A stretch of 64,000 nucleotides of DNA, taken from contig CANMWT010000002.1 of the NCBI GenBank assembly GCA_947501635.1, positions 62,001 to 126,000 on the forward strand, read 5' to 3'. Made by a program: the position numbers and the translations under genes. Every line of letters starts with the position of its first letter. Position 1 is the first letter of the stretch. Of the stretch, positions 1-64,000 are shown piece by piece. The DNA is from an uncultured Roseobacter sp. Lineage in GTDB: Bacteria; Pseudomonadota; Alphaproteobacteria; Rhodobacterales; Rhodobacteraceae. The notes under the pieces were generated by a model that saw nothing but the letters and a program-made list of their open reading frames with translations, made no database searches and was not told where the DNA came from.

Positions 1-315
1 ACGCGCATTGATGAATTGCCGAATTTCTTCAATGTGTTGAGAGGGGAGATGTCCGTTGTGGGCCCGCGACCGGAAGCGGCCAGTCACCAGATTTATTACG
101 AGGCCCGCATACGTGGCTTCAAAGAGCGGTTGCGCGTGAAGCCGGGCATCACCGGACTGGCGCAGGTGGAGCAGGGCTACGTCGACACTCTGGATGCCGC
201 CGCCGTGAAGGCCAAATACGACAATATTTATGTACAGCGCTTGTGCGGGCGCCTCGAGTTGTACGTGATATTCAGGACCTTCAAAGTTTTATTACATGGT
301 GCGGGCGCGCGGTAG
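1..315 (+). CDS. Bacterial sugar transferase (ExoY/WbaP type), C-terminal part
   Basis: An open frame enters from the left window edge and ends at a TAG at 313-315, giving about 104 C-terminal residues. The segment GEMSVVGPRPE followed by a basic stretch and KPGITGLAQV is the conserved end of the bacterial sugar transferase family, membrane enzymes that load the first sugar phosphate onto undecaprenyl phosphate. The N-terminal membrane part lies outside the window. It sits beside, and is transcribed away from, an ExoP/Wzc-type kinase and an O-antigen-ligase-like gene, so a role in starting exopolysaccharide synthesis is likely. The sugar used cannot be read from this fragment. Confidence 0.9.
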   Translation, partial: TRIDELPNFFNVLRGEMSVVGPRPEAASHQIYYEARIRGFKERLRVKPGITGLAQVEQGYVDTLDAAAVKAKYDNIYVQRLCGRLELYVIFRTFKVLLHGAGAR

Positions 316-451
316 CAGCGCCGGGTGTTCTACGAGCCCCCTCGTCGGGTTTGATGTGTTTGCGCTTGTGAAAACTGTCCTGCCGGAGCATAGACATTGA
401 CCTGTCCGCACCCGTGGGATAATACTACAGACGACAATGGAGATTGCCAAA

Positions 452-733
452 ATGAGAAAACTGTTATCACTGACCGCGGCAGCATTGCTTTGCTTCTCCG
501 TGTCTGCTTCAGCCAGCGGGCTGACGGATGAAGAGGCCATTGAAATTCTCGAAGCAAACAACGTGTTCTGGCAGTCTATTATTGACGATCCTGAGAGCCG
601 TAAAAACGAGATCAAAATTGCGGAAAATCGGATACGCAAGAACACCCGCGACATTGCGAGGATCGAAGCCGGGAAGGTTAAGGACGTTCACAAGCTGATC
701 CAGAATAGTCCCGGCGTGGTCAGCCCTGCATAG
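452..733 (+). CDS. Small exported hypothetical protein
   Basis: This 93-residue protein starts MRKLLSLTAAALLCFSVSASA, a clear Sec signal peptide with likely cleavage after the SASA run. The mature part is charged and probably helical (EEAIEILEANNVFW, then ENRIRKNTRDIARIEAGKV). I chose the ATG at 452 because GGAG at 439-442 lies nine bases before it; an in-frame ATG at 437 would add five residues but lacks a good ribosome site. I recognise no family. It lies between a sugar transferase gene and a convergent exopolysaccharide operon and is followed by a hairpin terminator. Periplasmic location is inferred. Confidence 0.65.
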   Translation: MRKLLSLTAAALLCFSVSASASGLTDEEAIEILEANNVFWQSIIDDPESRKNEIKIAENRIRKNTRDIARIEAGKVKDVHKLIQNSPGVVSPA

Positions 734-758
734 ATCCCTCTTGTCGACAGGGCTTTTT
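722..758. terminator. Rho-independent terminator
   Basis: AGCCCTG (722-728) pairs with CAGGGCT (748-754) and is followed by a T run. The left arm overlaps the last codons of the small exported protein gene. It lies between convergent genes, so it mainly ends the plus-strand transcript. Confidence 0.7.
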
Positions 759-760
759 GT

Positions 761-1399
761 TCAGCTTTCTGGTGGATTTGCCGACTGTGCGGCGTGGAAC
801 AATCGTTGAAGGTCTGGCAGGGACTGCTGGTAGTAGTTGTGCGTTGATCTATCAAAACGGTTCAGGACCCAGATATCGTTGATGATAAAGGCTTGGTCGT
901 CTTCAGATACATGTTCAATGCCATCGTTAGAGGACACAAGTAGCCCGGCAAGGTTGAGGCGTGTGTCCGCTAAATCTACATTAAACGGAGCGAGATCCCA
1001 AGAAGTCCGTAAAGCGGACATCGCTGCGGCGTCATCGCCGCTCAATGACCGGACCCACGCGAGTGAGGCCCACGCATGCGCATTGGCGGGATCCAATGTG
1101 ACGGCAGTCGTCAAAGCTTGTGTTGCAATGTCTTGCCGTTGCATTTCCAGTTCCAACATGGCCTGTCGATCGCTGGTACTGGTTTCTGCGGGCGCAAATA
1201 GCGTGCCAGCTTCCACATAGCCAAAACCCCGCTGGAATTCGTACTCACCAAGGTCATAGAGAGCGGTGTTGAGCACCAGACGCCAGTCTCCCAAAACGCT
1301 GTCGGTACGAAGGGTAGGATTGAATGCGGGTGTGTTTCCCAGCGCCATGCGTATTGAGGCGAGTGCCAAAAGCAACACGAGAATGTTGACACTCCTCAA
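761..1399 (-). CDS. Exported TPR-like hypothetical protein of the EPS locus
   Basis: The 212-residue protein begins with a signal peptide or membrane anchor (MRSVNILVLLLALASIRMALG). Its middle contains a tetratricopeptide-like pair of helices (ATQALTTAVTLDPANAHAWA, then LSGDDAAAMSALRTSWDLAP), typical of periplasmic scaffold proteins. The start is only three bases after the stop of the upstream ExoP/Wzc-type kinase gene, so the two are almost certainly cotranscribed and translationally coupled. I infer an accessory role in polysaccharide assembly or export; no catalytic motif is visible and the exact family was not recognised. Confidence 0.75.
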   Translation of the reverse strand: MRSVNILVLLLALASIRMALGNTPAFNPTLRTDSVLGDWRLVLNTALYDLGEYEFQRGFGYVEAGTLFAPAETSTSDRQAMLELEMQRQDIATQALTTAVTLDPANAHAWASLAWVRSLSGDDAAAMSALRTSWDLAPFNVDLADTRLNLAGLLVSSNDGIEHVSEDDQAFIINDIWVLNRFDRSTHNYYQQSLPDLQRLFHAAQSANPPES

Positions 1400-1402
1400 G
1401 GG

Positions 1403-3700
1403 TCAAGTCCCATAGTAATCGCGGTACTTACCTTTGTAGTAGCTGTAGCCACTGTAAGAATAGCGACTGGCCCGGTCTTCATTGACCATGGTCATGACCA
1501 CGCCCGCAAGTGGCGCCTGCACCGAGCGTAACTCTTGAAGGCCTTCAAACACCGCATCCCTGGGCGTTTTGTCCCAGTGTACCGCATAAACGACGGTGTC
1601 GGCGAGCTTGGATACGATCCGCGCATCGGTCACGACGAGCGCCGGCGGCGTGTCCAGTATGACCAGATCATACATGTCCTGAAGCTTGTCAATTAAATCT
1701 GAAAACTTGCGGGATGAGAGAACGTCAGCGGCATTTATGCTGGCGCTTGCGGTTGCGCCCCGCGGCATCAGCACGTGCAGCCCGGTCTCCGGGTCGATGT
1801 AAACGGCTTCATTGATTTCAGCCTGTCCCTCCAGCACAGACATCAAACCGGGCTTGCCGTCTTTCGCATCGAGGAGGCGCGCCAGCGCGGGCAGGCGCAG
1901 GTCGCAATCCACGATAATGGCCGACTTGCCCATTTGCCGACTGGTTAAGGCGACAAGCATCGACGACGTCGACTTGCCTTCTCTGGGCACCGACGATGTG
2001 AACATCACAACTTTCGGCGTCCGATCTATGTTCGAAAACAATATGCTGGTGCGCAAGTTGCGTACGGCTTCCGCAAGGCCGGATCCGGGTTTCTCGCGCA
2101 AATGGTTGATAACCTTGCGCCTCTCCACCTTTGACCCGATCGCAGGCAAAACACCTAGGACGGTTTCCCCACTCAATTCTTCCAACTGCGCCGGCGTGCG
2201 GAAAGTATTGTTCAATCGATCCAGCAAGAACACGAGCCCAATGCCCAAAATGCCTCCAACGATCGTCGCCAGCATCATTGTGCGTCGTTTCGCCTGAGAC
2301 TCAGGGTAGAGCGGTTGCTCTGCCGGGGACAGGACCCGCGCATCGGCTTCCTGCAAATCCTCCTGCGTCGAGGTTTCTTTCAACCGCGCGAGGAAGTTCT
2401 CATATAGAACGCGGCTTGCCTGTGCTTCGCGCTCAAGTTGTCTGAGCTGAATTTGGTCTTTTGACTGCACCTGCAATTGTTGTTCCAGACGTCTAACTTG
2501 TTGCAGTAACGCATTTTCCTGATTTCTTGCGGACTGCAGATCCAGTTGTGCGGCTGTTACAATGCGGCCAACTTCGTCGGTAATGTTTTGCCGTACTTGT
2601 GCGATTTGCTGGTTTACCCGGATCAAATCCGGATTGTTGTCGCTGAACGTTGTCTCAAGGGTAATCTTGCGCAACAGAAGGTCATCCTCCTGTTGGCGGT
2701 ATCTTTCGATGAGGCTCGATTGCCTGAACTCTGAAATTGCGCCGATGTCGCGGTTGGTGTTTACGGCGTCCACCAGCCTGTCATACGTCGATTGTTTTCT
2801 GGATATCTCGGCCCGCGTTGACGACAAGGCACCGTTCAACGCTTGCAGCTGCTGCTCTGTGACAGCTTTCGATTGACCCGTATTGTCGGACGACTGAGAT
2901 CGAGCGGCTTCAATGTCCTGCTCGGCGTCTTGGACGCGTTCGCGCAGTTGCTCGACACGGTCGCTGAGCCAAGTGGTCGCCGCCCGTGTCGCTTCGAGTT
3001 TCGCCTCCAATTGGTCGACGATGTATTGGTCCGCCACAGTGTTCACAACTTGGGCCGACGTTCTGGGGTTCCCCGAGACAAAGGAGATTTCGATGACGCG
3101 GCTGCGCCCGATGGGACGCAGGCTCAGACCCTCTCGTACGTTGTTGATAATCATGAGGCGCTCCCGTCGAGCAGCCTCAACCGGATCTGGAGTGACAGGC
3201 GGTGGCGGAATTATTCCAATATTCTGCGCGAATTCTTCGATTTCAGGGGGCAAAGAAACGAATTCCGAAATGCGGTCTTGTAGCGTCACTTTGGCTGGCC
3301 GCAGGCGCGGATTAAATTCAGGGTTCTGATCGAGGTTCAGTTCCGCAATCACGCGCTCTATCAGTGTTGTAGATCTCAGTACTTCGATTTGATCTTCTAA
3401 TTCACTGGCGTCGAACTGTTGATCGATCAATACGTCTTCGATGTTCACCACATTGCTTTGCTGGATATCGAACATAACCTTCGCAGACGCGCGATATGTT
3501 GGTTCGAGTTGGGAAACGGCCAAGAAGCCCAGAACCGCCGCGATAAGCGTGCAAATGACAACTATCCATTTGCCACGCCAAAGCGTATGCGCCACTCCGC
3601 GTATGTCGATGACATCGTCATCGTCTTCAACGACTAAGCCCTGTTGCGGAACAACTTGGTCCAAATTCAGCCTTCGGTTGTTCGTTGATGGTGCGTTCAT
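1403..3700 (-). CDS. Exopolysaccharide co-polymerase with tyrosine autokinase domain (Wzc/ExoP type)
   Basis: The 765-residue protein has the full fused architecture of a polysaccharide co-polymerase 2a. The N-terminal Wzz domain has a first membrane helix at about 45-63, a long periplasmic coiled-coil region spans about 240-450, and a second membrane helix lies at about 475-494. The cytoplasmic BY-kinase domain carries Walker A SSVPREGKS (569-577), Walker A' DCDLRLP (598-604) and Walker B LVILDTPP (679-686). The last 19 residues hold eight tyrosines, the usual autophosphorylation cluster. The family controls chain length and export of exopolysaccharide through cycles of tyrosine phosphorylation. 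It is cotranscribed with the downstream TPR-like gene and lies downstream of an O-antigen-ligase-like gene. Confidence 0.93.
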   Translation of the reverse strand: MNAPSTNNRRLNLDQVVPQQGLVVEDDDDVIDIRGVAHTLWRGKWIVVICTLIAAVLGFLAVSQLEPTYRASAKVMFDIQQSNVVNIEDVLIDQQFDASELEDQIEVLRSTTLIERVIAELNLDQNPEFNPRLRPAKVTLQDRISEFVSLPPEIEEFAQNIGIIPPPPVTPDPVEAARRERLMIINNVREGLSLRPIGRSRVIEISFVSGNPRTSAQVVNTVADQYIVDQLEAKLEATRAATTWLSDRVEQLRERVQDAEQDIEAARSQSSDNTGQSKAVTEQQLQALNGALSSTRAEISRKQSTYDRLVDAVNTNRDIGAISEFRQSSLIERYRQQEDDLLLRKITLETTFSDNNPDLIRVNQQIAQVRQNITDEVGRIVTAAQLDLQSARNQENALLQQVRRLEQQLQVQSKDQIQLRQLEREAQASRVLYENFLARLKETSTQEDLQEADARVLSPAEQPLYPESQAKRRTMMLATIVGGILGIGLVFLLDRLNNTFRTPAQLEELSGETVLGVLPAIGSKVERRKVINHLREKPGSGLAEAVRNLRTSILFSNIDRTPKVVMFTSSVPREGKSTSSMLVALTSRQMGKSAIIVDCDLRLPALARLLDAKDGKPGLMSVLEGQAEINEAVYIDPETGLHVLMPRGATASASINAADVLSSRKFSDLIDKLQDMYDLVILDTPPALVVTDARIVSKLADTVVYAVHWDKTPRDAVFEGLQELRSVQAPLAGVVMTMVNEDRASRYSYSGYSYYKGKYRDYYGT

Positions 3701-3747
3701 CGCTAACCTTTCCGCGCAAATGCTTACGCGGGTCGTATCATTTTGAC

Positions 3748-3767
3748 CATTTAATGACCACTAAATG
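3748..3767. promoter_or_regulatory. Inverted repeat upstream of the ExoP/Wzc-type gene
   Basis: CATTTA (3748-3753) and TAAATG (3762-3767) form a perfect inverted repeat in the AT-rich 230-base gap between the O-antigen-ligase-like gene and the ExoP/Wzc-type gene, about 50 bases before the latter's start. TGACCA also occurs twice nearby. This is a plausible operator, but the pattern is short and could be chance. Confidence 0.3.
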
Positions 3768-3930
3768 AGCACCCATAGATGTTCCAGTCAACCGAAGTCT
3801 CTCAATTTGACTGAATTTGCACGTTTTTTAATCAGTTGGCCATCTTGACTGTGTGTGCTCACGCGCCGCTCTAGGAGAGCTTCCGCCTTTGCGCATCTGG
3901 GCCGGCCGTGCCGCTAAAAGCTTCTTGTGT

Positions 3931-5295
3931 TCACTCCTGGTCTTCCTCACGCCTATCTATTTTGGCAGCCGCGCGTTCCTTAAAGGTCAAGCTCTGTGCG
4001 ATGCCCATGGCGAGACAGGCCGCAAAGAGGGCGGCTGTCGCTGGCATCTGCAAGGAAAAGTCAAAACATGAGTGAACAGCGGCGGTTGTCATACATCCAA
4101 GAGCGAAGCATGTGTAAACCCGGTTGTTGCGCCTACGTCGCGCCCCGTACCAGAGGCGCACACCAATAAGAAAAAAACCTGAATAAAGGGCTAGGGCTGC
4201 TGGAATTCCCAGGCCAAAAAGAAGTTCCAGGTGGGTGCTGTGGGCAAATACCCATTCTCCGAAGGCAGCCTCTGACGGTACATATGGGCGGAAGGCGTCA
4301 AGGAAGGTGCCTGCACCATGGCCCAGAAACGGTCGGTCAAAGATCGCCTGCCAGATCCTGGGGTAGACAATGAATCGGCCATCGGCAGCATCGGTTGAGA
4401 TTATGCGTTCCAAGAGACCGGTCGCGCTTGTGGCACCAATAAACGCAAGAGTAGCGGCCAAAGTTACGAGGAGTGCACGATCCGAGCCCGTGCGCCCGCT
4501 TCGAAAGGCGATAATGAAAACGGCGAGGCCGATGAGGCCGGCAGCAGCACCGGCCCTGGATTGCGTTAACGAAACTGCGCCGATACAGACAAGCGCGCCA
4601 AGAGCAAACAACCAGGAGCCCCTAAAAAACATCTCTAGGCGGTTTCGAAGACCATTTGCCGAATGCTCCGTCATCGCAAGAAAGCAGGCAAGATTTGCCA
4701 GCACGCCAAAGGCCGCATAGGTGGCGTAGTTATTGCGGTTGATAAAGCTTGCCTGCACGATACCGCCGGCAGTTGCCTCGGTGAGGATGATATTGTCACC
4801 GGTAGCGAATGCAAAAAGCCCAAAGCCAGCAAGGAGCGTGGAAAAGATGGCCACTATGCAGAGCGCTCGCCATGCATTTTCTGTTCGCACACAACTCCAC
4901 AGAACTATGAGAAAGACCATGACATAGCACATCATACGCATTACGGCGTGCCTGCCCTGTCCGGGGTCGGCAGAGATGAAAGCGGGCGCCTCTTGCGCGT
5001 ACAGCCAAACGGGATGTGCAAACGCCGCGGGTATGCCTGGCAAGACCTGAACGAAGGCCCAGAGAATTGAGGCGAGGATCAACAGGCCGGGCAGCAAGAG
5101 TTTTCGCAGCACGGTGGGCACAGGCTGCCAGTATGCAAGGATCACTTGCAGCGCAAATAGAAGCGTCACAGCTATTGCGAGCAACGACCATGATACCGGG
5201 CGGTTGGCACCAAGTGCCAGAGATGACAGCAAAACCAAGCTGAGCGTGACCAGACCAAGAATGTTCTGCGTGCGGTGGACCAAATTCGATTTCAT
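3931..5295 (-). CDS. O-antigen ligase / polysaccharide polymerase-like membrane protein
   Basis: The 454-residue protein is almost entirely hydrophobic with roughly ten or more membrane segments. It carries the Wzy_C-type central region: LTQSRAGAAAGLIGL, then a large periplasmic loop with GHGAGTFLDAFRPY and FAHSTHLELLFGLGI. The loop G-H-G-x-G-T-F and H-x-x-x-L-E-L-L-x-x-x-G features are typical of O-antigen ligase and polymerase families. In an exopolysaccharide locus this is more likely a polymerase than a lipid A ligase, but sequence alone does not separate them. Its start overlaps the stop of the upstream phosphatase gene by four bases (ATGA), indicating translational coupling. Confidence 0.85.
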   Translation of the reverse strand: MKSNLVHRTQNILGLVTLSLVLLSSLALGANRPVSWSLLAIAVTLLFALQVILAYWQPVPTVLRKLLLPGLLILASILWAFVQVLPGIPAAFAHPVWLYAQEAPAFISADPGQGRHAVMRMMCYVMVFLIVLWSCVRTENAWRALCIVAIFSTLLAGFGLFAFATGDNIILTEATAGGIVQASFINRNNYATYAAFGVLANLACFLAMTEHSANGLRNRLEMFFRGSWLFALGALVCIGAVSLTQSRAGAAAGLIGLAVFIIAFRSGRTGSDRALLVTLAATLAFIGATSATGLLERIISTDAADGRFIVYPRIWQAIFDRPFLGHGAGTFLDAFRPYVPSEAAFGEWVFAHSTHLELLFGLGIPAALALYSGFFLIGVRLWYGARRRRNNRVYTCFALGCMTTAAVHSCFDFSLQMPATAALFAACLAMGIAQSLTFKERAAAKIDRREEDQE

Positions 5296-6161
5296 TGGCG
5301 CTCTGATGTTGTCAGTTTAAACTCTGACGGGAGTGGTAAATCAGCTGTGTCAACATGCAAAAAAGTCTCGTCATCGTCGAGCCGAACCGCGGTCAGGCGA
5401 CCGGAAAAGTAGGCGCCCGTGTCGACACAAATGCGATCCTGTAATGAAACTGGCTCGTAACTGGCGAAGTGGCCGTGCACGACTTTATAGCCTGTCATTC
5501 CAAGAGCCTTTCCTGAAGGGGCCTGCCCCCAAAGCGTTGCGGCATCGGGCTGTGCGTCAAGTGGCGCATCAGGATCAAGCCCCGCGTGTACGAAAACGAC
5601 TGTTCCCGAAATCTCCAATCGCTTCAAACTTAAAAGAAATTCTTTAAATGGCGCCACCGCTGCCATGAGTTCTTCACGTAGTTCCATGAGATCCACAGGG
5701 TTCCGACCTGAGGGGGGGGCGATGCCAAAACTGGCCAGCGTTTGCAAGCCGCCCCAGTCGAGCCAGGACTGCGCTTTCACAGGATCGTCCAGAAAACCTA
5801 GCATCGCTATTTCATGGTTTCCGGCAAGAAAGTCCATCGTGACGCCAGTTTCCTGTGCAATCGCCTCTCCGGCCTTCGCGAAGCCTGAAAGGGTGTCCAA
5901 TACGCCACTCGATTGATCTCCGCGGTCAATATAGTCTCCCAAAAATACAATCCGCGGTCTGCGCGCATCGGAAAACTGCTTCAGGTCCTGACTGATTTTC
6001 TCAAGGATCGCGTCCAAAAGATCCTGTCTGCCGTGCACATCTCCAATAGCATAAACCCGTTCGTCTGGAGCCACGCAAGTCCTGGGAGAGGATGCTCTCT
6101 GAGCCGGTTTATTGAAGATTTTCCCAAACATCATGATCTCTGAGCTATACCGAAATGCCAT
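5292..6161 (-). CDS. Metallophosphoesterase, PPP-type serine/threonine phosphatase
   Basis: The 289-residue protein shows the calcineurin-like signature in order: GDVHGR (40-45), GDYIDRG (75-81) and GNHE (114-117), with later metal-ligand histidines in VFVHAGLDP and VVHGH. These residues bind the dinuclear metal centre of PPP-family phosphatases. It is first in an operon with the O-antigen-ligase-like gene, overlapping by ATGA. Because the locus also encodes a tyrosine autokinase, a role in dephosphorylating a polysaccharide-assembly protein is tempting, but it is inference. An internal ATG at residue 10 or 11 is an alternative start. Confidence 0.88.
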   Translation of the reverse strand: MAFRYSSEIMMFGKIFNKPAQRASSPRTCVAPDERVYAIGDVHGRQDLLDAILEKISQDLKQFSDARRPRIVFLGDYIDRGDQSSGVLDTLSGFAKAGEAIAQETGVTMDFLAGNHEIAMLGFLDDPVKAQSWLDWGGLQTLASFGIAPPSGRNPVDLMELREELMAAVAPFKEFLLSLKRLEISGTVVFVHAGLDPDAPLDAQPDAATLWGQAPSGKALGMTGYKVVHGHFASYEPVSLQDRICVDTGAYFSGRLTAVRLDDDETFLHVDTADLPLPSEFKLTTSERQ

Positions 6162-6345
6162 TTATCATATCTGTCACCAAAATAATCCACCTTCACAACT
6201 CTTGATGGCGCTTGATCGTCGTCCTGACCTTATACATCTGCTCCGGTGACGCATCAGAGAAAGTAGACAAGATAATCATAGCAAGAATTTTTTGGCAGAG
6301 TTGCGCGGTAACTATTTGATTGAATGCCGTCGAATGTGACCATTC

Positions 6346-6930
6346 CTAATTTGTACCGCCTGCGTGCTGTCGTATCCAACGGAAAACCAGCATCAAGACG
6401 AATAGTGAAACAAGAAGTCCCATAGTGTCGCCGATGGTGAAGATAAGGAAAACAAAAGGATTCTCGACGAGATTGAACATACTGCCCAATATTATGCTTT
6501 GACCGATGGAGTTTATGATGGATGCGGTAAAGCCAACGGATAGTATCTGCGTCCAGTTGAGATTGGCGTCTACCTTCGCATAGTAGTCTTTTCCAAAAAA
6601 CCGGAATAGCTCAAAGGCCATGTAGGAACTGCAGCTCGCGACGATTATGGGTAGCAGCCAAGGCAACAACTCGCGCTCGAGAACTGCTTGGGGTGCGAAA
6701 AAAAACCCAGCCAGTATATTGCCTAGGATTATAGGCGCTATCGCCTTCCAGCCGTAAAACATCGTTGCAAGGACACGTACGCCGTGTGGAAGATAGATTA
6801 GGCTCGCGAAAACAGTAGCCTCGCTCAAGAATGTTTTCTGAATGGGCGTTACGAAAAATGACGTAAGACCGTAACAAAGAACATAAATCATGGTAATTGT
6901 GAAAAAATTCTGAGCTTTGAAGTGAAGCAT
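6346..6930 (-). CDS. MASE1-like integral membrane protein (copy 1)
   Basis: The 194-residue protein has about six membrane segments. The stretch FASLIYLPHGVRVLATMFYG, followed by WKAIAPIILGNILAG, resembles the start of MASE1 sensory domains (a proline-glycine turn after the second helix, then a conserved GN). No GGDEF, EAL or kinase domain follows; the frame ends soon after the last helix with WIRQHAGGTN. A second gene of the same kind follows at 7184-7789 on the same strand, so this is a tandem paralogous pair. Function is unknown. The ribosome site is poor, so the exact start is uncertain. Confidence 0.7.
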   Translation of the reverse strand: MLHFKAQNFFTITMIYVLCYGLTSFFVTPIQKTFLSEATVFASLIYLPHGVRVLATMFYGWKAIAPIILGNILAGFFFAPQAVLERELLPWLLPIIVASCSSYMAFELFRFFGKDYYAKVDANLNWTQILSVGFTASIINSIGQSIILGSMFNLVENPFVFLIFTIGDTMGLLVSLFVLMLVFRWIRQHAGGTN

Positions 6931-7183
6931 TTTTAAAATGGTAAAACATCCTTGTACGTCAAAGCCATAAATTCGCAGGGCAGAGTTGTTCTTTGAAGAC
7001 AGTTCAGTTTAAGCGTGACTTGAAAGAAGTAGCATTTGCGTAGCAGTTGAGTAGTTGACCAACAGTATGTTTCCACCAGTTAGTTTAAGTGTGTTGAGCC
7101 GGCCATTTTACGAAATTATTAGTCATAGACGTTTGGCGCCGTCTTAACGGCAGTTTGCGTAGTGCACGTTTCAAATTCGCACC

Positions 7184-7789
7184 TCAGTCAAATAGGCCCG
7201 TGTTGGCCCTTCGGTAAAGCCGCGCCCACCGGAAGCCAAACATTAAAATGCACAAAAATACAAACAAACCCCAAACGTTGCCGATGGCATAGCTCCAATA
7301 GACGATCTGATCGTGACCGGCGGCGAGTATGTCGCTGAACACGATTTTTTGCGCCAGCGCGTTTATGGCCGCTGCAGCACACCCCACCGCGAGGATTTGT
7401 TTCCAGCTGATTTCAATCCCTTCGCGCGCGTAGGAATTTTTGCCGATGCAGCGGAAAACTTCGAACGCCAGATAGGAGCTGAGAATGGCGATGCACATCG
7501 GACCGACCCACATGATCGCGTCGCTTGTTTGGAACATGTCCGGTTTGAACAGAACGTCCCCGATCATGTTGCCAGCCAACAGGGCCGGCAACGCCTTCCA
7601 GCCAAACAGCATGATGGCCAGAATGCTTACGCCATGCGGCAAATACATCAGACTGACAAAAGGTTGCGGATCACCGACGACAGGGTCGGGCATGGCGTGG
7701 AAAACCGACGCTGTAATAGCGTAGCACACCACAAAAGTGGTGATGATCAGAACGGATCTTTTAGTTAGGCAGCGGATCAAAAAACTCAT
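7184..7789 (-). CDS. MASE1-like integral membrane protein (copy 2)
   Basis: This 201-residue paralogue of the neighbouring gene has the matching core SLMYLPHGVSILAIMLFGWK, then LLAGNMIGDVLF and SSYLAFEVFRCIGKNSYAREG. It has about six predicted membrane helices and no output domain, so it is a free-standing sensor-like membrane protein or a membrane partner of something else. A gap of about 250 AT-rich bases separates the two copies, suggesting separate promoters. The sequence around the start has no strong ribosome site. I do not know a function for stand-alone proteins of this type. Confidence 0.7.
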   Translation of the reverse strand: MSFLIRCLTKRSVLIITTFVVCYAITASVFHAMPDPVVGDPQPFVSLMYLPHGVSILAIMLFGWKALPALLAGNMIGDVLFKPDMFQTSDAIMWVGPMCIAILSSYLAFEVFRCIGKNSYAREGIEISWKQILAVGCAAAAINALAQKIVFSDILAAGHDQIVYWSYAIGNVWGLFVFLCILMFGFRWARLYRRANTGLFD

Positions 7790-7989
7790 ACTTGCACAAA
7801 ATAAGTGGTTAAAAAATTAGATATCGACTCAAGGTTGACGCTAAGCCGTACCACGCATGACACGAAAAACAAAATGAATGACGCGCTCTGCGCGAATTTT
7901 AGAGGGTTTGCCTAAAAATTATGCGAAAATTTCAGACTGCCACGTATTTTGGCAGAATGGCTTGTGGGACTCGTGCAAAAAAGAAAAGC

Positions 7990-8280
7990 TCAGCCGTGTT
8001 CCAGAACGTAGGACTTGGCTTTGGCGCCGTCTGCCTTGCGCAGGTATCCCCGCTCCACAAGCGCACGCAACGCGCGGTGGTATGTGGCGGGCGGAAAAGA
8101 CGCCACAAGATCATGCGCGCGAAGCTCTGTCGTGGTTATGATCGCACCACATTTGCCGCCAATGCTTTGCGCGGCAAGAAAGATATCAAGCTCGGTATGG
8201 CTCAAATCATCCAGCCCGAGGTCTTGCTCCATCGTACGCAAAAGCGACCGCAAATTGCACAGTGCCTGATATTTATTCAT
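7990..8280 (-). CDS. Small winged-helix DNA-binding protein, hypothetical
   Basis: The 96-residue protein from MNKYQALCNLRSLLRTMEQD shows a helix-turn-helix layout: LSHTELDIFLAAQ, a middle segment AIITTTELRAHDLVASFPPA, a recognition-like helix TYHRALRALVERGYL and a short wing. This resembles MarR-like or plasmid-type winged-helix proteins that lack a ligand domain. The frame is open up to 8343, adding 21 basic residues (MKRINLVKRRRIAF); I chose the ATG at 8280 because the extra part looks like untranslated leader. No operon partner is obvious. Regulatory target is unknown. Confidence 0.6.
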   Translation of the reverse strand: MNKYQALCNLRSLLRTMEQDLGLDDLSHTELDIFLAAQSIGGKCGAIITTTELRAHDLVASFPPATYHRALRALVERGYLRKADGAKAKSYVLEHG

Positions 8281-8613
8281 CTGTTTGCTTTCTGCTCTTT
8301 TGAACGCAATCCTGCGCCTTTTTACCAAGTTTATACGTTTCAAGGCCCGAATGTAATGACTGTTTTTGTGTCAAGCTTTTTCTTACAGGCTGTTTCAGCG
8401 CCTTAAGCACGTTTTCCATGCGTCTGCGCATCGTTTTGCGCCTCCGGATGAAGTAAGTTTTTTGCCCGTCACGCGTGTTACGAGGCCAAGCAATTCTGTC
8501 GTGCGTTACCAATTTATATGTGCATTCTAGAGGGCCATTCCAACCCGCCACTTGCGCTGGATGACGCAGCGTCCTAGCCAAGGCAGATCAAGACACCAAA
8601 TAAGGCACCGCAC

Positions 8614-9765
8614 ATGTCAGACACATATCAGGATATCCGAGACGCTGTTGCGCGGCTTTGTGCGGGCTTTCCGGGCGAGTACTGGCGCAAGCTGGACCGC
8701 GACATGGCTTACCCGACAGAGTTTGTCGACGCATTGACCCAAGCCGGGTGGCTCGCTGCACTGATCCCTGAAGAATACGGCGGTGCAGGGCTGCCACTCT
8801 CCGCGGGGGCTGCCATCCTCGAGGAAATCCACAGGTCAGGGGGCAATGCGGGAGCATGTCACGCGCAAATGTACACGATGGGCACGTTGCTAAGGCACGG
8901 ATCTGACGCGCAAAAATCGCAATATTTGCCGAGGATCGCCGACGGCTCCTTGCGGTTGCAGGCCTTCGGCGTGACGGAACCTACCTCGGGCACGGATACG
9001 GGCGCGCTGAAAACCACTGCGCGGCGGGACGGGGACAGCTATGTGGTGAATGGGCAGAAGATCTGGACCAGCCGTGCGGCCCATTCGGATCTGATGATCC
9101 TGCTTGCGCGCACAACGCCGCTTGCGGAGGGCATGAAGAAAACGCAAGGGCTGTCGGTTCTTTTGGTGGATATGCGCACGGCGCGGGACAGCGGGCTGAC
9201 CATACGTCCGATCCGAACCATGATGAACCACGCCACGACAGAAGTCTTTTTCGACAACCTGCGCGTGCCTGCCGAAAACCTGATCGGGGAAGAAGGCAAG
9301 GGATTTCGCTACATCCTGTCGGGCATGAATGCGGAACGTATCCTGATCGCCGCAGAGTGTATCGGAGATGCCAAGTGGCTGGTTGAAAAGGCTGTAGCCT
9401 ACGCCAGGGATCGTTCCGTGTTCGGGCGCGCCATCGGCCAGAACCAAGGCGTGCAATTCCCGCTGGCCAGAGCCTATGCAAACATGCGCGCGGCGGAACT
9501 GATGGTACAGGAAGCACTGCGCCTCTATGAAGCAGGCGCCAATCCCGGAGCGGAGGCCAACATGGCCAAGATGCTGGCTGCAGACGCATCAAACGAGGCG
9601 GCCAACGCGGCAGTACAGACCCACGGCGGCTTTGGGTTTGCAGAAGAATACGATGTTGAACGGAAATTTCGCGAAACACGGCTGTATCAGGTGGCGCCGA
9701 TTTCTACCAACCTGATCTTAAGCTATCTGGCAGAACATGTGCTGGGACTGCCACGGTCCTACTAG
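8614..9765 (+). CDS. Acyl-CoA dehydrogenase family protein
   Basis: The 383-residue length and domain order match the acyl-CoA dehydrogenase family: an N-terminal helical domain, a beta domain with the FAD-binding signature FGVTEPTSGTDTGALKT, and a C-terminal helical domain ending QTHGGFGFAEEYDVERKFRE. These FAD enzymes oxidise acyl-CoA thioesters to 2-enoyl-CoA and pass electrons to ETF. The substrate cannot be told from sequence; the neighbours (a winged-helix protein, a small hypothetical and an alpha/beta hydrolase) do not define a pathway. The start ATG is preceded by an AAGGCA-like ribosome site. Confidence 0.92.
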   Translation: MSDTYQDIRDAVARLCAGFPGEYWRKLDRDMAYPTEFVDALTQAGWLAALIPEEYGGAGLPLSAGAAILEEIHRSGGNAGACHAQMYTMGTLLRHGSDAQKSQYLPRIADGSLRLQAFGVTEPTSGTDTGALKTTARRDGDSYVVNGQKIWTSRAAHSDLMILLARTTPLAEGMKKTQGLSVLLVDMRTARDSGLTIRPIRTMMNHATTEVFFDNLRVPAENLIGEEGKGFRYILSGMNAERILIAAECIGDAKWLVEKAVAYARDRSVFGRAIGQNQGVQFPLARAYANMRAAELMVQEALRLYEAGANPGAEANMAKMLAADASNEAANAAVQTHGGFGFAEEYDVERKFRETRLYQVAPISTNLILSYLAEHVLGLPRSY

Positions 9766-9911
9766 GGTTACACACACCGGCACGGCAGGGCGAAGATGAT
9801 GACAATTGGATGTGCGAGCGCTGGTTCTGGAAACAGTCTGTTTCTCGGATTCCGGGCAAAAAAAGCTCAAATGTGATATGATCTGCGCGTTTCATAGTGG
9901 AGTGTTTTTCC

Positions 9912-10172
9912 GTGGTACGTGTGTGTTTACTGGTGTTGACGGGTCTGATCGGGCTTTGGTTTTTCGAAAAGTACAGCGGGCGCGAGCTTGGCGTGAATGC
10001 CACCCTCAGAGGAATAAGTGATACCGTGTCCGGGATTGCCGGGCTGTCTGTTTCAGGCGCATCGGCCACCGGGTATGGTATGGCCACCAGCGTTGGGCAG
10101 TCGGCCAGTCACAGCGCTGGCAGCCTTGCCAGTGGGGTATCAAGCAACATGAAAGCCTTTTTCGACAACTGA
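9912..10172 (+). CDS. Small membrane-anchored hypothetical protein
   Basis: This short frame encodes about 86 residues starting with a hydrophobic helix (VVRVCLLVLTGLIGLWFFEKY), then a Ser/Gly/Ala-rich tail (SGIAGLSVSGASATGYGMAT). It looks like a single-pass membrane or exported protein. An ATG at 9897 and GTGs at 9912 and nearby are possible starts; the region before has weak ribosome sites. It ends 14 bases before a convergent hydrolase gene. I recognise no family, and the low-complexity tail lowers confidence that it is conserved. Confidence 0.5.
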   Translation: MVRVCLLVLTGLIGLWFFEKYSGRELGVNATLRGISDTVSGIAGLSVSGASATGYGMATSVGQSASHSAGSLASGVSSNMKAFFDN

Positions 10173-10186
10173 TCGCATGCTGCCTG

Positions 10187-10921
10187 TTAGGCCTGCGCGG
10201 CCCAATGCTGTTGAAGATGCGCGGCAAAGGCGTCAGGTCGCTCACAGTTGCCCCAATGCCCCACTCCCGCTTCCTGAACGAGCGGTATCGACCATCTGTC
10301 GCAAAAGCGCTTCCCGAATTTTATCGGGACAAAGGGATCATCCTCTCCCCAAAGCACGAGACCGCGCCCTGCAACTTCGGAAAAATCGGATTGCCACTCG
10401 GCCGGGTTTTTAGCGGACCTGTACAGCTTGAGGATCGCGCGTTTCATATGGCTGTCGATCCGCGGTGCTTCATGGGCTGCGATATCCGGTGGCATGCCGG
10501 CAGCCGTCAACTGTTTGCGAAACTTTTCGGTGCTGCCCAAGGCCATGAATAGTTCACCCAAAACCGGAGTTTGCCATGTACGCGCCAGCGAATGCCATTC
10601 ATAGGTCGGCTCCGGCACCGCATTCACCACCGTCCACGTTCGGATCGCGTCGGGGCGCATCTGGGCCGCCATGGCGCATAAAGGAGCCCCCCAGTCGTGA
10701 CCGACCAGATCGACAGGGCCATGAGCGCGCGCGGTTTCATCCAGCGTGCCGACAAGCCATTGCAGGTAGGCCTCTTTTGTCGCAGCGAAACCGGGAGGGG
10801 TCGCACCGTCAAACCCCGGCATCGTGGGCGCGGAGTAGGCGTCTTTCTCAAGCCCGAGGGCCTGTATCAGTGGTTGCCACATGTAGCCTGTGTCGGGCAC
10901 GCCATGGATAAAAAGTTTCAT
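10187..10921 (-). CDS. Alpha/beta hydrolase, haloalkane dehalogenase / epoxide hydrolase-like
   Basis: The 244-residue protein has the alpha/beta hydrolase pattern: oxyanion motif HGVPDTGYMW near residue 6, nucleophile elbow GHDWG with Asp76, a later acid in LWGEDDPFVP and catalytic histidine in GVGHWGNCERPD. An aspartate nucleophile rather than serine points to the haloalkane dehalogenase, epoxide hydrolase and fluoroacetate dehalogenase branch. It is shorter than typical members (about 290 residues) and has a small cap region. Substrate is unknown. It is transcribed alone, convergent with the preceding small gene. Confidence 0.85.
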   Translation of the reverse strand: MKLFIHGVPDTGYMWQPLIQALGLEKDAYSAPTMPGFDGATPPGFAATKEAYLQWLVGTLDETARAHGPVDLVGHDWGAPLCAMAAQMRPDAIRTWTVVNAVPEPTYEWHSLARTWQTPVLGELFMALGSTEKFRKQLTAAGMPPDIAAHEAPRIDSHMKRAILKLYRSAKNPAEWQSDFSEVAGRGLVLWGEDDPFVPIKFGKRFCDRWSIPLVQEAGVGHWGNCERPDAFAAHLQQHWAAQA

Positions 10922-11003
10922 TCAACCACCTTTCGCGATGTTCCCGGTATTAGAACATCACAGCAGCGCGGGGCACAATAGTTCGTGTTGGCTGGCCCAA
11001 GGG

Positions 11004-11783
11004 TTAAATCCCGCGTCGGTACCGCTTTATGACGGCTTCGGTTGCGTCGTGACCCGCGGCGAATGACAGGCAGTCGGCACCGGCAAGGCAGACGCCGCTC
11101 AACTCCCCTGCACAGGCATTCACGTCCGCTCCTGCCAGTATCAACGCTTCAGCAGCAACAGGATTCCACTCGGACACGGCGGTTATCAATGGCGTCCACC
11201 GAAGTTTGTTGGACCGTTGTTCGATATCCGCGCCCAAGGCCACGCAACGTTTGATAACGCGGGCGAGGGCGGTGGGCGAGATCCCCTGTTGATTACCAAA
11301 GCCAAGGCCGTGCAACACATTGGTATCGACCAGCCCCAGGTTGGGATCAGCTCCTGCATCCAGCAGTATCTCGACGATTTCAAGGGACATGCCGCATGTA
11401 TTCGACATCGCATGGTAGAGCGCGGTGCTTTCATATGCACCGACGGCGCGGTTCACGTCCCAAGACACAAGTTCTTTGCGGACCGCGGTTGCATCAGCAT
11501 CGTCGATCGCATCAAAGATTGCCGGGCTTGGCAGATGTGAAGCCCGCACCGCTTCGCTCATGCTGCGTCGCACGTCGGGGTCTGACAGGGACTGCTGCAT
11601 CATCTCCAGCGTGCTGGCCAGTTCCTGCAGTACGCTCGAAGCGCTGCCCTGTGCGATTGTGGCCGCTATCTCTTTTTGCAGCGGTTCCAGATCGGGTGAA
11701 CGCGACAGGTTTCCGTCTGCGTCGATGGTGGTCATGCTGGACAACATTGCCATTGCGCGCATTTCCAAGTCAGATGTGCCCAT
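11004..11783 (-). CDS. Ankyrin repeat protein
   Basis: The 259-residue protein contains ankyrin-type repeats in its second half, for example ALYHAMSNTCGMSLEIVEIL followed by LDAGADPN, and TPLITAVSEWNPVAAEALIL followed by AGADVNA. The N-terminal half is helical and polar. Ankyrin repeats mediate protein-protein contacts; no enzymatic domain is visible. The open frame extends to 11903, but I prefer ATG 11783 because the extra 40 residues look like untranslated sequence and AGAGG-like bases precede the ATG. It is divergent from the GNAT gene at 11949. Function unknown. Confidence 0.72.
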   Translation of the reverse strand: MGTSDLEMRAMAMLSSMTTIDADGNLSRSPDLEPLQKEIAATIAQGSASSVLQELASTLEMMQQSLSDPDVRRSMSEAVRASHLPSPAIFDAIDDADATAVRKELVSWDVNRAVGAYESTALYHAMSNTCGMSLEIVEILLDAGADPNLGLVDTNVLHGLGFGNQQGISPTALARVIKRCVALGADIEQRSNKLRWTPLITAVSEWNPVAAEALILAGADVNACAGELSGVCLAGADCLSFAAGHDATEAVIKRYRRGI

Positions 11784-11948
11784 ATCCTGCGACCTCTCGT
11801 TTTCGGCAGGCGAGTGTACCGTCCCATTTTGGCCAAAACATGTCGTGCGGGCACTTGCTGTCGTGCAGAAAACCAGCGCGCAAATGTGGCTTGTCAAACA
11901 CAAGGCATGCTGAAACCATGTCCGCGCCCAGTGACCGCGAGTAGTATC

Positions 11949-12458
11949 ATGACCGTAAACCTGTCCTTCGTCTCCGATGTGCCGGACCTCGACGCCTTCA
12001 AAGAACTACTGTTCGATTATTATACCGATGTTGGCAAAATAGCGCGGAAAGCTGGCGTGCCGGCGTTTCTGGCAGAGGATATGGTCAGCTCTTCCATAGA
12101 CCACCTGCACGAGATGCTGCCGCCTGAAGGGCGGCTCCTGCTGGCGCAGAATGCGGAAGGCCGGCTGGTCGGTTGTGGCACATTGCGCAGGGTGCGTCCG
12201 GATGCGGTGGAAATGAAACGCATGTTCGTACGGCCCGAGGCGCGCGGGTCAGGGCTGGGGCGACGGTTGTTCGAAATGCGTATCGAAGAGGCCCGTAAAA
12301 TGGGCTGCAAGGTGATCTATGCCGATACCGCGCGCGGCAACCGTCCGATGCTGGCGATGTACGAAGCTTTCGGGTTCGAGTACATTCCGCGTTATCCCGA
12401 AAACGCCAACCCGCTCGAATTTGAACCATACCTGGTTTTCCTTCAGTACAAGCTCTGA
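11949..12458 (+). CDS. GNAT family N-acetyltransferase
   Basis: The 169-residue protein shows the GNAT fold core: beta strands GRLVGCGTLRRVRPDAVEMK, then the acetyl-CoA pyrophosphate loop RPEARGSGLGRRLFE (R99-G104 contain the RxxGxG-type motif), then GCKVIYADTARGNRPMLAMY and EAFGFEYIPRYPEN. Such enzymes transfer an acetyl group from acetyl-CoA to an amine; the acceptor is unknown. The frame is open from 11814, but the ATG at 11949 starts a protein of normal family length. It is convergent with the GlxA-family regulator at 12480. Confidence 0.85.
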   Translation: MTVNLSFVSDVPDLDAFKELLFDYYTDVGKIARKAGVPAFLAEDMVSSSIDHLHEMLPPEGRLLLAQNAEGRLVGCGTLRRVRPDAVEMKRMFVRPEARGSGLGRRLFEMRIEEARKMGCKVIYADTARGNRPMLAMYEAFGFEYIPRYPENANPLEFEPYLVFLQYKL

Positions 12459-12479
12459 GCGGTCGACAGCCAAAGTGAC

Positions 12480-13505
12480 CTAGCGGCGCCGTCCGCGCGC
12501 GCCATAGGGTGTTTCGCCATAACGGGTCTTGAAGTGGCGTGTGAAAACATTGGCCGATGAAAACCCTGACGCGATCGCAACTTCCATTACGCTCATGTCC
12601 GTTTCCATCAGCAGCGAACGGCCCTTCTCCAAGCGGATATTACGGTAGACCGACGCCGGCGGCTCGCCCATCATTTGCCGAAACAGCCGTTCCATCTGGC
12701 GTCGCGATACATTTGCGCCCTGTGCAAGCTCCTCCAGCGGGAGCGGGTCTTCGATATGAGCGTACATATCCCGAACCACTTGCAAAAGCTTGGGGTTGCG
12801 AGAATCCACCGCGGTGGCAATGGAGGAACGCTGGTCGCGCCTGCCGTTGAGGTCGGGATCGTTCAGGCACATATCTGCCACGAGGATCGCAAATTCTGTC
12901 CCATAGTCCTGTGCGATCAGGCTGAGCATCATCTCGGTTGCGGCAGAGCCACCACCGCAGGTCAACAGCCCGGCGTCCCGCTCAAAACGATTGCGCGTGG
13001 GCGTCAGGCTCGGGAATGCCTCGACAAAGCCGGGCTGGTTTTCCCAATGCAACGTAAAGCGCTTGCCTTGCAGCAGCCCCGCTCGAGCCAGCGTCGTGGC
13101 ACCGGTGCATATCCCGCCATGCTGCCCGCCAAACCGCGCGCGTCGGCGCAATTCTGCGATGGTGTTTTCCGAAGCCACGTGCAGCCCCTGATTGCCGGAA
13201 CAGACGAAAAGAAGTGCGCTGTCGTCCACTTCGGTCAACGGGCCATGCACTTCGAGCGACAGGCCCGAGGAAGACGGAACAGATGCGCCGTCTTGGGAGA
13301 CAACCTGCCAGCCATACAGCGGTTCACGTGCCAGCTGGTTGGCGATGCGCAGCGGATCCAGTGCAGAACTGAATGCAAGCAGCGTAAAACCCTCGAGCAG
13401 CAGAAAGCTGAACCATCTTGTCTCGTCCGTCCGGCGCACCGGGTAGCTGAACGCGCCGTCGGGTATCACAGCTTGGTGCAGGGGCGAAGGAGTAGGTTTT
13501 GTCAT
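12480..13505 (-). CDS. GlxA family transcriptional regulator (DJ-1/PfpI plus AraC HTH)
   Basis: The 341-residue protein has an N-terminal DJ-1/PfpI-like domain (about 30-210, with GGICTGATTLARAGLLQGKR and HWENQPGF) and a C-terminal AraC/XylS DNA-binding domain (about 240-335, with LEELAQGANVSRRQMERLFR and VAIASGFSSANVFTRHFK). This is the layout of GlxA-type regulators, several of which control choline, carnitine or glycine betaine catabolism in proteobacteria. It lies eleven bases downstream of a PhyH-family dioxygenase gene on the same strand, so it may regulate that gene's operon. The inducer is not evident. Confidence 0.88.
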   Translation of the reverse strand: MTKPTPSPLHQAVIPDGAFSYPVRRTDETRWFSFLLLEGFTLLAFSSALDPLRIANQLAREPLYGWQVVSQDGASVPSSSGLSLEVHGPLTEVDDSALLFVCSGNQGLHVASENTIAELRRRARFGGQHGGICTGATTLARAGLLQGKRFTLHWENQPGFVEAFPSLTPTRNRFERDAGLLTCGGGSAATEMMLSLIAQDYGTEFAILVADMCLNDPDLNGRRDQRSSIATAVDSRNPKLLQVVRDMYAHIEDPLPLEELAQGANVSRRQMERLFRQMMGEPPASVYRNIRLEKGRSLLMETDMSVMEVAIASGFSSANVFTRHFKTRYGETPYGARGRRR

Positions 13506-13516
13506 GCGATGTATCT

Positions 13517-14317
13517 TTACGCGCGCAACACCGGGAACCAGTCCTCGCGCAGGCGCTGACCGGTTTTCATGCCGTGCCCGGGGAATGGGGGGGAGGTGGG
13601 ACCAGGCCGCTCAACGAAGCGGGCGTCCTCGCCGACCAGACGCAGCGAGAAAGCGCGCCGCCGCTGGGTGGTTTCGTTTCCGCGTGCGCCATGCAGCGTC
13701 ATGAAGTTGAAAGCCACAGCATCACCGGGGGCCATGGCCCACTCGCGGACTTCCATACCTTCGGCATCCGGATCCGGCACGGGTTGATAGGCGCTTTCGT
13801 CGGGGTAAAAGCTGGTTTCGGCCAGCCAGCGGGTCGGCAGCACGGGTTTTTCCCAAAGGTGGGAGCCTGCTACGCAGCGCAGCGACGCGGTATCCACCGG
13901 GTCCAACGGACACCAGAAGCTGACCGTTTGCTGGCCCTGCACAAAATAGTAGGGCCCGTCCTGATGCCATGGGGTGGGCTTTGCGGTGCCGGGCTCCTTC
14001 ACCAGGACATGGTCATGAAACAGCTGCACACGGTCGCAGCCCATCAGTGCGGCTGCCACATCGGCGACAGGCGCGTTTTCGATCACGGTGCGAAACTCGG
14101 GTATACGCTGCCAGTTGCAGTAGTCATCAAAAAAGCGCCCACGTTCACCGTCGTGGAGGTTTTCAGCGGCGTAAGGACCGGGCTCTGCCATGTTGCGCGC
14201 AACGCCTGCACGCAGTGTCTCTACATGGTCGGCAAAAAGGTTACGGATCACCACAGCACCGTCCAATTGGTAGGTGGCAATGTCTTGGGCTGTCACGCAC
14301 ACTTGGGTCTGGGGCAT
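13517..14317 (-). CDS. Phytanoyl-CoA dioxygenase (PhyH) family protein
   Basis: The 266-residue protein has the Fe(II)/2-oxoglutarate facial triad of the PhyH family: H118 and D120 in TPWHQDGPYYF, and H209 in FNFMTLHGARGNET, followed by an arginine for 2-oxoglutarate (RRAFSLRLVGED). Members hydroxylate lipids, amino acids or quaternary amines such as ectoine and related compounds. It is the first gene of a two-gene unit with a GlxA-type regulator. Given the regulator family, a quaternary amine or amino-acid-derived substrate is a reasonable guess, not a demonstrated one. Confidence 0.86.
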   Translation of the reverse strand: MPQTQVCVTAQDIATYQLDGAVVIRNLFADHVETLRAGVARNMAEPGPYAAENLHDGERGRFFDDYCNWQRIPEFRTVIENAPVADVAAALMGCDRVQLFHDHVLVKEPGTAKPTPWHQDGPYYFVQGQQTVSFWCPLDPVDTASLRCVAGSHLWEKPVLPTRWLAETSFYPDESAYQPVPDPDAEGMEVREWAMAPGDAVAFNFMTLHGARGNETTQRRRAFSLRLVGEDARFVERPGPTSPPFPGHGMKTGQRLREDWFPVLRA

Positions 14318-14434
14318 TTTTTAACTCCCTCTCTGCGGGGCGGTGCTGCTTTGTGCCCGTGCATCTGCACGTGCTGGCTCTGACGGGCGAAATACCTTGC
14401 CGATTGCAGGAACACCAGCCATCCCGCGACTGGT

Positions 14435-15667
14435 CTAATTCGCGCGCACCTCTTGTACCCACGCCACAATAGCCTGTCGCGCTTGTGCATCCATTTGGAC
14501 GGCATTGGGCGGGGGCATGGCGTGGCTGACCCCGGCCTGCAGGTAGATGGCACTTGCATGGCGCGCCACGTCCCCCGGGGTTTCAAGGTGAACACCCTTG
14601 GGTGCCCATTGCATATTGCCCCAGGCAGGCTCGCGCGCGTGGCACATTGAACAGTTCCCGATGACGGCATCAAAAGCCTCCTCGAACCCCGCTGCAGAAG
14701 CATATTTCTGTTCGTAAGGCGTCAGGTCCCGCGCCTCGGCATCCTCCCATGTCTCTGTCGGTCGGACAGAGGACAGCCATGCGATGGCAACCATAAGCAA
14801 GACCGTAACGCCCCATGTCCAATGCGGGCCCGAGCCGGTTTTGTGCATCGTGTTGAAGTAATGCCGGATCGTCACACCAGTCAGAAAGATAAGGCTGGCG
14901 ATAATCCAAGCGTATTCCGTTCCAAATGACAGCGGGTAGTGGTTCGACAGCATCAAAAAGACGACGGGCAGCGTCAGGTAGTTGTTATGCGTCGAGCGGA
15001 CCTTGGCTATTTTGCCGTATTTGGCATCCGGTGTGCGCCCCGCCTTGAGATCGGCGACGACGATGCGCTGGTTCGGCATGATCTGGAAAAAGACATTCGC
15101 TGTCATGATGGTGGCTGTAAAGGCCCCCAGATGCAAAAGTGCCGCGCGGCCGGTGAAGATCTGGTTGTAACCCCAGGACATGACCACAAGGATCGCAAAA
15201 AGCAGCAGCATCAGGGCCGTGGGGTAATCGCTCAGTCTGGATTTGCACATAGCATCATAAAGCAGCCAGCCGATGGTCAATGACCCGGCCGAGATCACGA
15301 TCCCCTGCCACAGCGCCAGATCAAGCTTTGTCGGATCAAGCAGGTAAAGCTCTCCGCCAACCCAGTAAACGATCATCAAGAGTGCCGCTCCTGACAGCCA
15401 AGTGGCGTAGCTTTGCCATTTGTGCCAGGTCAGGTGCTCGGGCATGCGCGCGGGTGCCACGAGGTATTTGACTGTGTGGTAGAACCCACCGCCATGCACC
15501 TCCCATTCTTCACCATATGCGCCGTCCGGCAGGGCGTCATTTGGTTTCAGCATCAGGTCAAGTGCGATAAAATAGAAAGAGGCTCCGATCCATGCCATTG
15601 CCGTGACAACGTGCAGCCACCGCACCGAGAAAGCGATCCAATCCCAAAGGATGGCAAAATCGTACAT
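14435..15667 (-). CDS. puuD: Urate hydroxylase PuuD (membrane protein with cytochrome c domain)
   Basis: The 410-residue protein has about eight membrane helices in residues 10-300 (VRWLHVVTAMAWIGASFYFI at the start) and a C-terminal cytochrome c domain with a single haem motif CSMCH at 339-343 and a probable axial methionine in VSHAMPPPNA. This matches PuuD, the membrane urate hydroxylase that converts urate to 5-hydroxyisourate and feeds electrons to the respiratory chain instead of producing peroxide. It is divergent from a LysR regulator and lies in a cluster with UraH, PuuE-UraD, AllA and ureidoglycine aminohydrolase, which supports the assignment strongly. Confidence 0.94.
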   Translation of the reverse strand: MYDFAILWDWIAFSVRWLHVVTAMAWIGASFYFIALDLMLKPNDALPDGAYGEEWEVHGGGFYHTVKYLVAPARMPEHLTWHKWQSYATWLSGAALLMIVYWVGGELYLLDPTKLDLALWQGIVISAGSLTIGWLLYDAMCKSRLSDYPTALMLLLFAILVVMSWGYNQIFTGRAALLHLGAFTATIMTANVFFQIMPNQRIVVADLKAGRTPDAKYGKIAKVRSTHNNYLTLPVVFLMLSNHYPLSFGTEYAWIIASLIFLTGVTIRHYFNTMHKTGSGPHWTWGVTVLLMVAIAWLSSVRPTETWEDAEARDLTPYEQKYASAAGFEEAFDAVIGNCSMCHAREPAWGNMQWAPKGVHLETPGDVARHASAIYLQAGVSHAMPPPNAVQMDAQARQAIVAWVQEVRAN

Positions 15668-15725
15668 GAATGGGTCCTCCGAGGAATCGGGTTGTAAGGC
15701 ACACTAGGCGACATTTCTATCTTCT

Positions 15726-15746
15726 GGTATTGTAGCAAAATACCAA
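15726..15746. promoter_or_regulatory. Probable LysR operator between puuD and the LysR gene
   Basis: TGGTAT (15726-15731) and ATACCA (15741-15746) form a perfect inverted repeat with nine bases between, in the 102-base divergent gap between puuD and the LysR gene. It has the T-N11-A layout expected of a LysR-type site and lies 24 bases before the LysR start. Confidence 0.6.
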
Positions 15747-15769
15747 GCAGCATCAAAAAAATCAGAATA

Positions 15770-16702
15770 ATGTCCTACCTAGATAATATCCGCACCTTTG
15801 TCCGCGTCTATGAATTGGGCAGCATGTCTGCTGCCGGCCGCGATTTGCGTATATCTCCCGCGGTTACCTCATCGCGCATCTCGCAATTGGAAGAACATCT
15901 GAGTGTGCGGTTGTTCCAGCGCACAACCCGCAGTCTGGCCCCGACAGAGCAGGGCAAGGCCTTTTACGGCGGTGCGTGCGAAATTCTGGAATCTGTCGAA
16001 AGTGCAGAGGCACAGGTGGTGAACATCACCGAAAATCCGAAAGGGGCGCTCTATGTGGCGGCCCCTTTCGGGGTCGGTCGCCGTTTGATCGCACCGCAAG
16101 TGCCGGCTTTCCTCAAAGAGTACCCCGAGGTGAAAATCCGCCTGCGTCTGACTGACCGCAAAGTAGATTTGACCACCGAAGGGCTGGATCTGGCGTTTTT
16201 TCTGGGCCAACCCGAAGACAGCAACCTGCGCATTCGCAAGATTGCGGATGTGGTGCGCGTGCTCTGTGCATCGCCGGACTATGTTGCGGCGCGCGGAGCG
16301 CCAATGTCGGGCGACGATCTGATCAGCGACGGTCATGAATGCCTGAACCTACGATTTCCCGGAGCGACCGAGTTTCAATGGCGGCTTGTGACCCACGAGG
16401 GCCCCAAGAAGTTTCGCGTGACCGGACGCTACGAATCCGACGATGGGGATGTCCTCACGGATTGGGCGCTGGGCGGACAAGGTATCGCCATGAAGCCCCT
16501 GTTTGAAGTGGCCGAACATATCAAGGCAGGGCGTCTGGTGCCCGTGGCGCAGCAAACACCCCCCGAACCCATCCAGATGGCTTGCCTGTTCACGCACCGC
16601 AAGCGGCAGGATCCGAAAACGCGGTTGTTCATGGAATTCATGATCGAACGGATTGGTCAGGTCGTGCGCGACAGCGCCGCGCAGGGTCAACTGCCGCGAT
16701 AG
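15770..16702 (+). CDS. LysR-type regulator, probably of urate catabolism
   Basis: The 310-residue protein has the LysR layout: N-terminal winged helix (residues 1-60, with GSMSAAGRDLRISPAVTSSR and ISQLEEHLSVRLFQRTTR) and a periplasmic-binding-like effector domain. The gene is divergent from puuD, with an inverted repeat operator candidate between them, and its 3' end overlaps the convergent uraH by 16 bases. It is therefore the likely local regulator of the urate genes, with urate or a breakdown product as the probable ligand; this is inferred from position. Confidence 0.9.
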   Translation: MSYLDNIRTFVRVYELGSMSAAGRDLRISPAVTSSRISQLEEHLSVRLFQRTTRSLAPTEQGKAFYGGACEILESVESAEAQVVNITENPKGALYVAAPFGVGRRLIAPQVPAFLKEYPEVKIRLRLTDRKVDLTTEGLDLAFFLGQPEDSNLRIRKIADVVRVLCASPDYVAARGAPMSGDDLISDGHECLNLRFPGATEFQWRLVTHEGPKKFRVTGRYESDDGDVLTDWALGGQGIAMKPLFEVAEHIKAGRLVPVAQQTPPEPIQMACLFTHRKRQDPKTRLFMEFMIERIGQVVRDSAAQGQLPR

Positions 16703-17040
16703 GTGGAATAGCCGAATGGCGATAGTAAAAGCGGTACGTGATAGTGCGAAGGTTCTGACATGCCAAATCGCAGCGGGATCACATCCAGAAAGCGGGGTGT
16801 CTCGGGCGCGGTACCGGTGGTGTCCAGATAGTCGCCTGCGTGGAACACCAGCTCGTAGACGCCGGTTTCAAAAGCTTCCGCCGGCAATATCTGCTCGTCC
16901 GTGCGGCCATCATCATTTGTCACCAGTGTCTTCAGATGCCGGCGCGTTGTGTTCTCGATCTTGAAAAGCTCAATTTTTAGACCTTCCGCCGGGCAGCCGC
17001 GCGCTGTGTCGAGAACATGAGTTGTCAGATAGCCAGTCAT
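16687..17040 (-). CDS. uraH: 5-Hydroxyisourate hydrolase
   Basis: The 117-residue protein matches transthyretin-related hydroxyisourate hydrolase: N-terminal GYLTTHVLDTARGCPAEG with the conserved histidine at residue 8, RTDEQIL in the middle, HYHVPLLLSPFGYSTY and the diagnostic C-terminal tetrapeptide YRGS (114-117). It converts 5-hydroxyisourate from PuuD to 2-oxo-4-hydroxy-4-carboxy-5-ureidoimidazoline. It is convergent with the LysR gene, overlapping by 16 bases, and divergent from the puuE fusion gene, with 153 bases of shared promoter region. Confidence 0.95.
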   Translation of the reverse strand: MTGYLTTHVLDTARGCPAEGLKIELFKIENTTRRHLKTLVTNDDGRTDEQILPAEAFETGVYELVFHAGDYLDTTGTAPETPRFLDVIPLRFGMSEPSHYHVPLLLSPFGYSTYRGS

Positions 17041-17142
17041 GGAAAATCCCTTGTTTGCATTCAGCGTTGCTTATAGCCCGGTGATTGCCAGTCAGGCAAA
17101 GCGTCACCAGCGAAATGCTGCTTCGCATTTAATTTGAAAATA

Positions 17143-17163
17143 GTTCAGATTGTTTTGAATTAT
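17143..17163 (+). repeat. 21-base near-copy of a segment inside puuE
   Basis: The 21 bases at 17143-17163 match 17275-17295, inside the puuE coding region, at 19 of 21 positions. The two lie 132 bases apart, an exact multiple of three. The upstream copy sits in the leader before the likely GTG start, and in frame it encodes the same VQIVLNY peptide as the gene. It looks like a small duplication of the 5' coding region. Confidence 0.6.
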
Positions 17164-17193
17164 AGAGGGCCAACCGCCGAAGAGGACAATCTT

Positions 17194-18606
17194 GTGAAAC
17201 GCTACCCCCGTGACCTGACCGGATATGGTGCGAACCCGCCCGTGGCCCAGTGGCCTAACGGCGCGAAGATAGCGGTGCAGATCGTTTTGAATTATGAAGA
17301 AGGGGGCGAGAACAACACCTTACATGGTGATCCCGCCTCCGAAGCCTTCCTGTCGGAAATCACGGGGGCTCAGCCGTGGCCGGACCAGCGCCACTGGAAC
17401 ATGGAATCGATCTATGAATACGGCGCGCGTGCTGGTTTCTGGCGACTGCACCGGATCCTCTCGGACCTGCCGGTCACTGTCTATGGCGTGGCCACGGCAT
17501 TGGCGCGCGCGCCACAACAAGTGGCTGCAATGCAAGCCGCGGGCTGGGAGATCGCAAGCCACGGTCTGAAATGGGTCGAACACAAGGACATGTCTGCGCA
17601 AGAAGAGCGCGCGCAGATCAAAGAGGCCATACGTCTGCACACCGAAGTGACAGGTCACCCGCCGCGCGGTTGGTACACAGGACGCTGTTCGATGAACACG
17701 GTCGACCTTGTCGCGGCAGAAGGGGAGTTTTCCTACATCGCGGACAGCTACGCTGATGATCTGCCCTACTGGGTCAAGGCTGCGGGCAAGGATCAGCTGA
17801 TCGTGCCCTATACAATGGATTGCAACGACATGCGCTTCGCCATTCAGGCGGGTTATTCGAATGGGGATCAGTTCGAGAGTTATCTCAAAGATAGCTTCGA
17901 CATGCTGTATGCCGAAGGTCAGGCAGGTCGTCCTGCGATGCTCTCCATTGGTCTGCATTGCCGCCTGATTGGGCGGCCCGGCCGGGCCATGGCGCTCAAA
18001 CGCGCCCTTGCACATTTCCAGAGCCACGAAGGCGTCTGGTTTGCAACGCGGGCGCAGATCGCGGAGCATTGGGCACGGACCCACCCGCCTCAGACCAAGC
18101 TGCGCCCCTCGCAAATGGATCTTGACACTTTTGTCAACGAATTTGGCGGTATCTTCGAGCATAGTCCGTGGATCGCCGAAGGGGCGCATGCGCTGGAGTT
18201 GGGGCCGGCGCATGACACTGCAGCCGGTGTCCACAATGCACTGTCCCGCGTGTTCCGCAGTGCGTCTGAAGACCGCCGTCTGAGCGTGCTGACAGCACAC
18301 CCCGATCTGGCAGGAAAGCTGGCGACCGCTGGGAAGCTCACGGCGGAGAGCACAGCCGAGCAGGCCGGCGCGGGCCTTGATCTGCTGACCGATGAAGAAC
18401 GTGCGACCTTTCAAGAACTGAACACCCAATATGTTGCACGCCACGGCTTTCCCTTCATCATCGCTGTGAAAGACAACACAAAGGCGAGCATTCTCGAAGC
18501 GTTCCACCGGCGCATCGGCAACGACCGCGCGACAGAGTTTGCCGAGGCGTGCCGTCAGGTAGAGCGCATCGCCGAGTTGCGCCTACAAGAAAAGCTGGAC
18601 CCATGA
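17194..18606 (+). CDS. puuE: Bifunctional allantoinase (PuuE) / OHCU decarboxylase
   Basis: The protein (470 residues from GTG 17194) fuses two urate-pathway enzymes. Residues 1-300 are a PuuE-type allantoinase of the polysaccharide deacetylase superfamily, beginning RYPRDLTGYGANPPVAQWP and continuing with VLNYEEGGENN and SHGLKWVEH. Residues from about 310 are an OHCU decarboxylase with HPDLAGKL and the FPFIIAVK strand. It therefore converts OHCU to (S)-allantoin and then to allantoate. I chose GTG 17194 because homologues begin near KRYPRD and AGAGGA precedes it; the open frame extends to a TTG at 17134, which includes a duplicated segment. It overlaps allA by four bases. Confidence 0.93.
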   Translation: MKRYPRDLTGYGANPPVAQWPNGAKIAVQIVLNYEEGGENNTLHGDPASEAFLSEITGAQPWPDQRHWNMESIYEYGARAGFWRLHRILSDLPVTVYGVATALARAPQQVAAMQAAGWEIASHGLKWVEHKDMSAQEERAQIKEAIRLHTEVTGHPPRGWYTGRCSMNTVDLVAAEGEFSYIADSYADDLPYWVKAAGKDQLIVPYTMDCNDMRFAIQAGYSNGDQFESYLKDSFDMLYAEGQAGRPAMLSIGLHCRLIGRPGRAMALKRALAHFQSHEGVWFATRAQIAEHWARTHPPQTKLRPSQMDLDTFVNEFGGIFEHSPWIAEGAHALELGPAHDTAAGVHNALSRVFRSASEDRRLSVLTAHPDLAGKLATAGKLTAESTAEQAGAGLDLLTDEERATFQELNTQYVARHGFPFIIAVKDNTKASILEAFHRRIGNDRATEFAEACRQVERIAELRLQEKLDP

Positions 18607-19088
18607 CGGTACATCTCAAAACGCAGCCTCTCACTGCCGAAGCATTCGCCCCTTATGGCGACGTCATGACAGCAGACGGGCCACCGGATAAACTCATCAA
18701 TCAGGGCAGATGCGGCCGGTATCATGATCGTGCACAACTGGATTTTTCGGACGGGAAGGCAGGGATCAGCATCTTCCATGGCGAGAAAGAAACGTTGCCG
18801 CTGACGCTGCGCATGGTGGAGCGTCACCCGATGGGCAGTCAGGCGTTTATTCCCATGTCAGATGATCCGTTTCTGGTGGTCGTCGCGAAAGACGACGCAG
18901 GCACCCCGGTGGATCCTCAAGCCTTTATCACCCGCAGCGGCCAAGCCATCAATTTTCACAAAGGGACGTGGCACGGGGTTTTGACACCACTGGCAGAACC
19001 CGGCCTTTTCGCGGTTGTGGACCGGATCGGTGCGGGTGCGAACCTCGAAGAGCACTGGTTCGACACAGTATACATAATCGACGGATAA
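18603..19088 (+). CDS. allA: Ureidoglycolate lyase
   Basis: The 161-residue protein matches AllA: LTAEAFAPYGDVMTADG near the start, INQGRCGRYHDRAQLDF, ISIFHGEKETLPLTLRMVER, HPMGSQAFIPM and the cupin core NFHKGTWHGVLTPL. It splits ureidoglycolate into glyoxylate and urea, the last ring-derived step. The ATG at 18603 overlaps the puuE stop as ATGA, so the two are translationally coupled. The longer frame beginning at 18549 lies inside puuE and is unlikely to be used. A permease gene follows after 54 bases. Confidence 0.94.
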   Translation: MTVHLKTQPLTAEAFAPYGDVMTADGPPDKLINQGRCGRYHDRAQLDFSDGKAGISIFHGEKETLPLTLRMVERHPMGSQAFIPMSDDPFLVVVAKDDAGTPVDPQAFITRSGQAINFHKGTWHGVLTPLAEPGLFAVVDRIGAGANLEEHWFDTVYIIDG

Positions 19089-19142
19089 ACAAAAAACCGG
19101 CCCCGGCGTCGGCAACAAATTCCAATAGGGAAAGGACACGAC

Positions 19143-20579
19143 ATGGCAGATGCATCCATCGGGACACCGGAGCAACTCCGCGATCCCAACTACACGCCGG
19201 CGCTTCACCGGGCGGTGCCTCTGGGCATCCAGCACGTGCTGGCCATGTTCGTCTCTAACGTTACGCCTGCGATCATCGTTGCGGGTGCGGCGGGCTTCGG
19301 CTTTGGGTCGGATGCAGGTGCGCAGGGTTTTCCGGATATGACTTACCTCATCCAGATGTCGATGCTGTTTGCGGGCATCGCGACGCTTTTCCAGACCATC
19401 GGCATTGGACCGGTGGGTGCGCGTCTGCCGATCGTTCAGGGCACCAGCTTCGCCTTCATCCCGATCATGATCCCGCTTGTGGCAGGCAAAGGGGTCGAGG
19501 CTTTGCCGGTGCTTTTCGGCGGCGTTGTCGTGGGCGGGTTGTTTCATACGTTCATTTCAACCTTTATCGGCAAGATCCGGTTTGCATTGCCGCCGCTGGT
19601 GACGGGACTTGTGGTCACGATGATCGGTCTGGCGCTTGTCAAAGTCGGCATCCAATACGCGGCGGGCGGGGTGCCCGCCATCGACAAGCCGGAGTACGGG
19701 TCGCTGCTGAACTGGTCGGCGGCACTGGTGGTGATCTTTGTGACGCTGGCGCTGAAGTTTTACGCCAAGGGTATGTTGGCCGTGTCGGCCGTCGTGATAG
19801 GCATTATCGTCGGGTACTTTTACGCGATGGTTATGGGCATGGTGACCGTTGAAGGTATTGCCGCAAGTTGGGCGCGAGCCGCGCCGATCGCCTTTCCCGT
19901 ACCGTTCAAATACGGGATCGAATTCAGCGTGGCGGCGATTGTCGGTTTCTGCCTGATGGCCTTTGTTTCGGCGGTTGAAACGGTGGGCGATGTATCTGGT
20001 ATCACCAAAGGCGGCGCCGGGCGGGAAGCAACGGAAAAAGAGATCACCGGTGCCACTTACGCAGACGGCGTCGGCTCGGCCATCGCGGGTATCTTTGGCG
20101 GTTTCCCCAATACATCGTTCAGCCAGAATGTGGGTCTGATCGCCATGACAGGCGTCATGAGCCGCCATGTGGTGACGATTGGTGCGCTTTTCCTGATCCT
20201 CTGCGGATTGGTTCCGAAAGTGGGCGCGGTTATCCGCACCATACCGATCGAGGTTCTGGGCGGCGGCGTGATTGTCATGTTCGGCATGGTGGTTGCTGCA
20301 GGTATCTCAATGCTGTCGGACGTGAATTGGAACCGCCGCAACATGGTGATCTTCGCAATTTCGTTGTCCGTCGGTCTTGGGCTCCAGCTGGACCCGAAGG
20401 CGGTGCAATATCTGCCCGACACGCTGCGCATACTGATGACATCGGGATTGCTGCCCGCGGCGACAATTGCCATTGTATTGAACCTACTCCTGCCCGACGA
20501 ACTTTCAGATGCGGCAACCGATGAGGTTTCTGGTGGGATGTCCGGCCATGGGGAAGGGTCACTCCCCAAGAAAGGCTGA
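19143..20579 (+). CDS. NCS2 family nucleobase permease, probable urate/xanthine transporter
   Basis: The 478-residue protein has about 12-14 membrane segments and the nucleobase-ascorbate transporter signature QNVGLIAMT at about residues 325-333, preceded by FGGFPNTSFS. The N-terminal PLGIQHVLAMFVSNVTPAII is also typical of the xanthine/urate side of NCS2. These transporters are cation-coupled importers in the inner membrane. Placement directly after puuE and allA makes urate or xanthine the likely substrate. A clear GGAAAGGA ribosome site precedes the ATG, and a terminator follows. Confidence 0.92.
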   Translation: MADASIGTPEQLRDPNYTPALHRAVPLGIQHVLAMFVSNVTPAIIVAGAAGFGFGSDAGAQGFPDMTYLIQMSMLFAGIATLFQTIGIGPVGARLPIVQGTSFAFIPIMIPLVAGKGVEALPVLFGGVVVGGLFHTFISTFIGKIRFALPPLVTGLVVTMIGLALVKVGIQYAAGGVPAIDKPEYGSLLNWSAALVVIFVTLALKFYAKGMLAVSAVVIGIIVGYFYAMVMGMVTVEGIAASWARAAPIAFPVPFKYGIEFSVAAIVGFCLMAFVSAVETVGDVSGITKGGAGREATEKEITGATYADGVGSAIAGIFGGFPNTSFSQNVGLIAMTGVMSRHVVTIGALFLILCGLVPKVGAVIRTIPIEVLGGGVIVMFGMVVAAGISMLSDVNWNRRNMVIFAISLSVGLGLQLDPKAVQYLPDTLRILMTSGLLPAATIAIVLNLLLPDELSDAATDEVSGGMSGHGEGSLPKKG

Positions 20580-20608
20580 GGCCAAGCTGCCTTCAGCGCG
20601 ACAGGAAA

Positions 20609-20636
20609 GGTCCGGGCACACCGCCGGGCCTTTTTT
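20609..20636 (+). terminator. Rho-independent terminator after the NCS2 permease
   Basis: GGTCCGG (20609-20615) pairs with CCGGGCC (20624-20630), including one G-U pair, followed by six T. It ends the puuE-allA-permease transcript and lies before the convergent ureidoglycine aminohydrolase gene. Confidence 0.8.
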
Positions 20637-20733
20637 GTGTGGGGCCTATGGGAACAGGCGGGCGGCTGAGCCGTTCCGCGTGTGCAATATGCCACCCCCG
20701 CGTGGTATCTGCCCGGGCAGGATTGGCATCCGC

Positions 20734-21558
20734 TCAGGCGGGTGAGAGTTTCATGTGACGGTTCACGTCCTTGTAAAGCAGATAGCGGAAACGGCCCGGT
20801 CCACCGGCGTAACAGGCTTGCGGGCAGAAAGCGCGGAGCCACATGTAATCACCGGCTTCGACCTCGACCCAGTCGTTGTTGAGATTATAGACCGCCTTTC
20901 CTTCCAGAACATACAGCCCATGCTCCATCACATGCGTTTCAAGGAAGGGGATAACCCCGCCCGGTTCGAATGTAACGATGGTGACGTGCATGTCATGGCG
21001 CAGATCGGCAGGGTCCACAAAGCGCGTCGTCGCCCACTTGCCATCAGTTCCGGGCATCTCAGTGGGCGCGATGTCCTGTTCGTTGGTCACAATAGGATCT
21101 GGTGCGGGCAGGCCGGGCACGGCTTCATAGGCTTTGCGGATCCAGTGAAACCGCAACATATCTTCGCTTTTGTTGTTCAGGCGCCAGTCCGCGCCGGCGG
21201 GAATATAGGCATACCCGCCCTCCGACATGTCGTAGCTCTTGCCGGAAACGGTCAGGCTGGCTGTCCCTTCGACAACGAACAAAACGCCCTGTGCCTGCGG
21301 GTCCAACTCGGGTTTGTCTGAACCTCCTCCGGGAGCGACTTCCATGATGTATTGCGAAAATGTTTCGGCAAAGCCGGACATCGGCCGCGCGATCACCCAC
21401 AGTCGCGTGTCCTCCCAGAACGGCAGAAAGCTGGTCACGATATCCCGCATCGTGCCTTTGGGAATGACAGCATAGGCTTGGGTAAAGATGGCTCGGTCCG
21501 TCAGCAGTTGTTCTTGTCCAGGATGCCCGCCGTGAGGGGCGAAATACTTTGGTGACAT
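20734..21558 (-). CDS. (S)-ureidoglycine aminohydrolase, bicupin
   Basis: The 274-residue protein is a double cupin of the ureidoglycine aminohydrolase (UGHY/AllE-like) family: the first cupin has GVLFVVEGTASLTVSGK and GYAYIPAGADW, the second has TFEPGGVIPFLETHVMEHGL, YVLEGKAVYNLNNDW and GDYMWLRAFCPQACYAG. The second cupin carries the metal-ligand E-x-H-x-x-E-H pattern. The enzyme releases ammonia from (S)-ureidoglycine to give ureidoglycolate, the AllA substrate. It closes the gene cluster on the opposite strand. The enzyme making ureidoglycine, allantoate amidohydrolase, is not in the window. Confidence 0.92.
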   Translation of the reverse strand: MSPKYFAPHGGHPGQEQLLTDRAIFTQAYAVIPKGTMRDIVTSFLPFWEDTRLWVIARPMSGFAETFSQYIMEVAPGGGSDKPELDPQAQGVLFVVEGTASLTVSGKSYDMSEGGYAYIPAGADWRLNNKSEDMLRFHWIRKAYEAVPGLPAPDPIVTNEQDIAPTEMPGTDGKWATTRFVDPADLRHDMHVTIVTFEPGGVIPFLETHVMEHGLYVLEGKAVYNLNNDWVEVEAGDYMWLRAFCPQACYAGGPGRFRYLLYKDVNRHMKLSPA

Positions 21559-21971
21559 AAAAACTCCGCTGCTTGGGTTCCGGTCTGAGTATGACGCGCC
21601 GCAACACCGTCAACCACCCTTGAAACACCTACAGCACTGTTCCGTATTTCTTGATAGTCTGCGGGGTCGCAGCCACTGCCGGGCATACTGTGACGAATTG
21701 GCCGCCCTTGACTGCCCTGTAAAGGCGGGCGTTTGCACAGCAACAGGTTGGCCCGCAAAAGGCCATAGAAAACATAATCTTGATCCGAATAACGCCGTGG
21801 CGCATTGCATGCTGCAATCCCGCGCGCGCCGGCTATGGGGCATATTCGCAGGCCAACAAATCATCACAATGTTTTCTCTTTTTCGCTCCAAGTTCCGACT
21901 TTATCACCAGTCATGGTAGAACCTGGCAGATTGTTTCGGCCGCTCTGGAAACGTCATGTTTGAGGTATACA
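21559..21971. other. Divergent intergenic region, no gene seen
   Basis: These 413 bases separate the ureidoglycine aminohydrolase gene from the CpaC-like gene and must hold both promoters. Frames here are short and lack ribosome sites. One short inverted repeat, ATTGCA and TGCAAT around TGC (21804-21818), may be an operator. A TGAGGT ribosome site lies just before the ATG at 21972. Confidence 0.5.
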
Positions 21972-22811
21972 ATGTCTAAGAAGAAACTGGGCTGGATCGC
22001 CCCCGCTGTCATCGCGGCGCTGCTGTCGACCGGTGTTCCTGCAAGCGCGGCAACAACGATATTTGTCGAAGAAAACGCTACAGCTCAGGTTGTAGAAGTC
22101 ATCAGCGACAGCGCACTGGCGCTTGAAAGTGCTGTTCCATTTACCGAGCTTTTCGTGGCCAATCCCGAGATTGCCGACATCTCGTCTATTTCGGGGACAA
22201 CCCTTTATGTTCTTGGTAAGCAGCCCGGACGCACGACGCTGATGCTTATCCGGGACGACAACACCATTATCTCTACGATTGATATCCGTGTATCACCCGA
22301 CGTCACCGAACTGACGCGCCGCCTGAGCGAGGTGCTGCCGAACGAAGCCATCGAAGTGCTTTCTGCCAATGACGGTTTGGTGCTGTCCGGCACCGTGTCC
22401 AGCCAAGAGGTGGTCAGCCGGGCTTTGGAAGTCGCAGGGCATTATGCCCAAGGACGGATTTCCAATTTGTTGAACGTTCAGATACAGGAGCCGGAACCGG
22501 TGGTTCAACCCATACCGGTGGCTGTGAAGGAAGAGATTGAACCCGTTGACCCAGCGGTCGTCGAAGCGCAAATACGCGCGATCCTCCCGGATGAGCCGGT
22601 TGCGGTCCATGATGTCGGGGGAACAATAGTTCTGTCGGGCAGTGTGAGTTCACAAGAACGCGCGCAACAGGCCCTTCAAATCGCCCGTCTTGTGGCTGAG
22701 GGCACCGAAGTGTCCAATCTGTTGACTGTCTCCGAAGTCAAAAATTGCACCATTCGGACGCGTCGCGGTGGCGAGATGATTGAAACCGATATCCCCTGCG
22801 GAAAAAGCTGA
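21972..22811 (+). CDS. Pilus assembly CpaC N-terminal-like protein lacking the secretin domain
   Basis: The 279-residue exported protein begins with a signal peptide (MSKKKLGWIAPAVIAALLST, then GVPASAA). The N-terminal region has the CpaC/RcpA pilus-formation N domain: SDSALALESAVPFTELFVAN followed by PEIADI, LYVLGKQPGRTTLML and STIDIRVSPD. Two BON-like segments follow (EVLPNEAIEVLSANDGLVLS and AILPDEPVAVHDVGGTIVLS, each continuing with G-x-V-S-S-Q-E). Full CpaC proteins are about 450 residues and carry a C-terminal secretin barrel; here the frame ends after the second BON unit with RTRRGGEMIETDIPCGKS. No Cpa/Tad genes lie nearby. It may be a stand-alone periplasmic relative or a shortened orphan. 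Confidence 0.8.
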   Translation: MSKKKLGWIAPAVIAALLSTGVPASAATTIFVEENATAQVVEVISDSALALESAVPFTELFVANPEIADISSISGTTLYVLGKQPGRTTLMLIRDDNTIISTIDIRVSPDVTELTRRLSEVLPNEAIEVLSANDGLVLSGTVSSQEVVSRALEVAGHYAQGRISNLLNVQIQEPEPVVQPIPVAVKEEIEPVDPAVVEAQIRAILPDEPVAVHDVGGTIVLSGSVSSQERAQQALQIARLVAEGTEVSNLLTVSEVKNCTIRTRRGGEMIETDIPCGKS

Positions 22812-22858
22812 CGCCCAGCGTCCGCGGCCCACACCCAGTTTTGTTGTGTAAAACGTGA

Positions 22859-22899
22859 TGCAGGCGGAGTGCGTGTCATCGGCACCCCGCCTGCAGTTT
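22859..22899. terminator. Bidirectional terminator between convergent genes
   Basis: TGCAGGCGG (22859-22867) pairs perfectly with CCGCCTGCA (22887-22895) and is followed by GTTTTC. It separates the convergent CpaC-like gene and the ABC substrate-binding gene. Confidence 0.7.
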
Positions 22900-22919
22900 T
22901 CTGTGTAGCAGCCTGCGAT

Positions 22920-23939
22920 TTATCCCTGCATCGCGCCGGTGCCACATCCCATCTCCGCGGCGCGCTCAAGATACGAACGGTCCACGAAAGAGCTGGCTTC
23001 AAGCTGTTTGTCCAATTCTCCACCATCATAAAGAAGATCCGCAAGCCCTTGGTAACCTGCCGTGTCCAACAGCGCGGCCGGATCGGTCGGGAACATGTTG
23101 ATCTGCATGGCAACGTCGTAGAACTTGCCAACGGCTTCTTCATTTGCACCGCGCACATTGTCCATGGTGTACGAAACAAAGTCTTCCTTGCTTGAGCCGA
23201 TCCAGTGATTTGCTTCGAGGTTTGCACAAGCCATGGCGACGGCCAGATCTTCATTGGCTTCGATGTACTCACGTTCGGCGAAAATGGCGCGTGACGACAG
23301 GCCTGGCACAATATCTGCCACATAGCCCAGAAGTTGTGCGTTCGCGCCCTGCGCTTCCAGCGCGAGCCAGTTGTCGATGAAGATGACGGTCGCGTTTACC
23401 TGACCTGCAAGAATTGCTGCTGCACGTTCGCTGCTGCCGCCAACCGGCACGATCGCGACGTCAACTTCAGGCTCCAATCCATTTTGCTTGAGCATGTAGC
23501 GAAACAGCATCCCGTTAAAGCCGCCTGGCCCGCTTGTCCCGATGGACTTGCCTTTCAGGTCCGCAATGGTGTCGGTGCCCGGTGTCGAGACCACAGCATA
23601 GTGCATCGTCGAAATCGGAGCGCCAATGGCGACCACGTCAACGCCGCGGGCCTGGCCGATCAGAATCTCATCAGAACTGCGCGAAGCGACATCAATTCTG
23701 TCCGCGATGATCGCTTCCAGACCGGAGATCGATGGCAGCTCCACACGCGATACATCCGCTCCCCAGCTTTCCAACATCTCGATCATGCGCAGCGTGCCGA
23801 TGTTCAGAACCTGTGCTTGCGCTGTCCCGATCGTGACGGATTTACCGCTTAGATCAAAGCCTTCCGCCATTGCACCCGAGGTCGTCATGGCAGTAAAGGC
23901 TGCTCCTGCCGCCAACGTTTTTAAACTAGTCATGGTCAT
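22920..23939 (-). CDS. ABC transporter substrate-binding protein, NitT/TauT type
   Basis: The 339-residue protein starts MTMTSLKTLAAGAAFTAMTT followed by SGAMAEG, a signal peptide, and continues as an NMT1/SsuA-like binding protein (VTIGTAQAQVLNIGTLRMIE, then ISGLEAIIADRIDVASRSSD, DLKGKSIGTSGPGGFNGMLF). I chose the ATG at 23939, preceded by GGAGGAG, rather than the open frame up to 24032. Together with two permeases and an ATPase upstream it forms a complete importer. The family carries sulfonates, nitrate, pyrimidine precursors or aromatic acids; nothing here fixes the substrate. Confidence 0.88.
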   Translation of the reverse strand: MTMTSLKTLAAGAAFTAMTTSGAMAEGFDLSGKSVTIGTAQAQVLNIGTLRMIEMLESWGADVSRVELPSISGLEAIIADRIDVASRSSDEILIGQARGVDVVAIGAPISTMHYAVVSTPGTDTIADLKGKSIGTSGPGGFNGMLFRYMLKQNGLEPEVDVAIVPVGGSSERAAAILAGQVNATVIFIDNWLALEAQGANAQLLGYVADIVPGLSSRAIFAEREYIEANEDLAVAMACANLEANHWIGSSKEDFVSYTMDNVRGANEEAVGKFYDVAMQINMFPTDPAALLDTAGYQGLADLLYDGGELDKQLEASSFVDRSYLERAAEMGCGTGAMQG

Positions 23940-24079
23940 TTTGGTTTCTCCTCCTAAAAATCCAGTTGGTCCGATGCCCCGATTTTGGATCAGGGCATCT
24001 GTGTGTTGTGTCCGGCTTCGCTCGATCGCCATTGGTGGCCGGATCTGTTAGTGCGTCTGGTGAGCGGACACCTGTCGGC

Positions 24080-24838
24080 TCAGGCTCCTTTCCAGCTTTG
24101 GAACCGTCGTTCGAGCATATCTAGCGCTGTCACGATAATCGTGCCCATCACGGCAATCACAGCAACGGCGCAAAGCATCTTGGCGGGCAACAACTCTGAC
24201 GAGCCGCTGGCAATGACACCCCCCAGACCAACGATCTGAAGAAACATCTCGCCAATGATGACGCCGACGATCGCGCGCTCTGCACCGATCCTGAGACCGG
24301 CAACCACGAAGGGAATTGCCCCCGGTATCAGCACATGACGCGCCATCTGGAGCCGGCTTGCCTGAAAGGAATGCGCCACTTCAACCAAGTCCGGCCTCGC
24401 ATGTCGCACACCCTGCGCGGTGTTCACGCTGATGGCGATGGCCGACCAGAAAAACACCAAAAACAGGCGTGCTTCAAAGCCGATGCCGAACCAGACAACG
24501 ATCAGGGGTACAACAACGACCCGTGGGGTTGCGAAAATGGCGTATAGGTAGGGTTGCAGAATGTCTCCGAACCGGTCCCACGCACCCATAACGATGCCAA
24601 AGGGTATGCCCGCAAGTACCGCGAGCGCGTAGCCCAGAAACAGCGCTTTCATTGTGATCTGTGCGGCCTCGGCCAGCTCTCCGGACGTGACCAGTTCGCT
24701 GAACTGGGCCGCCACGACGCTCGGTGGGGCAAAAAGCAACGGATTGATGCTCCGTCCTACGATCTCCCAGCCGCCGAAGACGATCACGAGGCTGAGGAGG
24801 GGTAACCAGATACTTGGTTTTTTCAGATTGGCTAGCAT
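24080..24838 (-). CDS. ABC transporter permease, NitT/TauT type (second)
   Basis: The 252-residue protein has about six membrane helices and the BPD permease EAA-like loop VEVAHSFQASRLQMARHVLI followed by PGAIPFVVAGLRIGAERAIV. It belongs with SsuC/TauC-like inner-membrane subunits. It is twelve bases downstream of a second, different permease gene, so the transporter is predicted to use a permease heterodimer, which is less common in this family than a homodimer. Confidence 0.9.
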   Translation of the reverse strand: MLANLKKPSIWLPLLSLVIVFGGWEIVGRSINPLLFAPPSVVAAQFSELVTSGELAEAAQITMKALFLGYALAVLAGIPFGIVMGAWDRFGDILQPYLYAIFATPRVVVVPLIVVWFGIGFEARLFLVFFWSAIAISVNTAQGVRHARPDLVEVAHSFQASRLQMARHVLIPGAIPFVVAGLRIGAERAIVGVIIGEMFLQIVGLGGVIASGSSELLPAKMLCAVAVIAVMGTIIVTALDMLERRFQSWKGA

Positions 24839-24850
24839 ATCAGTCCTCGC

Positions 24851-25606
24851 TCAAGTCCAGTGAAGCTTGCGTTCGATGCGGCCGATGATCGACACGATTG
24901 TGATCCCCAGCAGCGACAAAGGCAGAATGGCGGCAAACACGTAGTCCGTTTGGAACATCGATCCGTAAGCCTTTATCAGCCCGCCAATCCCGCCCAGACG
25001 CAGGTAGGTTTCGGCAACGGCCATGCCCACAACTGCACGTCCCGCGGCCAACCGCAGACCGGCCAGCAGGACCGGCAGTGCCGCGCGCACCCGCACGCGG
25101 TAAAGCAACGCAAGCTCTCCCTTGACGCCAAAGGAACGCGCAACGTCGACAAGGTCCTTGGGATCATCGCGCAACCCCGAGGCAACGCTGAACATGATCG
25201 GAACGACCGCTGCCAGAACCACGACGATCACGCGGCCGGGGAAGCCAAATCCGAACCACACCAGTACCAGTGGCACAAGAGCAATGGTTGGCGTCGCAAA
25301 GAGCGCGCTGAAGTACGGATTAAGCATCCAGTAGGCCGTGCGCGATCGTGCTACCAGCGCCCCCAGAATAAAGCCGATGATGGTAGAGATCGTAAGCCCG
25401 ACAATCAGCAGCCAGATGCTCTCGCCCAGTGCGAGGATCAACTCGCCGCTGGATATAAGATCCCACAGTGCTGCAAAAATTTGGCTGATGGCAGGCAGTA
25501 CCAGCTTATTGCCCATGATCTGTGCGGTGATTTCCCAGGCCGCCAGAAAAACGGCAAGCCCGATCAACTGATCCCGGCGGATATCTGATTTCGTCCGCTT
25601 TTTCAC
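24851..25606 (-). CDS. ABC transporter permease, NitT/TauT type (first)
   Basis: The 251-residue protein has about six membrane helices and the cytoplasmic loop VDVARSFGVKGELALLYRVR, then VRAALPVLLAGLRLAAGRAV. Its start overlaps the end of the ATPase gene by four bases (25603-25606), so the operon is translationally coupled. It pairs with the following permease gene and the NMT1-like binding protein. Confidence 0.9.
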   Translation of the reverse strand: MKKRTKSDIRRDQLIGLAVFLAAWEITAQIMGNKLVLPAISQIFAALWDLISSGELILALGESIWLLIVGLTISTIIGFILGALVARSRTAYWMLNPYFSALFATPTIALVPLVLVWFGFGFPGRVIVVVLAAVVPIMFSVASGLRDDPKDLVDVARSFGVKGELALLYRVRVRAALPVLLAGLRLAAGRAVVGMAVAETYLRLGGIGGLIKAYGSMFQTDYVFAAILPLSLLGITIVSIIGRIERKLHWT

Positions 25607-26427
25607 GACACCTCCTCCTCGCGTTGCTGGACAAGATCGTTGCGCAACTGGTGCCAGATATGGCCGCGCACTTTTGCAAAGTTTTCATGCGCGCGCACAT
25701 CGTAGTCGAACCTTGGGTGTGGAAGGTCAACGGGAATGATCTCGCGCACTTTTCCCGGTCCCCGGGACATCAACAACACCCGATCCGCCAGCAGAACTGC
25801 CTCGTCGAGGTCGTGGGTGATGAAAATCACCGTTTTGCGTTCTTCTTCCCAGATCCGCAGCAACTCTTCTTGCATCAGCTCTCGGGTCTGGGCGTCAATG
25901 GCGCCGAAAGGCTCGTCCATCAGAAGGATGTCCGCGCCCGTGGACAAGGCGCGCGCCAGTCCAACCCGCTGCTGCATGCCACCAGAAAGCTGGTGTGGGT
26001 AGGCATCGACGAATTTCTCCAGTCCAACACGTTTGATGTGACGCATCGCTGTGTTGCGCGCCTCATCCGCCGGAAAGTTGCGGATCATCAACGGGAAGGT
26101 GACGTTCTCGATAACGGTTTTCCATGGGAACAGCCCGAAGGTCTGAAAGACCATGGCGCGGCGGGTACCCGGCTCGGTCACCGGCTCGCCGTCAACAATC
26201 ACCTCTCCCTCGTCAGCTTCCTCCAGGGATGCGATAATGCGCAACAAGGTGGTCTTGCCGCATCCGCTGGGGCCGATAATGGTCAGAAATTCGCCTTTGC
26301 GGATCGACAGATTAACATCGTCCAACGCCAGCACCGTATCAGCGTCGCGACTGTCGGATAGTTTGAAGGTTTTGCGAATACCCTTCAGTTCAATTGCAGG
26401 AGTTTCCAACATTGTATCCTTCATCAT
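25603..26427 (-). CDS. ABC transporter ATP-binding protein, NitT/TauT type
   Basis: The 274-residue ATPase has Walker A GPSGCGKTT at 52-60, Q-loop MVFQTFGLFPWKTVIENV, signature LSGGMQQRVGLARAL, Walker B ILLMDEPFGAIDAQTR and switch histidine FITHDLDEA. The sequence PWKTVIENV after the Q-loop is typical of the SsuB/TauB group. I chose the ATG at 26427, preceded by AGAAGGA; the frame continues upstream to 26532 without support. It is the first structural gene of the transporter operon, downstream of a FadR-type regulator gene. Confidence 0.92.
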   Translation of the reverse strand: MMKDTMLETPAIELKGIRKTFKLSDSRDADTVLALDDVNLSIRKGEFLTIIGPSGCGKTTLLRIIASLEEADEGEVIVDGEPVTEPGTRRAMVFQTFGLFPWKTVIENVTFPLMIRNFPADEARNTAMRHIKRVGLEKFVDAYPHQLSGGMQQRVGLARALSTGADILLMDEPFGAIDAQTRELMQEELLRIWEEERKTVIFITHDLDEAVLLADRVLLMSRGPGKVREIIPVDLPHPRFDYDVRAHENFAKVRGHIWHQLRNDLVQQREEEVS

Positions 26428-26609
26428 TTTTCCTTCTCGATTTCGACCGCGACAATCCAATAACTGGTCTGCTTCGGTTTCGGCTCCTGGCAAGGTCTTC
26501 GTACGTCCTTGCAAGTATTCTGGCGTTGGCACGCAGCGGCGCGCCGGTTCAATGTGTCTGGTAGGGCGTCAAATGGCGCAGAGACAATTGGCTGTTGTTC
26601 AGGCGTACA

Positions 26610-27296
26610 TCACGAGTCTCCGAACAGTCGTGCAGACACGGAATTCAGATGTTTTCTCATTTCCTGAAATGCGGCCTCGGGATCATGTTCGACAATCGCT
26701 TCGTAGATTGCGTCGTGTTCTGCAAAGCTCGAATGGTGCAGCGGCGGGCGAGAATTCTCCCGAGTGACCGACCCCCAGGCAACTTTGCGTTTGACGCGGA
26801 CCACGTCATCAAAAACTGCGATTAACAAAGGGTTGTCCGAAGCCTCGGCCACGGCCCGATGAAACTTGTCATCTTGACGCTCGTATTCGCTCCAGCTCGC
26901 CGCGGCGCGCGCGCCGTCAATCGCTGCGGATATGGCCGAGAGTGCCTCGCCAGAAGCGTTTATCGCAGCTTCGCGTGCGATGGCCGGTTCGATGCAAAGC
27001 CGCGCCCGCATCATGCGTACCGGGTTCATCTGGTGGGCGAGTGTGGACAACACATCATTCGGCCTGTCGGATTCCCGTGCGACAAATGTGCCCTTGCCGA
27101 CGTGCCGCCAAATCAAGCCGTCGCTTTCCAATTGGTCGAGTGCACGGCGCAGCGCACCGCGCCCGATTCCAAGCATTTCGATCAACTGCCTTTCTGGTGG
27201 CAGCCGGTCACCTGGGCCGTAATTGCCCTCGTCAACAAGCGCCCGGAGACGCTGCACGGACGTGTCATTTTCTGGGTAGTCAATTGAACGCAACAC
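26610..27296 (-). CDS. GntR/FadR family transcriptional regulator
   Basis: The 228-residue protein has an N-terminal GntR winged helix (ALVDEGNYGPGDRLPPERQL followed by IEMLGIGRGALRRALDQLES) and a C-terminal all-helical FCD ligand domain (RARLCIEPAIAREAAINAS, FHRAVAEASDNPLLIAVF). I chose the GTG at 27296 because GGGAGGGAGGG ends six bases before it; the frame extends to 27350. It is directly upstream of, and probably controls, the NitT/TauT-type transporter operon. Confidence 0.88.
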   Translation of the reverse strand: MLRSIDYPENDTSVQRLRALVDEGNYGPGDRLPPERQLIEMLGIGRGALRRALDQLESDGLIWRHVGKGTFVARESDRPNDVLSTLAHQMNPVRMMRARLCIEPAIAREAAINASGEALSAISAAIDGARAAASWSEYERQDDKFHRAVAEASDNPLLIAVFDDVVRVKRKVAWGSVTRENSRPPLHHSSFAEHDAIYEAIVEHDPEAAFQEMRKHLNSVSARLFGDS

Positions 27297-27691
27297 AGCG
27301 TGCCCTCCCTCCCAAATGAGCATCAGCGGTGGGAACCAATAACACATCAATCGAAAAATTACACTAATTTTACTGATTGGTTCTGATTGGTTTCATTGCT
27401 TCGCTTGATCGCCACCTCAGAATTCAGCGGCATGCTCCCCGCGTCAATCATAAAAAAAGGTGCTGCAAAATAGCCTAAAAACACAAAATTCTATGGTTTT
27501 TGCGATAACTGCAATGCACCTCGGAAGAGCGCGTTGAGCAGAGTTGTTTAAACCAAAGTTCCTGATTGGTTTCATTTTGCTGGCCGTTTTACCACGCGCT
27601 CAATTCCGGGCGAAAGCGCCGAAACCTCGAGAACCCAGCCGTTGTCTCATGAAGATTCAGGAGTTGATTCGCGGCCGCGTCAGACCTCGGA

Positions 27692-27728
27692 CGCCTGTCC
27701 GCCAGAAGGCCGTGCTGGCGGACAGGCG
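27692..27728. repeat. Perfect 14-bp inverted repeat (hairpin)
   Basis: CGCCTGTCCGCCAG (27692-27705) is exactly complementary to 27715-27728, with a nine-base loop. No T run follows, so it is not a standard terminator. It lies about 140 bases upstream of the permease start and may be a transcript-folding element or a protein site. Confidence 0.8.
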
Positions 27729-27783
27729 CAATAGCCGTCTTCACTCGGTCTGTGTTTGTGTGGATCGCGAAGGGTTGCGCCGC

Positions 27784-27797
27784 TTGATCAAAATCAC
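27784..27797. promoter_or_regulatory. FNR/FixK-like box upstream of the YraQ-type permease
   Basis: TTGATCAAAATCAC matches TTGAT-N4-ATCAA with one mismatch in the right half. Its centre is about 74 bases before the GTG start at 27865, compatible with activation of the permease and thioredoxin-like genes. It is among the weaker boxes in the window. Confidence 0.45.
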
Positions 27798-27864
27798 TTG
27801 GCCACCTGTCCCGCAAGATAAACTGCCATGACCGGTACCGCTTGGGTTGGAAGGAAAAAAGACA

Positions 27865-28875
27865 GTGGGCGATCTTTTGGTTTGGCTGAACGACCAGTTG
27901 CTGAGAATGCAGTGGTTGTCAGATCTGGTAACATGGGCCTTGCAGGACGTACTCGGGTTTGACATGTCAGATCGCCTTGCCGGTGCTCTGCATTTTTTCA
28001 TTTATGACATCATCAAAATTTTCATCCTGCTCTCCGTATTGATTTTTTCGATCTCCTACGTGCAAAGCTATTTCCCGCCAGAGCGCACACGGCGCATTTT
28101 GGGCCGAAGGCAAGGTTGGGCAACCAACATACTGGCTGCCTTGCTGGGGACGATCACGCCCTTTTGCTCTTGCTCGTCGATCCCGCTGTTTATTGGGTTT
28201 ACCAGCGCTGGTTTGCCGCTTGCGGTAACGTTCTCGTTTCTGATCTCCTCGCCGCTGGTCGACCTTGCGTCGGTCATCTTGCTCGCCAGTATTTTCAACT
28301 GGAGCATTGCACTGACCTACGTTTTGGTCGGGCTTGTTCTTGCGGTGTTGGGGGGCACCTTGATCGGGCGCCTCAAACTTGAAAGTCAGGTTGAATCCTT
28401 CGTGTTCCAAAGCCCGGTTGGCGATCACGACAATAATGGCCAGACCAGCCGCCGAGAGCGGTGCGCTTATGCGCGCGCACAGGTCAGCGAGATTGTGCAC
28501 CGGGTATGGCTGTATGTCGTTCTGGGCGTGGGGATCGGGGCCGCCATTCACAACTGGATACCCCAGGCGTTCATTTCTGCCGCTTTGGGTCAGGACAGGT
28601 GGTGGTCGGTGTTTGTGGCTACAGTGTCTGGAATACCCATGTACGCGGACATCTTTGGAACGCTGCCAATTGCCGAAGCTCTGGTGCTCAAGGATGTCGG
28701 GGTTGGCACGGCGCTGGCGTTCATGATGTCTGTTACGGCTTTGTCTTTGCCATCCATGATTATGCTAAAGCGCGTGGTTAAACTGCCGTTGCTGTGCGTT
28801 TTTATCGGTATTGTCGCCTCTGGTATTGTCGCGATCGGATATCTTTTTAATTACGCTGCCCCACTTCTGATCTGA
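27865..28875 (+). CDS. Permease of the YraQ/UPF0718 (DUF318) family
   Basis: The 336-residue protein has about eight to ten membrane helices. It carries the family hallmark TPFCSCSSIPLFIGF followed by TSAGLPLAVTFSFLISSPLV, with a CSC cluster inside the membrane, repeated later as SGIPMYADIFGTLPIAEAL. Such permeases are found with thioredoxin-like partners in arsenic, sulfur and thiol-related operons. I chose the GTG at 27865 because AAGGA lies at the right distance; the frame opens at a TTG at 27847. The next gene, 14 bases on, encodes a CKKC thioredoxin-like protein. Substrate is unknown. Confidence 0.87.
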   Translation: MGDLLVWLNDQLLRMQWLSDLVTWALQDVLGFDMSDRLAGALHFFIYDIIKIFILLSVLIFSISYVQSYFPPERTRRILGRRQGWATNILAALLGTITPFCSCSSIPLFIGFTSAGLPLAVTFSFLISSPLVDLASVILLASIFNWSIALTYVLVGLVLAVLGGTLIGRLKLESQVESFVFQSPVGDHDNNGQTSRRERCAYARAQVSEIVHRVWLYVVLGVGIGAAIHNWIPQAFISAALGQDRWWSVFVATVSGIPMYADIFGTLPIAEALVLKDVGVGTALAFMMSVTALSLPSMIMLKRVVKLPLLCVFIGIVASGIVAIGYLFNYAAPLLI

Positions 28876-28889
28876 GATGGAGACTGACT

Positions 28890-29126
28890 ATGAACATTAA
28901 AATTCTGGGTTCCGGATGTAAAAAATGTATCGCACTGGGTGACAATGCGCAGGTCGCCGCTCAGGAGATTGGGGTTGAATTTGACATCGAAAAGGTAACG
29001 GATGTCGTCGCTATTGCCGGGTATGGGATCATGTCCACGCCGGGCCTTGTGGTGAATGACAAGGTCGTGTCGTCGGGTCGTGTGCTGACACCGGCTCAGA
29101 TCAAGGAAATTCTTCTCGCAGCGTGA
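28890..29126 (+). CDS. Thioredoxin-like redox-active disulfide protein (CKKC)
   Basis: This 78-residue protein is a single small thioredoxin-fold domain with the active-site pair Cys10 and Cys13 (CKKC) after the first beta strand and a cis-proline region MSTPGLVVNDKVV. It matches the small redox-active disulfide protein 2 family often encoded next to YraQ-type permeases. It is cotranscribed with the permease at 27865 and probably relays electrons to or from its membrane CSC cluster; that link is inference. Confidence 0.9.
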   Translation: MNIKILGSGCKKCIALGDNAQVAAQEIGVEFDIEKVTDVVAIAGYGIMSTPGLVVNDKVVSSGRVLTPAQIKEILLAA

Positions 29127-29174
29127 GTTGCCGCAGGCTTGCCGGCCGTAAGACCTGCGTGCGTTCGCTCAGGC

Positions 29175-29192
29175 GCCTGCGCGCGCGCAGGC
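29175..29192. repeat. 18-bp perfect palindrome in a convergent gap
   Basis: GCCTGCGCGCGCGCAGGC is a perfect palindrome between the convergent thioredoxin-like and YeeE/YedE genes. It may act as a bidirectional transcription barrier, but no T run follows on either side. Confidence 0.65.
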
Positions 29193-29228
29193 TGACGCCA
29201 CAATTCAGAAGCGTAAGGGCCGGGCACT

Positions 29229-29660
29229 TCACGCAGGTTTTTTTGCAGCTGAGAACTCCAGCACAGCTCTTGTGGCCAGAATACCGGTGATAAGTGCGGC
29301 GACGAAGACGATAACGCGGCTGTCCAGCGTTCCTAACGCGGGCAAGGCGCCCCCCGGACAGAACCCGGCAATGCCCCAACCGACACCAAAAATGCCTGAA
29401 CCCGCGATCAGGCGCAGGTCGAGTTCGCGGTTTGAGGGAAGATCGAACTTTGGTTCGAAAACCGGTGCCGCGCGGCGAAAGACCAACCGGTACCCGATGA
29501 ACGTGGTAACAAGCGCCCCGCCCATCACGAAGGCAAGGCTTGGCTCCCACGTGCCCGCGATATCAAAGAAATTGATTACTTTGGCGGGGTTGGCCATCCC
29601 GGAAAAGACAATACCGGTGCCAAAAACCGCGCCGACCAGAAAGGTAAGAAAACTGCGCAT
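29229..29660 (-). CDS. YeeE/YedE family sulfur transport protein (half 2)
   Basis: The 143-residue protein has about four membrane helices and the family motif GSGIFGVGWGIAGFCPGGAL with a cysteine in a GFCPG turn. The YeeE/YedE (DUF395) family imports thiosulfate or related sulfur species through conserved cysteines. It is the last of three tightly packed genes (gaps of three bases) after a DUF2892 protein and the other YeeE half, so the functional unit is probably a two-subunit transporter. Confidence 0.88.
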   Translation of the reverse strand: MRSFLTFLVGAVFGTGIVFSGMANPAKVINFFDIAGTWEPSLAFVMGGALVTTFIGYRLVFRRAAPVFEPKFDLPSNRELDLRLIAGSGIFGVGWGIAGFCPGGALPALGTLDSRVIVFVAALITGILATRAVLEFSAAKKPA

Positions 29661-29663
29661 CTC

Positions 29664-30095
29664 TCAGGCTCCCAGAATGTGTCGTAGGACGTATACAGTC
29701 AGCCCGGTGGTAAGCATGAACGTCCCGGTTGCAGCGAACGACCGCGGCGACAGGCGCGCCATGCCGCAGACGCCGTGCCCGGATGTGCAGCCACTGCCAA
29801 GGGTCACGCCAACGCCCACGAGCAATCCGCCAACCATCAGCATCAGTATTCCGGCGGGTACATCAATTACCGGCATCTCGCGTGTGACGGCGAAATAGAC
29901 CCATGGTCCGGTTACCATGCCGCAGAGCAGTGCCACCCGCCATATCCAGTCCTGCAGGCTAGCGGGCAAGAGCACGCCGGCCAATACACCAGTAGCCCCC
30001 ATGATCCGGCCCCGCAGCAGCATCAACCCAACTGCTGCCAGCCCGATCAGAACGCCACCGAAAAGTGAGGCAAAAGGAGTGAATTCAGTGACCAT
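29664..30095 (-). CDS. YeeE/YedE family sulfur transport protein (half 1)
   Basis: The 143-residue protein has about four membrane helices and the signature LGSGCTSGHGVCGMARLSPR with two cysteines, diagnostic for YeeE/YedE half-transporters. It is followed after three bases by the other half. The gene order DUF2892, YeeE half, YeeE half, preceded by a Crp/Fnr-type regulator, suggests a sulfur compound transporter under redox or oxygen control. Confidence 0.9.
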   Translation of the reverse strand: MVTEFTPFASLFGGVLIGLAAVGLMLLRGRIMGATGVLAGVLLPASLQDWIWRVALLCGMVTGPWVYFAVTREMPVIDVPAGILMLMVGGLLVGVGVTLGSGCTSGHGVCGMARLSPRSFAATGTFMLTTGLTVYVLRHILGA

Positions 30096-30098
30096 GGT

Positions 30099-30311
30099 TC
30101 ACAGCTTGCAAGTTGAAAGGCCTAAAATCCGGTACAGCGGGCAGAACCGGAAGAGAGCGGTCAGGAGCAATATGCCGCCGATTGCCATGCTGGCGTAAAC
30201 CAGCGCAGCGCCAGACCATATGGCAGGAATATTCAGAAGCGGTGCAACAATCAGTATAAGCCCCAGAAGGCCTCTGGTCAGTCGGTCGGGATGTCCAAGA
30301 TTGGGGGTCAT
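30099..30311 (-). CDS. DUF2892 (YgaP-like) small membrane protein
   Basis: The 70-residue protein has two membrane helices (LTRGLLGLILIVAPLLNIPA and YASMAIGGILLLTALFRFCP) with an N-terminal RLTRGLLG and the FCPLY motif, as in the DUF2892 domain at the membrane end of YgaP-type rhodaneses. It is the first gene of the three-gene YeeE unit. The cysteine in FCPLY may take part in sulfur transfer, but this is inference. Confidence 0.85.
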   Translation of the reverse strand: MTPNLGHPDRLTRGLLGLILIVAPLLNIPAIWSGAALVYASMAIGGILLLTALFRFCPLYRILGLSTCKL

Positions 30312-30395
30312 GCGGTATCCTTTCAGTTATCACGAGGTTTTATGCCGCAAAGCGCTTGGCGCGTCCGTGATTAAGTCACAGTGATCCACGGGGGA

Positions 30396-31064
30396 TCATG
30401 GAGATTGCGCCAATCGCCCGATGGCCGCAGTGTCACGCAGGCGAATTTCCCCCCTGCTGAGGGTTAACCACCCACGCCGTTCAAATTCTTTCAGCTGTCG
30501 AGAGATCACTTCGCGCGCGGTTCCAAGCTCGATTGCCATTTGCTGATGCGTTAAAAGCAACGTGCTTTCCTCGCCTTTCAGTTCAAGCAGCTTTTGCGCC
30601 ACGCGCACGTCCATACGTTTGAACGCAATTTCCTCAATCACCAGAAACAGCTCGGTTATCCGCTTGGAGTAGGCTTCGAAGACAAAGGCGCGGAATTCCT
30701 TGGAGGCGGCCATCATGTCGTCAAAGGCGTCGCGTGGGATCAGGATCGCTTCGATGTCAGTTTCAGCGATGCCTTCGGCCGAATAGTTTTCGAATGCCAA
30801 AAGACAGGCCGTGGTCAGAACGCAGCTTTCACCGGCATGAACGCGGTACAACACGATCTCGCGCCCGGCTTCGGAAAGCTGTTGAACTCGCACAACACCT
30901 GAAACCAGAAGCAGAAGGTTTTCAGCCGGTTTACCTGGGCCAAAAATCTGCGCGTCCTTGTCAATGGAAATGTGCCGGGACCGCTTGTCCAACAGGTCGG
31001 ACACCGCGGGGGACAGACCGGATAGCCCGGGAAAACTCTGTCTCCATGTTAACTGTTTTAGCAT
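30396..31064 (-). CDS. Crp/Fnr family regulator, near sulfur transport genes
   Basis: The 222-residue protein has a cyclic-nucleotide-binding-like sensor domain (DKDAQIFGPGKPAENLLLLV) and a C-terminal helix-turn-helix (LTHQQMAIELGTAREVISRQ followed by LKEFERRGW). It lacks the N-terminal cysteine cluster of FNR, so it should not hold an FNR-type iron-sulfur centre; two cysteines (CVLTTAC) lie in the sensor domain. I chose the ATG at 31064 after AAAGGA; the frame opens at 31154. It lies 84 bases upstream of the DUF2892-YeeE genes and shares a gap with an FNR-like box with the flavodoxin-like gene. Confidence 0.9.
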   Translation of the reverse strand: MLKQLTWRQSFPGLSGLSPAVSDLLDKRSRHISIDKDAQIFGPGKPAENLLLLVSGVVRVQQLSEAGREIVLYRVHAGESCVLTTACLLAFENYSAEGIAETDIEAILIPRDAFDDMMAASKEFRAFVFEAYSKRITELFLVIEEIAFKRMDVRVAQKLLELKGEESTLLLTHQQMAIELGTAREVISRQLKEFERRGWLTLSRGEIRLRDTAAIGRLAQSP

Positions 31065-31115
31065 CTTTCGTGGTCCTTTTTTTATGCAGAATAAGTGTGC
31101 TTGCCACGCGCCGCG

Positions 31116-31129
31116 TTGATTTTTGTCAA
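31116..31129. promoter_or_regulatory. FNR/FixK box between Crp/Fnr and flavodoxin-like genes
   Basis: TTGATTTTTGTCAA has both half-sites of the TTGAT-N4-ATCAA pattern with one mismatch. It lies about 58 bases from each of the two divergent starts (31064 and 31182), so it could control both. Confidence 0.75.
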
Positions 31130-31181
31130 CCCGTCCCGCGTACGGCTTTGGCATAAAGATCTGGACGAAAGGATGATCCCG

Positions 31182-31691
31182 ATGGAAAAAACATGCGCTA
31201 CAGCCGTCGTTTTTTATTCACGATCAGGGCATTCCCGGCGGCTTGCAAAACGATTATGCGAGGCTTTGAACGGCACGCTCCTGGAGGTGAAAGCCCCCGC
31301 CTACGAAAGTGGAATGTTTGGTATCCCGCGCGCGGTTTTTGATAGCCTCATGCAGCGTGACATGCGTGGCGCCCATCAGTTCCCATCCGTCGCGGCTTAT
31401 GAACGTGTCGTAGTTTGCGGACCAGTGTGGACCTCATATCCCGCCGTGCCCTTGCGCGGTTTTCTGCATCAGCAGCCCAAGACCCCCGAGACCGTAGATT
31501 TATTGCTAACCTGCATGGATCACGCGTCTGCCGAGAAGGCCTTTAAGGTTGCCGAGGCAGATTTGGGCCGGCCGTTCAAGGTGTCGCGGTGTCTGGTCAA
31601 TACGGCAGAAGGCTCCGACGAGGAAGAGCGCATCCTCGCGGAGTTTCTGGATGCACGCCAAGTTGCGGGCACAAAACTGCAGATGAATTGA
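31182..31691 (+). CDS. Flavodoxin-like protein
   Basis: The 169-residue protein begins with a flavodoxin-type first strand and FMN phosphate loop, VVFYSRSGHSRRLAKRLCEA, and continues with VVVCGPVWTSYPAVPLRGFL, where W and Y could stack on the flavin. It resembles flavodoxin/WrbA-like proteins that carry electrons or reduce quinones. I chose the ATG at 31182 with AAAGG nine bases upstream; the ATG at 31173 is an alternative. It is divergent from a Crp/Fnr regulator, with a FNR-type box in the gap, suggesting oxygen-responsive expression. Confidence 0.8.
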   Translation: MEKTCATAVVFYSRSGHSRRLAKRLCEALNGTLLEVKAPAYESGMFGIPRAVFDSLMQRDMRGAHQFPSVAAYERVVVCGPVWTSYPAVPLRGFLHQQPKTPETVDLLLTCMDHASAEKAFKVAEADLGRPFKVSRCLVNTAEGSDEEERILAEFLDARQVAGTKLQMN

Positions 31692-31748
31692 GATCAGTCA
31701 ACCGGATCATACGCCCAAGGGATAAGCGTTGTTCAGACAGAAAAGGTA

Positions 31749-31973
31749 TTGGCCCCAATGCGTTTCAAAACGAACGGGATACGTAGCGCCGGGATGACCG
31801 GAGGCACCAAGGCTTGCGCCATGCTCGCAAGGGTTTGTGGGGTGGAGCGCAAAGATATGGCCAAGTTCTTTCTGACCACCTTGCCAGAAGGTCAAATGAT
31901 GGTATTCGATTTGCTTGTGGATGGCGCGGCCAAAAATTCGGCCGTTGCCTCGGCGCGGCGGTACTCTGCATGA
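31749..31973 (+). CDS. Small hypothetical protein coupled to phaC
   Basis: A 74-residue frame (MAPMRFKTNGIRSAGMTGGT at the start, KDMAKFFLTTLPEGQMMVFD in the middle) ends at a TGA that overlaps the phaC ATG as ATGA at 31970-31973. That arrangement is what translational coupling would give, and the codon use looks coding. I recognise no family, and the alternative is that this is simply phaC leader sequence. A start further downstream, such as the ATG at 31758, is possible. Confidence 0.4.
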   Translation: MAPMRFKTNGIRSAGMTGGTKACAMLARVCGVERKDMAKFFLTTLPEGQMMVFDLLVDGAAKNSAVASARRYSA

Positions 31974-33622
31974 CCGGGTCAAAGCCGAAATCGCGGGGGC
32001 TGGACACCCAATGGCATGCCGCTTTGGCGCAATTGACAGGTGGCATTTCACCGACGGCCGTCGCCACGGCCTATGTCGATTGGGGGTTGCACCTGTTCGG
32101 GTCGCCTCAAAAGCAGTCTGAACTTTTAAAAGTCGCGTTGCAGGAGGCCGTTGCCCCGCAAGAACGCCATGACCCGAGATTCGAAGATCCCGCCTGGTCT
32201 GCATATCCTTACAATGTTCTGGCCCAAAACTTTCTGGCGGCGCAGAACTGGTGGGATGTTGCGACCAGGGACTTGCCCGGCGTGGACCCCAAACACGCCC
32301 AGATCGTCAATTTCGCGGCCCGGCAGTGGATGGATATGCTTTGTCCCGCAAACTTTGCATTGACCAACCCTTTGGTGCAGGACCGCACGCAGAAAGAGCA
32401 GGGGCAGAACCTGGTCAGAGGCGTTCGCTACTGGATCGACGATTTCAACCGTCTGTTGTCAAAGCAGCCCCGTCGGTCGGAAAAGTTCACAGTGGGCAAG
32501 GAGTTGGCGACCACCCCGGGCGACGTTGTGCTGCGGAATGATTTGGTGGAACTGATCAGATACCATCCCACAACCGCCCGCCTGCACCCCGAGCCCATCC
32601 TGATCGTGCCGGCCTGGATCATGAAGTATTACATATTGGATTTGACCGCCCAAAGATCGTTGGTTGCATATCTGCGGGATCAGGGGTTTGAAGTTTTCAT
32701 CCTGTCGTGGAAAAACCCGGAGGCACAGGACGCGGAACTGACCCTTCAGGACTACATTGATCTGGGGATACGTGCTGCAATCGCCAAGATGCAATCCATG
32801 GGGCACCCCCGGCTGCACGCCGCGGGATATTGCCTTGGCGGCACTTTGCTCGCGATTGTGGCTGCTGCATTGGCGCGAGACCGCGACGACTGTTTGGCCA
32901 GTGTCAGCCTGCTTGCAGCGCAGGTCGACTTTTCAGAGCCCGGCGAACTCAGTCTGTTTATCAACGAAAGCCAGGTGGCATTTCTCGAAGATATCATGGC
33001 CACCAACGGATATCTGAAATCTGATCAGATGGCCGGTGCATTCCAGTTGCTGCGTTCAAATGACCTTATCTGGAGCCGCGTGATACGCCACTATCTGCTG
33101 GGCGAACGCACGCGAGACAACCCCCTCATGGCGTGGAATGCGGATGCCACGCGCATGCCGGCCCGGATGCACAGCGAATACCTGCGTCATCTGTTTCTTA
33201 ACAATGACTTGGCAAAGGGTCGGTTCCGGGTGGATGGTGCTGCCGTAGCGTTGAGCGATATTCGAAACGATATCTACTGTGTTGCAACCGAGACTGACCA
33301 CGTTTCTCCGTGGACTTCAGTTTTCCGGCTTTCTTTGCTGACGGATACAGACGTCACTTTCATACTGACCAATGGCGGCCACAACGGCGGCATCTTGTCA
33401 GAGCCGGGGCACAAGGGGCGGCATTTTCGCTACGGGCACAAGAAGGAAGGAGACGGGCATGTTACGGCAGCCGATTGGTTTGAGCGGCATCATCCGGTAT
33501 CAGGCTCGTGGTGGCCGCATTGGTCAAAATGGCTCAAAAAAAGGAGCGGGCATCCTCAGAACACCCGCTCGTCACTTGTTACATCACTGGACGCGGCGCC
33601 GGGGCGCTACGTCTTACAATAG
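31970..33622 (+). CDS. phaC: Class I poly(3-hydroxyalkanoate) synthase
   Basis: The 550-residue protein matches class I PHA synthases: AQNFLAAQNWWDVATRDLPG in the N-terminal domain, the lipase-like box GYCLGG with the catalytic cysteine at about residue 287, the catalytic aspartate in ETDHVSPW and histidine in TNGGHNGG near the C terminus. It polymerises 3-hydroxyacyl-CoA into PHA granules. The open frame starts at 31814 but normal family length and the ATGA overlap support 31970. It is tail-to-tail with a phasin gene two bases away. Confidence 0.94.
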   Translation: MTGSKPKSRGLDTQWHAALAQLTGGISPTAVATAYVDWGLHLFGSPQKQSELLKVALQEAVAPQERHDPRFEDPAWSAYPYNVLAQNFLAAQNWWDVATRDLPGVDPKHAQIVNFAARQWMDMLCPANFALTNPLVQDRTQKEQGQNLVRGVRYWIDDFNRLLSKQPRRSEKFTVGKELATTPGDVVLRNDLVELIRYHPTTARLHPEPILIVPAWIMKYYILDLTAQRSLVAYLRDQGFEVFILSWKNPEAQDAELTLQDYIDLGIRAAIAKMQSMGHPRLHAAGYCLGGTLLAIVAAALARDRDDCLASVSLLAAQVDFSEPGELSLFINESQVAFLEDIMATNGYLKSDQMAGAFQLLRSNDLIWSRVIRHYLLGERTRDNPLMAWNADATRMPARMHSEYLRHLFLNNDLAKGRFRVDGAAVALSDIRNDIYCVATETDHVSPWTSVFRLSLLTDTDVTFILTNGGHNGGILSEPGHKGRHFRYGHKKEGDGHVTAADWFERHHPVSGSWWPHWSKWLKKRSGHPQNTRSSLVTSLDAAPGRYVLQ

Positions 33623-33624
33623 CC

Positions 33625-33978
33625 CTACTTTGCTTTTTCGTCGGACGGCGTGGCAAAGGCCTCTGTGCCCATTTTGATCAGCTTTCCGGTCTCTGCCTGA
33701 TATTGGTCCATCGCCTTATGGATGAATTCCGCCTGAATGTTCTGCAAATCAGCAACATTCTTGCAGTGTAGAATCTGGTGCTGTGTTTTTACGTCCTCTT
33801 TGAGCCGTTCAGCTACAAAACTCGCGACTTCCGCACCCATGCTGCTGATGGTTTCCAGCCAGATGGTGCTCATACTCATCATGTTTCCCAGACCTGCCTC
33901 TTGCAGGTGGGCAATAGTATTCAACGTGTCATGGCTTTTCGGGCCCGTCGCATCTTGCTGTTGTGGTTTGTTGGCCAT
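33625..33978 (-). CDS. Phasin family protein
   Basis: The 117-residue protein begins MANKPQQQDATGPKSHD and forms one long amphipathic helical region (MSTIWLETISSMGAEVASFV followed by AERLKEDVKTQHQILHC, then LQNIQAEFIHKAMDQYQAET), as in phasins that coat PHA granules. The ATG at 33978 has GGAGGACC before it; the frame extends to 34242 without support. It is convergent with phaC and divergent from the P-type ATPase gene, with an FNR-type box between the latter two. Confidence 0.85.
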   Translation of the reverse strand: MANKPQQQDATGPKSHDTLNTIAHLQEAGLGNMMSMSTIWLETISSMGAEVASFVAERLKEDVKTQHQILHCKNVADLQNIQAEFIHKAMDQYQAETGKLIKMGTEAFATPSDEKAK

Positions 33979-34039
33979 TACTGGTCCTCCGGTTTTGCGC
34001 AGTTGCACCATCATTTTAAAGAGCTTCTGTTCTGCCGGG

Positions 34040-34053
34040 TTGATTTTGCTCAA
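34040..34053. promoter_or_regulatory. FNR/FixK box between phasin and P-type ATPase genes
   Basis: TTGATTTTGCTCAA matches TTGAT-N4-ATCAA with one mismatch. Its centre is about 68 and 66 bases from the divergent starts at 33978 and 34113, suiting control of both. Confidence 0.75.
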
Positions 34054-34112
34054 TGTGGTGAACCAATTGCATCGGATACCAGCAGTCAGGGTTTCAATGT
34101 GAGGTCGCCGTC

Positions 34113-36686
34113 GTGCCGAGAGAACTGCAAAAAGGAATGACCGCGCGCGAAGTTGCAGTGGCACGGGAGAAATATGGCTGGAACGAGTTACCGGCAGTAA
34201 AAAGGACCGGGCCGTGGCGCGTGCTTTTGCGACAGTTTTCAAGCTTTCTGGTTCTGATTTTAATCGTCGCTGCGGCGGTGGCGCTTTTGCTGGGCGAGCG
34301 CATGGACGCCGTGACTATCGGTTTGGTGGTCTGTCTCAATGCCGGTCTTGGGTTTGTGCAGGAGTGGAAAGCCGAGACCGCACTTACGGCTTTGCGCAAG
34401 CTTATGTCACCCCAAGCCATGGTTTTGCGTGACGGGCAGGAACAGCTTGTCCCGGCCAGAGACATTGTGCCCGGCGATGTTTTGGTGCTGGCACCCGGCG
34501 CCAAGATTGCGGCTGATGCCACGGTGGTGCAATCGACTCATCTGACCGTTGACGAAAGTATTCTTACGGGCGAGTCCGTTGCGGTCAGCAAAGAGCCCGA
34601 TACCGATGAATGCCATGTTTTCGCCGGCACTTCGGTGACTGCCGGACGTGCCGAAGCACTTGTGGTTTCAACTGGTACTGCTACCGAATTCGGCAAGATT
34701 GCCGTGCTGACCGGATCGGTCGGCACCAAGACGACCAACCTTCAGAAGAAGCTTGGTGGCCTGGCTTACCAGTTGGGCATCGCAGCGCTCGCGGTGGCAG
34801 GTATCGTGACAGCGCTTGGCCTGTTTTTGGGCCGGGATATGACAGAAATGGTGATGACCGGGTTGTCATTGTCGGTGGCGATGGTGCCCGAGGGGTTACC
34901 CGCCGTTGTCACCATCACGCTTGCCTTGGGCGCCACTGCGATGGTGCGGCAAAAGGCTTTGGTGCGGCGTTTGCAGGCCGTCGAGACGCTTGGTGCTGCG
35001 TCGGTGATCTGCACCGACAAGACAGGAACGCTGACCGAAAACAAGATGACGGCAACCTGTATCTGGACGCCGGACCGAAGCTATGACGTGACGGGAACGG
35101 GATATGATCCGGCCGGGCACATCGCCTTTGACGGTAGCCGCATCCGCGCCGCGCATGACAGTGTCCTGAAAGCGTTGTTGCGCGCGGGGCTTTACTGCAG
35201 CCATGCGCGGTTGGAGCAAGAAGGCACCAACTGGCAAATGATCGGTGCACCAACCGAAGGTGCCCTTATCACACTGGGCTATAAGGGCTGGTGTGAGCTA
35301 CCTGATGAACGCGGGCTTTTGGCGGAAATCCCGTTCAGCAGCGATCGCAAGAGAATGAGCGTTCTGTACCAGACAGATGGCGATTGCACGGTGTTGACAA
35401 AGGGCGCGCCGGAACAGGTGCTGGAGATATGCAGTCACATTCTGGTGCAAGCGGGCGCGCGCGCGATCACCCGGTCCGATCTTGACGAGATAACAGATGC
35501 ATATACCCGGCTTGCGCAGCAGGGTCTGCGCGTGATCGCGCTTGCCAGCCGGGATGCTCCGGACCGGAAAATCAGCGAAGATGGCATGACGTTTCTGGGG
35601 CTGGTAGGCCTCATCGACCCGCCACGATCCGAAGTGCGGGACGCCATTGCACTGGCGCGTCGGGCCGGGATACGGGTTATCATGATAACCGGCGACAGCC
35701 CGGTCACGGCCGGTGCCATTGCCGCGCAGTTGTCGCTTGCCGTGAGCGAGAAACTGACAGGCGGCGATCTTGATGCATTGGATGACGCCGCCCTGAGTGC
35801 GGTTTTGCAGAGGGATGTTCTTTTCGCGCGGACAAAGCCCGAGCAAAAAATGAGGATCGTGTCAGCGCTGCAGGCGCAGGGTCAGATCGTTGCGATGACC
35901 GGCGATGGCGTCAATGACGCGCCGGCTCTCCGACAGGCCGACATAGGCGTATCGATGGGCATCCGGGGTACCGATGTCGCCCGCGACGCGTCCGATCTTG
36001 TTTTGCTCGACGACAATTTTGCCACCATCGTGCGGGCAATACGTGAAGGTCGGCGTCAATTTGCGAACGTGCAAAAATTCGTGCGTTACCTGCTTTCCTC
36101 CAACGCCGGCGAGGTGATCGCGCTTGTCGTCAACATCGCCATCGGAGGCCCGTTGGTTTTTCTTGCCACACAAATCCTCTGGATGAACCTCGTGACGGAC
36201 GGCGTCACTGCAGTGGCGCTGGGTTTGGAAAAGCCCGAGCCGGACCAGATGGACCAGGCACCACGTCGCAAAGAAACGGCCATCCTGGGGCTGAGCGGTG
36301 TTGCGACCATTGTTGTGCTTGGCACCTACACCGGGCTCTCAAGCTTGTGGATTTTCTTTCATCTGATGGAGCAGGGCGTAGAGCTGGCGCGCACCACAGC
36401 TTTCACGGCTATGGTGATCTTTGAAAAGGTCAGCGTGTTTACATTTCGGTCCTTGCGCCTGCCGGGATGGCGTATCGGCTGGCTTAGCAACCCGTTTCTT
36501 TTGGGAGCGCTTGTCGTGACGATTGGTGCGCAGATGCTGGCTGTCTACTGGGCGCCATTGCAGGTGATGTTGCACACGGTGCCCATGGGCGCAGACGAAT
36601 GGTTTTGGATCGGCGTTTTTGCACTTCCGATTGTGGTCATACCGGAGGTTCTGAAAACGCTGCATCTCAAGCTTCAACGCACGTGA
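34113..36686 (+). CDS. Cation-transporting P-type ATPase (P2, Ca2+-ATPase-like)
   Basis: The 857-residue protein has the complete P2 ATPase layout: actuator motif LTGES (about residue 151), VPEGLPAVVTITLALGA in helix M4, phosphorylation site CTDKTGTLTENK with the aspartate at about 301, nucleotide-binding KGAPEQVLE, hinge MTGDGVNDAPALRQADIGVS and a C-terminal six-helix region. The PEGL motif is that of Ca2+ and Na+ pumps, not heavy-metal pumps. The GTG start has TGAGGT upstream. Its 3' end overlaps the convergent CaCA antiporter gene by 13 bases, and an FNR-type box lies in its promoter region. Confidence 0.93.
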   Translation: MPRELQKGMTAREVAVAREKYGWNELPAVKRTGPWRVLLRQFSSFLVLILIVAAAVALLLGERMDAVTIGLVVCLNAGLGFVQEWKAETALTALRKLMSPQAMVLRDGQEQLVPARDIVPGDVLVLAPGAKIAADATVVQSTHLTVDESILTGESVAVSKEPDTDECHVFAGTSVTAGRAEALVVSTGTATEFGKIAVLTGSVGTKTTNLQKKLGGLAYQLGIAALAVAGIVTALGLFLGRDMTEMVMTGLSLSVAMVPEGLPAVVTITLALGATAMVRQKALVRRLQAVETLGAASVICTDKTGTLTENKMTATCIWTPDRSYDVTGTGYDPAGHIAFDGSRIRAAHDSVLKALLRAGLYCSHARLEQEGTNWQMIGAPTEGALITLGYKGWCELPDERGLLAEIPFSSDRKRMSVLYQTDGDCTVLTKGAPEQVLEICSHILVQAGARAITRSDLDEITDAYTRLAQQGLRVIALASRDAPDRKISEDGMTFLGLVGLIDPPRSEVRDAIALARRAGIRVIMITGDSPVTAGAIAAQLSLAVSEKLTGGDLDALDDAALSAVLQRDVLFARTKPEQKMRIVSALQAQGQIVAMTGDGVNDAPALRQADIGVSMGIRGTDVARDASDLVLLDDNFATIVRAIREGRRQFANVQKFVRYLLSSNAGEVIALVVNIAIGGPLVFLATQILWMNLVTDGVTAVALGLEKPEPDQMDQAPRRKETAILGLSGVATIVVLGTYTGLSSLWIFFHLMEQGVELARTTAFTAMVIFEKVSVFTFRSLRLPGWRIGWLSNPFLLGALVVTIGAQMLAVYWAPLQVMLHTVPMGADEWFWIGVFALPIVVIPEVLKTLHLKLQRT

Positions 36687-37711
36687 TAGTAGGCAATCAG
36701 GCTGGTCAGAAAGGTGACGAGGACAAGCAGTGAATCAAGGCCGAACGACCCGATCCTTGGTTTGCGGCGCACGATCAGACCAATGAGGTAGATCGCCGTT
36801 ACGACCAGTCCGAAGGCCAATGCCATATCCACAGTTCGGGAGGCCTGTTGCAAAATAGGGCCGCTGCGGAACAGGATATCGGCTGGGAAAACCAGAACAA
36901 GCATTATCAGGTTGCTCCCGAAAATGTTTGAAATCGCCATGGTATAGGCGCCGATGCGCACTGCTGCGATGCTGGTCGTGAGTTCTGGCAAGGATGTGGC
37001 CGCCGCCAGCAAGGTGACACCGATAAAGCTGGTGCCAAGCCCGGACTGCTGTGCGATCCGCTCTGCAAACAAAACCAGAAAAAGCCCAAAGACGAGAATT
37101 GCGAAGCAAGCTGCAACTGTCTGCCATATGAGCGATCTATGCGACGCCTGTGTCAATCCGGTTGGCGCCGGGAAGGCCAGTGGATCGGGGTTCGGCAGAT
37201 CAACGGGAACCCAATCGCTGCTGTCGTCATAATGCCGAAGCAGCCATATTGCTCCGCCATAGAAAAACGCAATGCAAACACTGCCCATGCCAACCCCGGC
37301 GATAACAAATGTTTCGCCCAGATTTGTGATCACCAAAGCAACTGACAGCAACAAGACCAACAAAGTGGCTTCCAGCGCGTGATTGGCCTTGCGCGGATAA
37401 TTGGTGATCGGACCCCTTGCCCAGAAATCGGACATGGCAAGAATAGCCGTTTGAAGCGCAATACCGCCAAACAAATTGTTCAGAACAAGGTCGCGTGACT
37501 GACCAGCGGCGGCACTCAGAGTTGTGGCAACCTCCGGCAGGGACGTGGCCAGAGACAGCAGCAACAGACCCACAAGCGATTTCGCCAGTTTGAAACGGTC
37601 GGCCAATGTGTCTGCCAAATAGGCCAGCCGCGCACCGGCAATCCAAACAGTGGCAGCGCAAAGAGTGAAAAACATAAAACTTTGGACAAGCGTTGTCGCG
37701 GGTATCTGCAT
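36674..37711 (-). CDS. Ca2+/cation antiporter (CaCA) family membrane protein
   Basis: The 345-residue protein shows the two inverted alpha repeats of the sodium/calcium exchanger family: SLATSLPEVATTLSAAAGQS in the first half and AAATSLPELTTSIAAVRIGA with SNIFGSN in the second. About ten membrane helices are predicted. It exchanges Ca2+ or another cation for H+ or Na+. It is tail-to-tail with a Ca2+-ATPase-like pump and has an FNR-type box about 40 bases before its ATG, so the two cation systems may respond to the same oxygen signal. Confidence 0.9.
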   Translation of the reverse strand: MQIPATTLVQSFMFFTLCAATVWIAGARLAYLADTLADRFKLAKSLVGLLLLSLATSLPEVATTLSAAAGQSRDLVLNNLFGGIALQTAILAMSDFWARGPITNYPRKANHALEATLLVLLLSVALVITNLGETFVIAGVGMGSVCIAFFYGGAIWLLRHYDDSSDWVPVDLPNPDPLAFPAPTGLTQASHRSLIWQTVAACFAILVFGLFLVLFAERIAQQSGLGTSFIGVTLLAAATSLPELTTSIAAVRIGAYTMAISNIFGSNLIMLVLVFPADILFRSGPILQQASRTVDMALAFGLVVTAIYLIGLIVRRKPRIGSFGLDSLLVLVTFLTSLIAYYHVR

Positions 37712-37744
37712 GGTGCGGGGATAGCAACTCTGTCTGCCATCGAG

Positions 37745-37758
37745 TTGATCTCGCTCAA
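37745..37758. promoter_or_regulatory. FNR/FixK box upstream of the CaCA antiporter
   Basis: TTGATCTCGCTCAA lies inside the perfect inverted repeat GAGTTGA-N6-TCAACTC (37743-37760... centre about 40 bases before the antiporter ATG on the minus strand). It is a near-consensus box. Confidence 0.75.
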
Positions 37759-37792
37759 CTCAAGAGTGACTGGCGCCAGCAGCAGGTTCGGT

Positions 37793-37806
37793 TTGAGTTA
37801 TGTCAA
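37793..37806. promoter_or_regulatory. FNR/FixK box upstream of the M50-CBS protease
   Basis: TTGAGTTATGTCAA matches the TTGAN-N4-NTCAA pattern. Its centre is about 55 bases before the ATG at 37855, on the opposite side of the gap from the antiporter box, so each divergent gene appears to have its own site. Confidence 0.7.
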
Positions 37807-37854
37807 TTGATCCCACGCTCGCACTGTTAAAATCAGTTCGAAGGCGAGGCGATC

Positions 37855-39003
37855 ATGTTTGAAAACTCTGTAAAGCTTTTCACGCTCAACAAATTCGATA
37901 TCAAAGTCGATCCCAGTTGGCTTCTTATTGCTGCACTTGTGACATGGAGCCTGTCCCGCCGGTATTTTCCCCAGGCTCTGCCCGAGGCAGATCCTTCAGT
38001 CTACCTGACACTGGCCGTTGTGGCGATGCTGGGACTGTTTGCCTCGCTCTTGCTGCATGAACTGGCGCATTCTGTTGTGGCACGCTCTCTGGGCGTCCCG
38101 ATCAAAAGCATCACTCTATTCCTGTTTGGTGGCGTGGCCGAGCTGGAGGCGGAACCGACCTCTGCGCGCGCCGAATTCTGGATCGCCATTGCGGGGCCAG
38201 CGATGTCGCTGTCCCTTGGCGTGGGTTTCTGGGTGCTGGAGTTCATCGCAGTCTGGTCAGGCATGCCTGAAACAATAGCAGCCACCTTTTCCTATCTGGC
38301 GCTTATCAACCTCGTGCTTGCGCTGTTCAACCTGTTGCCAGCCTTTCCACTTGATGGTGGTCGCGTGCTCCGCGCGGTGCTTTGGCAGCAATCCGGCGAT
38401 GTGCTTTCTGCCACCCGGTCTGCCGCACGATCCGGCACCGCACTTGCCTATATCCTGATGGGGATCGGCGTCGTTGCCCTGTTTCAGGGGTTGGTACTGT
38501 CCGGGATGTGGCAGATCATGATCGGCGGGTTTCTACTACTCGCCGCACGCGCAAGCTATGCTCAGCAGCTTTCAAAGGTTGCCTTCGAGGGTCGCACTGT
38601 CGGGGCGCTCATGACCAAAGACCCCGTTACGGTGGACCCTGACATGACCTTGTCGGAATTCGTAAACCGGATCATGTTGCAAAACCACGTCAGTTTCACG
38701 CCCGTTACTGAAGACGGTGTGTTATTGGGCCACATAGACGCGTCCGTTCTGTCCGGAATTGATCGCGAGAACTGGGCCAACACACGCGTCGGCGACGTGT
38801 TCGTGGGCTTGGATTCGCAAGCTGTAACGCAAGCCGAAGTCCCGATCCCGGATTTGCTGGACACAATCTCAAAAACCGGTCGGCGCAAGTTCATGGTCGT
38901 GTCGGACCATGATTTGCTGGGGGTTATCACGCTGTCCGATGTGACGCGCTATCTCAATTCCGGCGTTTCCCACCACGAGGGTCGCGAAAGCGTCCGCGCG
39001 TAG
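37855..39003 (+). CDS. Site-2 protease family (M50) membrane metalloprotease with CBS domains
   Basis: The 382-residue protein has an N-terminal M50 membrane protease: zinc motif HELAH at about residues 69-73 and NLLPAFPLDGGRVLRAVL at about 158-175, both within membrane helices. A pair of CBS domains follows at about 245-375 (GALMTKDPVTVDPDMTLSEF and RKFMVVSDHDLLGVITLSDV). CBS domains usually sense adenylates, so cleavage of a membrane substrate may be tied to energy state. Its target is unknown. It has its own FNR-type box. Confidence 0.92.
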   Translation: MFENSVKLFTLNKFDIKVDPSWLLIAALVTWSLSRRYFPQALPEADPSVYLTLAVVAMLGLFASLLLHELAHSVVARSLGVPIKSITLFLFGGVAELEAEPTSARAEFWIAIAGPAMSLSLGVGFWVLEFIAVWSGMPETIAATFSYLALINLVLALFNLLPAFPLDGGRVLRAVLWQQSGDVLSATRSAARSGTALAYILMGIGVVALFQGLVLSGMWQIMIGGFLLLAARASYAQQLSKVAFEGRTVGALMTKDPVTVDPDMTLSEFVNRIMLQNHVSFTPVTEDGVLLGHIDASVLSGIDRENWANTRVGDVFVGLDSQAVTQAEVPIPDLLDTISKTGRRKFMVVSDHDLLGVITLSDVTRYLNSGVSHHEGRESVRA

Positions 39004-39133
39004 CCGCACCCGCCAAAAGACCAGATCACCGTGCAACGTGCGCCGGCAAATGTGGCGCAAACCAAATCCATTTGGGCTGGAAAAGATGTATCTGGCGGAA
39101 TTTCAGAGTTTTCGCTAGCGCGGTGAAAACCAC

Positions 39134-39580
39134 TCAGACCATTGACAGGCAGGCACATTTGGCAAGGTGATTGACACGCTGTGTCGTGCTTCCCAGCACA
39201 AAGCTTGAAATCCCGCTCAACCCGCGACGCCCCGTGACGATCAGATCTGCGCCAATCTCATCGGCGTGCAACAGGATCTCGGTTGCCGCATCCCCGTGTG
39301 GCATATGCGTTTTCACAGCCTCAAAGCCAAGGTCTTCCGCGATTTGCAGGGCGTCATTGAGAACTTTCTGCCCCGCTTTTTCGATATCGTCAAAACTCGG
39401 GCTGGAGATTGCCGCGTGATACCCTGCCACGGCATCAAAAACATAAGCTGCCGTTTCGGCATGTGGAACATGCACAAGCGTGACGGAGCCGCTGTATTGT
39501 CTTGCAAGGTCAAAGGCCACGCGCGCGCCCTTTTTCGCTTTTTCTGACCCATCAAGGCCAACGATAATCTGACGGAACAT
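39134..39580 (-). CDS. Universal stress protein (single domain)
   Basis: The 148-residue protein has the UspA fold: start MFRQIIVGLDGSEKAKKGAR, and the ATP-binding loop ADLIVTGRRGLSGISSFVLG followed by STTQRVNHLAKCACLSMV, with the G-x-x-G-x9-G-S/T pattern. The ATG at 39580 follows GAAGG; a TTG frame opens at 39595. It lies 33 bases downstream of a host-attachment-family gene on the same strand and probably shares its FNR-box promoter. Confidence 0.93.
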   Translation of the reverse strand: MFRQIIVGLDGSEKAKKGARVAFDLARQYSGSVTLVHVPHAETAAYVFDAVAGYHAAISSPSFDDIEKAGQKVLNDALQIAEDLGFEAVKTHMPHGDAATEILLHADEIGADLIVTGRRGLSGISSFVLGSTTQRVNHLAKCACLSMV

Positions 39581-39613
39581 TGGAGTACCCTTCAAAAGAT
39601 AAGCAGGCGGTTA

Positions 39614-40051
39614 CTAGACGGAAATCAAAGTGCCCAGATGTGTTTCGACGGCTTCGACAGGCTGACTGGAAAGGTCCTTTGGAATTTCCCCCAATAGCAC
39701 CGCCTGAACCGACGTATCCAGCTCTGCCCGCAGCAAGCCCAGCATGTGTGGTCCCGCAATCAGTATCAATCTGTCAAACTGCTTGTCGTACAGGGCCCTT
39801 CGGATCGACACCATCACGTCTTTTGCAAAGCGCGCATCAGCCTTTTCCTGTGGGTCAGTTTCTTCTACCGCAGCCTTGCCGGGCCCTGCAATGCTGTGCC
39901 CGACCCCGGCCTTTTCATTCGGTGCCTCTGCTTCGGGGGCCGTCATTTTCTGCCCGTCTATCAGGCTCAGTCCGTGGCCTGGCCCGCGATGGGACAAAAC
40001 CTTGACCGACCGCGCGTTGGCCAACACAACCCATGTCACAATTGGTTTCAT
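39614..40051 (-). CDS. Host attachment protein family (PF10116-like)
   Basis: The 145-residue protein begins MKPIVTWVVLANARSVKVLS and contains the family-like pattern HSIAGPGKAAVEETDPQEKA, ADARFAKDVMVSIRRALYDK, FDRLILIAGPHMLGLLRAEL and EIPKDLSSQPVEAVETHLG. This is the family named for a protein required for attachment to host cells, though most members are stress-linked proteins of unknown activity. It forms a likely operon with the downstream Usp gene, with an FNR-type box about 59 bases upstream. Confidence 0.87.
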   Translation of the reverse strand: MKPIVTWVVLANARSVKVLSHRGPGHGLSLIDGQKMTAPEAEAPNEKAGVGHSIAGPGKAAVEETDPQEKADARFAKDVMVSIRRALYDKQFDRLILIAGPHMLGLLRAELDTSVQAVLLGEIPKDLSSQPVEAVETHLGTLISV

Positions 40052-40103
40052 TTTGATCTCCGTTCTCTTGCGACAGAGTTTCGCAAATCAACGCAAGCCG
40101 CCG

Positions 40104-40117
40104 TTGACGCAAATCAA
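40104..40117. promoter_or_regulatory. FNR/FixK box between host attachment protein and hybrid kinase genes
   Basis: TTGACGCAAATCAA matches TTGAT-N4-ATCAA with one mismatch. Its centre is about 59 bases from the start at 40051 and 56 from 40167, so it is placed to act on both divergent genes. Confidence 0.8.
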
Positions 40118-40166
40118 TTGGGGCTTGCGCTTTTAGCATCCCCTTTGGCAGGTTGAGGCAGAGGTG

Positions 40167-41723
40167 ATGGATATGGTCGACAATCTCGAAGACAGCGCAG
40201 TTCTGCACGCCATAATGGAGGCGGCGGTGGACGCGATGATCGTATCCGATCAATCGGGCAAAATGCTGCGGGTAAACGCGGCCGCTGCCAAACTGTTCCA
40301 GCGCGCGCCCGAAGAAATGGTGGGTCAAAGCGTCAACCTGCTGATGCCCGAAGCTTTGGCCGCGCTGCATGACGGTTTCATGTCGCATCACCTCAAGACG
40401 GGCGAAAAGCGCATCATTGACCTGGGGCGTGATGTTGAAGGCATGCGCAAGGATGGCTCTGTTTTCCCGCTCCACCTGTCGGTTGGTCACGCAACAGTCG
40501 GCGAGCGTCGGTTGTTTGTCGGCATCTTGCACGACTTGACCCATCGCAAAGCGACCGAGGCGGCGTTGGCCCGCTCACAGAGACTGGATGCCATTGGCCA
40601 AATGACGGGCGGCATCTCGCATGATTTCAACAACTTGCTGACACTGATCATCGGCAACCTTGAATTGCTGGAAATACGCGGTGCTGACGAGCGTCAGCTT
40701 CCGTTGCTTAAGGATGCGCTTGAAGCGGCCGAGCTGGGGTCTGACCTGACATCGCGTCTGTTGGTGTTTGCGCGGCGGTCCACCTTGCACCCGGTCAAGT
40801 CTGACTTGCGCGGGCTGTGCAATGAAACGTTGAAGCTGCTCAAGCGGACGTTAGGGGCTTCTTACCAGATCAAAACGGACTTTGCGGACGATGTGAACCC
40901 GGTCATGATCGACCCGGTGCAACTGCAATCCGCCCTGATGAATCTGGCGCTGAACGCACGCGATGCCATGGCGACGGGAGGCGAACTTTTGTTTTCGGTC
41001 GCCAACGTCAGAATTGACGACAGCTACATGGCGCAGGAAACCGATATCGAGCCGGGTGACTACGTGCGCCTGTCTGTCAGCGACGACGGCGCAGGCATGA
41101 GCCTTGAGGCGCAACAGCGAGCATTTGAGCCGTTTTTCACCACCAAGTCAGAAGGCAGTGGCACCGGTCTGGGCCTTGCCATGGTGTATGGCTTTGTTCG
41201 GCAGTCAGGCGGACACGTGACGCTGTATAGCGAGATCGGGCACGGTACGAGTTTTGGTCTGTACTTTCCGGCTGTTGACGCGGTGGCTGACGACGCGCGT
41301 GCGGGTCCAGAGTCTGACATCCCGTCCCGAACCCCGCGCGGCAATGGCGAAAGAATTCTGGTCGTTGAAGACAATGTCAGAGTAAGAAAGCTGTCGATCG
41401 AGCGGCTTCGCGATCTGGGTTTTGAAACCCTCGAAGCGGACAGTGGCGATCAGGCTTACCACATGCTCAAAGCGGGGCTGGACGTCGATCTGGTGTTTTC
41501 TGACCTTGTCATGCCCGGCGATCTGAACGGCTATGACCTTGCAGCCAGAATTCACAGCGAATTTCCCAGCATCAAGGTTTTGCTGACATCTGGATATGCA
41601 AGCGATGTCGTGACCGGATCCATGACACAGGACACGCCCAAACAGGTGCTGCACAAACCCTATCGCCAGTCAGATCTGGCCCAACGGCTTCAGGCGCTCT
41701 TGTGTGAAGCCGCAGAGGAGTGA
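40167..41723 (+). CDS. FixL-like PAS hybrid sensor histidine kinase with receiver domain
   Basis: The 518-residue protein has a PAS domain (about 10-130, with LMPEALAALHDGFMSHHLKT followed by GEKRIIDLG and GMRKDGSVFPLHLSVG), a HisKA dimer domain with the phospho-histidine in GGISHDFNNLL at about 151, an HATPase domain (NLALNARDAM, DDGAGM, GTGLGLAMVYGFV) and a C-terminal receiver with the acceptor aspartate in VFSDLVMPG at about 445. The PAS looks like FixL, but GEKRIID has arginine where I recall the haem-ligand histidine in FixL. It has an FNR-type box and overlaps the convergent OmpR-type gene by 34 bases. Confidence 0.9.
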   Translation: MDMVDNLEDSAVLHAIMEAAVDAMIVSDQSGKMLRVNAAAAKLFQRAPEEMVGQSVNLLMPEALAALHDGFMSHHLKTGEKRIIDLGRDVEGMRKDGSVFPLHLSVGHATVGERRLFVGILHDLTHRKATEAALARSQRLDAIGQMTGGISHDFNNLLTLIIGNLELLEIRGADERQLPLLKDALEAAELGSDLTSRLLVFARRSTLHPVKSDLRGLCNETLKLLKRTLGASYQIKTDFADDVNPVMIDPVQLQSALMNLALNARDAMATGGELLFSVANVRIDDSYMAQETDIEPGDYVRLSVSDDGAGMSLEAQQRAFEPFFTTKSEGSGTGLGLAMVYGFVRQSGGHVTLYSEIGHGTSFGLYFPAVDAVADDARAGPESDIPSRTPRGNGERILVVEDNVRVRKLSIERLRDLGFETLEADSGDQAYHMLKAGLDVDLVFSDLVMPGDLNGYDLAARIHSEFPSIKVLLTSGYASDVVTGSMTQDTPKQVLHKPYRQSDLAQRLQALLCEAAEE

Positions 41724-42460
41724 ACCTTCTGCACGTCGCAGGCAAAAGTATAGCCAACGCCGCGTACGGTTTTAATCAGTTTCGGGGATGACGGGTCGCG
41801 CTCTATCTTCTTGCGCAGGCGGGCAATCTGGTTGTCAATTGTGCGATCCAGCGGGCTCCATTCGATACCTCCGACAAGATCCATTAGCTGATCGCGCGAC
41901 AGAACGTGCTTGGGGCGGTCCAGAAACACCGACAGCAGTTTGAAATCGCCGCTGGTCAGGCTGCACTCACAGTGATCACGATCCAGAAGCTCAAGCCGGT
42001 TGGGAATTGCCGTCATGCCGTCGAAGTGAAAGCTGAAACTGGCGTCCGCATCAGGGGCGGGCGCGGGGGGTGCCGCAGCCGGCCCGGTTTCGGCGTTGCC
42101 GGCCCGTCGCAGCACACTGCGCAGGCGGGCAATGACTTCGCGCACATGGAACGGCTTTGTGATGTAGTCGTCCGCGCCGACTTCGAGGCCGACCACACGG
42201 TCAATCACGTCATCTTTGCCGGTCACCATGATAATCGGAACCTGCGAGTCGCGGCGGATGTCGCGGGCAAGGTCAATTCCATTGTCTGCGCCCAGATGGA
42301 TATCTAGTGTTATCAGGCTGATATGCGTGTCTGACAGGGCTTTGTGCACTTCAGCCGCACTGCAAGCCTCGCGCACGGCGAACCCATCGTCCTCAAGCAC
42401 ATTGCGCAAAAGGGTTCGCACTTTCGGGTCATCATCTACGATTAGGACGGTTTGCACCAT
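41690..42460 (-). CDS. OmpR-family response regulator
   Basis: The 256-residue protein has an N-terminal receiver domain (VLIVDDDPKVRTLLRNVLED, phospho-acceptor D53 in ITLDIHLG, K in DDYITKPF) and a C-terminal OmpR winged helix (LTSGDFKLLSVFLDRPKHVL and RTIDNQIARLRKKIERDPSS). A Pro/Ala-rich linker (AAAPPAPAPDA) joins them. The ATG at 42460 follows GAGG. Its 3' end overlaps the FixL-like kinase by 34 bases on the opposite strand, so they are a probable pair, although a FixL partner is usually a NarL-type FixJ. Confidence 0.92.
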   Translation of the reverse strand: MVQTVLIVDDDPKVRTLLRNVLEDDGFAVREACSAAEVHKALSDTHISLITLDIHLGADNGIDLARDIRRDSQVPIIMVTGKDDVIDRVVGLEVGADDYITKPFHVREVIARLRSVLRRAGNAETGPAAAPPAPAPDADASFSFHFDGMTAIPNRLELLDRDHCECSLTSGDFKLLSVFLDRPKHVLSRDQLMDLVGGIEWSPLDRTIDNQIARLRKKIERDPSSPKLIKTVRGVGYTFACDVQKVHSSAASHKSA

Positions 42461-42635
42461 CACTTCGACCTCGCTCGTTGGACACTGCAACACGAAACCA
42501 CAGGCCCTACAGTACAGTTCCCGTAGTTGCCGGGCACGCCCGTTACAAAAAGATACAAAGGGAAGCGGAAACACCGTAACCCAGATTACATAGGGCGTTC
42601 AAGGTGATCTCGAGTTTAACAAGGAGGTCCACCTG

Positions 42636-43310
42636 ATGTATGTCACAATTCCCGACCAAGATGCGATTTCCACCCCGCTTCCACCCTTGTCCGGCACGCT
42701 GCCCAAAACCACAGAAACACGGCTGAAGCCCGGCAACTTTCTCTATTTTGAAGGCGACGAGGTTGCGTGGCTCTACCAAGTCACAAGCGGCGTCGTCCGC
42801 TTGTCACGTCTGCTTGCAGACGGTCGGCGACAAGTCATCGCCTTCGGGTACCCCGGTGATATCATTGGTTTTCCAAAGGATGGTTTGCATCACACCGATT
42901 GCGAGAGCCTGACCGCCGCGCGACTTCAACCTTTTCGCCGGTCCCATCTGGAAAACGGAGAGGGAGACCCGCAACTGCATCACGCGCTCTTGCAGGCCGC
43001 CCTGCGCGAGATCAGCGCCATGCAGGATCATTTCATGATGCTTGGGCGAAAATCAGCCACCGAGAAGCTTGCCTCATTTCTGTGCGTGCTGATGGAGCGG
43101 GTCGGCGAGGATCTGGGCGCCTACCGCCAGTTCACTCTCCCGATGAGCCGATCGGACATCGCGGATTTTCTTGGCCTGACCACCGAGACAGTCAGCCGTA
43201 CCTTCACCCAATTGCGCAAAAGCAAGGTCATCGCGATTGACAACAACCATACCATCATCGTGCAAAAGCCGACTGCGCTCGTAAGCCTTTCGCTGGGAGA
43301 TCGCGACTGA
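42636..43310 (+). CDS. Crp/Fnr family regulator (FixK-like)
   Basis: The 224-residue protein has a sensor domain (LKPGNFLYFEGDEVAWLYQV followed by TSGVVRLSRLLADGRRQVI) and helix-turn-helix MSRSDIADFLGLTTETVSRT with the E-T-V-S-R recognition core used on TTGAT-type sites. It has no N-terminal cysteine cluster, so it is FixK/NnrR-like rather than a true FNR; only single cysteines appear in the middle. An AAGGAGG ribosome site precedes the ATG. It is the best local candidate to bind the many FNR/FixK boxes in the island. Confidence 0.92.
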   Translation: MYVTIPDQDAISTPLPPLSGTLPKTTETRLKPGNFLYFEGDEVAWLYQVTSGVVRLSRLLADGRRQVIAFGYPGDIIGFPKDGLHHTDCESLTAARLQPFRRSHLENGEGDPQLHHALLQAALREISAMQDHFMMLGRKSATEKLASFLCVLMERVGEDLGAYRQFTLPMSRSDIADFLGLTTETVSRTFTQLRKSKVIAIDNNHTIIVQKPTALVSLSLGDRD

Positions 43311-43370
43311 TCCGCATCCTCCCGCAGGCGATGGTAAGGCTGCAGAGCGCCGGTCTGGACTGCGCCGTTT

Positions 43371-43802
43371 TCACGGTGCGGGCCAGAGTAGGCGCAATTC
43401 ACTTGGCAGGCTTGCCCGGATGTCTTCGATCTCGCCCAGACTCAGCCGGGCGTTAAGCAGATCGAAGACACATTTGATGTCATCATGTCCGCGATACTCT
43501 TCACTGCCTTCCATCTCGCTGTGAATTGCCGACAGAAACTCAGCGGCATGCCTTTCCTTGAGGGGGGTGCGTTTTGGTACCCAGCCCTCAAACAGGAACC
43601 CCCGGATGATGATGGGCAATTGCGCGGAAAACTGTGCCAGCTCGTCCACAAGAAGGTGGTCTCGTATGCGGTGAAGGGTCACCCGCATCAGGCGTAGGGT
43701 GCTGCGTTTTGACGTCCAGCCCAGTCGCGCGGCCAATTCGTTTGTCCAGTCATGCGCCAGATGAACGCTATGATCGATCACTTCTAAACCTTGAGCTGTC
43801 AT
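43371..43802 (-). CDS. DUF2267 family protein
   Basis: The 143-residue protein begins MTAQGLEVIDHSVHLAHDWT and carries the DUF2267 features STLRLMRVTLHRIRDHLLVD and AQFSAQLPIIIRGFLFEGWV, then a second helical part GEIEDIRASLPSELRLLW. The ATG at 43802 follows AAAGGA. It lies 20 bases downstream of a polymer-forming membrane protein gene on the same strand, so the two are probably cotranscribed. Members are common in stress and Usp-rich loci; the biochemical role is unknown. Confidence 0.88.
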   Translation of the reverse strand: MTAQGLEVIDHSVHLAHDWTNELAARLGWTSKRSTLRLMRVTLHRIRDHLLVDELAQFSAQLPIIIRGFLFEGWVPKRTPLKERHAAEFLSAIHSEMEGSEEYRGHDDIKCVFDLLNARLSLGEIEDIRASLPSELRLLWPAP

Positions 43803-43822
43803 CTTGATTTTCCTTTGCAAGT

Positions 43823-45004
43823 TCAGTCTTCGATAGGTTTCAAATCAACGTCGAAAGCGACACCAGGATTGCCAATGAAGCGCAGGAACAGCGCTCGTGT
43901 CATCGCGCCCACGCCCAGCAAAACCAGCGTGTAGTTGGCGACCCAACCCACAAAGGGAATGAAATTCAGCAGGGCAATGCAGGTGATCGCAGCGGCGAAC
44001 ACCAGCAGTCGTGTCGCACTGTTTGGTGCATCTGCGCCCCCGAAGCCGGACCAGACACGCATTGCCACGCCATAGGCGCCCAAAGCGTATCCAAGCGTCC
44101 AAATCATCACAATGCCAAGCAGAACGATGGGCACAAAAGGTAATCCGACAATGGTCATCGCGGTGATCGGCACCATCCCGAACAGCATGGACAGTCCGAT
44201 GACCCCAAGCAAAATCATCTGGCCAGGTGCCTCTGCAATACTGCGGCGCAGCCTGGCGAGGCGCTTGGGCATGAAACCCAGCATCAACGCCCCGAGCACC
44301 AGGAAAAACAGCAAGGAAATCAGAAACCCGAACAGCATCGAGGCGAAGGAGGGCAAGACTGGCATGTCTTTGGCAACCTCGTCCCATTCCTGCGATAGTC
44401 GAGAGACCGACACAGCCTCAAACACCACGCGTTCGCCGGGCGCGACGCGCTCCGGGACGACGATCTTTTCCGAGGTCGAATAGGTCAGCGTCCCGTCAAT
44501 GCGCGCATCCGGGCCAAACGAAATCGAACGCGCCAGTACACGGGCGTCCCCGCTGATCGCGGCGTTCACGATCACATCGCCTCCGGTCACCAGAAGAGCT
44601 CCCTCAATCGGCCCTTCGATTGTCACGGAGTTTCCAAACAGCCGGGCGTTTCCCGCGGTGACTGATGTGTTTTCCGTCCGCACGGCAAAACCGGCCGCGG
44701 TCAGGTCTTCGGCAATCAGACCTCGGATAATGACATTGGCACCGGCGGCGTATAGATCTTTGTCGGTATCTGCGCTGATCGTGATATCCAATCCCGCTAC
44801 ATGCAAATCTCCCGCAGCCGCGCCCCGCGCGGCGACGGTACGCGCAGCCAGGAACGCATCGCCATCCGCTGCGATCGCCTCGTTGACCTGAGCACCGGCG
44901 ATAAATGTGTCGCCTCCATGTGTGACAGAGGTGGTATCGGCAAAAGCTGCGCTCGTCATGCCAAGGACGGCAACACATGCCACGGCGCGCGTTAACTTGA
45001 ACAT
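43823..45004 (-). CDS. Exported polymer-forming (bactofilin-like) protein with C-terminal membrane domain
   Basis: The 393-residue protein has a signal peptide (MFKLTRAVACVAVLGMTSAA followed by FAD), then about 180 residues of repetitive short beta-helix turns (AGAQVNEAIAADGDAFLAAR, AGNARLFGNSVTIEGPIEGA, NAAISGDARVLARSISFGPD), as in bactofilin-like polymer-forming domains. A membrane part of about five helices follows (FASMLFGFLISLLFFLVLGA and others). The combination suggests a cell-envelope structural protein. The ATG at 45004 follows GAGGAG. An FNR-type box lies about 67 bases upstream. Confidence 0.8.
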   Translation of the reverse strand: MFKLTRAVACVAVLGMTSAAFADTTSVTHGGDTFIAGAQVNEAIAADGDAFLAARTVAARGAAAGDLHVAGLDITISADTDKDLYAAGANVIIRGLIAEDLTAAGFAVRTENTSVTAGNARLFGNSVTIEGPIEGALLVTGGDVIVNAAISGDARVLARSISFGPDARIDGTLTYSTSEKIVVPERVAPGERVVFEAVSVSRLSQEWDEVAKDMPVLPSFASMLFGFLISLLFFLVLGALMLGFMPKRLARLRRSIAEAPGQMILLGVIGLSMLFGMVPITAMTIVGLPFVPIVLLGIVMIWTLGYALGAYGVAMRVWSGFGGADAPNSATRLLVFAAAITCIALLNFIPFVGWVANYTLVLLGVGAMTRALFLRFIGNPGVAFDVDLKPIED

Positions 45005-45064
45005 CTGGGCACTCCTCAAAGCAGATCGTGTTGGCCCAGGCTAAGGCACGCAGCCGGGGATCGA

Positions 45065-45078
45065 TTGACAGGGATCAA
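45065..45078. promoter_or_regulatory. FNR/FixK box between polymer-forming protein and Hsp20 genes
   Basis: TTGACAGGGATCAA lies inside the perfect inverted repeat GATTGA-N6-TCAATC (45063-45080), about 67 and 80 bases from the divergent starts at 45004 and 45152. Confidence 0.8.
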
Positions 45079-45151
45079 TCGGTGACCTGTCCTGTCGTGT
45101 ACTTTTCAGTCGACACATGTGGGTGTCGGCCATTCACACAGGAGACTTGAT

Positions 45152-45637
45152 ATGACACGGCAATCTCTGCAACGCACAAGGGACAACGCTACCGACTCTG
45201 CTTTCTTCCCCGCTTTCCAAAAAGAAATGAACAGGTTCCTGGATCATTTCAGGTCTGGTTTGCCGATGCTGGACGACGAAGACCGCACACTGTTTTCCGA
45301 GCCATCATTTCCGGCCATCGATGTGGTAGAAACCGATGAGGCCATCGAAATAAGCGCAGAGGTGCCAGGCGTCAAAGAAGCAGACCTCGACGTCACTGTC
45401 TCGGGGTCAAACCTGATCCTCAAGGGCGAGAAAAGCGCCGAACACGAGGAGAAGGACGACAGCTATCGTCTGATCGAACGCCGTTATGGAAGTTTTCGAC
45501 GCCACATCCCGCTTGGATTCACGCCCGAAGACGGCGCTGTGGAGGCAGAATTCACCGATGGGATACTGAAATTGCACATTTCCAAACCGCCCACGGTCAA
45601 AGCCAGCGTGCAAAAGATCGATATCAAGAAGTCCTGA
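45152..45637 (+). CDS. Hsp20/alpha-crystallin small heat-shock protein
   Basis: The 161-residue protein has a helical N-terminal arm (FFPAFQKEMNRFLDHFRSGL) and the alpha-crystallin domain PAIDVVETDEAIEISAEVPG, VKEADLDVTVSGSNLILKGE, ERRYGSFRRHIPLGFTPEDG and the closing AEFTDGILKLHISKP. Such holdases bind unfolding proteins without ATP. The ATG at 45152 follows AGGAG. It is followed after 70 bases by a two-domain Usp gene and shares an FNR-type box with the divergent polymer-forming gene. Confidence 0.94.
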   Translation: MTRQSLQRTRDNATDSAFFPAFQKEMNRFLDHFRSGLPMLDDEDRTLFSEPSFPAIDVVETDEAIEISAEVPGVKEADLDVTVSGSNLILKGEKSAEHEEKDDSYRLIERRYGSFRRHIPLGFTPEDGAVEAEFTDGILKLHISKPPTVKASVQKIDIKKS

Positions 45638-45707
45638 AACTGGTCGGGGCGCATCTTTGCGCTCCGATACCGCAACTTGTGCGGCCTGCTTCAAGAAGGA
45701 ACATGCA

Positions 45708-46547
45708 ATGACCCCCAAAACCATTCTGGTCTGCCTGACCACGCCAGACCATGCCGCCACCCTCTTGAAAGTTGCTGTGCCTCTGGCGCGCAAACACGGC
45801 GCGCATCTTATCGGACTGCATACCGTCGAGGCGCTGGTGGTGTATCCCGGTATCGCAATGCATATTCCTGAACCTGCTTTTGCCGCGTTTAATGAAAGCC
45901 AAAGGCAGGAATCCGATGCCATCAAGGGGGTCTTCTCAAAGCACACCGAGCATGAAGATTTTGTCAGTGAGTTCCGTCTGCTGCGCGCCGAGGCCGAATC
46001 CGCCACAGTGCGCATGATCGAAAGCGCCCGCGCTGCCGATCTGGTCATCATGGCGCAAGAGGACAAGAATGCCGACCGGTACGATCAACGCAACGCACAG
46101 GCGCTTGTTATCCGCGAAAGCGGCAGACCCGTGATCGTCGTGCCGCTGGACTATGAAGGCCCGGACATCGGTCAAAACATTGTGCTGGGCTGGAGCGATA
46201 CCAGAGAGGCAGCGCGCGCCGCGCACGATATGCTTGATATCGCTGATCCCGGAGCCGAGTTGACCGTCCTGCGCGTAGGGCCCGCGAAAAAGGACGTTCT
46301 CAAGGATGACGATGCCATCGACATGTCCGAGATGTTTGCCCGACATGGGGTGAAGCCAACTTTGGAACATCGTGAAGCTGCCGGAAACAGCATTGCAGAA
46401 GTCTTGGGTGCCGTGGCTTTTGAAAAAGGCGCCGATCTGATTGTGACGGGCGCTTTTGGTCACTCCAAAGCATATGACTTCGTGATTGGCGCAACCACTT
46501 ACACCCTTTTGAAGGAACAAAAAATTCCGATCTTGTTCAGCAAGTAG
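45708..46547 (+). CDS. Universal stress protein, two tandem Usp domains
   Basis: The 279-residue protein consists of two Usp-like domains. The first (MTPKTILVCLTTPDHAATLL onward) has a degenerate nucleotide loop. The second, from about 145, ends with a standard ATP-loop pattern: ADLIVTGAFGHSKAYDFVIG followed by ATTYTLLKEQKIPILFS. It follows Hsp20 in a probable operon, and the ATG at 45708 has AAGGA upstream. The division into one degenerate and one intact nucleotide site is my reading of motifs. Confidence 0.9.
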   Translation: MTPKTILVCLTTPDHAATLLKVAVPLARKHGAHLIGLHTVEALVVYPGIAMHIPEPAFAAFNESQRQESDAIKGVFSKHTEHEDFVSEFRLLRAEAESATVRMIESARAADLVIMAQEDKNADRYDQRNAQALVIRESGRPVIVVPLDYEGPDIGQNIVLGWSDTREAARAAHDMLDIADPGAELTVLRVGPAKKDVLKDDDAIDMSEMFARHGVKPTLEHREAAGNSIAEVLGAVAFEKGADLIVTGAFGHSKAYDFVIGATTYTLLKEQKIPILFSK

Positions 46548-46600
46548 CGGCAGATGTCTGTGCACCTGCGCACGCCATCGCGCATGGTTGTCGCGTATTG

Positions 46601-46903
46601 CTATGTTTGCGCCTCGTATTGCGCCAGACGGCGGAGTACGGCGTCTCGCTCTTCCAGCAACTCAAGCACAAGTGCAACGCCTGCGGTATTGATGCCCAAA
46701 TCACGGTTCAAGCGCCGCGCCTTTTTTGCGCGCACGATGTTGGTGCCGACAAACTGCCAGTTGAGAGGCTGACCGCCGATCGGGCTCAGCACACCGTGCT
46801 CAACCAGCTCTATTACCCAGGCTTCATCGGCCTGACAAAACTGGCAAAGATCCTTCAGTGAAAGAGCGTCTACGACTTCGACGCTTTTCGTCGACTTTTT
46901 CAT
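46601..46903 (-). CDS. cbpM: CbpM-type chaperone modulator
   Basis: The 100-residue protein begins MKKSTKSVEVVDALSLKDLC and has the MerR-like fold of CbpM: CQADEAWVIELVEHGVLSPI followed by GG, then NIVRAKKARRLNRDLGINTA and GVALVLELLEERDAVLRRL. CbpM binds the J domain of CbpA and inhibits its co-chaperone and DNA-binding activity. It begins ten bases after the cbpA-like gene with a strong GGAGG ribosome site. The annotated upstream extension of this frame lies within cbpA and is not real. Confidence 0.88.
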   Translation of the reverse strand: MKKSTKSVEVVDALSLKDLCQFCQADEAWVIELVEHGVLSPIGGQPLNWQFVGTNIVRAKKARRLNRDLGINTAGVALVLELLEERDAVLRRLAQYEAQT

Positions 46904-46913
46904 GGCTGGCCTC

Positions 46914-47834
46914 CTATAGATGTGCGCGCGGGTCAAAGGCCAACTCTCTGGCCATTTGTTCGAAAAAAGCGCGCGCCTCTTCGGTCTCGACTTTGGGATT
47001 GATGATCTTGAGGGTTGCATAGATGTCGCCGGCCGGCGGTCCGGGAAGGCCTTTGCCCTTGAGACGCATCTTCTGCCCGGTGCGTGCATTCTTGGGAATG
47101 CGCAGATCAACCTTGCCGTCTGGTGTCGGCATGACAACATGCCCGCCCAAAGCAGCCTCCCAAGGTGCGATGGGCAAATCGAGATACAGGTCCTGTCCAT
47201 CGGGATGGAAAACAGGATGTGGGGCAAAAGTGACTTCCAAAAAGAGATCTCCCGCTCCGGCCTCGCCAGCATGACCTTGTCCTGGCAATCTGATGTGTTG
47301 ACCCGCGATGATCCCCTTTGGCACATGAACTGATATGTTGCGTTCTTGCACCGTGACCTGCCCATCAGGACCCACAACAGGCGCGCGCAGGGTCAAGACC
47401 CTGTCAGCGCCGCGATAGGCATCTTCGATCGATACCTCAATGCGCCCGTGGCTATCAGCACCCTGCTGCGGGCGCATGCCCGCATTGTGCTCTGCACTCC
47501 GCCGGAACAGTGTCTCAAAGAAATCGCTAAAGGGCTCTTGGCCCTGCGGCCCTCCTTCCGAGAAGGCAAAACCGTCGTTCCAGCCCGGCGGCGGCTGATA
47601 GCGCCCCTTGTCAAATTTAGGCTCCCGCCCCAGGTCATCATAGGCCGCCCGCCGCTCGGGGTCTTTCAGGACCTCATAGGCTTCGCTGACATCTTTGAAC
47701 CGGGCGTCGGCCCCGGCATCGGTGTTGACGTCCGGGTGGTACTTTCGCGCAGCCTTGCGAAACGCCTTCTTGATCGTGTCAGCATCCGCATCTTTCTGCA
47801 CACCAAGAATTTTGTAGTAGTCCTTGTAGTCCAT
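46914..47834 (-). CDS. cbpA: CbpA-type DnaJ co-chaperone
   Basis: The 306-residue protein has an N-terminal J domain (MDYKDYYKILGVQKDADADT, with HPD in KYHPDVN near residues 32-34), a glycine/proline-rich linker and C-terminal substrate domains (VHVPKGIIAGQHIRLPGQGH, DLFLEVTFAPHPVFHPDGQD, LYLDLPIAPWEAALGG). There is no cysteine-rich zinc finger, which marks CbpA rather than DnaJ. It stimulates DnaK under stress. Downstream cbpM is cotranscribed, and an FNR-type box lies about 67 bases before its start. Confidence 0.93.
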   Translation of the reverse strand: MDYKDYYKILGVQKDADADTIKKAFRKAARKYHPDVNTDAGADARFKDVSEAYEVLKDPERRAAYDDLGREPKFDKGRYQPPPGWNDGFAFSEGGPQGQEPFSDFFETLFRRSAEHNAGMRPQQGADSHGRIEVSIEDAYRGADRVLTLRAPVVGPDGQVTVQERNISVHVPKGIIAGQHIRLPGQGHAGEAGAGDLFLEVTFAPHPVFHPDGQDLYLDLPIAPWEAALGGHVVMPTPDGKVDLRIPKNARTGQKMRLKGKGLPGPPAGDIYATLKIINPKVETEEARAFFEQMARELAFDPRAHL

Positions 47835-47894
47835 CCGCTTCTCACTTGCGCCAAATTGCTTGCTTCACAATGCCATCCACAAACTGCGCGCCGG

Positions 47895-47908
47895 TTGATT
47901 TTTGTCAG
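47895..47908. promoter_or_regulatory. FNR/FixK box between cbpA and a Usp gene
   Basis: TTGATTTTTGTCAG matches the pattern with two mismatches in the right half-site; it is close to the box at 31116. It lies about 67 and 89 bases from the divergent starts at 47834 and 47991. Confidence 0.6.
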
Positions 47909-47990
47909 TCGAGCTGTGGCCAGCGGTGCCAATATGCATGCCAGCGATCCGGTCAGCAGACACCGGGTGCACCCTGGACCGGAGATCCCC

Positions 47991-48836
47991 ATGAACCGCC
48001 GCACAATTCTTTTCTTGATGAACGCACAAACACCCGATGCAGAGATATCCGGCTTGGCTGAAATGGCCGCAAAGGACGGCAATCACCTGATGTGTCTGCT
48101 GATTGATGCTGCTCCGCCGTTGCCCATGTACGCTTACGGCGTTCCACCTTACGGCGGCATAAATATCCCCGACAATTGGGAAGAGATCGTGCGTGACGCG
48201 CAAACCGCTCATCAGACGCGTGTGGATAGTATTGAGCAACTTTTGGCACAAAGCGGCACATCCGGGACGGTTTTGGCCGTTTTGACAGCAACAACCGACG
48301 CCAAGCGCCATGTCGCGCGATGCGCCCGCGTGAGCGACGAGGCGGTGATCGCGAGCAATCTTCGCGATGCGCCGGCGTTTTTGCAAGAAGCGGTGTCCGG
48401 TGTTCTTTTTCATTCACCCATCGGTCTTCAGATCAATGCGACGCGCCACGAGAAACCCGGATGTGTGTTTGTCGCCTGGGATAGCAGCGAAGCGGCTTCT
48501 GCAGCAGTTCATGCGGCAATGCCTTATCTCAAAGAAGCGCGCGAGGTCGTGATCGGATGCATTGACCCGGTCACGATCGCAGACCGCGACGGCCAAGAGC
48601 CTGGAGCTGATTTAGCCGCGTGGCTCAGCCACCACGGTTGTCGCGTGACGGTGTCACAATTTCCCAGCGGTGGCCGACCTATATCCGATTGCATCCGCGA
48701 CCGCGCCCGAGAGACAGGCGCCGATCTGGTGGTGATGGGGGCATACGGGCACGCGCGGATGATCCAGTCCGTATTGGGCGGCACAACGCGTTCCATGGTT
48801 GCGCAAACGGAATTGCCGGTGTTCATGGCGCATTGA
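47991..48836 (+). CDS. Universal stress protein, two tandem Usp domains
   Basis: The 281-residue protein begins MNRRTILFLMNAQTPDAEIS. Its second domain, from about 150, ends with the Usp nucleotide loop ADLVVMGAYGHARMIQSVLG followed by GTTRSMVAQTELPVFMAH. The first half is more divergent and carries PLPMYAYGVPPYGGINIPDN, seen in some two-domain Usps. The ATG at 47991 follows GGAG; the longer frame from 47346 overlaps cbpA and is rejected. It is divergent from cbpA with an FNR-type box between. Confidence 0.9.
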   Translation: MNRRTILFLMNAQTPDAEISGLAEMAAKDGNHLMCLLIDAAPPLPMYAYGVPPYGGINIPDNWEEIVRDAQTAHQTRVDSIEQLLAQSGTSGTVLAVLTATTDAKRHVARCARVSDEAVIASNLRDAPAFLQEAVSGVLFHSPIGLQINATRHEKPGCVFVAWDSSEAASAAVHAAMPYLKEAREVVIGCIDPVTIADRDGQEPGADLAAWLSHHGCRVTVSQFPSGGRPISDCIRDRARETGADLVVMGAYGHARMIQSVLGGTTRSMVAQTELPVFMAH

Positions 48837-49240
48837 CACCGATCCACCAAAAACGACTTGGCCTGCACAAACTGAACAGAGCTGCGCGAACTGTCCAAAA
48901 AGGAACAGGATAAGCCCAAAAAGTTGAGAGCACCGCCGACTGCGGCGCGCGCCGATAAACCCCTCGAACATATCTCGACCAAGGATACGATCGCTTGCCA
49001 GGCCCATAGGATTGAAGTGTATCCGTGCTGGTGGTCTGACGGTTGCGCCGAGAAAGAGGTTTTTGCCCGGCCAAAGGGTGCAAATGGGATGACCTGAACC
49101 ACCATGGCGCGGACCTTCGGCAGAAACAGGCCGGTTTGGTTTGGGCAGCCGCATGTCTGGTGGCATCACACCGGACGCCATAGAGACGGCGGAAGCGGCC
49201 GGGGCAATGTCATAAACGCTTTGCTGTGAAGTGCATCCAC
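48837..49240. other. 404-base stretch without a convincing gene
   Basis: This stretch lies between a Usp gene and the convergent end of the SulP gene. Minus-strand frames cover it, but they run into the neighbouring genes and lack ribosome sites and family likeness. One reads SGCTSQQSVYDIAPAASAVS and continues to SDRILGRDMFEGFIGARRSR, so a decayed gene cannot be excluded. I see no terminator. Confidence 0.4.
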
Positions 49241-51010
49241 TCAGCGCTGCGGGGCAACCGGTGGCGGATCCCGCTCCGGCTGCCGCAACGCCTGAAACGC
49301 ATCGTATTGTGACAAATACACGTCGCCAGTCAAACGGTCGAGCAAATGGCACCGGCCCAGCCTGTCCATCACCGGGCCTTTGACTTCTGACAGGGAAAGA
49401 TCAATCCCCATCTCTGCAAGGCGCATGTTGATTGCTTCAAGCGTTTCCAGCGCACTCAGGTCTATTTCATTGACTGCGGAACACATCAGCACGACATGCT
49501 TTATCGCTTTGTCGTCGATCACGCGGTCATAAACGTAATCTTCCAGAAAACGTGCATTTGCAAAGTAAAGGCTCTGGTCGATCCTCAAGCCAAGCACCGT
49601 CGGATCGGTAATCACCGCATGACGGTGGATATTGCGAAAATGCTCTGATCCGGGCACCAAACCGACTTCAGCCACATGCGGACGGGACGTATCATACAAA
49701 AACAAAAGTATAGAAAACACGACGCCTGCCGTGACACCCAACTCGACCCCAAGGAAGAGGGTGAGCAGAATCGTGCTGAGAACGGCTCCGAAGTCGCGTT
49801 TGGAATAAGACCAACTGTGACGCAGCGTCTGAACATCGACCAGCGACAGCACGGCGACAATGATGGTCGCCGCCAGGGTCGCTTTGGGCAGAAAGTAGAT
49901 CAGTGGTGTCAGGAACAGCGCTGCGATCGCCAGCGCAACTGCCGTAAAAGCGCCCGCCGCAGGCGTTTCGGCGCCTGCGTCGAAATTCACGACCGAACGC
50001 GAAAACCCACCGGTCACGGGAAAGCCGCCGGTTATCGCGGCACCGACATTTGCAGCCCCCAGTCCGATAAGTTCCTGATCGGGGTCGATGCGCTGCCGCC
50101 GTTTGGCGGCCAGCGTCTGAGCGACCGAGATGGACTCTACAAAACCGATGATGGAGATCAGCAAAGCCGGTACAAAAAGCGCTGACACCAGTTCAATGGA
50201 CATGTCTGGCAGGGTCAGCGGCGGCAGGCTTTGGGGCACCGCTCCGACGATTTGAACGCCTTTTTCATCCAAGCCAAACTGCCAGACAGCAACAGTTGTG
50301 GCCACCACGGCCACTACCGGACCCGCCTTGGCCAGAAAATCTGCAGCGCCTGCGCGCAGCCCGATACCAATGAGGGCAGGGCGCAATCCCGTGCGGACCC
50401 AGAACAAAAAGCCTATTGCTGCCGCTCCTATCGCCAGTGTCAGCAGGTCTGCCGCCGGCAGATGCCGCGCAAGAGACCCGAGCATTTCGATCAAGGTGTG
50501 ACCATGTGCTTCAATGCCAAGGATGTGCCGCAACTGGCTTATCGCGATCAAGATGCCCGAGGCCGTGATAAAGCCAGAGATGACGGGGTGGGACAGAAAA
50601 TTTGCGATAAAGCCCAACCGCAGGATACCCATTGCGATCAGCATGACACCGGAGAGTGCTGCAAGGCTCAGTGCGGCGGTGGCATAACCGACATTGAGCG
50701 TCGCGGTTACCTCTCCGATGCTGGCCGCCGTCATCAGGGAAACTACGGCAACCGGCCCGACAGCCAGTGAGCGGCTGGTGCCAAAGAGGCTGTAGAGCAA
50801 GATCGGCAGGATCGAGGCATAAAGGCCGGCTTCGGGCGGCAACCCTGCCAGCATCGCATAGGCCAGAGACTGCGGTATCAGCATGATGGTCACGATCAGC
50901 GCGGCAATCCCGTCGTTCAGCGCGGTTTTCCGGCTATAGCTGCGCCCCCATTCAAGAATGGGTACAAAGCGACGCCAGGTCGATCCATTTCGCGCTTTCG
51001 ACTGCACCAC
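49241..51010 (-). CDS. SulP family anion transporter with STAS domain
   Basis: The protein of about 589 residues has the SulP signature near its start (DGIAALIVTIMLIPQSLAYA followed by MLAGLPPEAGLYASILP), about 10-12 membrane helices and a C-terminal STAS domain (GLRIDQSLYFANARFLEDYV, HVVLMCSAVNEIDLSALETL). SulP proteins move sulfate, bicarbonate or other anions. I placed the start at GTG 51010, directly after the stop of the upstream gene; a GTG at 51052 would overlap that gene and lies too close to its ribosome site. As last gene of a sulfide-oxidation operon, sulfate or sulfite transport is likely. Confidence 0.9.
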   Translation of the reverse strand: MVQSKARNGSTWRRFVPILEWGRSYSRKTALNDGIAALIVTIMLIPQSLAYAMLAGLPPEAGLYASILPILLYSLFGTSRSLAVGPVAVVSLMTAASIGEVTATLNVGYATAALSLAALSGVMLIAMGILRLGFIANFLSHPVISGFITASGILIAISQLRHILGIEAHGHTLIEMLGSLARHLPAADLLTLAIGAAAIGFLFWVRTGLRPALIGIGLRAGAADFLAKAGPVVAVVATTVAVWQFGLDEKGVQIVGAVPQSLPPLTLPDMSIELVSALFVPALLISIIGFVESISVAQTLAAKRRQRIDPDQELIGLGAANVGAAITGGFPVTGGFSRSVVNFDAGAETPAAGAFTAVALAIAALFLTPLIYFLPKATLAATIIVAVLSLVDVQTLRHSWSYSKRDFGAVLSTILLTLFLGVELGVTAGVVFSILLFLYDTSRPHVAEVGLVPGSEHFRNIHRHAVITDPTVLGLRIDQSLYFANARFLEDYVYDRVIDDKAIKHVVLMCSAVNEIDLSALETLEAINMRLAEMGIDLSLSEVKGPVMDRLGRCHLLDRLTGDVYLSQYDAFQALRQPERDPPPVAPQR

Positions 51011-51011
51011 T

Positions 51012-52685
51012 TTAACGGGCTGACAGTTTCTCGGGCGCGGCAAGCCACTCACGCCCTTTCAGCATCGCTTGCCAATACACCGGCGGCAGTATCTTTTCTT
51101 TCAACAGCCACGCCAGTCGGCTTGGTTGCGTACCGTCGATCAACCATCGCGGAAAGCTGGGCTGCAAGGTGCCACCATAGCCGAACTCGGCCAGAATGAT
51201 CTTGCCCCGCTCCACCGTCAGGGGGCAAGAACCGTAGCCGTCATATTGCGCCACGGGTGCGCCGCCCTTGATGTCGGCGATGATGTTGTCGGCCACGACA
51301 GGTGCTTGTTTGCGCGCTGCCGCGGCGGTTTTCGCATTCGGGGCATTCATCACGTCACCCAATGACCATATGTTATCAAAGGTCTTGTGCCGCAGTGTCG
51401 CCTGATCGACATCAACCCAGCCCGCAGCATCAGCAAGTGGGGACACGGCGATAAAATCCGGTGCGCATTGCGGTGGCGTAACATGCATCATATCGAACGC
51501 GACTTCGATGCGCTCTACCGCTTTGTCCGGCCTTGACACGTCAAACCAAGCTTTGCGCGCAGGACCGTCGACCGCGACCAGATTGTGAAAGAAATTCAAC
51601 CCGATGTGATACTTATCAATGTATTTCTCCAACGCGGGCACATAGTCTTTGACACCGAATAGGACACCTCCGGCGTTGTGAAACTGGATGTCGATATCCT
51701 CGATTGCGTGGGTCCGGGTCCAATGATCCGCCGACAGGTAGATCGCTTTTTGCGGCGCGCCCGCGCATTTGATTGGCATCGGCGGCTGGGTAAAAACCGC
51801 GCGGCCGGATCTCATACGAGAGACCAGCTCCCATGTGTAGGGTGCCATGTCGTAGCGGTAGTTCGACGTCACGCCGTTGCGCCCAAGCGTGTCGACCAAC
51901 CCCTCGATCCGACCCCAATCCAGTTTGAGCCCCGGGCAAACCACCAGACGCCCGTATTTGACCACGCGGCACCCATCCAGAATGACGGCATCCTGTTCAG
52001 GTTCGAAAGCAGCCGCAGCTGATTTCAACCAACGAACGGATTTCGGGATCAAAGAGCCCATGGTCCGGACTGTGTCTTCCGCCTCAAAAACACCGCCACC
52101 TACCATGGTCCAGCCCGGTTGGTAGTAATGCGCCTCGGCGGGATCAATGACGGCAATCTCCAGTTCCGGCTTGCGTGCCTTGAGGCTGGATGCGACAGCG
52201 ATCCCGGATGCGCCCCCGCCCACGATCACGATATCATAGGTGGCATCCGCCTGCGCCGTCGGGGTCTTGCCGCCATTGGCGATACGGCGGACAACCCCTT
52301 TCATGTCATAGCCCGCTTTCTTGGTCGCGCTCAGGATTTCCGCCAGCGGCAATGACTTGGCCTGCGCGAGCGACCAAAGTGTCGCCGACCGAGTGCCTGT
52401 TCGGCAATAGGCAAGGATCGGCTTGGGTAAAGTATCAAGTGCGTGCTTGAATGCCTGCGCATCCGCGTCCTGCACAATCCCGCCAGAGACTGGTATATAC
52501 CGCATTTCAAGGCCGAGTTTCTCTGCAGTATGCGCCAGTTCCCGGAAGGTCGGTTGATCCGCGCCTTCACCATCGGGCCGGTTACAAATGATAGAGGCAA
52601 TCCCCTTCTCTCGCAGGGCGGCCAGATTTGTTTCGGAAATCTGCGCGGCCACAAAGAATTGTTCGGCGATCTGCTTCATATCCAT
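51012..52685 (-). CDS. Sulfide:quinone oxidoreductase fused to an N-terminal DUF442 phosphatase-like domain
   Basis: The 557-residue protein has two parts. Residues 1-110 are a DUF442 (TIGR01244-type) tyrosine-phosphatase-like domain with a CRTGTRS active-site loop at Cys94, which is also a rhodanese-like persulfide site. From about 150 an FAD-binding oxidoreductase begins (DIVIVGGGASGIAVASSLKA) and carries MPIKCAGAPQKAIYLS, the catalytic-cysteine motif of eukaryotic-type sulfide:quinone oxidoreductases (SQOR). The fused enzyme would oxidise sulfide to persulfide and pass electrons to quinone. It lies between the persulfide dioxygenase and SulP genes. Confidence 0.9.
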   Translation of the reverse strand: MDMKQIAEQFFVAAQISETNLAALREKGIASIICNRPDGEGADQPTFRELAHTAEKLGLEMRYIPVSGGIVQDADAQAFKHALDTLPKPILAYCRTGTRSATLWSLAQAKSLPLAEILSATKKAGYDMKGVVRRIANGGKTPTAQADATYDIVIVGGGASGIAVASSLKARKPELEIAVIDPAEAHYYQPGWTMVGGGVFEAEDTVRTMGSLIPKSVRWLKSAAAAFEPEQDAVILDGCRVVKYGRLVVCPGLKLDWGRIEGLVDTLGRNGVTSNYRYDMAPYTWELVSRMRSGRAVFTQPPMPIKCAGAPQKAIYLSADHWTRTHAIEDIDIQFHNAGGVLFGVKDYVPALEKYIDKYHIGLNFFHNLVAVDGPARKAWFDVSRPDKAVERIEVAFDMMHVTPPQCAPDFIAVSPLADAAGWVDVDQATLRHKTFDNIWSLGDVMNAPNAKTAAAARKQAPVVADNIIADIKGGAPVAQYDGYGSCPLTVERGKIILAEFGYGGTLQPSFPRWLIDGTQPSRLAWLLKEKILPPVYWQAMLKGREWLAAPEKLSAR

Positions 52686-52710
52686 AGCGACGTCTCCTGT
52701 AGGGATGGTT

Positions 52711-53595
52711 TCAGATCGCGTTGACCGGGACCTTGAGCATCGGTTTGCCGTCTTCGGTCTTTGGGACTTCTCCGGCCCGCATGTTGACCTGCAAAGACGG
52801 CAAGATCAGTTTCGGCACATCAAGCGTCGCATCGCGGGCTTCGCGGTTCTTTATGAATTCATCTCTGGTTTGCCCTTGTCCGACATGAATGTTTTCGGCC
52901 TTTTCCTCAGCGACAGTGGTTTCCCACATGATGTCCCGGCCCCCCGGTCCATAGTCGTGACACATAAACAGCCGCATATCGTCAGGCAGGGACAACACTT
53001 TTTGAATACTGTCATAAAGTTCGCCTGCATCCCCACCTGGAAAGTCTGCACGCGCAGAGCCGCCATCAGGCATAAAAAGCGTGTCGCCAACAAATGCGGC
53101 ATCCCCGACAACATGCACCATACACGCGGGTGTGTGGCCCGGCGTGTGTATTGCAAAGGCGTTCAGCCCGCCAATTGAATAGGTGTCTCCATCCTTGAAC
53201 AAACGGTCGAACTGCGACCCGTCGCGCTGGAACTCCGTTCCTTCGTTAAAGACTTTGCCGAAGGTGTCCTGCACAACGGTGATCTGATCGCCGATGCCGA
53301 TTTTTCCACCCAATCTGGATTGGATATAGGGGGCGGCGGACAGGTGATCGGCATGGACGTGGGTTTCGATCAGCCACTCAAGCCTGAGCTTGTGCTTTTC
53401 GATATAGGCTATGATCTCATTCGCATGCTCAAAGGTGATGCGACCAGCCGCGTAATTCAGATCCATCACGGAGTCGATAACAGCACAGGCGTTGGATTTC
53501 TGGTCTGTGACCACATAACTGATCGTATTGGTCAACGGATCGAAAAAGGGCTCAACAGCGGGGTGCATATCCATATTTACGGGGTAGTCAGACAT
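52711..53595 (-). CDS. Metallo-beta-lactamase fold persulfide dioxygenase (ETHE1/BLH type)
   Basis: The 294-residue protein starts MSDYPVNMDMHPAVEPFFDP, typical of the Blh/ETHE1 persulfide dioxygenase group, and has the metal motif THVHADH (78-84) plus later histidine HTPGHTPACM and D in AFVGDTLFMPDGG. The enzyme oxidises glutathione persulfide to sulfite. The ATG at 53595 follows GGAG; the frame extends to 54261 through another gene's region and is rejected upstream. It begins the operon with the SQOR fusion and SulP. Confidence 0.93.
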   Translation of the reverse strand: MSDYPVNMDMHPAVEPFFDPLTNTISYVVTDQKSNACAVIDSVMDLNYAAGRITFEHANEIIAYIEKHKLRLEWLIETHVHADHLSAAPYIQSRLGGKIGIGDQITVVQDTFGKVFNEGTEFQRDGSQFDRLFKDGDTYSIGGLNAFAIHTPGHTPACMVHVVGDAAFVGDTLFMPDGGSARADFPGGDAGELYDSIQKVLSLPDDMRLFMCHDYGPGGRDIMWETTVAEEKAENIHVGQGQTRDEFIKNREARDATLDVPKLILPSLQVNMRAGEVPKTEDGKPMLKVPVNAI

Positions 53596-53651
53596 AGAAA
53601 TCTCCATTGGTAACTTAGGTGTCAGGTTACGTCGGTGCTGCGTTGGTGTCT

Positions 53652-53664
53652 GTGACAAGGTCAC
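53652..53664. promoter_or_regulatory. Short inverted repeat upstream of the persulfide dioxygenase
   Basis: GTGAC-AAG-GTCAC is a perfect 5-bp inverted repeat about 60 bases before the dioxygenase start. It could be an operator; no FNR-type box is seen here. Confidence 0.3.
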
Positions 53665-53731
53665 GCGGGCGTGCCGCCTTTTGCCGGGCAGATCACAGGA
53701 AATACTGCCGCCGCCTCCGCGCGTGCGCGCC

Positions 53732-53941
53732 TCAGACCGGGAAAGTGCCGTTATCAGACGGATCGGAGGCCGGTTCTTCTGCCGGAGCGTCCGGTTCAGG
53801 TACTTCCGGGGCGGTCGCTGGTGCGTCGGGGTCCGTCGGCTGCGGCAGTTCCGGCGTGGCGGGCGAATGCATGGGGTCTTTTGGCATCGGGGCTTCTTGC
53901 GGTGGTTCGGACCCGGATGAATGTGGTTTCTGCATAGCCAT
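53732..53941 (-). CDS. Small proline-rich acidic protein
   Basis: The 69-residue protein (MAMQKPHSSGSEPPQEAPMP at the start, PDAPATAPEVPEPDAPAEEP later) is dominated by proline, glutamate, aspartate and alanine and should be disordered. AAAGGACAG precedes the ATG and an FNR-type box is centred about 60 bases upstream, which argues that it is a real expressed gene. No family or function is recognised; it has no signal peptide or membrane segment. Confidence 0.6.
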   Translation of the reverse strand: MAMQKPHSSGSEPPQEAPMPKDPMHSPATPELPQPTDPDAPATAPEVPEPDAPAEEPASDPSDNGTFPV

Positions 53942-53994
53942 TTTCTGTCCTTTCCAAAACTGCCGACACTATGAGACGCCACGCAGCGGGAAGA

Positions 53995-54008
53995 TTGATC
54001 CGTGTCAA
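53995..54008. promoter_or_regulatory. FNR/FixK box upstream of the proline-rich protein
   Basis: TTGATCCGTGTCAA has a consensus left half and one mismatch on the right. It lies inside the perfect GATTGA-N6-TCAATC palindrome (53993-54010) and is centred about 60 bases before the ATG at 53941. Confidence 0.8.
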
Positions 54009-54068
54009 TCGCTGCCCCGTCGGCTCGGCGTGCGTGCCCTTTTGCGGGGCGCGCCGGGGCCGCAAGTG

Positions 54069-54803
54069 TTAAAGGGGCTCTGTCACTTGCCGGCCCCACC
54101 AGCTGGTTGTGGAAACAGTCCGCCTGACCAGCGGGCTCAGCCCGATCAACAAGATCGCAATGGAAAACAAGCACCAGATCGCGGGCATCTCGTTGGGGTT
54201 GGTTGTAAGGCTTGTCGCCAGCATCGGCCCCGCCACAGCGTGTACGAGCACAAAGCGCCATGCGCCATAGGCCAAAGGCACAAGGAAAGCCACGACCATG
54301 TAGCTGGGAAATCCGGGGTAGGTGCCCATCGCCCGTTCCAGCGGCAGCAAAAGCCCGTTGTATGGTACATCCCAGGCGATGTGCCAGTCACCAGAAACCG
54401 TACACCAGTCCGCGCTGCATAGTGGGCTGCCCGGGCGGCAGGGGCCGGCGAAAGCAAGCGGCGCGATCTGCGCCAGCATGATCAGGCTGGAGAGGGCACA
54501 GGCAGCAAAAACCCAGACCTTCACCCGTCGTTTGACACCGGCAGGCACCAGTTCCATCGCAAACGCATTGATAAAGAAAGGCTGGATCGCAATATGCAGG
54601 TAGGAAAGCACCGTGACGCTTTTGTTAGAGCCCGTACCGCATTGATCGAGCACCATGTACCCCCAGACCTGCAGCGCCTCCATGAGGGTGAAAAACCCCA
54701 GTGTCGACCAGATGGCCGGCGCGCTGCCCTGTCGATACGTCACGACAGTTGCAACTGCGCCCAATCCGGTCATTGCAACCGATGCTTCCACGCTCCAGCA
54801 CAT
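54069..54803 (-). CDS. Multi-pass membrane protein of unknown function
   Basis: The 244-residue protein has about seven membrane helices. It begins MCWSVEASVAMTGLGAVATV, has YLHIAIQPFFINAFAMEL in the middle, and a periplasmic or cytoplasmic loop with three cysteines (CRPGSPLCSADWCTVSGDWH). It resembles uncharacterised seven-helix proteins of the DUF5765 kind, as far as I can recall; no enzyme motif is evident. A near-perfect FNR-type box lies about 55 bases upstream. The cysteine-rich loop and oxygen-type control hint at a redox or metal function, which is inference. Confidence 0.75.
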   Translation of the reverse strand: MCWSVEASVAMTGLGAVATVVTYRQGSAPAIWSTLGFFTLMEALQVWGYMVLDQCGTGSNKSVTVLSYLHIAIQPFFINAFAMELVPAGVKRRVKVWVFAACALSSLIMLAQIAPLAFAGPCRPGSPLCSADWCTVSGDWHIAWDVPYNGLLLPLERAMGTYPGFPSYMVVAFLVPLAYGAWRFVLVHAVAGPMLATSLTTNPNEMPAIWCLFSIAILLIGLSPLVRRTVSTTSWWGRQVTEPL

Positions 54804-54851
54804 ATGTTTCTCCTTATTATTGAAAGACTAACCAGATGGCCCCGCGCGCGA

Positions 54852-54865
54852 TTGACACGTATCAA
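54852..54865. promoter_or_regulatory. FNR/FixK box upstream of the seven-helix membrane protein
   Basis: TTGACACGTATCAA lies in the perfect palindrome GATTGACACGTATCAATC (54850-54867), about 55 bases before the ATG at 54803. It is the most symmetric box in the window. Confidence 0.85.
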
Positions 54866-54917
54866 TCACAGCACCATCCGACCCGTCCGCTGACAGGCTG
54901 GTGACCCTTTGCGATGA

Positions 54918-54931
54918 TTGACCTGCATCAA
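54918..54931. promoter_or_regulatory. FNR/FixK box upstream of the SpoIIAA-like gene
   Basis: TTGACCTGCATCAA lies inside GATTGA-N6-TCAATC (54916-54933), centred about 63 bases before the GTG at 54988. A degenerate second copy, CTGACGGGGATCAG, follows at 54939-54952. Confidence 0.82.
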
Positions 54932-54987
54932 TCGCGCGCTGACGGGGATCAGTCATGGTTCGAGGGACCTTCAGAAGGAGCCTGAAC

Positions 54988-55395
54988 GTGCTTAACGTAT
55001 CGAAACCAGAAGCAAACCGCCTCGATCTTGAATTTTCAGGACATCTGGATGCAGAGGCTATGCGCCTCGCGATCGACACTCTGGTCGAAAATTCACAAGG
55101 CATTTCAAATGGGAAGATGCTCTACAAGATCCTCGATTTTCAAATGCCGACCATGGCCGCACTCGTGGTTGAATTCCAGCAACTGCCAAAACTGCTGAGC
55201 CTTGTCGGCAAGTTCGACAAATGCGCGGTATTGTCCGATGATGCATGGATCCGAACGGCAGCCGAAATCGAAAGTGCAATCATCCCATCCTGTGAAATCA
55301 AGGCCTTTCCGCTGTCCTCAGCCAAAGCTGCGGAAGACTGGCTGGAAGGTACCGGACGCGAAGACAACGAAGAAGCAGACAACTTCCCAGTGTGA
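54988..55395 (+). CDS. SpoIIAA-like (STAS/SEC14-type) protein
   Basis: The 135-residue protein has a STAS-like alpha/beta order: NRLDLEFSGHLDAEAMRLAI, ISNGKMLYKILDFQMPTMAA, FDKCAVLSDDAWIRTAAEIE and IIPSCEIKAFPLSSAKAAED. Single-domain SpoIIAA-like proteins of this kind are widespread but poorly characterised. I chose the GTG at 54988 with AGAAGGAG upstream; the ATG at 54955 lies before the ribosome site. The gene has a strong FNR-type box and is divergent from the seven-helix membrane protein. Confidence 0.85.
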   Translation: MLNVSKPEANRLDLEFSGHLDAEAMRLAIDTLVENSQGISNGKMLYKILDFQMPTMAALVVEFQQLPKLLSLVGKFDKCAVLSDDAWIRTAAEIESAIIPSCEIKAFPLSSAKAAEDWLEGTGREDNEEADNFPV

Positions 55396-55483
55396 CATCA
55401 GTATGGACCATGGGGCGGGTGTCACCTTGCGAAGTGCTCTGCGCCGCCGTGCCGTTCGGTTGTAGATCGCAGTCCCGGTGTTC

Positions 55484-55759
55484 TTAACTGGATCCGCGCG
55501 CTGCTTCCGGGTGTTCGGCGATAAACCCCCGCAAGACGGCAAACAGCTCTTGTGCATGCGCGACATCGCCAGTGTGCAGAGCCGCGCGAATATCGTCACA
55601 GATCATTTCATTTATCTTCTGAGGGCCGTGATGCTCGTGCATCATGTAGTCGCCCATCAGTGTCGCGTCATAGGTGTCTATATGCTCGTGCTCGGCCAAT
55701 GCCTCAATCTCCGCGCGCGTAAGCGCGGACATGTCTTCAATGTCTTCCAGGGTAATCAT
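55484..55759 (-). CDS. Small acidic histidine-rich hypothetical protein
   Basis: The 91-residue protein starts MITLEDIEDMSALTRAEIEA, then LAEHEHIDTYDATLMGDYMM and HEHHGPQKINEMICDDIRAA. It is helical and rich in glutamate and histidine, with an HEHH cluster that could bind a metal. GGAGGACC precedes the ATG at 55759, and an FNR-type box is centred about 66 bases upstream. I recognise no named family. Function unknown. Confidence 0.75.
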   Translation of the reverse strand: MITLEDIEDMSALTRAEIEALAEHEHIDTYDATLMGDYMMHEHHGPQKINEMICDDIRAALHTGDVAHAQELFAVLRGFIAEHPEAARGSS

Positions 55760-55818
55760 TTTTCGGTCCTCCACGACAAGCAGTCACATTGAGTATAGCG
55801 GTCTGAAAATTGCGGCTC

Positions 55819-55832
55819 TTGACCAAACTCAA
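55819..55832. promoter_or_regulatory. FNR/FixK box upstream of the acidic histidine-rich protein
   Basis: TTGACCAAACTCAA matches TTGAN-N4-NTCAA, about 66 bases before the ATG at 55759 on the minus strand. Confidence 0.7.
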
Positions 55833-55896
55833 TTGAACGCTGGTTTTGTTGTGGCATCGCCTTGACCCATCCCAAAACCTGCGCCCGGTCTGCATT

Positions 55897-56721
55897 TCAG
55901 ATGCGGTGCAGAAAAGGCTCCATATCCAGACGGTAGTCTTCGGCGACGCGAAACAGGGTGTCATTGGGTACTTCATACCAGTCTTCGCCATGTGTGATCG
56001 GCTCTGATGCGATTTCAACCGCCTGATAGCTGCGTTGCGGATCATGGTGCACATGGGGGCGATCGCAGATCGGGCAGTCAAAGATACGGTCACGCAACAG
56101 ATAAAAGAGTGACCGGTTCAAGCGAGAGCCAACCAATTGATCGCCGTCTGTCAGAATGACATTCAACCCGACTGGCGCATCCGTGTCGACGTCCGCGCAC
56201 CAGTGCACGACCTGTGTCAGCCCCGTGCGCAATGTCGTCATCAGCCCCTTTTCAGGATGGCGCAAATAAAGACTGAGCAGATAGCGGAACAAATGTTCGC
56301 TGTCGGTCGTTCCACTGATTTCAGACCGGTGGATCGGATCCATCTGCTCCAGCATAAGGGGACGCACCTGTTCAAAGTTCGGGATCGTTCCATTGTGCGC
56401 GAAAATCCAGCGTCCATGGTCAAAGGGGTGCGTGTTTTCCAGACTGGTGCCACCCACAGTCGCGCGCCGTACATGTGCAACCACAGTCTTGGCATAGACC
56501 CGCGCCGCCGTTTTGGTGAAGTGCTCACCATGAAAAGCCGCCCATACCTGTTTTTCCACCAGCGGCAAGCCATCGGCATAGTCCGCAACGCCCCAGCCAT
56601 GTCCGTTGGCGTATCCTTGCATGTCTTCCTTGCTTTGCACCATGAGCGCGTTTTGAGCTTTGACGAGGCTGCATTCGATCTTGGTCGGTTCGTTGGCGTG
56701 CATTGCATAAAGGCGACACAT
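55897..56721 (-). CDS. Class II glutamine amidotransferase family protein
   Basis: The 274-residue protein starts MCRLYAMHANEPT, so Met removal exposes Cys as an N-terminal nucleophile, as in class II (Ntn) amidotransferases. It continues with GHGWGVADYADGLPLVEKQV, VVAHVRRATVGGTSLENTHP followed by FDHGRWIFAHNGTI, and SEISGTTDSEHLFRYLLSL, all typical of YafJ/EgtC-like GATases. The start was set at ATG 56721 to place Cys at position 2; the frame opens at 56751. It is divergent from an ATP-grasp-like gene, sharing a gap with an FNR-type box. It has no synthetase domain of its own; the partner is unknown. Confidence 0.9.
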   Translation of the reverse strand: MCRLYAMHANEPTKIECSLVKAQNALMVQSKEDMQGYANGHGWGVADYADGLPLVEKQVWAAFHGEHFTKTAARVYAKTVVAHVRRATVGGTSLENTHPFDHGRWIFAHNGTIPNFEQVRPLMLEQMDPIHRSEISGTTDSEHLFRYLLSLYLRHPEKGLMTTLRTGLTQVVHWCADVDTDAPVGLNVILTDGDQLVGSRLNRSLFYLLRDRIFDCPICDRPHVHHDPQRSYQAVEIASEPITHGEDWYEVPNDTLFRVAEDYRLDMEPFLHRI

Positions 56722-56777
56722 TGGCGGGGCTCCGTATTCTTGCTGGGACAAAGAATATCAGCTGGCGGCTCTGCCGA

Positions 56778-56791
56778 CTGATTTTGATCAA
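56778..56791. promoter_or_regulatory. FNR/FixK box between the amidotransferase and ATP-grasp-like genes
   Basis: CTGATTTTGATCAA has a perfect right half and one mismatch in the left. It lies about 63 bases from the start at 56721 and 39 from 56824, the latter matching class II activator spacing only if the transcript start is close to the ATG. Confidence 0.65.
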
Positions 56792-56823
56792 TGGCTTCTC
56801 CGAACCGGTGATATGGTCGCCCC

Positions 56824-58248
56824 ATGGATATCCAGTTTCCAGATGCAGCCGACCGTGTTGAAAAAATTGCGGTATCGCTGTTGCGTGATGAGCCCGCATT
56901 TCTGACCTCGCGCGGGTTCGGACCTTGCGTTGCACAGGGCAGGGGGAGGGGACCTGCGCTGCTGCTCGGCGATCAGTCAGAGATCAGCCTGATGTCCAAT
57001 GCCACGCCGTCACATCTTGAATACCGGATGGCTCTGCTCGCCGGCAGCGGTGATCATGTGGTGGTCCGGACGCGCAACCGGGCATTTGAAAACTACCTGT
57101 GCAGCCACCTTGGAGTGTGCGATGTGACCTTCCACGAAGCGCCTGCAGACGGCTTTGCGCCATTGGCGCAGCACCTGCGGACATCCGCATGCTGGGCCAA
57201 AAAAATGGCGGGTATCGCCATGGAAAACGGCGGGCTTACGATCAAGGCATACCTGACCACAGGGCACCTTTGGCATCTGGCGCGGGTCATCGGCGAAAAA
57301 GCAGGCTGTGTGGTGCACGTCTGCGGCCCCGCGCCGCGCGTTGCAAAACGCGCGAACGACAAGCTGTGGTTTACGCGACTGGTGCAGGCTGTTGTTGGCC
57401 CAAGTTCGACGCCGCCCACGCAGGCAGCCTACGGGCCAGCAGCTGCGGCGGCGCTGGTCAAGCGGATCAGTGCGGATGCAGATCAGGTAATCGTCAAAGT
57501 GCCCGACAGTGCAGGATCGGCGGGAAACCTGCGGCTGGAAAGCGCCAGGCTGCGCCATCAGTCCACCGCGGAGATCAGGCATTGGCTGTTGCATCGCTTG
57601 CGTGCGACCGGATGGCAGGACACCTATCCCGTGTTGGTGGGGGTCTGGGACAAAAACGTGATCTGCAGCCCTTCGGTGCAGCTTTGGCTGGGGCATGTGT
57701 CGCAGGGACCTCCGCGCGTGGAGGGGGTGTTCGAGCAGCGGGTTCAAACCAGCGCGGCCACCTTTTCCGGCGCTGTCCCGTCTGACCTGAACCCGGACAT
57801 TCGCGACCGGCTGACCTCGCAGGCGATCCGGGTCGCAGAGGTGTTGCAACGGTTGGGCTATTACGGGCGCTGCAGTTTCGATGCTGTGCTGTGCGCGGGT
57901 GAAGAGCGCGATACGATCCACTGGATCGAGTGTAATGGCCGCTGGGGCGGGGTTTCTTTGCCAATGACCGCCAGCCGTCACCATGCGCCGGCCATCCCGG
58001 CACAACGGCTGGCGATTGTACAGGAACGCAGGCCCGACCTGGATCTTGACATGGGCAGCCTCCTGGAGCGGCTCGGGGATCTGCTGCTGCAAAAGGGCAG
58101 GCGCGAGGATGGTTTGATTGTCATGTCCCCGCCAGATCATGCGGACGGTGCTCTGCTCAACCTCTGTGCCGTGGCACAAAGCCAATCCGCCGCCAACGCC
58201 ATACTAGGTGATGCGATGGACCGGCTCGTGGTAAAGAAGCACCCGTGA
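56824..58248 (+). CDS. ATP-grasp-like (pre-ATP-grasp) protein of unknown function
   Basis: The 474-residue protein has an N-terminal Rossmann-like part with MALLAGSGDHVVVRTRNRAF and VVHVCGPAPRVAKRANDKLW, then an ATP-grasp-like part: ADQVIVKVPDSAGSAGNLRL (phosphate loop), and the C-terminal metal-ligand region FDAVLCAGEERDTIHWIECN followed by GRWGG. ATP-grasp ligases join a carboxylate to an amine or thiol. The family match is from motif pattern and length only. Its last codons overlap the flavocytochrome gene, and it faces a class II amidotransferase across an FNR-type box. Confidence 0.7.
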   Translation: MDIQFPDAADRVEKIAVSLLRDEPAFLTSRGFGPCVAQGRGRGPALLLGDQSEISLMSNATPSHLEYRMALLAGSGDHVVVRTRNRAFENYLCSHLGVCDVTFHEAPADGFAPLAQHLRTSACWAKKMAGIAMENGGLTIKAYLTTGHLWHLARVIGEKAGCVVHVCGPAPRVAKRANDKLWFTRLVQAVVGPSSTPPTQAAYGPAAAAALVKRISADADQVIVKVPDSAGSAGNLRLESARLRHQSTAEIRHWLLHRLRATGWQDTYPVLVGVWDKNVICSPSVQLWLGHVSQGPPRVEGVFEQRVQTSAATFSGAVPSDLNPDIRDRLTSQAIRVAEVLQRLGYYGRCSFDAVLCAGEERDTIHWIECNGRWGGVSLPMTASRHHAPAIPAQRLAIVQERRPDLDLDMGSLLERLGDLLLQKGRREDGLIVMSPPDHADGALLNLCAVAQSQSAANAILGDAMDRLVVKKHP

Positions 58249-59585
58249 TGAAGATGAGCCCCCGTGCAGCCCCCGTTTTGCTGGTGCTTTTGTACTTTTC
58301 GGTCGTGTGTCTGCCTTTGGCGCTGTCATGGGCCATCGGAATGCCGCCCCGATCTTTTCGCAATGATATCGCCTCGGGCCTTGGCCTGCTGGCCTTTGCG
58401 ATGATACTGGCCGAGTTCGTGTTATCAGGGCGCTTCCGGACGATTTCATCCGGGCTGGGGCTCGACGCCACAATCCGGTTTCACCAGCTCATGGCGCGCA
58501 CGGCACTTGCTTTCGCGGTTCTACATCCCTTTGTATTCCAATGGCTGCCCGGCCCTGAGCGACCCTGGGATCCGACCCGGCAACTGACGCTTTCCGGTGA
58601 TTTCTATGCCCTGTCCAGCGGTATTGCTGCCTTCGTACTCCTGCCTGTCTTTGTCGCCGTTTCGATGAAACACGATGATCTCGACTATAAATACGAATTC
58701 TGGCGTTTGACACACGGGCTTGGGGCTCTGGTCATCGCGGGCCTGCTTTTGCACCATACCCTCTATGCAGGGCGCTACAGCGCGCATCCCGTGATGATCT
58801 GGATGTGGGGCACGATGACGGCAATTGTCGTGTTTTCGCTCGTCATGGTCTATGTTCTTAAGCCACTCTACCAGACCCGGCACCGCTGGCGGGTCAGCAA
58901 AATCGAAAAGCTGTCGCCCCGGCAATGGGGCGTCACGATAGCGCCGGATGGGCACTCGGGCGTAGCCTATGAGGCCGGTCAGTTCGTTTGGCTCAACATC
59001 GGCCACAGCCCGTTTTCACTGCATGAAAACCCTTTCTCGATCAGCTCCGCCCCCTCGTCCGGCCCGGACATAAGCTTTGTTATCAAGGAACTGGGCGATT
59101 TCACCTCTAGTCTTGGGCACATCAAAACGGGCGAAAAGGCATACATTGACGGGCCCCACGGCACCCTGACGATCAAAGGCAGAACCGAACCGGGTATCGC
59201 ATTTATCGCTGGCGGCGTGGGCATCGCACCGATGCTTGGGATTCACCGCGAAATGGTCCTGAACCAAGATCAACGGAAAACCGTCTTGATTTACGGAAAC
59301 CGCAGTGAAGAGCAGATTGTCTTCAAAGACGAGATCGATGCATGGGCGCAGACAGGTCAGACGGATGTTACCTGCGTATTGCACGCGCCAGGCAAGAACT
59401 GGTCGGGCCAGACCGGTTTGATCGACGCCAGTCTGATCGCCCGGAGCTTTCAAAAAGAGCATTTCGACAGCTGGCTGTTTATTCTCTGTGGCCCGCCAAA
59501 CATGATGACGGCCGTCGAAACGGCACTGATGGCCGCTGGCGTGTCAGGCGATCGCATCCTGTCCGAGAGGTTCCAGTATGCTTAG
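58248..59585 (+). CDS. Ferric reductase-like flavocytochrome (FRD membrane domain plus FAD/NAD domains)
   Basis: The 445-residue protein has six to seven membrane helices (first about 10-30) with haem-type histidines in IRFHQLMARTALAFAVLHP and FWRLTHGLGALVIAGLLLHH, then an FAD-binding region (VWLNIGHSPFSLHENPFSIS followed by SAPSSG) and an NAD(P) region (AGGVGIAPMLG, FILCGPPNMMTAVETALM). This is the ferric reductase/NADPH oxidase layout. It overlaps the ATP-grasp-like gene at TGATG and is followed by a 35-residue membrane peptide overlapping its end, so the three form one tightly coupled operon. Electron acceptor unknown. Confidence 0.88.
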   Translation: MKMSPRAAPVLLVLLYFSVVCLPLALSWAIGMPPRSFRNDIASGLGLLAFAMILAEFVLSGRFRTISSGLGLDATIRFHQLMARTALAFAVLHPFVFQWLPGPERPWDPTRQLTLSGDFYALSSGIAAFVLLPVFVAVSMKHDDLDYKYEFWRLTHGLGALVIAGLLLHHTLYAGRYSAHPVMIWMWGTMTAIVVFSLVMVYVLKPLYQTRHRWRVSKIEKLSPRQWGVTIAPDGHSGVAYEAGQFVWLNIGHSPFSLHENPFSISSAPSSGPDISFVIKELGDFTSSLGHIKTGEKAYIDGPHGTLTIKGRTEPGIAFIAGGVGIAPMLGIHREMVLNQDQRKTVLIYGNRSEEQIVFKDEIDAWAQTGQTDVTCVLHAPGKNWSGQTGLIDASLIARSFQKEHFDSWLFILCGPPNMMTAVETALMAAGVSGDRILSERFQYA

Positions 59586-59685
59586 ATGGTTTCGCAATCA
59601 GATCACTGAAGACCGCATATGGTGGACCGTGTTTGCGGTAAATGCTGCCCTCGCACTTGCGCTTGTGGCCTTCGCGCTCAGATAA
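59578..59685 (+). CDS. 35-residue single-pass membrane peptide
   Basis: The ATG at 59578 overlaps the last codons of the flavocytochrome gene. It encodes 35 residues: a charged start MLRWFRNQITEDRIWWT and a hydrophobic helix (VFAVNAALALALVAFALR) ending in TAA. AGAGG lies just upstream (GAGAGGTTCCAGT), giving a good ribosome site. The overlap, the site and the helix together make a real small membrane protein likely. It may be a subunit or assembly partner of the flavocytochrome; nothing similar is known to me. Confidence 0.65.
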   Translation: MLRWFRNQITEDRIWWTVFAVNAALALALVAFALR

Positions 59686-59921
59686 CCGAACTCCAGTCGC
59701 GCGCCGGGCAGGCGGCGTATCAGGTGCTGCAGGCGATGTCTTGGCACGTGCAGATGTCGGCACACCGCCGCCGAAACCGCGGACACGCGCAGCAAATGCA
59801 AAAGACGGTGACCGCTGCGAGCCCATAGTACCGTATGCCGCGTAATACACGGATGGCTGCTTCTGGAGCGCCGAGGTTCAAATGCATCCTGAAATGTTTG
59901 GAGCCACATTCGTCTGGCCCT

Positions 59922-60557
59922 TCACAGCTCGCTTGCAAAAACGGCTGCCGCGCGGACCCCATCTATAAGCCGAATTTTGGACGGTTGTGCGCTTCTTTGC
60001 TTGATATCGACCATGCCGCCGCATCCAAGCACGATGGATTGGACCCCGTCTTCGCGTGCGGCTTTGCCGATCTCTGCGACGACCTGATCGGTGGCCGCAG
60101 GGGCTTCTTGCTCCAGTGCCAGAACCGGAACGCCACTTGCCCGCACCCTGCCAAGCTGACCTGCCAGACCATAGGAGCTGATATTTGCCTCCAGGATGGG
60201 TACGGAGATGTCTAGCGTTGTGACCACCGAGAAGCGTCCACCAGCGACAGCGGCAAGATGATAGGCGGCTTGACCGATACCAATCACCGGGCAGTTCGCA
60301 AGATTGCGCGCGGCATCAAGAGCCGTGTCGTCAAAGCATCCGATGATGATCGCCGACGCGCCATGGTCCGAGGCTTTTGCGATCAATTCCAACAGCGGCC
60401 CTTCGGCCAATTTGCCGTCCTCTGCCCCTTGAATTGCCGGAGGACCATCATGTGACGTCCACCCTTCAAACTTCACCGCCGGCACAGTTTCCCGCGCTGT
60501 TCTCAGCATCGCGTCTGTCATCGAAACCGTGCTGTTTGGGTTGATAAGAACGATCAT
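59922..60557 (-). CDS. Asp/Glu/hydantoin racemase family protein
   Basis: The 211-residue protein has the two-lobed racemase fold with the paired catalytic cysteines C74 (IIIGCFDDTALDAAR) and C179 (SIVLGCGGMVDI). It begins MIVLINPNSTVSMTDAMLRT, as in hydantoin racemases (HyuE/AllR-type). Such enzymes interconvert the enantiomers of hydantoins, allantoin or aspartate. Its start overlaps the upstream permease gene by four bases (60554-60557), so it belongs to the PotABCD-like transporter operon, hinting that the transported compound is a hydantoin or related molecule. Confidence 0.9.
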   Translation of the reverse strand: MIVLINPNSTVSMTDAMLRTARETVPAVKFEGWTSHDGPPAIQGAEDGKLAEGPLLELIAKASDHGASAIIIGCFDDTALDAARNLANCPVIGIGQAAYHLAAVAGGRFSVVTTLDISVPILEANISSYGLAGQLGRVRASGVPVLALEQEAPAATDQVVAEIGKAAREDGVQSIVLGCGGMVDIKQRSAQPSKIRLIDGVRAAAVFASEL

Positions 60558-61393
60558 AACATGCCTTTACCCGCATCTGATCCCACGCGCGCTTTGCGGC
60601 GCGTGCTCCACAGCGCGAGAGAGAGGAACAGGCCGATCATCAGCAGTGAGAAAACAGTCGTAAGGGTGCCCAAAGCATAGAGGACCGGTGTGGTGACATT
60701 GGTTGTCATCCCAAAGATTTCCAATGGTAGTGTGTTGTAGCTGCCGGCCGTCAGCAACGTGCGCGCAAACTCGTCATAGCTGAGGGTAAAGCCAAAAAGC
60801 GCGACACCGATCAGCGATGGCCCGATGATCGGCAATACTACGTGGCGCAGTGTCTGCCATGAGGTTGCGCCCAGATCACGTGCGGCTTCCTCATAACTTT
60901 TGTCGAAACGGTTAAAGACGGCGAACATAATCAGCAGCCCGAAGGGCAGCGTCCAAGTAAGTTGTGATCCGAATCCGGAGGTGGACCAATGCACATTCAA
61001 ACCCGATTGTGAAAAGATCAGTCCGACGCCGAGGGAGATCAGGATCGACGGGATCACCAGTGAGGTGATGATCAAGTAGAACAGAATGCTGGAGCCTCTG
61101 AACTTCTTGCGAAACGCCAGCCCACCCATCACCGACAGGACTACAGTGGTCACCATCACCATCAGGCCAAGCACAAAACTGCGACGAAAACTGCCCCAGA
61201 TGTCGCCGACAGCCTGTTGCTCAAAAAGGTCGCGGAACCAATGCAGCGACGTGCCCTGCATCGGAAAGGTCAGCCCTCCACCGGGGCCCTGGAACGAAAG
61301 GATCGCGATGGTGATTGTCGGGCCGTATAGAAACAACAGAAACAGCGCGAAGAAGGCGCTTAGGATGTAGAAAGACCTGGGGCGTGGCTCCAT
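60554..61393 (-). CDS. ABC transporter permease, PotC-like
   Basis: The 279-residue protein has about six membrane helices and the EAA loop EEAARDLGATSWQTLRHVVL followed by PIIGPSLIGVALFG. The ATG at 61393 follows AAGGAG and is one base after the upstream permease stop; the frame opens at 61420 inside that gene. With the preceding permease, a Tat-exported binding protein and an ATPase it forms a spermidine/putrescine-type (PotABCD) importer. Confidence 0.92.
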   Translation of the reverse strand: MEPRPRSFYILSAFFALFLLFLYGPTITIAILSFQGPGGGLTFPMQGTSLHWFRDLFEQQAVGDIWGSFRRSFVLGLMVMVTTVVLSVMGGLAFRKKFRGSSILFYLIITSLVIPSILISLGVGLIFSQSGLNVHWSTSGFGSQLTWTLPFGLLIMFAVFNRFDKSYEEAARDLGATSWQTLRHVVLPIIGPSLIGVALFGFTLSYDEFARTLLTAGSYNTLPLEIFGMTTNVTTPVLYALGTLTTVFSLLMIGLFLSLALWSTRRKARVGSDAGKGML

Positions 61394-61394
61394 G

Positions 61395-62249
61395 TCAAAG
61401 CTCCTTTCGGATGTCGACAAACCGCAGCAGGATGCCGATAACGATCAGAACCGTAAGAAGCAGTACCACGGCGGTGGCAGAGGCAGAGGGATAGGCCAGA
61501 AGCGCAATGTCATTGGAGATCAGACGCCCGACGTTCGCGGATTGAGAGCCCGACATAAAACGCACGGTGATGAAATCGCCCATCACCAGCGTGACCACGA
61601 ATATCGTGCCGATCATGATGCCGGGTTTCGTCAGCGGGATAATCACGTTCCAAAGAATTTGAGTGCCGGATGCGCCTGCGTCACGTGCTGCTTCTATCAA
61701 CGATTTATCGATGCGCATCATTGTGTTGAAGATCGGAACGACCATGAACAGTGTGTAAAGGTGGACGAAAGCGAGGATGACGGCAAAATCGCTGAAGAGC
61801 AGCCAGTCCAGCGGCTCATCAATGACGCCCCAAGAGATCAGCGTCGAATTGGCGATGCCATTGCGGCCCAGAAACGGAATCCAGGATATCATGCGGATGA
61901 TATTCGATGTCCAGAAAGGGATTGTACACAGCAGGAACAGAACGATCTGCCAGGTCAGGCTGCGCACATGGAAAGCGAGGAAATAGGCAACAGTAAACCC
62001 GATGCTGAGGGTAAAGACCCATGTGATAAACGCATATTTAAAGGTGTTGAAGAAAACGCGGTAAGTGACGTTCGAGCCAAAGAGGAACTCGTAGTTCTCA
62101 AGATCAAATGCCGGGATGATCGAGAACTCCGTGGCCTGCCAAAAGCTGACCGTGACAATCATCAGGATGGGCAGCACCAGAAAGAATACCAGCACCGCCA
62201 TAATTGGCAGAGCCATCAACCACCCTACAAATGATTTACTTTTCAGCAC
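61395..62249 (-). CDS. ABC transporter permease, PotB-like
   Basis: The 284-residue protein has about six membrane helices, with the long periplasmic loop after helix 1 typical of PotB (TVSFWQATEFSIIPAFDLEN followed by YEFLFGSNVTYRVFFN) and the EAA loop IEAARDAGASGTQILWNVIIP. It lies between the substrate-binding protein gene (58 bases upstream) and the PotC-like gene (one base downstream). Confidence 0.92.
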   Translation of the reverse strand: MLKSKSFVGWLMALPIMAVLVFFLVLPILMIVTVSFWQATEFSIIPAFDLENYEFLFGSNVTYRVFFNTFKYAFITWVFTLSIGFTVAYFLAFHVRSLTWQIVLFLLCTIPFWTSNIIRMISWIPFLGRNGIANSTLISWGVIDEPLDWLLFSDFAVILAFVHLYTLFMVVPIFNTMMRIDKSLIEAARDAGASGTQILWNVIIPLTKPGIMIGTIFVVTLVMGDFITVRFMSGSQSANVGRLISNDIALLAYPSASATAVVLLLTVLIVIGILLRFVDIRKEL

Positions 62250-62307
62250 ATTATGACTTTCAGAGGTAGTGTTGGGATGGGCGCCTGAACACCCATCCCT
62301 TTAGGTC

Positions 62308-63567
62308 TTAGGCCGCAATGAACTCGTTCCATTTGCGGACCATGTACTGGTTTTCGTCCATGACCGCATTCCAGCACGCCACAGCTCCCATGCGCTCTTC
62401 GAACGAACCACCGTCGCGCGTTTCGCCGGCCTGGGCCAGAGCGTCTCCGGTTGGCGAGGTGATGGTGTCTGTCGCTTCTTTACCCTCAAACCAATAGCCC
62501 CATTCGTTTTCGGACATGAAGTTCTTGGAGGTTTCCGGCACCGCAGAGTAGTACCCTTGCCGCATCAGATAGCCGCCGACCCAACCGTCGAGATACCAGT
62601 TGATGTATTCATAAGCGGCATCACGCTCCAATCCGGTCAATGCGGCAGACAGGCCGATGCCTCCACCCCATGACCGATAGCCTTCTTCAAGTGGCTGGTA
62701 GACGCATGGTACACCCTTGGACTTCACCGCCGTGATCGCAGGCGACCACATGGACTGGATCACGACCTCGCCCGAGGCCATCAGGTTCACGCTCTCGTCA
62801 AAGGACTTCCAGAAGGCGCGGAACTGGCCGTTTTTCTTGGCTTCCGTGAAGATGCCAATAGTCAGGTCGATCTCTTCTTTGGTCATGTTGCCTTTGTCGG
62901 GGTATTTGTATTCGCCCATGGACTCCACGACCATCGCCATGTCCATGATCCCGATGGAGGAGATGTCGAGGATCGATGCCTTGCCCTTGAATTCAGGGTT
63001 CAGAAGCTCGGACCAGTTGCTGATCGGACGGCCAATCAGGTCCGGGCGAATGCCCAGTGTGTCGGCGTTGTAAATCGTCGGGATCAGCGTCATCCAGCCG
63101 GATTCGTTATCGACGAACTCCTTGCCGCCGGGGCCTTCGACAAAGCCAACAGTGTGCGGCGCAGTGCCTTGGGCAATCGTGCTTGTCGGTGTCAATTTTC
63201 CGTCGCGGAAAATGCCAACGATCTTGTCGTAGTTCTTGATCTTTGAGGTATCCATCGCCTGCAAGTTGCCGGTGGGCCAGACTTTTTTACAGATCCAGTA
63301 TTCGATGTCGGCGATATCAAAGCTGTTGGGCTGGGTGGCCGCGCGTTGCGTAACACTGTCACTGTCGAGGGCCGTCATCTCGAGGGTGAAGCCCAAGTCT
63401 TCTTTCACTTTGTTGGCAACATCATTCAAGTTCGACACGCCCGTGCCGAACTGGCGCAGTGTGACGTCCTTGATGTTTTGCGCCCAAATCATTGGTGCGC
63501 CGAGGGTCGTTCCTGCGGCAAATGCTGCGCCGCCTTTCAGAACATTCCGTCTTGATACTTTGGTCAT
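62308..63567 (-). CDS. ABC transporter substrate-binding protein, PotD-like, Tat-exported
   Basis: The 419-residue protein starts MTKVSRRNVLKGGAAFAAGT, a twin-arginine signal (SRRNVLK), and continues as a PotD/PotF-like extracellular solute-binding protein (VTLRQFGTGVSNLNDVANKV, VIQSMWSPAITAVKSKGVPC, LSAALTGLERDAAYEYINWY). Tat export suggests folding with a ligand or metal in the cytoplasm. It is the first gene after the ATPase gene. Given the racemase at the operon end, a hydantoin or amino acid derivative rather than a polyamine is a possible ligand. Confidence 0.92.
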   Translation of the reverse strand: MTKVSRRNVLKGGAAFAAGTTLGAPMIWAQNIKDVTLRQFGTGVSNLNDVANKVKEDLGFTLEMTALDSDSVTQRAATQPNSFDIADIEYWICKKVWPTGNLQAMDTSKIKNYDKIVGIFRDGKLTPTSTIAQGTAPHTVGFVEGPGGKEFVDNESGWMTLIPTIYNADTLGIRPDLIGRPISNWSELLNPEFKGKASILDISSIGIMDMAMVVESMGEYKYPDKGNMTKEEIDLTIGIFTEAKKNGQFRAFWKSFDESVNLMASGEVVIQSMWSPAITAVKSKGVPCVYQPLEEGYRSWGGGIGLSAALTGLERDAAYEYINWYLDGWVGGYLMRQGYYSAVPETSKNFMSENEWGYWFEGKEATDTITSPTGDALAQAGETRDGGSFEERMGAVACWNAVMDENQYMVRKWNEFIAA

Positions 63568-63593
63568 GTATTTTTCTCCATGTCAGATGAGTT

Positions 63594-64000
63594 TTAGGCC
63601 GTCAGTTTGTGCAGATTTGCGTCATCCCAGATCAGACCGACCTGATCGCCTGGGTTGAAAGGGTTGTTGAAAAAGGTGTCTTCGGGAATCAACGCACTGA
63701 TCTCCTGGTCGCCCGCGATGCGGGCCGAGACGGATACATGCGCGCCCTGGTATTCAACCGCTGATATGCTGCCTTGCAGCTTGCCCGTCTCGCTGCGCAA
63801 CACGCCAACGGCGTCCGTGCGGATGGCAAAGCACCCTTCGGGCAGCGCAATCACATTATGCCCCCCGATGAACTGAGCCACGAACGCAGTCGTCGGTGCG
63901 TTGAACACATCACGCGCGTTGCCTGCCTGTTCGATCACCGCGTTATTCATCACTACGATCTCATCCGCCAGCGCCAGCGCCTCGTCCTGTCCATGGGTCA
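63594..64000 (-). CDS. ABC transporter ATP-binding protein, PotA-like, C-terminal part
   Basis: The frame is open at the right window edge and gives about 135 C-terminal residues. It enters after the switch histidine (THGQDEALALADEIVVMN), followed by QAGNARDVFNAPTTAFVAQF, the usual PotA phrase ending the ATPase domain, and then a TOBE domain (ISAVEYQGAHVSVSARIAGD). Walker motifs lie outside the window. It is upstream of the PotD-like gene in the same operon. Confidence 0.9.
   Translation of the reverse strand, partial: THGQDEALALADEIVVMNNAVIEQAGNARDVFNAPTTAFVAQFIGGHNVIALPEGCFAIRTDAVGVLRSETGKLQGSISAVEYQGAHVSVSARIAGDQEISALIPEDTFFNNPFNPGDQVGLIWDDANLHKLTA

Follow-up and report, generated by a model that had tools for sequence, protein, structure and literature searches.

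In Rhizobium, a hybrid FixL kinase, an OmpR-type regulator and a K-box before fixK form a cascade that, in the excerpts of the reports available, serves fixNOQP, fnrN and symbiosis (PMC7888657, PMC4999443). FixK is described as generally restricted to Rhizobiales in the available part of one account (PMC2908626), and the accessible text of a 2016 comparison of 50 genomes gives Rhodobacterales only FnrN and places the hFixL–FxkR–FixK cascade in Rhizobiaceae (PMC4999443). As excerpted, the Rhodobacterales FnrL regulon senses O2 through Fe–S and is concerned mainly with respiration, heme and denitrification, with usp genes among its targets (PMC5398030, PMC2908626), and the predicted FixK regulon of Bradyrhizobiaceae, which use FixLJ, includes Hsp20, CBS-domain and fixL/fixJ genes (PMC2908626). 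The Burkholderia lxa locus, in the portion of the literature available, comprises about 50 genes, among them PHB genes and those for six Usps and a heat-shock protein; it is raised at low oxygen and has been linked to persistence under anoxia, and its suspected controller is BCAM0049, a FixK/Anr-type regulator encoded elsewhere. The DosR dormancy system of Mycobacterium tuberculosis, an unrelated lineage, has a heme-based sensor, and its response regulator acts directly, without a known FixK step. The DosR regulon, in the available extract, contains Usps and alpha-crystallin and serves hypoxic survival (PMC6127331).

Here we analyse 64 kb of DNA (the window) from an uncultured Roseobacter sp. 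of the marine Roseobacter group, in which stress, storage and repair genes share one block with common regulator boxes: a 29 kb island at 27784–56791, the remainder of the window being 35 kb. We consider it likely that a relay of the hFixL–FxkR–FixK type commands this island for persistence at low oxygen, in the manner of the lxa locus of Burkholderia and of the DosR regulon. Like the Rhizobium cascade as excerpted, the island has a hybrid FixL kinase, an OmpR-type regulator, a K-box and FixK anaeroboxes, with fixK adjoining the regulator gene, but most of its predicted targets function in stress, storage and repair, and its kinase differs in having a single PAS domain and, in about half of relatives, an anaerobox of its own. 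It resembles the lxa locus, by annotation only, in its size and its Usp, heat-shock and PHA genes, yet belongs to a different class of Proteobacteria and carries its own FixK; it has Usps and an alpha-crystallin in common with the DosR regulon, and the binding motif and usp targets in common with the FnrL regulon.

The box scanned for, exact TTGA-N6-TCAA, occurs 14 times in the window, compared with a mean of 1.27 and a largest count of 5 in 100 shuffles. Twelve of these sites fall in the island, where 0.54 would be expected from the remaining genome: ten are intergenic, one lies within the kinase gene (40830) and one at the end of an ORF (31688). Three intergenic one-mismatch sites (27784, 47895 and 56778) were added to this set; with up to one mismatch allowed, the island holds 28 sites and the other 35 kb of the window 12. 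The whole genome has 90 exact sites, compared with 17 for a reversed-pattern control, and when 90 sites were placed randomly 20,000 times the fullest 29 kb held at most 8. With the stricter form, TTGAY-N4-RTCAA, all 34 genomic sites were listed and 6 fall within the island (random-placement maximum, 5). Among the 50 of the 90 exact sites listed by place, the densest 29 kb of contig C1 holds four, and beyond the window sites reappear at 2.9 and 8 kb. Chance clustering was thus rejected by the shuffles and the random placements, and the box-rich island proposed by an earlier, sequence-only reading stands. That reading had noticed no boxes outside the island, which is literally wrong, because exact sites exist at 1386, at the start of ORF 761–1399, and at 1535, inside ORF 1403–3700; both overlap coding sequence, and for promoter-like sites in the window the statement is right. 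The spacing is specific: across 65 fetched relatives, a spacing of 6 occurs 275 times, each of eight other spacings 7–39 times and the reversed motif 4 times. These relatives were found through FixK itself and are not independent of each other. Genome-total box counts fail to separate FixK-positive genomes (30–186 in 12 genomes) from FixK-negative ones (12–133 in 28), and because of this overlap they were left out as support.

As had been proposed, the boxes lie mostly between divergent genes, 30–104 bp from start codons as placed in this analysis (40–90 in the earlier estimate), the site at 31688 being 276 bp away. Conservation is given below as exact boxes before the homologue of a gene among testable fetched relatives. 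At the left edge, the one-mismatch box at 27784–27797 (+) stands 57 bp before an ArsP_1-type permease gene (27847–28875). The box at 31116–31129 (+) separates a second Crp/Fnr gene, boxed in 3/3 testable relatives, from ORF 31182–31691, the end of which is overlapped by the box at 31688–31701 (+). The latter precedes a class I-like PHA synthase gene, phaC (31970–33622, +; PhaC_N; TIGR01838 at 497.8 bits, under the cut-off of 622.65), which is boxed in 2/8 relatives. A box at 34040–34053 (+), kept in 18/23, lies between the phasin ORF (33625–34242, −; Phasin_2 above cut-off), the true start of which is probably downstream of 34242, and the gene for a P-type Ca-ATPase-like pump (34113–36686, +). 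The next intergene has two boxes, one at 37745–37758 (+) on the side of a Na/Ca exchanger family gene (36674–37711, −; kept in 18/19) and one at 37793–37806 (+) on the side of an M50 membrane protease gene with a CBS pair (37855–39003, +; kept in 39/43, and in 7 of 10 FixK genomes of a second sample). Beyond a Usp gene (39134–39595, −) and a baeRF12/Host_attach family gene (39614–40051, −), the box at 40104–40117 (+) faces the kinase gene and is kept on the baeRF12 side in 17/20 relatives and on the kinase side in 28/59.

To the right of the regulators lie a DUF2267 gene (43371–43820, −) and a gene for a polymer-forming-like membrane protein (43823–45004, −), a label retained from the earlier reading for a protein with no family match. 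The box at 45065–45078 (+), between the polymer-forming-like gene and hsp20 (45119–45637, +), is kept in 41/42 and 34/35 relatives, respectively; the DUF2267 gene, which has its own box in 4/37, is probably read through from the upstream gene. A tandem Usp gene (45657–46547, +) is followed by CbpM-like and CbpA (DnaJ-type) genes (46601–47834, −) and a further Usp gene (47346–48836, +), the real start of which is probably near 47979; their intergene holds a one-mismatch box (47895–47908, +), with exact boxes in relatives before cbpA in 2/10 and usp3 in 7/26, and usp2 is boxed in 11/43. This minority of boxed relatives for usp2, usp3, cbpA, phaC and DUF2267, together with the kinase count and the M50-CBS count of the second sample, speaks against the main reading, as do the three kinases without a heme His and the weakly supported tree described below. 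A sulfide-oxidation block, a candidate member of the regulon encoding a SulP permease, a sulfurtransferase–SQR fusion and a persulfide dioxygenase occupies 49241–53607 (−). Further boxes lie 60 bp upstream of a small ORF (53995–54008, +; ORF 53732–53941, −), as a pair between DUF5765 (−) and SpoIIAA-like (+) genes spanning 54069–55395 (54852–54865 and 54918–54931, +; DUF5765 boxed in 1/4 relatives), 51 bp upstream of another small ORF (55819–55832, +; ORF 55484–55774, −) and, with one mismatch, between EgtC-like and PreATP-grasp genes (56778–56791, +; exact box in 0/2 testable relatives). YeeE/YedE-type genes are also present in the island.

Homology and domains support the earlier placement of a FixL-like kinase and a FixK-like regulator inside the island. 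The kinase (40164–41723, +) contains PAS, HisKA, HATPase and receiver domains (Pfam) and is its own genome's best match of the Rhizobium phaseoli hFixL-like protein (44% identity over 511 aa). Its PAS domain aligns best with the oxygen-sensing heme PAS domains of FixL, and the heme His is present in 53 of 56 relatives and missing in 3; the HisKA His is kept in 58/58, and the receiver Asp in 59/59 and 63/63. Next to it is an OmpR-family response regulator gene (41690–42460, −; Pfam), likewise the best match in its genome of the R. phaseoli FxkR-like protein, a label given by position and homology and not by record name (47% identity; 212.9 bits, next 158.1). A partly resolved response-regulator tree sets the island and FxkR-like proteins apart from the others with weak support (59/83). 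A FixLJ-type relay was rejected on the domains, and 'FixL-like' holds for a predicted heme-PAS hybrid kinase in a relay of the hFixL–FxkR kind.

Upstream of fixK lies a K-box-like tandem repeat, GTTACA-N4-GATACA (42542–42557, +), one base off the rhizobial FxkR K-box GTTACA-N4-GTTACA. TACA-N6-TACA is kept at this place in 56 of 63 relatives and has a single match elsewhere in 2.47 Mb of strand; the six-base form has spacing 4 in 42/63 and any other tested spacing in at most one, GWTACA-N4-GWTACA is found in 30/63, and a K-box within one mismatch in 63/63 (shuffled mean, 7.1; reversed control, 12). On the 340 kb R. phaseoli plasmid the K-box pattern occurs once, about 86 bp before fixK–hFixL. 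Three of four rhizobial/Terrirubrum divergent regions gave no match to the relaxed pattern, the best sites in the four being 0, 1, 2 and 2 bases off consensus, and 23 FixK matches from other families (39–46% identity) had neither a K-box nor a regulator match within the 2.5–3.6 kb fetched for each. Anaeroboxes are rare here, occurring before fixK in only 4/63 relatives and before the response regulator gene in 1/63. FixK itself (42636–43310, +) is a Crp/Fnr regulator without Fe–S cysteines, with FixK2 (4i2o; E 5.4e-31) as its best solved relative. The E-V-S-R recognition helix is kept in relatives, at least three Cys within the first 30 aligned residues were found in 0/65 (a few alignments begin late), and Cys89 is kept in 64/64. 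The Crp/Fnr protein at 30396, which the earlier reading had named beside that at 42636, was rejected as an FNR/FixK-type regulator: its best solved relative is 3dv8, and it scores 36.8 bits on the Caulobacter FixK model compared with 145.5 for 42636, both below the cut-off of 300.

We propose that the predicted heme-PAS kinase would detect a drop in O2 and pass the signal by phosphotransfer to the FxkR-like regulator, which would bind the K-box at 42542 and switch on fixK; O2-dependent phosphotransfer and fixK induction are what a relay of the rhizobial hFixL–FxkR class would show. FixK, carrying no Fe–S cluster of its own, would then bind the anaeroboxes and activate PHA synthase and phasin, ion pumps, the M50-CBS protease, Usps, Hsp20, CbpA, the polymer-forming-like protein and small unknown proteins, the products of which may sustain non-growing cells under hypoxia; in many relatives FixK may also activate the kinase gene, in a positive loop. 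Boxes, effector genes and regulator co-occur among relatives, in keeping with the single coordinated regulon envisaged earlier, the low-oxygen part of which we infer. If this is true, many marine roseobacters have a second, heme-based oxygen circuit, for survival instead of respiration; a dormancy-type regulon becomes testable in harmless culturable bacteria; and one sensor relay has been rewired onto a new gene set. Culturable carriers of the relay include Tateyamaria pelophila DSM 17270 and Sulfitobacter aestuariivivens.

The boxes might instead be mainly FnrL sites, making the island a clustered part of the ordinary Rhodobacterales FnrL regulon with a minor role for the local FixK. The two motifs are identical, FnrL-type genes in the same genome (C1:353098 and C12:22821) can read the same boxes, which also counts against the main reading, usp genes are FnrL targets in D. 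shibae in the available text (PMC5398030), and one FixK-lacking genome (G020) still has a box before its polymer-gene homologue. We nevertheless regard this as unlikely: the island is linked to a dedicated relay, the M50-CBS gene occurs in 10 of the 13 genera with FixK compared with 1 of the 107 without it, and polymer-gene homologues are boxed in 7/7 FixK genomes and 1/9 others, although the outside homologues are more distant. Co-occurrence favours FixK, although FnrL may use the same boxes. That the relay responds to a different cue, for example sulfide/persulfide, NO or redox state, with oxygen secondary seems quite improbable, the kinase PAS aligning best with oxygen-sensing FixL domains and keeping its heme His. 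The sulfide-oxidation and YeeE/YedE-type genes and the invariant FixK Cys89 would fit such a signal, as would matches to SulP, SQR or persulfide dioxygenase in the flanking sequence fetched for 5/65 relatives (L050, L060, L082, L085 and L086), with a box within 300 bp of the dioxygenase match in 2/2 testable cases; however, SulP, SQR and dioxygenase have no box nearby in the window, and in relatives SulP is boxed in 0/3 and SQR in 0/1.

For the hFixL–FxkR–FixK reading, the distribution is patchy, with the FixK relay in 13 of 120 sampled genera. We see even chances that this is a portable dormancy island of Roseobacter-group bacteria, in which a rhizobial-type relay has been redirected from respiratory and symbiotic roles towards DosR- and lxa-like persistence, alongside FnrL and with the regulator core sometimes plasmid-borne. 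A search of the 64 kb window found no tRNA or known RNA elements. Foreign base composition of the island was rejected, its GC lying within the range of the remaining sequence.

The island (27784–56791) proposed by the sequence-only reading as rich in FNR/FixK boxes is indeed box-dense: the window has 14 copies of the anaerobox TTGA-N6-TCAA against 1.27 expected, and 12 of these sites lie inside the island. Across its own genome (4.21 Mb, 65 contigs) the motif is found 90 times, compared with 17 for the reversed pattern, and when 90 sites were placed at random in 20,000 trials, at most 8 fell within any 29 kb. The accompanying claim that boxes are absent outside the island needs qualifying, as exact sites exist at 1386 and 1535, both overlapping coding sequence; these matches, within an exopolysaccharide-type chain-length/tyrosine-kinase gene and its neighbour, are probably due to chance. 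A looser cluster of five boxes elsewhere in the genome (G000:C1:352936–395605), beside an FnrL-type gene at C1:353098, is perhaps the classical FnrL region.

The regulators of the island form a putative relay. The kinase (40164–41723, +) has the domain order PAS-HisKA-HATPase-receiver, with a PAS domain that can be aligned to FixL heme domains and a heme histidine retained in 53 of the 56 relatives' kinases compared; FixK (42636–43310, +) has FixK2 of Bradyrhizobium as its best solved relative. The earlier assignment of a FixL-like kinase and a FixK-like regulator stands. Searched against this genome, the Rhizobium phaseoli hFixL-like protein finds the kinase first (438.5 versus 275.1 bits for the next match), and the FxkR-like protein finds the adjoining regulator (41690–42460, −; 212.9 versus 158.1 bits). 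Cys89 of FixK is invariant in all 64 relatives compared and may serve redox control.

Excerpts of two reports give the FxkR site of rhizobia as GTTACA-N4-GTTACA before fixK (PMC4999443, PMC7888657). We took the 190 bp before fixK from 63 of 65 loci, the other two being too short. TACA-N6-TACA is present there in 56 of 63, compared with a single match in all 2.47 Mb of strand elsewhere and none of 63 for the reversed control. The stricter GWTACA-N4-GWTACA occurs in 30 of 63 loci; with looser first bases, a spacing of 4 is seen in 42, a spacing of 9 in one and every other spacing from 0 to 13 in none. All 63 carry the repeat once a single mismatch is tolerated, versus an average of 7.1 for shuffled and 12 for reversed sequence. 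The window copy (42542–42557) is one of three GWTACA-N4-GWTACA matches genome-wide; the other two lie at G000:C4:84654 and G000:C6:247671 (loci L112 and L113). A 340 kb R. phaseoli plasmid has a single copy of the pattern, some 86 bp upstream of fixK-hFixL, and the island repeat likewise precedes fixK.

Pfam and NCBIfam assign to the island a PHA synthase and phasin, a P-type Ca-ATPase-like pump and Na/Ca exchanger, an M50-CBS protease, three Usp proteins, Hsp20, CbpA and a CbpM-like protein, together with baeRF12-type, DUF2267, DUF5765, SpoIIAA-like and EgtC-like proteins; because several NCBIfam scores fall below curated cut-offs, these names are family-level. The protein at 43823 has no match in either collection, and 'polymer-forming-like' is the label of the sequence-only reading. 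Two small minus-strand ORFs without a family match in domain searches, one proline-rich (69 aa, 53732–53941) and one of 96 aa (55484–55774), lie directly behind anaeroboxes 53995 and 55819.

Among relatives, a box within 300 bp upstream is found for the polymer-like gene (41/42), hsp20 (34/35), the M50-CBS gene (39/43) and the Na/Ca exchanger (18/19), as well as for the Ca-ATPase (18/23), baeRF12 (17/20) and the kinase (28/59). The second Crp/Fnr gene (3/3) and persulfide dioxygenase (2/2) were testable in few; counts for usp1 (9/15), usp2 (11/43) and usp3 (7/26) are rough, as paralogous Usps cross-match. A minority is boxed for phaC (2/8), cbpA (2/10), DUF5765 (1/4) and DUF2267 (4/37), and within the same distance none was found for CbpM (0/4), SulP (0/3), EgtC and PreATP-grasp (0/2 each), or SQR and the two YeeE genes (0/1 each). 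Genes downstream in an operon would need no box of their own. Boxes are rare at fixK (4/63) and at the response regulator gene (1/63). Judged from sequence, this distribution fits a cascade in which the K-box would drive fixK and FixK would drive the target promoters.

The anaerobox is read by FixK and FnrL alike, and this genome has two further FNR/FixK-like genes. Total box number does not separate FixK-bearing from other genomes. Defining FixK-bearing as a match below 1e-44 (13 of 120 genera; next best 3.9e-29), the M50-CBS gene, counted at E up to 1e-50, is present in 10 of 13 such genera versus a single one of the 107 others (p 2.6e-11 by Fisher's test, kinship ignored), and is boxed within 300 bp in 7 of 10 and 0 of 1, respectively. 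A box lies no further than 200 bp from the polymer-gene homologue in 7 of 7 FixK genomes versus 1 of 9 others (p 0.0014, kinship ignored), the homologues in those others being 29–36% identical and one of the seven inside (G074) as distant.

The 65 named loci recovered with the island's FixK are labelled with Rhodobacterales genera, among them Tateyamaria, Sulfitobacter, Roseobacter and Roseovarius, or no more closely than Rhodobacteraceae, Paracoccaceae or Alphaproteobacteria; one further label is that of a Cohaesibacteraceae MAG. The regulator gene is divergent to fixK and at most 600 bp away in 62, with the upstream kinase in 58; contig ends and rearrangements are among the other seven. With an E-value limit of 1e-38, FixK matches occur in 26 of 387 class-level genomes: its own, two of the same family at identities of 77% and 60%, and 23 of other families at 39–46%. 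Divergent fixK/regulator pairs are found on plasmids of Terrirubrum, S. fredii, S. meliloti and R. leguminosarum, adjoined by a PAS kinase in the first three. A 49 kb plasmid of Tropicibacter oceani carries regulator, fixK and K-box, the stretch read showing no match to the kinase; one of Sulfitobacter sp. DSM 110093 carries kinase, regulator, fixK, K-box, Usps and cbb3 oxidase genes. The Cohaesibacteraceae contig (L104, 9 kb) holds the complete relay alongside Hsp20 and Usp, and may reflect transfer or a binning error.

The open-access titles and abstract openings listed yielded no description of the cascade or island in Rhodobacterales; a paper passage on Nereida ignava mentions an annotated fixK and nothing beyond annotation. 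Excerpts of PMC2908626 predict Hsp20 and CBS proteins as FixK targets in Bradyrhizobiaceae, so FixK command of stress genes was already a known idea; what is new is the relay, its host group and the island.

Also within the island's 29 kb are a sulfide-oxidation block (49241–53607) of SulP permease, sulfurtransferase-SQR fusion (TIGR01244 plus type III-like SQR) and the persulfide dioxygenase half of Blh, and a possible persulfide or thiosulfate unit (29229–31063) of a YeeE/YedE-type pair, a YgaP-like transmembrane protein (30099–30311) and a non-FixK Crp/Fnr regulator. Box 31116 is the only one in the window close to either group. The YeeE/YedE-type pair and second Crp/Fnr gene recur together in L065, and because related sulfur genes turn up in the flanking sequence retrieved for a few relatives (L050, L060, L065, L082, L085 and L086), their linkage to the island may be meaningful.
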